Assembly (NCBI GenBank): GCA_006503475.1
Contig: RSEH01000400.1
Span: 1-25,290 of the forward strand
DNA from: Stentor roeselii
Lineage: Eukaryota; Ciliophora; Heterotrichea; Heterotrichida; Stentoridae
DNA: 25,290 bases
Direction of reading: 5' to 3'
Shown here: piece after piece, positions 1-25,290 of the stretch
Position numbering within the stretch: position 1 is the first letter of the stretch
Layout: every line of letters begins with the position of its first letter
Made by a program: the position numbers and the translations under genes
The notes under the pieces: model-generated
Told to the model about the DNA's origin: nothing
Seen by the model: only the letters and a program-made list of their open reading frames with translations
Databases searched by the model: none

Positions 1-429
1 GCCGAAACAACTGAAGAAGAAGCTGAAGAAGATGAAGCTGAAGAAGATGAAGCTGAAGAAGACGATGATGAAGAAGACGATGATGAAGAAGATGAAGATG
101 AGGATGAGGATGAGGATGAAGATGAAGAGGAAGAACGTGAAGAAGCTATGGAAGATACTATGGTTGATCAAGTTGAAGAGGAAATTGAAGAAGAGCAAGA
201 TTCAGAAAATGATGAAGAGACAACCGAAGATAATGAAGAGGACGGCGATGAAGATGAAGAAGCTGATGTAGATGAAGAAGGAGATGAAGATGAAGAAGAT
301 GATGGTTATGGAGAAACAGTTGATGTTCAAGTAGAATGCATTGACGGTGAATGCTCAGCTGTATTACTTCAAGAAAATGATAATCACTTCGAGTTCAGAG
401 TCAACTTGAAAGCAGTCGATGCTAATTAA
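1..429 (+). CDS. Acidic secreted repeat protein, 3' end only (gene 1, Glu/Asp type)
   Basis: This is the C-terminal 142 residues of a gene that begins before the window. The frame is open from base 1 to the TAA at 427-429. Residues 1 to about 100 are almost all Glu and Asp, with a short Ala-containing repeat at the start. The last 37 residues form an ordered-looking module: a TVDVQVEC strand-like stretch, Cys113 and Cys118 in a CIDGEC (CX4C) motif, a hydrophobic SAVLL, and an end in AVDAN. The same module ends gene 2 and lies near the end of gene 3, so it is a paralogue of both. By analogy with gene 2 it should have a signal peptide and be secreted, but that part is outside the window. Starting at the internal ATG at 148 would make a 93-residue protein; I reject that because the acidic frame runs unbroken through it. 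No enzymatic motif is visible. The role is unknown; an acidic matrix, silk or mucus component is a guess. Confidence 0.88.
   Translation, partial: AETTEEEAEEDEAEEDEAEEDDDEEDDDEEDEDEDEDEDEDEEEEREEAMEDTMVDQVEEEIEEEQDSENDEETTEDNEEDGDEDEEADVDEEGDEDEEDDGYGETVDVQVECIDGECSAVLLQENDNHFEFRVNLKAVDAN
19..63 (+). repeat. 15-bp tandem repeat, three copies, in gene 1
   Basis: Three in-frame copies of the 15-base unit gaagctgaagaagat encode EAEED. The last copy differs only by gac for gat. The array fades into Asp/Glu runs downstream and probably continues an array that starts before the window. Confidence 0.8.
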
Positions 430-438
430 TATGCATAA
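424..438 (+). other. Conserved stop-proximal block, gene 1 copy
   Basis: The sequence AAT-TAA-TAT-GCA-TAA covers the last Asn codon, the stop, and a second in-frame TAA three codons later. The same 15 bases (one mismatch in gene 2) occur at 6631-6645 and 21383-21397. It may simply be shared ancestry, or a 3' UTR element kept by selection; the sequence alone cannot tell. Confidence 0.7.
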
Positions 439-1523
439 GAAATTATTATTTCTAAATTAGACTCTATAACTATTTCATATTTTCATCGATTCTTCTAAAT
501 TTTTCTCGAAATATAGGGAATTACATTTCTGATATTTTATGAGAATTAGATAAGACTATTTGGTGTAAATATTAAGTTGATAGTAAAAAAGTTACTATTT
601 TTATAGATATTTAAAGTTGTGTTCTTTTAGATAAAGATTGTTTTTTAGAGAATTTTCATGTTTAGATTGATTCATTTTTTGTTAAATGTAGTCATTTATA
701 TTAATTTGTATGTTTTATTGAAAAATTTGAGGCCAAGTTGCTGATACTTGACATTACTTCAAGTTGACTTGTTGATTAAATAATTGATAAGATATTTGAT
801 TTGGATTAGTTTTGAAGAAGGATTATAGGAAGAAGTGATTTGAATCATGTTTTTTATGGAAAATAATATCATAGGTTAGGTTTGTGAAAGTAGATAATTT
901 TGGATTAAAATGATTCGGTATTATTTTTATAAGATAAAATTTAATATAATATCAATTTTTAATGAAACTCATAACAAATTTTTAAATGGTCCTACTTTAC
1001 GATATTACCACTCCTCGCAAATACACTTTACTACTTCTACTGTCTGACCACAATCACTTCTAAATTTAGGAAAATTTCAAGGTCTTTCTTCTCTAATCAA
1101 AACATATCATAAATTTCATCAAACTTAAAGTACTAAAAAATTATTTTATTATTCATATAAAACTCGAAAATATCTTATTTTTATAAAGAAATCTCTTATA
1201 TCATTCAGAAAATCACGATTATATCCAAATAATGCCTTTTATGCTGAAATAAATTTCCAAAAATGATTCTTATGCAGAAAATCTTTCTTCTGTACGATAA
1301 GTGAAAAATTTCCATCTTAATTAACTTTCTCTAACTTAATAGAGAATTTCAGAAATTTGATTATCACTTTACTTTAAACATAAAAATAAAACTTAACTTA
1401 CTTCGAAATGATTATAAAAAACTTCAAATGCACTATTTTGATGAGTTTCAGTACTTCAAGAAAATGAGTTCATCACGGAGGAGTCTTCTAAATCGAGGAA
1501 GTTTGAATAAATAAATATTTTTA

Positions 1524-1761
1524 TAAATTCTTCAAACAATCTAAATAAAAATTTATGAATATGAAAAATTAGTTCCTTATGAATAAATCTAAAAAACTTA
1601 TTTTAAATTCTTCAAAAATCTAAATCAAAAATTATGAATATGAAAATTAGTTCCTTATGGATAAATCTAAAAAACTTATTTTAAATTCTTCAAAAAATCT
1701 CAATAAAAAATTATGAATATGAAAAATTAGTTCCTTATTAATAAATCTAAAAAACTTGTTT
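1524..1761. repeat. 79-bp tandem repeat, three imperfect copies
   Basis: The phrases taaattcttcaaa and agttccttat recur at spacings of 78 to 80 bases: agttccttat starts at 1571, 1649 and 1729, and taaattc at 1524, 1604 and 1682. The copies differ by a few substitutions and one-base indels. The array is intergenic and very AT-rich, and has no evident coding potential. Confidence 0.88.
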
Positions 1762-2394
1762 AATTCTAGATATCATTAAATTCGTAATGAATTTTAATTC
1801 GATTAAAAAAACTAGTCAGGCCAATTACAAAGAAAGAAAAAGACAAAATTATGGAACTGGAAATCCAGGTTTTTTTTAAAATAAGAGAAAAGCTCAGAGT
1901 CTTAGCTGAAAGAATAGTCTAGGATCTTCTTATAAAAATAAAAATTTCAAGGAAATTATTATCAACTTGAATAGGTGTTGATGATATTTCAGTGTTTTCG
2001 AGATCACTATCGTCTAAGTTCACTGAATTCTTAGAATAATTCTTGAGATGTGAAGTAATTCAATATAACTAAAATAATTAAATACTTCTTTGAATTATCT
2101 AACATATTGAAATGAACTGATAAGATAGTTCAAATTATTAAATCTCTAATCACAATAAAAATAAGTCAAACCCCGAAAAAACTATATTAAGAATAATATA
2201 TCTCCATACATTCCACAAAAAAAACTAAATCATTATCTAAAAATATCAAGTTTAAGATATTTAATTATAACCTCTTTTTAACTGAGATCAATAACCCTCA
2301 GAAATCAAATAATCAAAGTATTCCTTATCCTAATAGCCAATGAATATTTACGAAAGAATGAAAATCAAGAAGAAAACAAGAAAAATCAGAAATT

Positions 2395-2431
2395 CATAAA
2401 AAATTTAAAATCATTTTTCCATCTTTCCGTT
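2395..2431 (+). promoter_or_regulatory. Candidate core promoter of gene 2
   Basis: A TATA-like cataaaa at 2395 lies 45 bases before the ATG, and TCCGTT at 2426-2431 lies 9 bases before it. Genes 3 and 4 have a clearer TATA box and the same TCCGTT at similar distances. TCCGTT may mark the transcription start, which would leave a very short 5' UTR. The gene 2 TATA match is the weakest of the three. Confidence 0.4.
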
Positions 2432-2439
2432 AATTTATT

Positions 2440-5400
2440 ATGAAATTTTTGAATCTTAGCGTTTTGACACTCTTGTCATTCGTAATTGTTTTTGGTGCAA
2501 CAGTCTACCCAGAAGGTAGAAAAGAAATTAATGATGCAATGATTGATGGTTATCCGGAACTTGTTGAACTTGGAGTAGGGATGTCGAAAACTACAACCAA
2601 GACTACGACTTATTCATCCAGCAACAGCATTAGTGGATCGAGCAAGAATTCTTCTAGCTCGAGCAACTCTTCAAGTAGCAATTCAAATAGCTCAAGTAGC
2701 TCAAACAGTACAAGTGGATCTGATAGCTCTAGTACTAGCGATTCAAGTGGATCTGGAAGTACTTCCAGTAGTACAAGCGATTCAAGTGGATCTTCCAGTG
2801 GCTCAAGTGGATCTTCCAGCGATTCAAGTGGATCTTCCAGTGGCTCAAGTGGATCTTCCAGCGATTTAAGTGGATCTTCCAGTGCAAGTAACTCAAGTGG
2901 ATCTTCCAGTACAAGTGGCTCTAGTGGAAGTTCCAGTACAAGCGACTCAAGTGATTCTTCAAGTACAAGCGACTCAAGTGGTTCTTCCAGTACAAGCGAC
3001 TCAAACGGTTCTTCCAGTACAAGTGAAAACGATTCAAGTGGATCAAGCAGCTCTAGCGATACGAGTAGTTCAGATACTGCAGGCACTTCCTCAGAGTCAG
3101 GTGAAAGCTCTAACTTAGAATCTTCTTTAAGTTATGCAGAGTCAAGTGAGAATCAAGAAAGAAATTTAATAGAATCAAGCTCTAATGAATCGAATTCTGG
3201 AGATTCTAGTTTGGAAGAACAAAGCTCGGAAGCAGCAAACTCAGTTGAAGATGATTCAGAAAATGTCGAGGAATCATCTACAAGTACTGAGTCAGACGAT
3301 TCTGAACCTACTGAAAATCCAACAAATCAAGAATTAACGGAAGAAAATGAAGAGGAGAATGGAGAAGAAAGTGAGCAGGCTAGTGAAGAGGATAATGCAG
3401 AGGAAAGTGAAGAGGTTAGTGAGAAGGAAAGTGAAGAGGCTAGTGAGGAGGAAAGTGAAGAGGCTAGTGAAGAGGAAAATGAAGATAAAAGTGAAGATGA
3501 AAATGAAGATGAAATAGAACAGGAAAGTGAAGAGGAAAGTGAAGAAAATAGTGAAGAGGAAAATGATGATGATAGTCATGACGAAAGTGAAGAAGACATT
3601 GAAGAAGAAAGTGAAGAGGAAAATGATGATGAAAGTGAAGAGGAAAATGATGATGAAGGTGATGATGAAGAGGATAATGAAGAGGACAGTGAAGAAGATA
3701 GTGAAGAGGAAAATGATGATGAAAGTGAAGAGGAAAATGAAGAAGAAAGTGAAGAGGAAAGTGAAGAGGAAAATGATGATGAAAGTGAAGAGGAAAGTGA
3801 AGAGGAAAGTGAAAACGAAAATGATGATGATGAAAGTGAAGAGGAAAATGATGATGATAGTCATGACGAAAGTGAAGAGGCTAGTGAAGAGGAAAGTGAA
3901 GAGGCTAGTGAAGAGGAAAGTGAAGAGGAAAGTGAAAAGGAAAATGGTGATGAAAGTGAAGAGGAAAATGATGATGAGGGTGATGATGAAGAGGATAATG
4001 AAGAGGACAGTGAAGAAGATAGTGAAGAGGAAATTGAAGAGGAAAATGATGATGAAAGTGAAGAGGAAAGAGAAGAGGAAAGTGAAGAAGTAAGAGAAGA
4101 GGAAAATGAAGAAGAAAGAGAAGAGGAAAATGAAGAAGAAAGAGTAGAGGAAAATGAAGAAGTAAGAGAAGAGGAAAATGAAGAAGAAAGAGTAGAGGAA
4201 AGTGAAGAAGAAAGAGTAGAGGAAAGTGAAGAAGAAAGTGAAGAAGAAAGAGTAGAGGAAAATGAAGAAGAAAGAGAAGAGGAAAGTGAAGAAGAAAGAG
4301 TAGAGGAAAATGAAGAAGTAAGAGAAGAGGAAAATGAAGAAGAAAGAGTAGAGGAAAGTGAAGAAGAAAGTGAAGAAGTAAGAGAAGAGGAAAATGAAGA
4401 AGAAAGAGTAGAGGAAAGTGAAGAGGAAAGTGAAGAAGAAAGAGAAGAGGAAAGAGAAGAGGAAAGTGAAGAAGTAAGAGAAGAGGAAAATGAAGAAGAA
4501 AGAGAAGAGGAAAATGAAGAAGAAAGAGTAGAGGAAAATGAAGAAGTAAGAGAAGAGGAAAATGAAGAAGAAAGAGTAGAGGAAAGTGAAGAAGAAAGTG
4601 AAGAAGAAAGAGAAGAGGAAAGTGAAGAAGAAAGAGAAGAGGAAAGTGAAGAAGAAAGAGTAGAGGAAAGAGAAGAGGAAAGTGAAGAGCCTAATCAATA
4701 TGAAAGTGAAGAAGAAAGATTAAATGAAAGTGAAGAAGAAACAGGAGAGGAAACAGAAAATGAAATAGAGAAGGAAAAAGAAAATGAAAGTGAAGAAGAA
4801 AGAGAAGAGGAAACTGAAGAGGAAAGAGAAAAAGAGAATGATGATGAAAGTGAAGAGGCAAATGAACATCAAAGTGAAGTAGAAAGAGACGAGGATAGCG
4901 AAAAGGAAAGAGAAAATGAAATTGAAGAAGAAAGAGAAGAGGAAAGTGAAGAAGAAAGAGAAGAGGAAATTGAAGAAGAAAGAGAAGAGGAAAGTGAAGA
5001 AGAAAGAGAAGAGGCTGATGAACATGAAAGTGAAGAAGAAAGAGTTAATGAAAGTGAAGAGGAAAGAGTTAATGAAAGTGAAGAGGAAAGAGAAGAGGCT
5101 GATGAACATGAAAGTGAAGAAGAAAGAGTTAATGAAAGTGAAGAAGAAAGAAATGAGGAAAGTCAAGATGTTGATGAACATGAAAGTGAAGAACAAAGAG
5201 AAAATGAAATTGAAGAAGAAAGAGAAGAGCAAAGTGAAGAGCAAAGTGAAGAGCAAAGTGAAGAGCAAAGTGAAGAAGAGGGTGATGATGAAAGTGAAGA
5301 GGCTAATGAACATCAAAATGAAGAAGAAAGAGAAGAGGAAAGTGAAGAAGAAAGAGAAGAGGAAACTGAAGAGGAAAGAGAAAAAGAGAATGATGATGAA

Positions 5401-6636
5401 AGTGAAGAGGCAAATGAACATCAAAGTGAAGAAGAAAGAGACGAGGATAGTGAAGAAGAAAGTGAAGAAGAAAGTGAAGAAGTAAGAGAAAAGAGAAGAG
5501 AATATGAAAGTGAAGAGGAAAGAAATGAGGAAAGTGAAGAGGAAAGAAATGAGGAAAGTGAGGAGGCTGATGAACATGAAAGTGAAAAAGAAAGAGTAAA
5601 TGAAAGTGAAGAAGAAAGAGAAGAGGAAAGTGAAGAAGAAAGAGTAGAAGAAAGAGTAGAGGAAAGAGAAGAGGAAAGTGAAGAGGAAAGTGAAGAGGCT
5701 AATGAGTATCAAAGTGAAGAAGAAAGAGTAAATGAAAGTGAAGAAGAAAGAGGAGAAGAGGAAAGTGAAGAGACTAATGAATATGAAAGTGAAGAAGAAA
5801 GAGAAGAGGAAATCGAAGAGGCTCGTGAAATAGCTAATGAACAAGAAACTGAAGAAGAAACTGAAGAAGAAAACGAAGAAGTAACTGAAGAAGAAAACGA
5901 AGAAGAAACTGAAGAAGAAAACGAAGAAGAAAACGAAGAAGTAACTGAAGAAGAAAATGAAGAAGAAAATGAAGAAGAAAACGAAGAAGAAAACGAAGAA
6001 GTAACTGAAGAAGAAAATGAACAAGAAAACGAAGAAGAAAACGAAGAAGAAAACGAAGAAGAAAACGAAGAAGAAAATGAAGAAGAAAACGAAGAAGAAA
6101 ATGAAGAAGAAAACGAAGAAGAAAACGAAGAAGAAAATGAAGAAGAAAACGAAGAAGAAAATGAAGAAGTAACTGAAGAAGAAAATGAAGAAGAAAACGA
6201 AGAAGAAAATGAAGAAGTAACTGAAGAAGAAAACGAAGAAGAAAACGAAGAAGAAAATGAAGAAGAAAATGAAGAAGTAACTGAAGAAGAAAACGAAGAA
6301 GAAAACGAAGAAGAAAACGAAGAAGAAAACGAAGAAGAAAACGAAGAAGAAAACGAAGAAGAAAACGAAGAAGAAAACGAAGAAGAAAACGAAGAAGAAA
6401 ACGAAGAAGAAAATGAAGAAGAAAATGAAGAAGAAAATGAAGAAGAAAATGAAGAAGAAAATGAAGAAGAGCAAGGTTCAGAATATGTTGAAAACTCATC
6501 AGAAGAGAGTGAGGATTGCCAAACAGTTGATGTTAAAGTTGAATGTATGGATGGTGAGTGCACAGCTGTTTTACTTGAAGAGAATAATGACCACTTAGAG
6601 TTCCGAGTGAGATTGAGGGCCATTGATGCTAATTAA
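2440..6636 (+). CDS. Giant Ser-rich / Glu-rich secreted repeat protein (gene 2)
   Basis: A single 1398-residue frame. Residues 1 to about 19 form a signal peptide (MKFL, hydrophobic core, likely cleavage after VFG), so the product should enter the secretory pathway. Residues 21-48 are the family cap with VYPEGR and YPELVELGVGM. Residues about 60-297 are Ser-rich (GSSS, STSD) and resemble dentin-sialoprotein or sericin-like composition. Residues about 298-1344 are extremely Glu-rich with a guest residue about every fourth position: Ser, Asn or Asp first, then alternating Ser and Arg, then Asn with occasional Val-Thr. The C-terminal cap has Cys1360, Cys1369 and Cys1374 (VECMDGEC) and ends AIDAN. 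Many Ser sit in S-x-E context, the known target of Golgi secretory (Fam20C-type) kinases, so heavy phosphorylation and calcium binding are plausible but inferred. The ATG is chosen because it alone gives the signal peptide shared with genes 3 and 4. No intron is needed. Function unknown; a structural extracellular protein is likely. Confidence 0.92.
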   Translation: MKFLNLSVLTLLSFVIVFGATVYPEGRKEINDAMIDGYPELVELGVGMSKTTTKTTTYSSSNSISGSSKNSSSSSNSSSSNSNSSSSSNSTSGSDSSSTSDSSGSGSTSSSTSDSSGSSSGSSGSSSDSSGSSSGSSGSSSDLSGSSSASNSSGSSSTSGSSGSSSTSDSSDSSSTSDSSGSSSTSDSNGSSSTSENDSSGSSSSSDTSSSDTAGTSSESGESSNLESSLSYAESSENQERNLIESSSNESNSGDSSLEEQSSEAANSVEDDSENVEESSTSTESDDSEPTENPTNQELTEENEEENGEESEQASEEDNAEESEEVSEKESEEASEEESEEASEEENEDKSEDENEDEIEQESEEESEENSEEENDDDSHDESEEDIEEESEEENDDESEEENDDEGDDEEDNEEDSEEDSEEENDDESEEENEEESEEESEEENDDESEEESEEESENENDDDESEEENDDDSHDESEEASEEESEEASEEESEEESEKENGDESEEENDDEGDDEEDNEEDSEEDSEEEIEEENDDESEEEREEESEEVREEENEEEREEENEEERVEENEEVREEENEEERVEESEEERVEESEEESEEERVEENEEEREEESEEERVEENEEVREEENEEERVEESEEESEEVREEENEEERVEESEEESEEEREEEREEESEEVREEENEEEREEENEEERVEENEEVREEENEEERVEESEEESEEEREEESEEEREEESEEERVEEREEESEEPNQYESEEERLNESEEETGEETENEIEKEKENESEEEREEETEEEREKENDDESEEANEHQSEVERDEDSEKERENEIEEEREEESEEEREEEIEEEREEESEEEREEADEHESEEERVNESEEERVNESEEEREEADEHESEEERVNESEEERNEESQDVDEHESEEQRENEIEEEREEQSEEQSEEQSEEQSEEEGDDESEEANEHQNEEEREEESEEEREEETEEEREKENDDESEEANEHQSEEERDEDSEEESEEESEEVREKRREYESEEERNEESEEERNEESEEADEHESEKERVNESEEEREEESEEERVEERVEEREEESEEESEEANEYQSEEERVNESEEERGEEESEETNEYESEEEREEEIEEAREIANEQETEEETEEENEEVTEEENEEETEEENEEENEEVTEEENEEENEEENEEENEEVTEEENEQENEEENEEENEEENEEENEEENEEENEEENEEENEEENEEENEEENEEVTEEENEEENEEENEEVTEEENEEENEEENEEENEEVTEEENEEENEEENEEENEEENEEENEEENEEENEEENEEENEEENEEENEEENEEENEEENEEEQGSEYVENSSEESEDCQTVDVKVECMDGECTAVLLEENNDHLEFRVRLRAIDAN
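2617..3330 (+). repeat. Ser-rich low-complexity region of gene 2
   Basis: Degenerate 12 to 30-base repeats encode GSSS, SGSSSDSS and STSDSS motifs. The clearest periodic part is 2740-3020, where ggatcttccag and gtacaagcgactcaag recur. The far end, from about 3100, grades into Glu-containing sequence. It acts as a Ser-rich linker between the N-terminal cap and the acidic core. Confidence 0.8.
3331..5840 (+). repeat. Glu-rich core of gene 2, Ser then Ser/Arg zones
   Basis: The sequence is built on a 12-base frame (x-Glu-Glu-Glu). To about 4060 the guest residue is mostly Ser, Asn or Asp. From about 4060 to 5820 a 24-base unit encoding ESEEEREE dominates, with Ser (AGT) and Arg (AGA) alternating. 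Longer duplications are visible: a segment starting at 3631 recurs at 3952 (321 bases), and one starting at 4804 recurs at 5356 (552 bases), including the marker ANEHQ. The coding strand is almost all purine. Confidence 0.88.
5848..6468 (+). repeat. 12-bp tandem array encoding ENEE / VTEE in gene 2
   Basis: An array of the 12-base unit gaaaaygaagaa (Glu-Asn-Glu-Glu) with scattered gtaactgaagaa (Val-Thr-Glu-Glu) variants. Ten consecutive units at 6289-6408 are identical with AAC for Asn, followed by five identical AAT units at 6409-6468. Such homogenised blocks point to recent unequal exchange or slippage. Copy number is expected to vary between individuals. Confidence 0.93.
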
Positions 6637-6645
6637 TTTGCATAA
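6631..6645 (+). other. Conserved stop-proximal block, gene 2 copy
   Basis: AAT-TAA-TTT-GCA-TAA: identical to the gene 1 and gene 3 copies except TTT for TAT. It includes the true stop of gene 2 (6634-6636) and a second in-frame TAA. Confidence 0.7.
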
Positions 6646-6717
6646 TAATATAGTTCTAAAGTAGGTCTTAAAATAATCACTATGATTTCCATTATTCTTT
6701 CCATTTCCATGAATATC

Positions 6718-6723
6718 AATAAA
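6718..6723 (+). terminator. Candidate polyadenylation signal of gene 2
   Basis: A canonical AATAAA begins 82 bases after the stop codon of gene 2, followed by T-rich sequence. The distance and sequence fit a short 3' UTR. In DNA this AT-rich the hexamer can occur by chance, hence moderate confidence. Confidence 0.5.
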
Positions 6724-6970
6724 TATTATCTTGTTACTTTTATCAAGTTGAGGAAAATTAATATTAGGCGAATTTTTCTATTGTTATATTTTTTTTTATA
6801 TTTTAGATGAAGAAGGAATCATTGTTTGATTATTATGAAGAATTGAAATGATGTGAAATTCTTTCCTGGACTTTTTGATTGAATGATTTTGAAGTGGCTT
6901 TGATAGGATTAAATCTTTTTGGAAATGCAGAAGATTCATAAGAAATTTCTAATTTGAACCTTATGGTTAA

Positions 6971-7092
6971 TAGTTGAACTTATGTATATTTGAGTGAATC
7001 CTATCTAACATCTTTATTATTTATCAGAGTACTAGTTAGACTAATGTATATTTGAAGTTAATCCTATCTTATATCTTATTACTTTATCAGAA
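6971..7092. repeat. 62-bp direct repeat, two imperfect copies
   Basis: The copy starting at tagttgaact (6971) and the copy starting at tagttagact (7033) share atgtatatttga, aatcctatct and tttatcaga at a constant 62-base offset, apart from small differences. It lies between the gene 2 polyadenylation signal and the upstream block shared with gene 4. Confidence 0.75.
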
Positions 7093-7990
7093 ATAGATGA
7101 TTTTATGATTTTCCTAATAATAGTCGATGATATCTTTGCAGTTTCTCAAAAAATCATCAATTATTTCACTATTATTATAACCTGGGAAAATCTTCCAATA
7201 ATTTCATTCTGATATCGGTCAAGGATTATAATTAAAGTGAAATAGACTCAATAGTCACTTAATCATTTTGATTCGTATTTTTTTCTATACCTTTCTTAAA
7301 TTATCACAGGGTAAAGTTCATATTTGTAGTTTTCTTCAATATTTTAGTTGCTAGAATTCTTTATAGCACATCTGCAATATATTGAACTTGATTAATATTT
7401 AAATTTTTCCTTCTCACTAAGAATACTTAAAATAATATTCATCTAAATTCAAGTTCATCTTTGATGAGTCCACAGAGACTCTAATCCTGCAAAACTTAAA
7501 TTATCTTATTCCTCAATTTCCTTCTTTAAAATCCGTCTTTCTCTAAACTCATTTGATTCCCCTCTTCAAATAATTCATCCCTGATAAACTATTCAAATCT
7601 TGAATATATTACAAGAGCTTTCCCCAACATAACTTAGAAATTTTTATAAGTGAAATAATTTCCCATTTATCAATAAGTTCAATACATGAACTTAAAGCTG
7701 TTGACAACAGATAATAAAACCAACTCTAACAATAAAATTAAATTTTTTACTGAATAAAGTCAAATAAGAAGCCTACCTGAGTCAAATAGAAAAATAAAGA
7801 GATTTTAAATAAACCATTTGTAAATCTTTCAATCAACATAAAGACAACTAATCAGAAATTACTTTAGAATTGTTTTGAATAATCAGAATATTAATGAAGA
7901 AATTTTTGAAGGAATTTAGATGTTAAGGCTTAAAATAACAAAAAATCAAAAAATTAGCTTAAATTTAGTTCCTTTTAAACTTTTCGAGAA

Positions 7991-8023
7991 TATAATGAGT
8001 AGAATAAGTTCTATTTATCCGTT
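7991..8023 (+). promoter_or_regulatory. Core promoter of gene 3 (TATA + TCCGTT)
   Basis: The stretch ttttcgagaatata at 7981-7994 and ttctatttatccgtttta just after it are almost identical upstream of gene 4. The TATA-like tataat at 7991 lies 42 bases before the ATG, and TCCGTT at 8018-8023 lies 27 bases after it, the usual distance to a transcription start. The implied 5' UTR is only about 12 bases. Confidence 0.6.
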
Positions 8024-8032
8024 TTAGTTATA

Positions 8033-11000
8033 ATGAAATTTTTGGCTTTATGCATTTTGACATTCCTGACATTGGTGGTTGATTTGCATGCGAAAGTCTA
8101 CCCAGAAGGTAGAAATGGAATCAATGATGAAGTAGCTGATGATTATCTGGTACTTGTTGAGCTGGGGTTAGGTATGACGCAAACAACTACAGCCACGAGC
8201 GATTCTTCTAGCGATTATAACAGTGAAAACTCAGCAAGCTCTTCAAGTTCAAGCAGCAGTGATTCAACTAGCTCAAATAACACAAACAACACAAGTGAAG
8301 ATACTGTAGAATCAGGATCGACTGAAACAACTTCAGAATCAACTGAAAGTACATCAGAGTCAGGATCGACTGAAACTAATTCAGGATCAACTGAAAGTGC
8401 ATCACAATCAACTGAAAGTACATCACAATCAACTGAAAGTACATCACAATCAACTGAAAGTACGTCACAATCAACAGAAAGCACTAGTGAATCAACCGAA
8501 ACTACTTCAGAGGAAGAGACAGAATGTTGTACTTGTACATGTGCTTCAAAAGAAGCTGAGGCAGACTCTGATGAGAGTACTTCAACTGAATCAGAATCAT
8601 CTAATAATACTTCAAATTCAACTGAAAGTATCTCAGAAGATACTACTTCAGTATCAGACAATACAACTTTAGAATCGAGTGAAAGTATCTCAGAAAGTAA
8701 TACTTCAGTTTCGGAAAATGATACTTTGGAGTCAAGTGAAAGTATTTCAGAAAATACTACTTCAGTATCAGACAATACTACTTTAGATTCAAGTGAAAGC
8801 GTCTATGAAAATACGACTATAGAATATGACAATACTACTTTAGAATCTAATGAAAACATCTTAGAAAATACTACTTCAATTACTGATAATACTACTTTAG
8901 AATCGAGTGAAAGTATTTCAGAAAATCATACATATATATCGGATAATGATACTTTAGATTCAAGTGAAAGTTTATCAGAAAATACAACTTCAGTATCAGA
9001 CAATTCAACTTTAGAGTCTAGTGAAAGTGTTTCAGAAAGTAGTACTTCAGTTTCGGAAAATGTTACTTTAGAGTCTAGTGAAAGTGTTTCTGAAAACATT
9101 ACTTTAGAATCAGACAATACCACTTTTGAGTCTAGTGAAAGTGTTTCTGAAAATACAACTTCAGAATCTCACAATGATACTTTAGAGTCTAGTGAAAGCA
9201 TCTCAGAAAATACTACTTTAGTATTTGAGAATGATACTTTAGATTCAAGTGAAAGTATTTCAGAAAATACAACTTCAGTTTTAGAAAATGATACTGTAGA
9301 GTCTAGTGAAAGTGTATCAGAAAATATAACTTCAGAATCCCATAATGATACTTTAGAGTCGAGTGAAAGTATTTCAGAAAATACAACTTCAGTTTTGGAA
9401 AATGATACTGTAGAGTTTAGTGAAAGTGTTTCAGAAAATACTACTTCAGAATCAGATAATACAACTTTAGAGTCTAGTGAAAGTGTTTCAGAAAGTAGTT
9501 CTTTAGTTTCGGAAAATGATACTGTAGAGTCAAGTGAAAGTGTTTCAGAAAGTAGGTCTTATGTGTCGGAAAATGATACTCTAGAGTCTAGTGAAAGTGT
9601 ATCAGAAAATATAACTTCAGAATCTCATATTGATACTTTAGAGTCGAGTGAAAGCATCTCAGAAAATACTACTTTAGTATTGGAGAATGATACTTCAGAT
9701 TCAACCGAAAGTATTTCACAAAACACTACTTCAGAATCTGACAATACCACTTTTGAGTCTAGTGAAAGTGTATCAGAAAATAATAATTCAGTTTCGGAGA
9801 ATGATACTTTAGAGTCAAGTGAAAGTGTATCAGAAAATAATAATTCAGTTTCGGAAAATGATACTGTAGAGTCAAGTGAAAGCGTCTTAGAAAGTAGCTC
9901 TTCAGTTTCAGAGAATGAAACTGTAGAATCGAGTGAAAGCTCTTCAATTTTGGAAAATGATACTGTAGAGTCTAGTGAAAGTGTTTCTGAAAATACAACT
10001 TCAGTTTTAGAGAATGGTGCTGTAGAGTCGAGTGAAAGCATCTCAGAAAACACTACTTCAGAGAATAATACTGTAGAATCGAGTGAAAGTGTGCAAGAGA
10101 GTAGCTCTTTAGTTTCGGATAATGATACTGTAGAGTCAAGTGAAAGTATTTCACAAAACACCACCTCAGAATCAGACAATACGACTTTTGAGTCAAGTGA
10201 AAGTGTTCCAGAGAGTAGTTCTTCAGTTTCAGAAAATGATACAGTAGAGTCGAGTGAAAGTATATCAGAAAATACTACTTCAGTTTCGGAAAATGATACT
10301 TTAGAGTCTAGTGAAAGTGTATCAGAAAATACAACTTCAGAATCTCACAATGATACTTTAGAGTCTAGTGAAAGTGTCTCAGAAAGCTCTTCAGTTTCTG
10401 AGAATGATACATTAGAGTCAAGTGAAAGTGTCTCAGAAAATACTACTTTAGAATCAGACAATACTACTTTAGAGTCAAGCGAAAGTATTTCAGTTTTCGA
10501 GAATGAAACTTTAGAGTCTAGTGAAATTGTTTCAGAAAGTAGTTCATCAGTTTCGGAAAATGATACTGTAGAGTCGAGTGAAAGTGTATCAGAAAACACT
10601 ACTTCAGAATCAGACAATACCACTTTTGAGTCTAGTGAAAGTGTTTCAGAAAATGAAACTTCAGAATCTTATAATGATACTTTAGATTCGATTGAAAGTG
10701 TCTCAGATAATACAACTTCAGAGCATGATAATACAACTTTAGAGTCTAGTGAAAGTATCTCAGAAAATATTACTTCAGTTACTGATAATAGTACTTTAGA
10801 TTCAATTGAAAGCGTCTCAGAAAATACTACTATAGAATATGATAATACAACTTTAGATTCAAGTGAAACTGTTTCAGAAAATACAACTTCAGCATCAGAC
10901 AATACCACTTATGAGTCTAGCGAAAGTGTTTCAGAAAATACAACTTCAGAATCTCACAATGATACTTTAGAGTCAAGTGAAAGTGTTTCAGAAAGTAGTA

Positions 11001-14000
11001 CTTCAGAATCTCACAATGATACTTTAGAGTCTAGCGAAACTATCTCAGAAAATACAACTTCAGAATCTCACAATGATACTTTAGAGTCTAGCGAAAGTGT
11101 TTCAGAAAATACAACTTCAGAATCTCACAATGATACTTTAGAGTCTAGTGAAAGTGTTTCAGAAAGTGGTACTTCAGAATCTCACAATGATACATTAGAG
11201 TCGAGTGAAACCATCTCAGAAAGCACTACTTCAACTTCAGAAAATGATACTGTAGAATCAAATGAAAGCATGCCAGAAAGTAGCTCTTCAGTTTCAGAGT
11301 ATGAAACTTTAGATTCAAGTGAAAGTATATCAGAAAATACAACTTCAGTATCAGATAATATTACTGTTGAATCGAGTGAAAGTGTATCAGAAAACACTAC
11401 TTCAGAATCAGATAATACTACTTTAGATTCTACTGAAAGTATCTCAGAAAATACCACTTTAGAGTCGAGTGAAAGCATCTTAGAAAGTAGCTCTTCAGTT
11501 TCGGATAACGAAACTTTAGATTCGATTGAAAGTATTTCAGAAAATACAACTTCAGTTTCGGAAAATGATACTGTGGAGTCGAGTGAAAGCGTACCGGAAA
11601 GTAGTTCTTCAGTATCGGATAATGATACTTTAGATTCTAGTGAAAGTGTTTCAGAAAATACAACTTCCGTATCAGATAATATTACTTTTGAGTCTAGTGA
11701 AAGTATTTCAGATAATACTACTTTTGATTCTAGTGAAAGTATCTCAGAAAATAACGCTTCAATATCTGAAAATACAAATTTAGATTCGAGTGAAAGCGTT
11801 TCAGAAAATATAACTTCAGATACTGATACTAGTACTTTTTATTCCAGTGAAAGTGTTTCAGAAAATGCAACTTCAGAACATGATAATACTACTTTAGAGT
11901 CTAGTGAAACCATTTCAATATCTGAAAATACTACTTTAGAATCTAGTGAAACCGTGCAAGAAAGTAGCTCTTCAGTTTTGGAAAATGAATCTCAAGATTT
12001 AACTGAAAGTATTTCAGAAAATATTACTTCAGAATCAGACAACTCAACTTTAGAGTCTAGTGAAAGTATCTCAGAAAATTCCACTTTAGAGTCAAGTGAA
12101 AGCATCTCAGAAAGTAGTTCTTCAGTTTCAGAGAATGAAACTTCAGAATATAGTGAAAGCGTTTCAGAAAATACAACTTCAGTTACTGATAATACTACTT
12201 TTTATTCGAGTGAAAGTGTTTCAGAATATACAACTTCAGAATCAGACAATACAACTTTAGAGTCTAGTGAAAGCATTTCAGAAAATACTACTTCAGTTAC
12301 TGATAATAATACTTTAGAATCGAGTGAAAGTATCTCAGAAAGTACAACTTCAGTATCGGATAATGATACTGTAGAGTATGATGAAAGTGTTTCAGAATAT
12401 ACAACTTCAGAATCAGAAAATGCTACTTTTGAGTCTACTGAAAGTGTTTCAGAAAATTATACTTTATACTCAAGTGAAAGCATCTCTGAAAATAATAATT
12501 CAGAGCATGATAATGATACTTCAGAATATACTGAAAGCGTGCCAGAAAGCAGCTCTTTAGTTTCGGAAAATGATACTTTAGAGTCAAGCGAAAGTGTTTT
12601 AGAAAATACTACTTCAGTTTCAGAGAATGAAACTGTAGAATCAAGTGAAAGTATTTCAGAAAGTACTACCTCAGAATCAGATAATACTACTTTTGAGTCA
12701 AGTGAAAGTGTTTCAGAAAATACAACTTCAGAATCTTATAATGATACTCTAGAGTCGAGTGAAAGTGTTTCAGAAAGTAGTTCTTCAGTTTCAGAGAATG
12801 ATACTGTAGAGTCAAGTGAAAGTGTATCAGAAAGTAGCTCTTCAGTATCGGAAAATGATACTGTAGAGTCAAGTGAAAGTGTATCAGAAAATAGCTCTTA
12901 TGTGTCGGAAAATGATACTGTAGAGTCAAGTGAAAGCGTCTTAGAAAGTAGCTCTCCAGTTTCAGAGAATGATACTTTAGAGTCAAGTGAAAGTGTTTCA
13001 GAAAACACAACTTCGGAATCTCACAATGATACTGTAGAGTCTAGTGAAAGTGTATCAGAAAATACAACTTCAGTTTTGGAAAATGATACTGTAGAGTCAA
13101 GTGAAAGTATTTCCGAAAGTAGCTATTTAGTTTCGGAGAATGATACTGTAGAGTCTAGTGAAAGTGTTTCAGAAAATATTACTTCAGAACATGATAATAC
13201 TACTTTAGATTCGACTGAAAGCATATCAGAAAATACAACTTCAGAATTAGACAATAGCACTTTAGAGTCGAGTGAAAGCATATCAGAAAATACCACTTCA
13301 GTATCAGATAATGATACTTTAGAGTCCAGTGAAAGTATTTCAGAAAATACAACTTCAGTTTCAGAGAATGAAACTGTAGAATCCAGTGAAAGTATTTCAG
13401 AAAATGCAACTTTAGTTTCAGAGAATGATACTATAGAGTCGAGTGAAATTGTTTCAGAAAGTAGTTCATCAGTTTCGGAAAATGATACTGTAGAGTCTAG
13501 TGAAAGTGTATCAGAAATTACTACTTCAGAATATCACAATGATACTTTAGATTCAACTGAAAGTATTTCAGAAAATACTACTTCAGTTTCGGAGAATGAT
13601 ACTGTAGAGTCAAGTGAAAGTGCTTCAGAAAGTAGTTCTTCAGCATCAGACAATACCACTTATGAGTCTAGCGAAAGTGTTTTAGAAAGTACAACTTCAG
13701 AATCTCACAATGATACTGTAGAGTCTAGTGAAAGTATTTCAGAAAATACAAATTCAGTTTCAGAAAATGATACTGTAGAGTCAAGTGAAAGTGTTTCAGA
13801 AAACACTAATTCGGAATCTCACAATGATACTATAGAGTCTAGTGAAAGTGTTTCAGAAAACACTAATTTAGAATCTCACAATGATACTGTAGAGTCTAGT
13901 GAAAGTGTATCAGAAAATATTACTTCAGTATCAGATAATGATACTGTAGAGTATAATGAAAGCGTTTCAGAAAATACTACTTTATATTCAAGTGAAAGTT

Positions 14001-17000
14001 TCTCAGAAAATACAACTTTAGTAATGGAGAATGATACTGTAGAGTCAAGTGAAAGTGTTTTTGAAAGTAGTTCTTCAGTCTCAGAAAATTATACTGTAGA
14101 GTCTAGTGAAAGTGTTTCAGAAAATACAACTTCAGAATCTCACATTGATACTGTAGAGTCAAGTGAAAGTATTTTAGAAAGTAGCTCTTCAGTCTCAGAA
14201 AATTATACTGCAGAGTCAAGTGAAAGTGTTTCAGAAAGTAGCTATTTAGTTTTGGAAAATGATACTGTAGAGTCTAGTGAAAGTGTTTTAGAATATACCA
14301 CTTTAGAGTCAAGTGAAAACATCTCAGAAAATACTACTTTAGTATCGGAGAATGATACTTTAAATTCATCTGAAAGTATTTCAGAAAATACAACTTCAGT
14401 TTTGGAAAATAATACAGTAGAGTCTAGTGAAAGTGTTTCTGAAAATACTACTTCAGAGTCAGATATTAAAACTTTAGATTCGAGTGAAAGTGTATCAGAA
14501 AATTCAACTTCAGTTTCAGAGAATGATACTGTAGAATCGAGTGAAAGTGTTTCAATTTCGGAAAATGATACTGTAGAGTCTAGTGAAAGTGTTTCAGAAA
14601 ATACAACTTCAGAATCTCACAATGATACTTTAGAGTCTAATGAAAGTATTTTTGAAAATACAACTTCAGAATCTCACAATGATACTTTAGAGTCGAGTGA
14701 AAGTGTTTCAGAAAGTAGTACTTCAGTATCGGAAAATGATACTTTAGACTCGAGTGAAAGTGTAAACGAAAGCAGTTCTTCAGTATCTGAAAATACTACA
14801 ATAGATTCTAGTGAAAGTGCATTAGAAAGTAGTTCATCAATACAAGACACTCATATTGAAGATACTACTGAAAGTGTTTCAGAAAGTAGCACTTCAGTAG
14901 ATTCAAGTGAAAGTATTATTGAAAGTAGTTCTTCCGTAGAATCAAGTGAAAGCGTCTCAGAAAATACTACTTCAGTCATTTATAATACAACTGATGATTC
15001 AAGTGAAAGTATCACAGAAAGTAGCTCATCAGTACAAGATAATAATACTGAAGATTCTACTGAAAGTGTATTAGAAAGTAGTTCATCAGTACAAGATACT
15101 ACTGAAAGTGTTTCAGAAAGTACTAGTTCAGTATATTCTAGTGAAAGCATCACTGAAAGTACCACTTCCGTAGAATCAAGTGAAAGCGTTTCAGAAAGTA
15201 CCACTTCAGAAGATTCTAGTGAAAGCGTCTTAGAAAGTAGTTCATCAGTAGTTTCTAGTGAAAGCGTTTCAGAAAGTAGCACTTCAGTGGATTCTAGGGA
15301 AAGCATCTTAGAAAGTAGTTCATCAGTAGTTTCTACTGAAAGTGTTTCAGAAAGTAGCACTTTAGTTGATTCTAGTGAAAGTGTATCAGAAAGTAGTTCA
15401 TCAGTAGTTTCTACTGAAAGCGTTTCAGAAAGTAGCACTTCAGTTGATTCTAGTGAAAGCGTCTTAGAAAGTAGTTCATCAGCAGTTTCTAGTGAAAGCG
15501 TCTTAGAAAGTAGTTCATCAGTAGAATCAAGTGAAAGAATCTCAGAAAGTAGCTCATCAGTAGAATCAAGTGAAAGCATCTCAGAAAATACCACTTCAGA
15601 ATCTGAATCAATCAACACATATAGTTCAGAATATACAAGTACTACTAATGTTGAAGAGTCTAGCTCTGAAACAGAATACTATGAAGAATCATCAAGTAAA
15701 CTCGAAGAGAGCTCGCATATTGAATCAAGTAGCTCAAGCGAATTGTCAAGTAGTGATACAGAATCTTCAAATGTTACTTATGAATCGAGTGAGGAAACTT
15801 CAAATAATTATAGATCAGGCGGAGATGAGCCTCCGATTGAAGTCGAACCTATGATTATCATTTGGCTTTTAAATCATGCCGAATCTGAATTATCTAGTTC
15901 TGAAGATGATATAGGCTTATTTGATAATGAGAGATTCTTAGGAGATGATGGAAGAGATCCTTCAGATCACGGTATAGTTCCAGAAGACCATGGAAAAGAC
16001 TTTGAAGATCACTTTGAGCCTGCTGATAATGAAAGAGATTTAGAAGTTGATCATGGCCCAATCATTATTTTGGGACCTGAATCAGAGGAAAGTTCAGACG
16101 AATCAGAAAATATTCCACTTGTTAAACCTCCCTACACCGACAATATGGTTATTTTAGGACCTGAAGACCCTGATGATGAAAAAAATATTCCACTGATTGA
16201 ACCAGAACCTGGAAAAACAGATAATACAAAAATTGATGTTATTGATCAACCTCCAACACCTCGCCTTGACCCTGGTATTATAATAATACCGTTAGATTTA
16301 ACAGAAGAATCAGAGGATAGTGAACCATTAAAACATGATCCTTTACCTGACTTTGCTTATGATTTCGACTTAGAAAGTGTAGAGGAAGAAAAAAGTCAAA
16401 TACTTAAACCTTGGCCGATACCTGACTTGGATTCAGATGAAGAAAAAAATGGTCAAATCTTACTACCTTATCCGCTACCAGAAGACTCAAACAACCTCAT
16501 AATAAATCCACCTTTTCCACAAGATAACCTCAAAGAAAACATTCTTATATTCCCTGAAAATTTAGAAGAATCCTCAAAAATTCCATTAACAACTCCTGAG
16601 TCACTTCCCAACTCCGACGTTCTTATAGTCCCTGAAATCTTAAATGAAGACTCTTCTAAACCCTTAATACCTGAAAAAAAACCTAACATCGAAAAAGGTA
16701 TTCTTTTAGGACCTGAGCCTTTAAATGAAAAAAGTAATCCAATGATAAATCCACTTCTTAATACTGACCAAGGCGTTCTTTTAGGACCTGAAGTATTTGA
16801 TGAGGAAATTATGAATGAGGCTTTATTTGATAAGGATATTCTTTTAGGACCTGAAGTCTTTGATGATGATTCAAGTATTTCAATTATTCTTAGGCCACTA
16901 TTGAAGGAAGAGCAAGGGATTCTTTTAGGACCTGAAATATTGGATGAAGATTCGATTAATCAAATTTTAAATACTGGACCACTTCCTAAGATTGATGAAG

Positions 17001-20000
17001 AGATTTCTTTGGGACCTGGCATCAAAGATGAATCACCAATTGTTCCACTCATAAACCCCGACCCAAATCCGACCCTAGATCAAGTCATTCCTTCAAATCC
17101 CGAAATCTTAAACCAACCATCAACAAATCAACAATCAATTCCTGAAAATCTTCCTAAAATTGAAAAAGATTTTTCTTTTCAACATGGATTCTTAGATGAT
17201 TCATCAATTTTTCCACCGTTAATTCCTGGGCCGCCCTTCATTCCTTTGCCTCTTCCGAACCCTAACCAAGAGAATCTTTTAGAACCTGGATTTTTACATG
17301 ATAATTTAAATGAACCTTTAATTCCTGGGCCACTTCCTAATCTGGAGAAAGGAATTGAATTAGAACCGAAAAACTTTGATGAAAAAAATATTGATCAATT
17401 GTTAAATCCTGGAAAAATACAGAAATTTGAAGAAGATTTTATTTTAGAACGTGGATTCTTGGATGATGCAGAAAGTATTTCTATTGTAGTTCCTGAACAA
17501 CTTCCAAACCTCGACCAAGGTATTCTTTTCGAACCTGAGACCTTGAAAGAGCCAAAAAGTAATCCACAGTTAATTCCTGTCCCAATCCTAAACATCAGTG
17601 AAAATATTCTTTCAGGTCCTGAAATCTTAGATGAATTATCTATTGGTTCATTAGACATTTCTATAGAAACTCCAGATCTCAATGAAGGTATTTTTTTAAG
17701 ACCTGAAATCTTTGATGAAACAGAAAAAAATCCACTTTTGATCCCTGAACCTTTGCCTAACCTCGACCAAGAAGTTAATGTTGGACCTGGAATATTAGAT
17801 GAAAATATTCCACTCGTATTTCCTGGACCACTTCCTAAGCTAAACGAAGAAATTCCTTTAGGACCTGGAATTTTAGATAAATCATCAGATTTTCAATTGA
17901 TTATTCCTGAACCACTTACCAATCTTGACCAAAACATTATTTTAGGACCTGAAATTTTAGATAAATCATTAGATATTCCAAGCTTAATTCCTGGCAAGCT
18001 GCCTAACCTTAACCAAGAAGTTAATGTTGGACCTGGAATATTGGATGAAAACATTCCACTCGTATTTCCTGGGCCACTTCCTAACCTAAACGAAGAAATT
18101 CCTTTAGGACCTGGAATTTTAGATAAATCATCAGATATTCCAATGATAATCCCTGGGCCACTTACCAATCTTGACCAAAATATTCTTACAGGATCTGAAA
18201 TTGTAGATCAAGAAATAATTAATCCACCCTTAATTCCTGGGCCACTTCCCAACCTAGACCAGAAAATTCTATTAGGACCTGAAATCATAAATGAAGGAGT
18301 CATTAATCCACCTTTAATCCCTGGACCACTTCCCAATCTTGACCAAAACATTCTTTTAGGACCTGAAATATTAGATCAAGGATTAAATATTCCAAGTTTA
18401 ATTCCTGAAATACTACCTAAACTAGATGAAAAGCTTATTTTAGAACCAGAAATTTTAGATGATATAAAAAATCCAATACTCGAGCCAATTCCATACTTTG
18501 ATAAAACCATTTCATTACTGCCTGAAATAATAAAAGAGGCAGAAATTAATCCACTTTTAATCCCTGGGCCACTTCCTAATATAAACGAAGACAATCTATT
18601 AGAACCAGAAAGAAAAAATGATATAAATATTCCACTTTTAATTCCTGGACCCTTCCCTGATCTAAACGAAGGAATTTCTTTAGAACCTGGAATTTTAGAA
18701 ATACCAAAAAGTATTCCTTTTCCCAATTTAGACCAAAACATTCCTCTAGGACCTGAAATTTTAAATCAAGAAGAAAAAATTCTATCTTTAATTCCTGGCT
18801 TAGTCCCTGATATTAATGAAGGAATAACTTTAGGACCTGAAATCTTTGATCAAGGAGTTATTAATTCAGTCTTAATCCCTGGACAACTCAACACAGATAT
18901 TTCTTTAGCACCTGGAATAATAAATACAGGAATTAATCCACTTTTAATACCTGGACCACTGACTGAAATTAATGAAGGTATTTCTTTAGGACCGGAAATG
19001 AATAATGAAGATGGAATAAATCCACTATTAATTCCTGGGCCACTCGTAAACCTCAATGAAAAAATACCTTTAGGTCCTGGAAGCTTAGATATTTCATCAA
19101 ATATTCCACCTTTAATTCCTGGGCCACTTCCAAAACTTGACGAAAACATTCCTTTAGGACCTGAAATTTTAAATCAAGAAGCAAATATTCCACCTTTAAT
19201 TCCTGGGCCACTTCTCGATAAAATTCCTTTAGGACCTGAAATTTTGAATCAAGAAGCAAATATTCCACCTTTGATCCCTGGATTACTTCCAAAACTTGAC
19301 GAAAACATGCCTTTAGGACCTGAAATTTTTAATAAAGAAGCAAATATTCCTCCTTTAATTCCTGGGCCATTTCCCGATAAAATTCCTTTAGGACCTGAAA
19401 TTTTGAATCAAGAAGCAAATATTCCACCTTTAATCCCTGGATTACTTCCAAAACTTGACGAAAACATGCCTTTAGGACCTGAAATTTTGAATCAAGGAGC
19501 AAATATTCCACCTTTAATTCCTGGGCCACTTCCCGATAAAATTCCTTTAGGACCTGAAATTTTGAATCAAGGATCAAATATTCCACCTTTGATTCCTGGG
19601 CCACTTCCCAACCTCAACGATAAAATTCCTATAGTACCTGAAATTTTAAATCCAGGATCAAATATTCCTCCTTTAATTCCTGGATCACCTCCAAAACTCG
19701 ACCAAAACATTCCTTTAGTACCTGAAATTTTAAATCAAGGAAATTTTTCACCTCCCCTTCCTATGCCACTGCCTAATTCAGACGAAGAAATATGTATAGA
19801 ACCTGAAATTTCAACTCAACCATCTTTAATTCCAGTTTTAATTCCAGTTCCAGTTCCCACCCCAAATGAAGATATTTCAATAGTACCTGAACTAATGAAA
19901 AATCCAGGAATTAATCCACCTTTAATCCCTGGCCCACTGCCCAACATAAAAGAATTAATTCCTTCAGGACCTGAAATTTTAAATGAATTATCAAATCTTC

Positions 20001-21361
20001 CACTTATTATTCCTGAGCCACTTCTCAATAAAGACGAAAAAATTCCTTTAGGACCTGAAATTTTAAATCAAGAAGAAAATTTTTTACCTTTAATTCCTGG
20101 ACCACTTAATAATGACGATGATATTTGTATTGAACCTGAAATTTCTATTCAACCTTCAATTATTCCAGTTTTGATTCCGGTTCCTGTTTCTGAAGATGTT
20201 TTCTTAGGAAATGAAATTATTGGTGATGAAAATGTTTATCCACCTTTAAGTCCTGGGGAAATTCCGAAAGTTGAAGATTTTGTTGGTTTTGGACCTGATA
20301 TTATTGAGGATGTAGTGAGGAATATACCGGTTTTAAATCCTGTTTTACCTGAACATGGTCCGGTTTTTGTTTTAGGTGAAGGGGATTTGGATGAAGATTT
20401 ATTTGAATCAGGGATTACTCCACAAACTGAGCCAGGCCCCGATCTCGACGCAGTCATTGTATTTGGACCTGGAAACTCAGCAGAATCAGAAGACAGTTCA
20501 CTTAAACATGGTCAAGTTTCAGAGCCCGGCCCAGTCGTAGTTGTTTTAGGCCCAGGAATTTCAGATGAATCAGAAAATATTCAAAACTCTGAGGATAACC
20601 TTGGTCCAGTCGTAGTTTTACCTCCAGAGAACTCAAATGAAGAAGAAAGCCCAATTATTTGTGAAGACGATGAAGATTTAGCCGTGAAACTTTCTCTTTG
20701 GCTTTTAGGAGATAAGGTAATCGCAGGGTATGTTGACGAGTCATCTATTAATAGTGAGTCAGAAGAGACAAGAGGAGAAATTACTGAAAACAGAAAAGAT
20801 GATTACAACGAAGACGGTGATTATTTCCAAAGAATTGACATAAAAGTTGAATGTATTGATGGTGAATGTGCAATAGTAAATATTCAAGACAATATAGACA
20901 ATTTCTGGCTAAGACAAAAACCAAAGCACATCGGATTTGTGAAAAATCCAGATCCTGCAGGGGTTTTAAAGAAAGAAGACCCAATCGGATTTTTAAAGAG
21001 TTCAGGTCCGATTGAGTTTTTAAAGGATGAGGATAAAGAGATAAAAAATGAAAAAAATAAAAATTCTGAGTCTTTTGGATTTTTGGCGGAAAAACCTGGA
21101 TTATTATTAAAAGATGAAAAAATGATTGGAAATTTTGATGAAGATTTTGAAAAAGATAAGATTGGATTTCAGAGTGATGAAAATTTTAGAGGGGTAGAGG
21201 ATGGTGAAATGAATAGTGGATTAATAGAGGGAAAAAATGACATCTCACTGAATGAAAATCCAGAAAACAAGGCTGAAAACTCAGAAAATAATTTACTGAA
21301 AGAAAATTCAAAGCAAGATTCTCAAAACTCTGACGAAAACCCAGTCCAAGAAAACAAATAA
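8033..21361 (+). CDS. 4442-residue Ser/Thr/Asn-rich and Pro-rich secreted protein (gene 3)
   Basis: One unbroken frame of 13.3 kb. Residues 1-20 are a signal peptide (cleavage likely after LHA). Residues 21-50 are the VYPEGR cap ending VELGLGM. A Ser/Thr region follows with a short TESTSQS array and a Cys cluster at residues 165-170 (CCTCTC). Residues about 193-2270 are about 110 units of 19 residues such as SVSENTTSESHNDTLESSE, each with one or two N-x-T sequons; about 2270-2530 are 13-residue units such as SVSESSTSVDSSE. A hydrophobic IIIWLLNHAE near residue 2606 opens a Pro-rich half to about residue 4200, built of PLIPGPLPN and LGPEIL units; an LSLWLLGDK follows it. The family CX4C is at Cys4274 and Cys4279, followed by a unique charged 163-residue tail with IGFLK-like repeats. 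The start is fixed by its match to gene 4. It is likely an N-glycosylated mucin-like or silk-like extracellular protein; this is inferred from composition. No homologue recognised. Confidence 0.92.
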   Translation: MKFLALCILTFLTLVVDLHAKVYPEGRNGINDEVADDYLVLVELGLGMTQTTTATSDSSSDYNSENSASSSSSSSSDSTSSNNTNNTSEDTVESGSTETTSESTESTSESGSTETNSGSTESASQSTESTSQSTESTSQSTESTSQSTESTSESTETTSEEETECCTCTCASKEAEADSDESTSTESESSNNTSNSTESISEDTTSVSDNTTLESSESISESNTSVSENDTLESSESISENTTSVSDNTTLDSSESVYENTTIEYDNTTLESNENILENTTSITDNTTLESSESISENHTYISDNDTLDSSESLSENTTSVSDNSTLESSESVSESSTSVSENVTLESSESVSENITLESDNTTFESSESVSENTTSESHNDTLESSESISENTTLVFENDTLDSSESISENTTSVLENDTVESSESVSENITSESHNDTLESSESISENTTSVLENDTVEFSESVSENTTSESDNTTLESSESVSESSSLVSENDTVESSESVSESRSYVSENDTLESSESVSENITSESHIDTLESSESISENTTLVLENDTSDSTESISQNTTSESDNTTFESSESVSENNNSVSENDTLESSESVSENNNSVSENDTVESSESVLESSSSVSENETVESSESSSILENDTVESSESVSENTTSVLENGAVESSESISENTTSENNTVESSESVQESSSLVSDNDTVESSESISQNTTSESDNTTFESSESVPESSSSVSENDTVESSESISENTTSVSENDTLESSESVSENTTSESHNDTLESSESVSESSSVSENDTLESSESVSENTTLESDNTTLESSESISVFENETLESSEIVSESSSSVSENDTVESSESVSENTTSESDNTTFESSESVSENETSESYNDTLDSIESVSDNTTSEHDNTTLESSESISENITSVTDNSTLDSIESVSENTTIEYDNTTLDSSETVSENTTSASDNTTYESSESVSENTTSESHNDTLESSESVSESSTSESHNDTLESSETISENTTSESHNDTLESSESVSENTTSESHNDTLESSESVSESGTSESHNDTLESSETISESTTSTSENDTVESNESMPESSSSVSEYETLDSSESISENTTSVSDNITVESSESVSENTTSESDNTTLDSTESISENTTLESSESILESSSSVSDNETLDSIESISENTTSVSENDTVESSESVPESSSSVSDNDTLDSSESVSENTTSVSDNITFESSESISDNTTFDSSESISENNASISENTNLDSSESVSENITSDTDTSTFYSSESVSENATSEHDNTTLESSETISISENTTLESSETVQESSSSVLENESQDLTESISENITSESDNSTLESSESISENSTLESSESISESSSSVSENETSEYSESVSENTTSVTDNTTFYSSESVSEYTTSESDNTTLESSESISENTTSVTDNNTLESSESISESTTSVSDNDTVEYDESVSEYTTSESENATFESTESVSENYTLYSSESISENNNSEHDNDTSEYTESVPESSSLVSENDTLESSESVLENTTSVSENETVESSESISESTTSESDNTTFESSESVSENTTSESYNDTLESSESVSESSSSVSENDTVESSESVSESSSSVSENDTVESSESVSENSSYVSENDTVESSESVLESSSPVSENDTLESSESVSENTTSESHNDTVESSESVSENTTSVLENDTVESSESISESSYLVSENDTVESSESVSENITSEHDNTTLDSTESISENTTSELDNSTLESSESISENTTSVSDNDTLESSESISENTTSVSENETVESSESISENATLVSENDTIESSEIVSESSSSVSENDTVESSESVSEITTSEYHNDTLDSTESISENTTSVSENDTVESSESASESSSSASDNTTYESSESVLESTTSESHNDTVESSESISENTNSVSENDTVESSESVSENTNSESHNDTIESSESVSENTNLESHNDTVESSESVSENITSVSDNDTVEYNESVSENTTLYSSESFSENTTLVMENDTVESSESVFESSSSVSENYTVESSESVSENTTSESHIDTVESSESILESSSSVSENYTAESSESVSESSYLVLENDTVESSESVLEYTTLESSENISENTTLVSENDTLNSSESISENTTSVLENNTVESSESVSENTTSESDIKTLDSSESVSENSTSVSENDTVESSESVSISENDTVESSESVSENTTSESHNDTLESNESIFENTTSESHNDTLESSESVSESSTSVSENDTLDSSESVNESSSSVSENTTIDSSESALESSSSIQDTHIEDTTESVSESSTSVDSSESIIESSSSVESSESVSENTTSVIYNTTDDSSESITESSSSVQDNNTEDSTESVLESSSSVQDTTESVSESTSSVYSSESITESTTSVESSESVSESTTSEDSSESVLESSSSVVSSESVSESSTSVDSRESILESSSSVVSTESVSESSTLVDSSESVSESSSSVVSTESVSESSTSVDSSESVLESSSSAVSSESVLESSSSVESSERISESSSSVESSESISENTTSESESINTYSSEYTSTTNVEESSSETEYYEESSSKLEESSHIESSSSSELSSSDTESSNVTYESSEETSNNYRSGGDEPPIEVEPMIIIWLLNHAESELSSSEDDIGLFDNERFLGDDGRDPSDHGIVPEDHGKDFEDHFEPADNERDLEVDHGPIIILGPESEESSDESENIPLVKPPYTDNMVILGPEDPDDEKNIPLIEPEPGKTDNTKIDVIDQPPTPRLDPGIIIIPLDLTEESEDSEPLKHDPLPDFAYDFDLESVEEEKSQILKPWPIPDLDSDEEKNGQILLPYPLPEDSNNLIINPPFPQDNLKENILIFPENLEESSKIPLTTPESLPNSDVLIVPEILNEDSSKPLIPEKKPNIEKGILLGPEPLNEKSNPMINPLLNTDQGVLLGPEVFDEEIMNEALFDKDILLGPEVFDDDSSISIILRPLLKEEQGILLGPEILDEDSINQILNTGPLPKIDEEISLGPGIKDESPIVPLINPDPNPTLDQVIPSNPEILNQPSTNQQSIPENLPKIEKDFSFQHGFLDDSSIFPPLIPGPPFIPLPLPNPNQENLLEPGFLHDNLNEPLIPGPLPNLEKGIELEPKNFDEKNIDQLLNPGKIQKFEEDFILERGFLDDAESISIVVPEQLPNLDQGILFEPETLKEPKSNPQLIPVPILNISENILSGPEILDELSIGSLDISIETPDLNEGIFLRPEIFDETEKNPLLIPEPLPNLDQEVNVGPGILDENIPLVFPGPLPKLNEEIPLGPGILDKSSDFQLIIPEPLTNLDQNIILGPEILDKSLDIPSLIPGKLPNLNQEVNVGPGILDENIPLVFPGPLPNLNEEIPLGPGILDKSSDIPMIIPGPLTNLDQNILTGSEIVDQEIINPPLIPGPLPNLDQKILLGPEIINEGVINPPLIPGPLPNLDQNILLGPEILDQGLNIPSLIPEILPKLDEKLILEPEILDDIKNPILEPIPYFDKTISLLPEIIKEAEINPLLIPGPLPNINEDNLLEPERKNDINIPLLIPGPFPDLNEGISLEPGILEIPKSIPFPNLDQNIPLGPEILNQEEKILSLIPGLVPDINEGITLGPEIFDQGVINSVLIPGQLNTDISLAPGIINTGINPLLIPGPLTEINEGISLGPEMNNEDGINPLLIPGPLVNLNEKIPLGPGSLDISSNIPPLIPGPLPKLDENIPLGPEILNQEANIPPLIPGPLLDKIPLGPEILNQEANIPPLIPGLLPKLDENMPLGPEIFNKEANIPPLIPGPFPDKIPLGPEILNQEANIPPLIPGLLPKLDENMPLGPEILNQGANIPPLIPGPLPDKIPLGPEILNQGSNIPPLIPGPLPNLNDKIPIVPEILNPGSNIPPLIPGSPPKLDQNIPLVPEILNQGNFSPPLPMPLPNSDEEICIEPEISTQPSLIPVLIPVPVPTPNEDISIVPELMKNPGINPPLIPGPLPNIKELIPSGPEILNELSNLPLIIPEPLLNKDEKIPLGPEILNQEENFLPLIPGPLNNDDDICIEPEISIQPSIIPVLIPVPVSEDVFLGNEIIGDENVYPPLSPGEIPKVEDFVGFGPDIIEDVVRNIPVLNPVLPEHGPVFVLGEGDLDEDLFESGITPQTEPGPDLDAVIVFGPGNSAESEDSSLKHGQVSEPGPVVVVLGPGISDESENIQNSEDNLGPVVVLPPENSNEEESPIICEDDEDLAVKLSLWLLGDKVIAGYVDESSINSESEETRGEITENRKDDYNEDGDYFQRIDIKVECIDGECAIVNIQDNIDNFWLRQKPKHIGFVKNPDPAGVLKKEDPIGFLKSSGPIEFLKDEDKEIKNEKNKNSESFGFLAEKPGLLLKDEKMIGNFDEDFEKDKIGFQSDENFRGVEDGEMNSGLIEGKNDISLNENPENKAENSENNLLKENSKQDSQNSDENPVQENK
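8402..8485 (+). repeat. 21-bp tandem repeat, four copies, in gene 3
   Basis: Four in-frame units of 21 bases encode SQSTEST. The fourth has three substitutions. Gene 4 has a homologous four-copy 21-base array at 24591-24674 with Gly in place of Gln. Confidence 0.88.
8610..14850 (+). repeat. 57-bp (19-residue) Ser/Asn/Thr repeat array in gene 3
   Basis: About 6.2 kb of diverged units, typically 57 bases, encode a S(V/I)SEN-TTS-x-S-x-N-(D/T)-T-(L/V)-ESSE pattern. Shortened units of 36 to 54 bases are interspersed. NTT and NDT sequons recur at fixed places, and each unit carries an SSE. Some neighbouring units are nearly identical, for example around 10920-11190, showing local duplication; others have drifted. 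Confidence 0.92.
14850..15600 (+). repeat. 39-bp (13-residue) Ser-rich repeat array in gene 3
   Basis: The unit shortens to 39 bases encoding patterns such as SVSESSTSVDSSE and SVLESSSSVVSSE. Asn, and with it the sequons, largely disappears, while the SSE motif stays. It is most regular at 15125-15600. It looks derived from the 57-bp unit by loss of the central Asn-containing part. Confidence 0.88.
16540..20180 (+). repeat. About 84-bp Pro-rich repeat array in gene 3
   Basis: Roughly forty imperfect units of about 25 to 28 residues combine PLIPGPLPNLDQ with ILLGPEILDQ-like halves. Higher-order copies are visible: a three-unit block beginning at 17771 is repeated 246 bases later at 18017, and a two-unit block beginning at 19281 is repeated 159 bases later at 19440. 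Acidic residues (D/E) are regularly spaced between the Pro-Gly turns. Confidence 0.9.
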
Positions 21362-21382
21362 AAATCAAGTTATTTTAACTTT

Positions 21383-21397
21383 AATTAATATGCATAA
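21383..21397 (+). other. Relic of the ancestral stop region of gene 3
   Basis: AAT-TAA-TAT-GCA-TAA, identical to the end of gene 1, lies 8 codons beyond the current gene 3 stop and in the same reading frame. The paralogues use this TAA as their stop. The simplest reading is that gene 3 once ended here and now stops nine codons earlier at 21359-21361. Confidence 0.7.
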
Positions 21398-21627
21398 AGT
21401 AATAATTATTGATGAATTTTCAATAATGCTTTTATTTAATAATTCTTTCCTATCGCTTAAAAATGTGATTTTATTAATTTAAAATTTTTTTATCAATGAA
21501 ATATTGATCTTCCTAATAATTCGTTAGAATTTCATGTGAATTAATATAAAGAAATATTATTTATATTATATTTCTGATGTTTTGAGTGGATTTGTAAATA
21601 GTGACATTTTAAAGATGTAGAACTAAT

Positions 21628-21633
21628 AATAAA
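21628..21633 (+). terminator. Possible polyadenylation signal of gene 3
   Basis: This is the first AATAAA after the gene 3 stop, 267 bases downstream. In DNA of this composition it could be chance, and variant hexamers lie closer. Confidence 0.25.
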
Positions 21634-23227
21634 TTTTATAGTTGAAAGAAAAAAGTTAGAAAATTCACATTAAAATAGTCAATTCTTTGCAACCTGATTA
21701 ATTCAAATGAAAAATTCTTTGAAATTAGAAGATTATTTGAAACTAGATTTAGGATTACCTGATTTTTTAATATTGAAGAGTTTTGCTCACAAATACCTCT
21801 TCAGTATAAATTTTAAGACTAGGGAACTTTTGGTCAAGATGTAAAAAACTAAGCAGTAGAATTTGAGGGTTTTTCAAGAAAAGTAATAACTTTCAAATAT
21901 TTTTTCAAATAATCTCTGATCTCAGAACTTACTCAATTTTCCAGAGGATCACTTTTATCATAAGACTTAAATAATATCTTTTGGATTGTTCTGAATATAT
22001 TAGTTTTAATAATAAGAATCTGATACTTATATGATTATTATAATGAATTGAAACTATTGAAATGATTTGAGGGCCAGGGAAAGATTAGTGTCATTCAAGT
22101 AGTTTCAGTGAAGTACCTGGATATCGAGTATACTTAAAAATTCGCTTCCCTCTCAAGTCTCCTATTAAAAATTCATTTCTTTCTTTAAGTACTTGAGGGT
22201 AAACTCCAAGCTTCTCACAAGACCTTTATTAAACACTTGAAAGTTTTTAAAGTAAAAATCTGAGACCCTTAATTTTCTTGATTTTCATGAATTTCTGTTG
22301 TTTTTATATTAAATATAGTATTTTTGAATAAAAAAGAAGAAACTATCAAAACTGATCTAGTCAAATTAATAGAAAATTCGAAAACATAAAGAAAATAATT
22401 AAGTAACTTTAAAGAATAATCAATTTTTCAGAAATTTGAAAAAAAGGAAGAATAAACTGAAATTTTCAATGACTGATTATGATAAAGCACTTTTAGTGCA
22501 TTTTACCTTTGACAATAATAAATTTTAATTTACTTCAAACTTCAAGCTTTTATCTAATTCTTATGAAAATTTGGTATGGCCGTTCATGGCACCTTTAAAA
22601 AAATTTACCTGATAACTGAAAGATACCCACAAGTGCCTTTTGTTATTCATGTACATGGTAAACCTTAATAATAATGTATATGACTATCGTTAAATATTAT
22701 TGTAAATCATAGAGAATCATGAAAAAACAATAAATTCCTTCTAACAACAAAATCATTTATTTTCCAATGCAAAAATTATTTGTATCTTTCTATCAAATTT
22801 TTGAAATTTAAAAAATTTAACACTCAGAACATTCAAATCTTTAAATCCTTCGCTAGTTAACGATATTCCTTAACGATCATCTAAATAATTTTTAATATTT
22901 CTTAGACTTTTAACGAAATGCTCAGTGAATAATTCGATTAATCTAAAAATTAGGAATTTCTCTATTTTGAAGTTCACTTTTATAAGTAATCCAATTGTGG
23001 ATCATACACTGAATTGACATCTGCATTATTAATAATCTTCTTTTGTGAAGTTTACTTTGATAAATAAAATAGTAAATAATTCTAAAGGAAAATACTATCT
23101 TGTCACTCCATATTATAAATCACTTTTCAAATAACATGGTCCAAAGATATTTTCATTAGATTTTCGAAGGATTCACAATTAATAGGTAGGCCAAGATGTG
23201 AGATTAAATTTCATATATAAAATGATT

Positions 23228-23267
23228 AAGGTTTAGAATATGTTGAGAAGTCATCAGAGAGAGTGAG
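23228..23267 (+). pseudogene. Decayed fragment of a gene-2-like C-terminal region
   Basis: These 40 bases match 6473-6513 of gene 2, which encodes the stretch around YVENSSEESE, at 37 of 41 positions with a one-base gap that breaks the frame. No Glu-rich array precedes it and no CX4C coding sequence follows. It sits just before the block homologous to the gene 3 upstream region, the order expected if a gene-2-like neighbour of gene 4 had been deleted. Chance similarity is unlikely given length and position, but the fragment is short. Confidence 0.65.
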
Positions 23268-23660
23268 TTCTATTTTTAATAAAGTGATTCAATTAAATAA
23301 AATTTTTATTCCTTTATCATAAATAGACACTTTATGATTATTCCTAATAATAATTCAATTCTATCTTCGCAGTACCTCAAAAGATGATTATTATTTCTCT
23401 ATGATTTTTACACCTGGCAATTCTTCCAATTATTTAATTCTGATTTTGGTAATTTTTCAAATACTTTAATCGAAATCAAATAGTCTCAATAATCACTTAA
23501 TTCTTCTGATTATTATTTTTCTCTATCTCTTCATGAATTATCACAGAGAAATATTCAAATCCATATTCTTGTATCCTTAGGTTCTTAGAATTCTTAACAT
23601 CACACGCAGAATATATAAACTCTTCATTCTGAATATTTTTTAATTTCCTTCTCTCACAAT

Positions 23661-23816
23661 ACTTAAAATAATATTCATCCGAATCTCTCCAGTTCTAAAT
23701 CCTTAAAAATCTTATACTTCTAATTCCATCCTCAATCTACTTAAAATAATATTCATCCGAATCTCTCCAGTTCTAAATCCTTAAAAATTTTATACTTCTA
23801 ATTCCATCCTCAATCC
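23661..23816. repeat. 78-bp direct tandem duplication
   Basis: Two adjacent 78-base copies (23661-23738 and 23739-23816) differ at one internal base and the last base. Both start acttaaaataatattcatcc. The gene 3 upstream region has only a single diverged counterpart near 7424, so this duplication is recent and specific to gene 4. Confidence 0.93.
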
Positions 23817-24247
23817 ATCTCTCCAATAATTCTTCAAAAAATCCTCATAATCTTGACCTAAATCCCATAAAAACTAATCTCTAATTCTTCTATCCTTAAA
23901 AACATATACCAATCCTCAACATCACTAAGAAATTTTTTAAATTGAAATAAAATTTCCCATTTATTCCACGTCTCGATAAATAACTTCAAATTTTTTGACA
24001 ACAAATAAAAAAACCAACTCTCTGAAAATTAAATTAAACCTTGAATCGATAAAAATTTAAAAGAAACCTTCCAAGGTAACTAAAAAAAATATTGATTTAA
24101 ATGATTTTTTTGTGAATCTTTCAATCAGCACACAAGGTACTGGTTAGAAGTTACCTTAGACCTTGTTTAAATAATCAGAAAGGATGAAAATGAATAAATT
24201 TATGAAGGAATAAGGATATGGTGAAGCTTTGAAAGAACGAAAATAAG

Positions 24248-24279
24248 AAATTCAGGAAAAATTATTTCTTCCTGAATTT
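24248..24279. repeat. 11-bp perfect inverted repeat upstream of the gene 4 TATA box
   Basis: The arms aaattcaggaa (24248-24258) and ttcctgaattt (24269-24279) are perfect reverse complements around a 10-base centre. The element ends 7 bases before the TATA-like sequence. The gene 3 promoter lacks the left arm. It could be a protein-binding palindrome or chance in AT-rich DNA. Confidence 0.55.
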
Positions 24280-24286
24280 TCGAGAA

Positions 24287-24316
24287 TATAAGGTGAATAA
24301 GTTCTATTTATCCGTT
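24287..24316 (+). promoter_or_regulatory. Core promoter of gene 4 (TATA + TCCGTT)
   Basis: The TATA-like tataagg at 24287 lies 40 bases before the ATG, and TCCGTT at 24311-24316 lies 24 bases further on. The whole segment from ttttcgagaatata to the ATG is nearly identical to that of gene 3, with small indels between TATA box and TCCGTT. Confidence 0.6.
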
Positions 24317-24326
24317 TTAGTTTATA

Positions 24327-25290
24327 ATGAAATTTTTGGCTTTATGCATTTTGACATTCCTGTCATTGGTCATTGATTTGCATGCGAAAGTCTACCCAGA
24401 AGGTAGAAATGGAATAAAAGATGCAGTGACTGTTGAGTACCTGACACTGGTTGAGCTGGGGTTAGGTACGTCTCAAACAGCAACAACAACCACGACCTAT
24501 TCATCAAGCGAAAATATCACTGAAAGTTCAGACAGCTCAAGCAGCAATAATTCAACAAGCTCAAACAATACAAGTGAAGGTACTGTAGACTCAGGATCGA
24601 CTGAAAGTACTTCAGGATCGACTGAAAGTACTTCAGGATCGACTGAAAGTACTTCAGGATCGACTGAAAGTACTTCTGGATCTGGATCCACTGAAACTAC
24701 TTCAGGATCAACTGAAAGTACCTCACAATCAACTGAAAGCACTATGGAATCAAGTGAAAGTAGTTCAGAGGAAGAGACTCAATGTGTATGTACATGTGTT
24801 TCAAAAGAAGCTGAAACAGACTCTGCTGAAAGTACTTCATCTTCTACTGAATCAGAGTCGTCTTATCATGCTTCAGATTCAACCGAAAGCGTCTCAGAGG
24901 ATACTACTTCAGTATCAGACAATACAACTTCAATATCAGACTATGCTACTTTAGAATCGAGTGAAAGTGTCTCAGAAAATACTACTTCAGTATCAGACAA
25001 TACTACTGTAATTTCAAGTGAAAGCATTTCAGAAAATAATACTTCAGTATCAGACAATAGTACTTTAGATTCCAGTGAAAGTGTCTTAGAAAATACTACT
25101 TCAGTTACTGATAATACTACTGTAGATTCGAGTGAAAGTGTTTCAGAAAGTAGTACTTTAGTATCGGAAAATGATACTTTAGAATCGAGTGAAAGTATTA
25201 TTGAAAATACAGTCGTTGATAATACAACTGAAGATTCTAGTGAAAGCGTCTCAGAAAATACTACAGTCGCTGATAATACAACTGAAGATT
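24327..25290 (+). CDS. Ser/Thr/Asn-rich secreted repeat protein, 5' part only (gene 4)
   Basis: The frame is open from the ATG to the window edge (321 codons), so the 3' end is missing. Residues 1-20 are a signal peptide nearly identical to gene 3 (MKFLALCILTFL, likely cut after LHA). Residues 21-49 carry VYPEGRNGIKDAV and end VELGLGT. A Ser/Thr region includes a four-copy 21-base array encoding SGSTEST, then a Cys cluster at residues 153-157 (CVCTC) in the context EEETQ before and SKEAE after, clearly homologous to the gene 3 cluster. From about residue 180 the Asn/Ser/Thr repeats begin (SVSENTTSVSDNTT), with N-x-T sequons and SSE motifs like gene 3. It is therefore a recent duplicate of gene 3 or shares its direct ancestor. 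Whether it also has a Pro-rich half and the CX4C cap cannot be seen. Confidence 0.92.
   Translation, partial: MKFLALCILTFLSLVIDLHAKVYPEGRNGIKDAVTVEYLTLVELGLGTSQTATTTTTYSSSENITESSDSSSSNNSTSSNNTSEGTVDSGSTESTSGSTESTSGSTESTSGSTESTSGSGSTETTSGSTESTSQSTESTMESSESSSEEETQCVCTCVSKEAETDSAESTSSSTESESSYHASDSTESVSEDTTSVSDNTTSISDYATLESSESVSENTTSVSDNTTVISSESISENNTSVSDNSTLDSSESVLENTTSVTDNTTVDSSESVSESSTLVSENDTLESSESIIENTVVDNTTEDSSESVSENTTVADNTTED
24591..24674 (+). repeat. 21-bp tandem repeat, four copies, in gene 4
   Basis: Four in-frame 21-base units encode SGSTEST; within each, tcaggatcgactgaaagt is unchanged across all four copies. A further diverged Gly-Ser unit follows. It is positionally equivalent to 8402-8485 in gene 3, but with Gly for Gln and stronger homogenisation. 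Confidence 0.9.

What the first reader, a model, noticed from the sequence alone, without database searches (positions are those of the whole stretch)
1..25290. Tandem family of giant secreted proteins with conserved caps and interchangeable cores
Genes 2, 3 and 4 share a signal peptide plus VYPEGR...VELGxG N-terminal module; genes 1, 2 and 3 share a C-terminal VEC(I/M)DGEC module. Between the caps the cores are compositionally unrelated: Glu-rich, Ser/Asn/Thr-rich or Pro-rich. This looks like a locus that keeps the secretion and assembly ends and swaps or grows the filling, as in silk and glue gene clusters. I recognise neither cap from a named family.
Basis: partly seen in the sequence, partly recalled or inferred. 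Interest (0 to 1): 0.8.

Follow-up and report, generated by a model that had tools for sequence, protein, structure and literature searches.

The report
Ciliate giant secreted proteins, shared caps
A single-celled, Stentor-like ciliate appears to carry a row of giant secreted proteins that reuse the same small end pieces around very different repetitive middles, probably as building material for a slime, shell, glue or granule filling.

Summary
The organism is not an arthropod: telomere repeats and stop-codon usage point to a heterotrich ciliate with the standard code (Stentor-like). Searches of its genome with single caps give 12 C-cap sites and 5 N-cap sites, plus one N-cap variant. The window genes run head to tail and may be part of a five-gene array continued on two other contigs. 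The C-cap is a short module with two invariant Cys. It closes acidic, Ser/Asn/Thr (sequon-rich) plus Pro-rich, and Ser/Gly proteins; it opens two proteins with heptad, coiled-coil-like cores; and in one gene it stands with no core. One paralogue (C517) is a chimera: about 320 codons match gene 2, and the sampled rest matches gene 3. Several members share a promoter block, and four share a 3' element; both are rare or absent at the other genes examined. No Pfam family passed its cut-off and no PDB sequence matched. Best explanation: co-regulated, secreted, structural or gel-forming proteins of a ciliate extracellular material or extrusome. Secretion, expression, cap function and the material itself are inferred, not shown.

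The parts
1..429 (+). gene 1, 3' end: acidic Glu/Asp core and C-cap; front part probably on contig C348
   Evidence: translation; first 145 nt match C348 acidic repeat units at 87-89%
313..426 (+). C-cap of gene 1 (VDVQVECIDGECSAVLL...AVDAN)
421..438 (+). shared 3' element AATTAATATGCATAA overlapping the stop of gene 1
   Evidence: core word in 0 of 41 other ORFs on the fetched contigs
2427..2439 (+). weak version of the promoter block (CCGTTA) of gene 2
2440..6636 (+). gene 2, 1398 aa: N-cap, Ser-rich stretch, Glu-rich core, C-cap
2440..2598 (+). N-cap of gene 2: signal-peptide-like start plus VYPEGR...VELGVG
3343..6470 (+). Glu-rich core repeats of gene 2 (periods 24, 36, 60 nt)
6514..6633 (+). 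C-cap of gene 2
6630..6645 (+). shared 3' element of gene 2
7990..8032 (+). promoter block of gene 3: TATA-like ATATAA, then CCGTTTTAG just before the ATG
8033..21361 (+). gene 3, 4442 aa (477 kDa computed): N-cap, Cys cluster, sequon-rich core, Pro-rich core, C-cap, tail
8033..8191 (+). N-cap of gene 3
8525..8542 (+). Cys cluster (CCTCTC, residues 165-170) between Ser-rich stretch and sequon core
8543..15862 (+). Ser/Asn/Thr core, 19-residue repeats; 182 of its 208 Asn start an N-X-S/T sequon
16130..20630 (+). Pro/Leu/Ile-rich core, repeats of about 25-28 residues; limits approximate
20822..20941 (+). C-cap of gene 3
20942..21358 (+). charged tail after the cap, kept in the C395 and C517 paralogues
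   Evidence: cap plus tail dN/dS 0.37-0.49
21380..21397 (+). shared 3' element of gene 3
24287..24326 (+). promoter block of gene 4
24327..25290 (+). gene 4, 5' part: N-cap, CVCTC cluster, sequon-rich core; rest probably on contig C395

Best explanation
This is a family of secreted, mostly very long, highly acidic, low-complexity structural proteins of a heterotrich ciliate. They enter the secretory pathway through N-terminal signal peptides, and the sequon-rich cores are probably heavily N-glycosylated. A small cap with two to seven Cys (probably a beta hairpin), near the C-end or right after the signal peptide, probably serves as the common packing or cross-linking unit. The repetitive cores (polyanion, glycosylation scaffold with Pro-rich part, Ser/Gly, heptad coiled coil) give the bulk properties. 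Shared promoter and 3' elements suggest that the genes are switched on together to make one composite secreted material: a mucous gel, lorica or holdfast secretion, cyst coat, or the filling of cortical granules (extrusomes). Shown here: the family, the caps, the core types, the chimera, purifying selection on most cap pairs, the shared flanking elements. Inferred: secretion, glycosylation, cross-linking, co-expression and the identity of the material.
For: Signal-peptide-like starts, by eye, in all 10 members whose start was read. C-cap at 12 sites genome-wide, N-cap at 5. Core types and composition; computed pI at the calculator's floor of 4.05 for all 13 pieces computed. 182 sequons in gene 3's core against a shuffle mean of 95 and maximum of 114 in 500. 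Heptad spacing in the C391 core: 59 of 76 Leu/Ile/Val have another at +7. dN/dS: C-cap 3 of 3 pairs 0.22-0.38, cap plus tail 3 of 3 pairs 0.37-0.49, N-cap 8 of 10 pairs 0.35-0.56. C517 chimera. Promoter: CGTTT within 40 nt of the ATG in 7 of 10 members against 1 of 65 other starts. A genome-wide promoter pattern also hit C94, already a weak cap hit, with its ATG in frame with the cap, and C180, whose first 20 residues look like a signal peptide. 3' element in 4 of 9 members against its core word in 0 of 41 other ORFs.
Against: No expression, proteome or localisation data; no signal-peptide predictor was available. The sequence would fit several secreted roles. The cap model is weak (mean pLDDT 63), so cross-linking by the cap is a guess; only two Cys are invariant in the 12 caps, gene 3's cap is not terminal, and two of gene 3's ten Cys lie inside the Pro-rich core. 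Two N-cap pairs with gene 1 have dN/dS 0.83 and 1.03, and some C-cap pairs are near saturation at synonymous sites. Gene 2 and C517 carry a weak or no promoter block, C153 lacks the ATAA box, and 5 of 9 members lack the exact 3' element. The promoter pattern's reversed control gave 4 hits against 10. Members are paralogues, so the Fisher tests overstate independence.
Confidence: 0.68

Rival explanations
1. Contents of regulated secretory granules (cortical extrusomes or mucocyst-like bodies): polyanionic proteins condensed inside the cell, perhaps with calcium, that swell into a gel on release. A sub-case of the best explanation that names the compartment.
For: Extreme acidity and low-complexity cores; heterotrichs, including Stentor polymorphus, have cortical granules that are extrusomes (PMC9774955, passages seen).
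Against: No Pfam family above cut-off, so no known granule-protein domain; the passages seen on S. polymorphus extrusomes concern sterols, not proteins.
Confidence: 0.3
2. Lasting extracellular structure: lorica, mucous tube, holdfast glue or cyst wall, built like silk or mucin.
For: Cap and core architecture with coiled-coil-like and Pro-rich cores; Stentor attaches by a holdfast that secretes a sticky substance (PMC9774955); another ciliate group builds its shell from self-assembling secreted proteins (PMC13408134, abstract and passages).
Against: The species, and so whether it makes a lorica, is not known; no aromatic or Gly/Ala-rich core as in Tintinnidorin or spider silk.
Confidence: 0.35
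3. Surface-coat or variable-antigen-like family that diversifies by recombination, rather than a material.
For: Chimeric C517 and divergent cores show recombination.
Against: No hydrophobic membrane anchor or GPI-like tail is visible, by eye, at the C-ends read; most cap pairs under purifying selection.
Confidence: 0.1
4. The long frames are non-coding repeat expansions that happen to be open.
For: Low complexity and tandem DNA repeats; the 84-nt repeat comparison shows no coding bias (pS 0.386, pN 0.422), perhaps from misregister.
Against: pS above pN with third-position excess in the 57-, 159-, 24- and 12-nt comparisons; most cap and tail pairs with dN/dS below 0.6; signal-peptide-like starts; shared flanks.
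Confidence: 0.05

Closest known systems
Tintinnidorin (tintinnid ciliate shell proteins; PMC13408134, abstract and passages seen)
   Same: Secreted structural protein family of ciliates with signal peptides; its authors report no homologues outside tintinnids; repeated modules.
   Different: Tintinnidorin is rich in Ala, Gly, Asp, Tyr and Trp, has folded beta modules with linkers and no or rare Cys. Here the cores are Glu-, Ser/Asn/Thr-, Pro-, Ser/Gly- or heptad-rich, Trp is rare (4 in gene 3), and caps carry invariant Cys. Different ciliate class.
Spider and insect silk proteins (general knowledge; architecture also stated in PMC13408134)
   Same: More complex conserved ends around a tandem-repeat core.
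   Different: Core chemistry differs between members here; caps are far shorter than spidroin domains (recalled); no Pfam match; the cap may be at either end or stand alone.
Gel-forming mucins (general knowledge)
   Same: Giant secreted proteins with repetitive Ser/Thr-rich cores and few, clustered Cys.
   Different: No Pfam domain was found, so none of the mucin end domains; Asn sequons are enriched; some cores are pure polyanions.
Balbiani-ring salivary silk proteins of midges (recalled, no call)
   Same: Giant secreted repetitive proteins from a gene family.
   Different: Animal and gland-specific; no relation was tested.
Tetrahymena Grl and Paramecium trichocyst matrix proteins (recalled, no call)
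   Same: Acidic secreted proteins of ciliate granules.
   Different: As recalled they lack giant low-complexity cores; no relation was tested beyond Pfam.

Membership tests
Spidroin or silk fibroin | recognisable terminal domains (Pfam) | tested here: not met
   no Pfam family above cut-off for caps or whole window proteins (one sub-threshold DUF4241 hit, 16.4 bits against 27)
Spidroin or silk fibroin | repetitive core between conserved N- and C-terminal modules | tested here: met
   genes 2 and 3; but C391 and C91 have the cap at the N-end
Gel-forming mucin | von Willebrand D or C-terminal cystine-knot domains | tested here: not met
   no such Pfam match
Gel-forming mucin | dense glycosylation of the core | not testable with these tools
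   sequon enrichment only
Tintinnidorin | Trp/Tyr-rich, Cys-poor folded modules | tested here: not met
   composition and invariant cap Cys against PMC13408134
Heterotrich ciliate genome | telomere repeat CCCTAACA | tested here: met
   547 overlapping matches to three repeats, control 0; many listed places start within the first bases of a contig; repeat reported for Blepharisma in PMC9942806
Standard-code heterotrich (Stentor) rather than Blepharisma (UGA = Trp) | TGA not used as Trp | tested here: met
   0 TGA and 82 TGG in 7660 in-frame codons of the 30 fetched of 135 scored kinase matches; stops in 12 of 135, none TGA
Heterotrich ciliate genome | 15-16 nt introns | tested here: inconclusive
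   one 15-nt GT..AG stretch with A at position 10 in L037; not counted genome-wide
Secreted protein family | signal peptide | tested here: inconclusive
   hydrophobic starts by eye in 10 members; no predictor available

The most novel reading that the evidence does not exclude
A single cell has a modular biomaterials kit: one small Cys-hairpin cap, joined to interchangeable acidic, glycosylated, Pro-rich, Ser/Gly and coiled-coil cores, moved about by recombination and run from a shared promoter block, so that chemically different filaments and gels co-assemble into one composite extracellular material. This would be a protist counterpart of silk and mucin gene clusters that arose independently.
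Probability: 0.35. Interest if true: 0.75.

Novelty: new variant of a known kind. Interest (0 to 1): 0.58.

Why it matters
No protein family for heterotrich slime, loricae, holdfast glue or granule matrix surfaced in the listings of my paper searches (open-access library only). A short, searchable cap and a shared promoter block turn that into a testable list of genes in a ciliate class that includes the regeneration model Stentor. It would also show caps kept while cores are exchanged, as argued for animal silks, in a lineage with no glands or tissues.

Tried and rejected
Rejected: an arthropod, nematode or mite origin (my own first guesses), once ciliate-type neighbours, telomeres and code were seen. 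Rejected: Blepharisma, because TGA is not Trp (against PMC9942806). The species is not identified: the ribosomal RNA search failed by machine error and was not repeated, and a COX1 search found nothing. A first count of codons in kinase loci was wrong because minus-strand loci were not turned; it was redone. The first cap DNA pattern gave 0 hits because it put ATG next to VYPEG. A first intron scan used an AT cut-off that would have missed my own example intron; it was redone without it. The PDB profile search gave only four norovirus capsid hits at E about 4, taken as noise. The DUF4241 match to the C395 tail is below cut-off and was dropped. The cap model was too weak for a fold search, so none was run. 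In the chimera map the stretch of C517 from about base 1750 to 4000 of the frame was not sampled. Four promoter-pattern hits (C80, C137, C152, C193) were not read.
Full report
Setting. The window is the whole of contig C347 (25290 bases) of an unnamed 44.4 Mb genome in 522 contigs. It was guessed to be an arthropod; it is a ciliate. The pattern for three CCCTAACA repeats has 547 overlapping matches and no match to the reversed control. Of the places listed, those on the + strand start within the first bases of a contig or overlap such a start; those on the - strand lie at high coordinates, whose distance from the contig end I did not check. This is the telomere repeat reported for Blepharisma (PMC9942806, passages seen). 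Of 135 protein kinase matches scored (of 1346 candidates) 12 contain a stop, always TAG or TAA, never TGA. In the 30 of these 135 that were fetched, 7660 in-frame codons hold 82 TGG, 0 TGA, 0 TAA and 1 TAG. The single TAG ends a 15-base GT..AG stretch with A at position 10, the form described for Stentor introns (PMC9505925, passages seen). Blepharisma uses UGA for tryptophan, so a standard-code heterotrich such as Stentor is the best fit. The species is not known.

The observation. The four frames are as stated. The N-caps of genes 2, 3 and 4 share 27 invariant columns of 53 and the C-caps of genes 1, 2 and 3 share 11 of 40. Gene 3's C-cap is followed by about 140 more residues. The cores do differ: gene 2 is 47% Glu; gene 3 has a Ser/Thr/Asn part with 19-residue repeats and a Pro/Leu/Ile part with repeats of about 25-28 residues. 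But genes 2, 3 and 4 all begin with a Ser-rich stretch.

The wider family. With single caps as queries the genome gives 5 N-cap places and, over three C-cap queries, 12 C-cap places, the weakest (C94) at E 0.04. The complete C395 gene carries an N-cap variant whose own search found only itself. Reading the places: C348 holds an N-cap gene running off towards acidic repeats that match the first 145 bases of the window at 87-89%, so it is probably the front of gene 1. C395 holds, inward from its end, a gene 3-like C-part (probably the rest of gene 4) and then a complete 596-residue acidic member. That makes a head-to-tail array of five, if the contigs are neighbours; no exact end overlap was found, so this is inferred. 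C517 has a complete 2094-residue member. C30 has an acidic C-part. C153 is a 374-residue Ser/Gly-rich member. C99 is 117 residues: signal-peptide-like start, short linker and cap, no core. C391 and C91 carry the cap near the N-terminal end, followed by a Ser/Leu/Glu core; in the 326 C391 core residues read, 59 of 76 Leu/Ile/Val have another at +7, the mark of a coiled coil. The C391 frame is given as 2264 residues and that of C91 as 732; I read 431 and 195. C94 is a partly read cap. The fuller caps have seven Cys; those of the window have two or three. The C..G.C of the hairpin holds the only three columns invariant in all 12.

Real genes, and modules that move. C-cap pairs have dN/dS 0.22-0.38 (3 of 3, some near synonymous saturation), cap plus tail 0.37-0.49 (3 of 3), N-caps 0.35-0.56 in 8 of 10 pairs and 0.83 and 1.03 in two pairs with gene 1. 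Repeats differ more at third positions in the 57-, 24-, 12- and 159-base comparisons but not in the 84-base one. From there, in the windows sampled (to about base 1750 and again from 4000), it matches gene 3 at 74-93% and gene 2 only in scraps. Which gene is the mosaic cannot be said.

Glycosylation scaffold. In gene 3's Ser/Asn/Thr core 182 of 208 Asn start an N-X-S/T sequon; shuffles give a mean of 95 and a maximum of 114 in 500. This points to selection for N-glycosylation, which was not tested.

Shared flanks. A block ATAA...(T)CCGTTT(CC/TG)AAC...ATG lies directly before the start codon of several members. CGTTT within 40 bases of the ATG is found in 7 of 10 members and in 1 of 65 other starts (42 mechanical ORFs of 150 or more residues on the fetched contigs and 23 of 30 kinase loci whose start could be placed). 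The three members without it are gene 2 (CCGTTA), C517, and C91, for which only 15 upstream bases were held. As the members are paralogues, the Fisher value (4.6e-7) overstates the case. A genome-wide pattern built from four members gave 10 places against 4 for the reversed control. Four are the members it was built from. C94 is a fifth member; its ATG lies 129 bases, in frame, before the cap match, of which I did not read the first 60 or so. C180 is new, and the 20 residues I could read look like a signal peptide. Four were not read. After the stop, genes 1, 2, 3 and the C395 C-part share AATTAAT(A/T)TGCATAA; the complete C395 gene and C517 have near versions; C30, C99 and C153 do not, though C99 and C153 had only 27 and 35 bases of 3' sequence. 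The core word is in 0 of 41 other ORFs.

No known relatives. Pfam gave nothing above cut-off, PDB sequences nothing but noise. A three-sequence AlphaFold model of the window C-cap gave a beta hairpin at mean pLDDT 63, too weak to search with. Eukaryotic sequence databases were not available, so 'no relative' covers only these libraries. The listings of eight paper searches showed no heterotrich extracellular structural protein family that I could match. I saw passages of five papers (and one abstract in full), no whole text.

What it most likely is. Giant, acidic, apparently secreted proteins with a common small cap, several core chemistries, shared flanking elements and recombination between members fit a set of building or gel-forming proteins for a secreted material. 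In heterotrichs the candidates are cortical extrusomes, holdfast secretion (both mentioned for Stentor polymorphus, PMC9774955), lorica and cyst wall (chitin in the lorica of a heterotrich, Folliculinopsis, is mentioned in PMC10946202). Sequence alone does not choose among them. The ciliate shell protein family described in what I saw, Tintinnidorin (PMC13408134), differs in composition, Cys content and class.

Noticed in passing
C348:1789-2841 and 3-2381 (- strand), locus L013: The acidic repeat of the C348 copy of gene 1 changes reading frame at about residue 350: sequencing or assembly error in a repeat, or a real frame break. No 15-16 nt intron was apparent by eye.
   Followed up: partly
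L073 (C180:4530-4592): Promoter-block hit in front of a start codon that opens a signal-peptide-like sequence (MFFRSLTSFFLLGLINATLI); possibly another secreted gene of the same programme.
   Followed up: partly
C80:87640, C137:91132, C152:63110, C193:24856: Four further genome matches to the promoter pattern, not read; the reversed control also gave four.
   Followed up: no
L022, L023 (C30:108395-128394): Three pepsin-like aspartic protease genes with signal-peptide-like starts, and two very similar OTU-like genes in tandem, lie on the contig of the C30 cap gene (all by eye).
   Followed up: no
C395:7149-10916 and C348:18546-21947 (- strand): Large Cys-repeat (EGF- or furin-like, by eye) multi-pass membrane proteins on both contigs that seem to flank the array.
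   Followed up: no
window 1524-1761 and 23660-23815: Short tandem repeats (about 80 nt x3, 78 nt x2) in the AT-rich intergenic stretches, which are 1.4-3 kb long in the window.
   Followed up: no
C395:1226-3130 (+): One frame that looks, by eye, like a seven-helix receptor fused to a phosphatidylinositol phosphate kinase-like domain.
   Followed up: no
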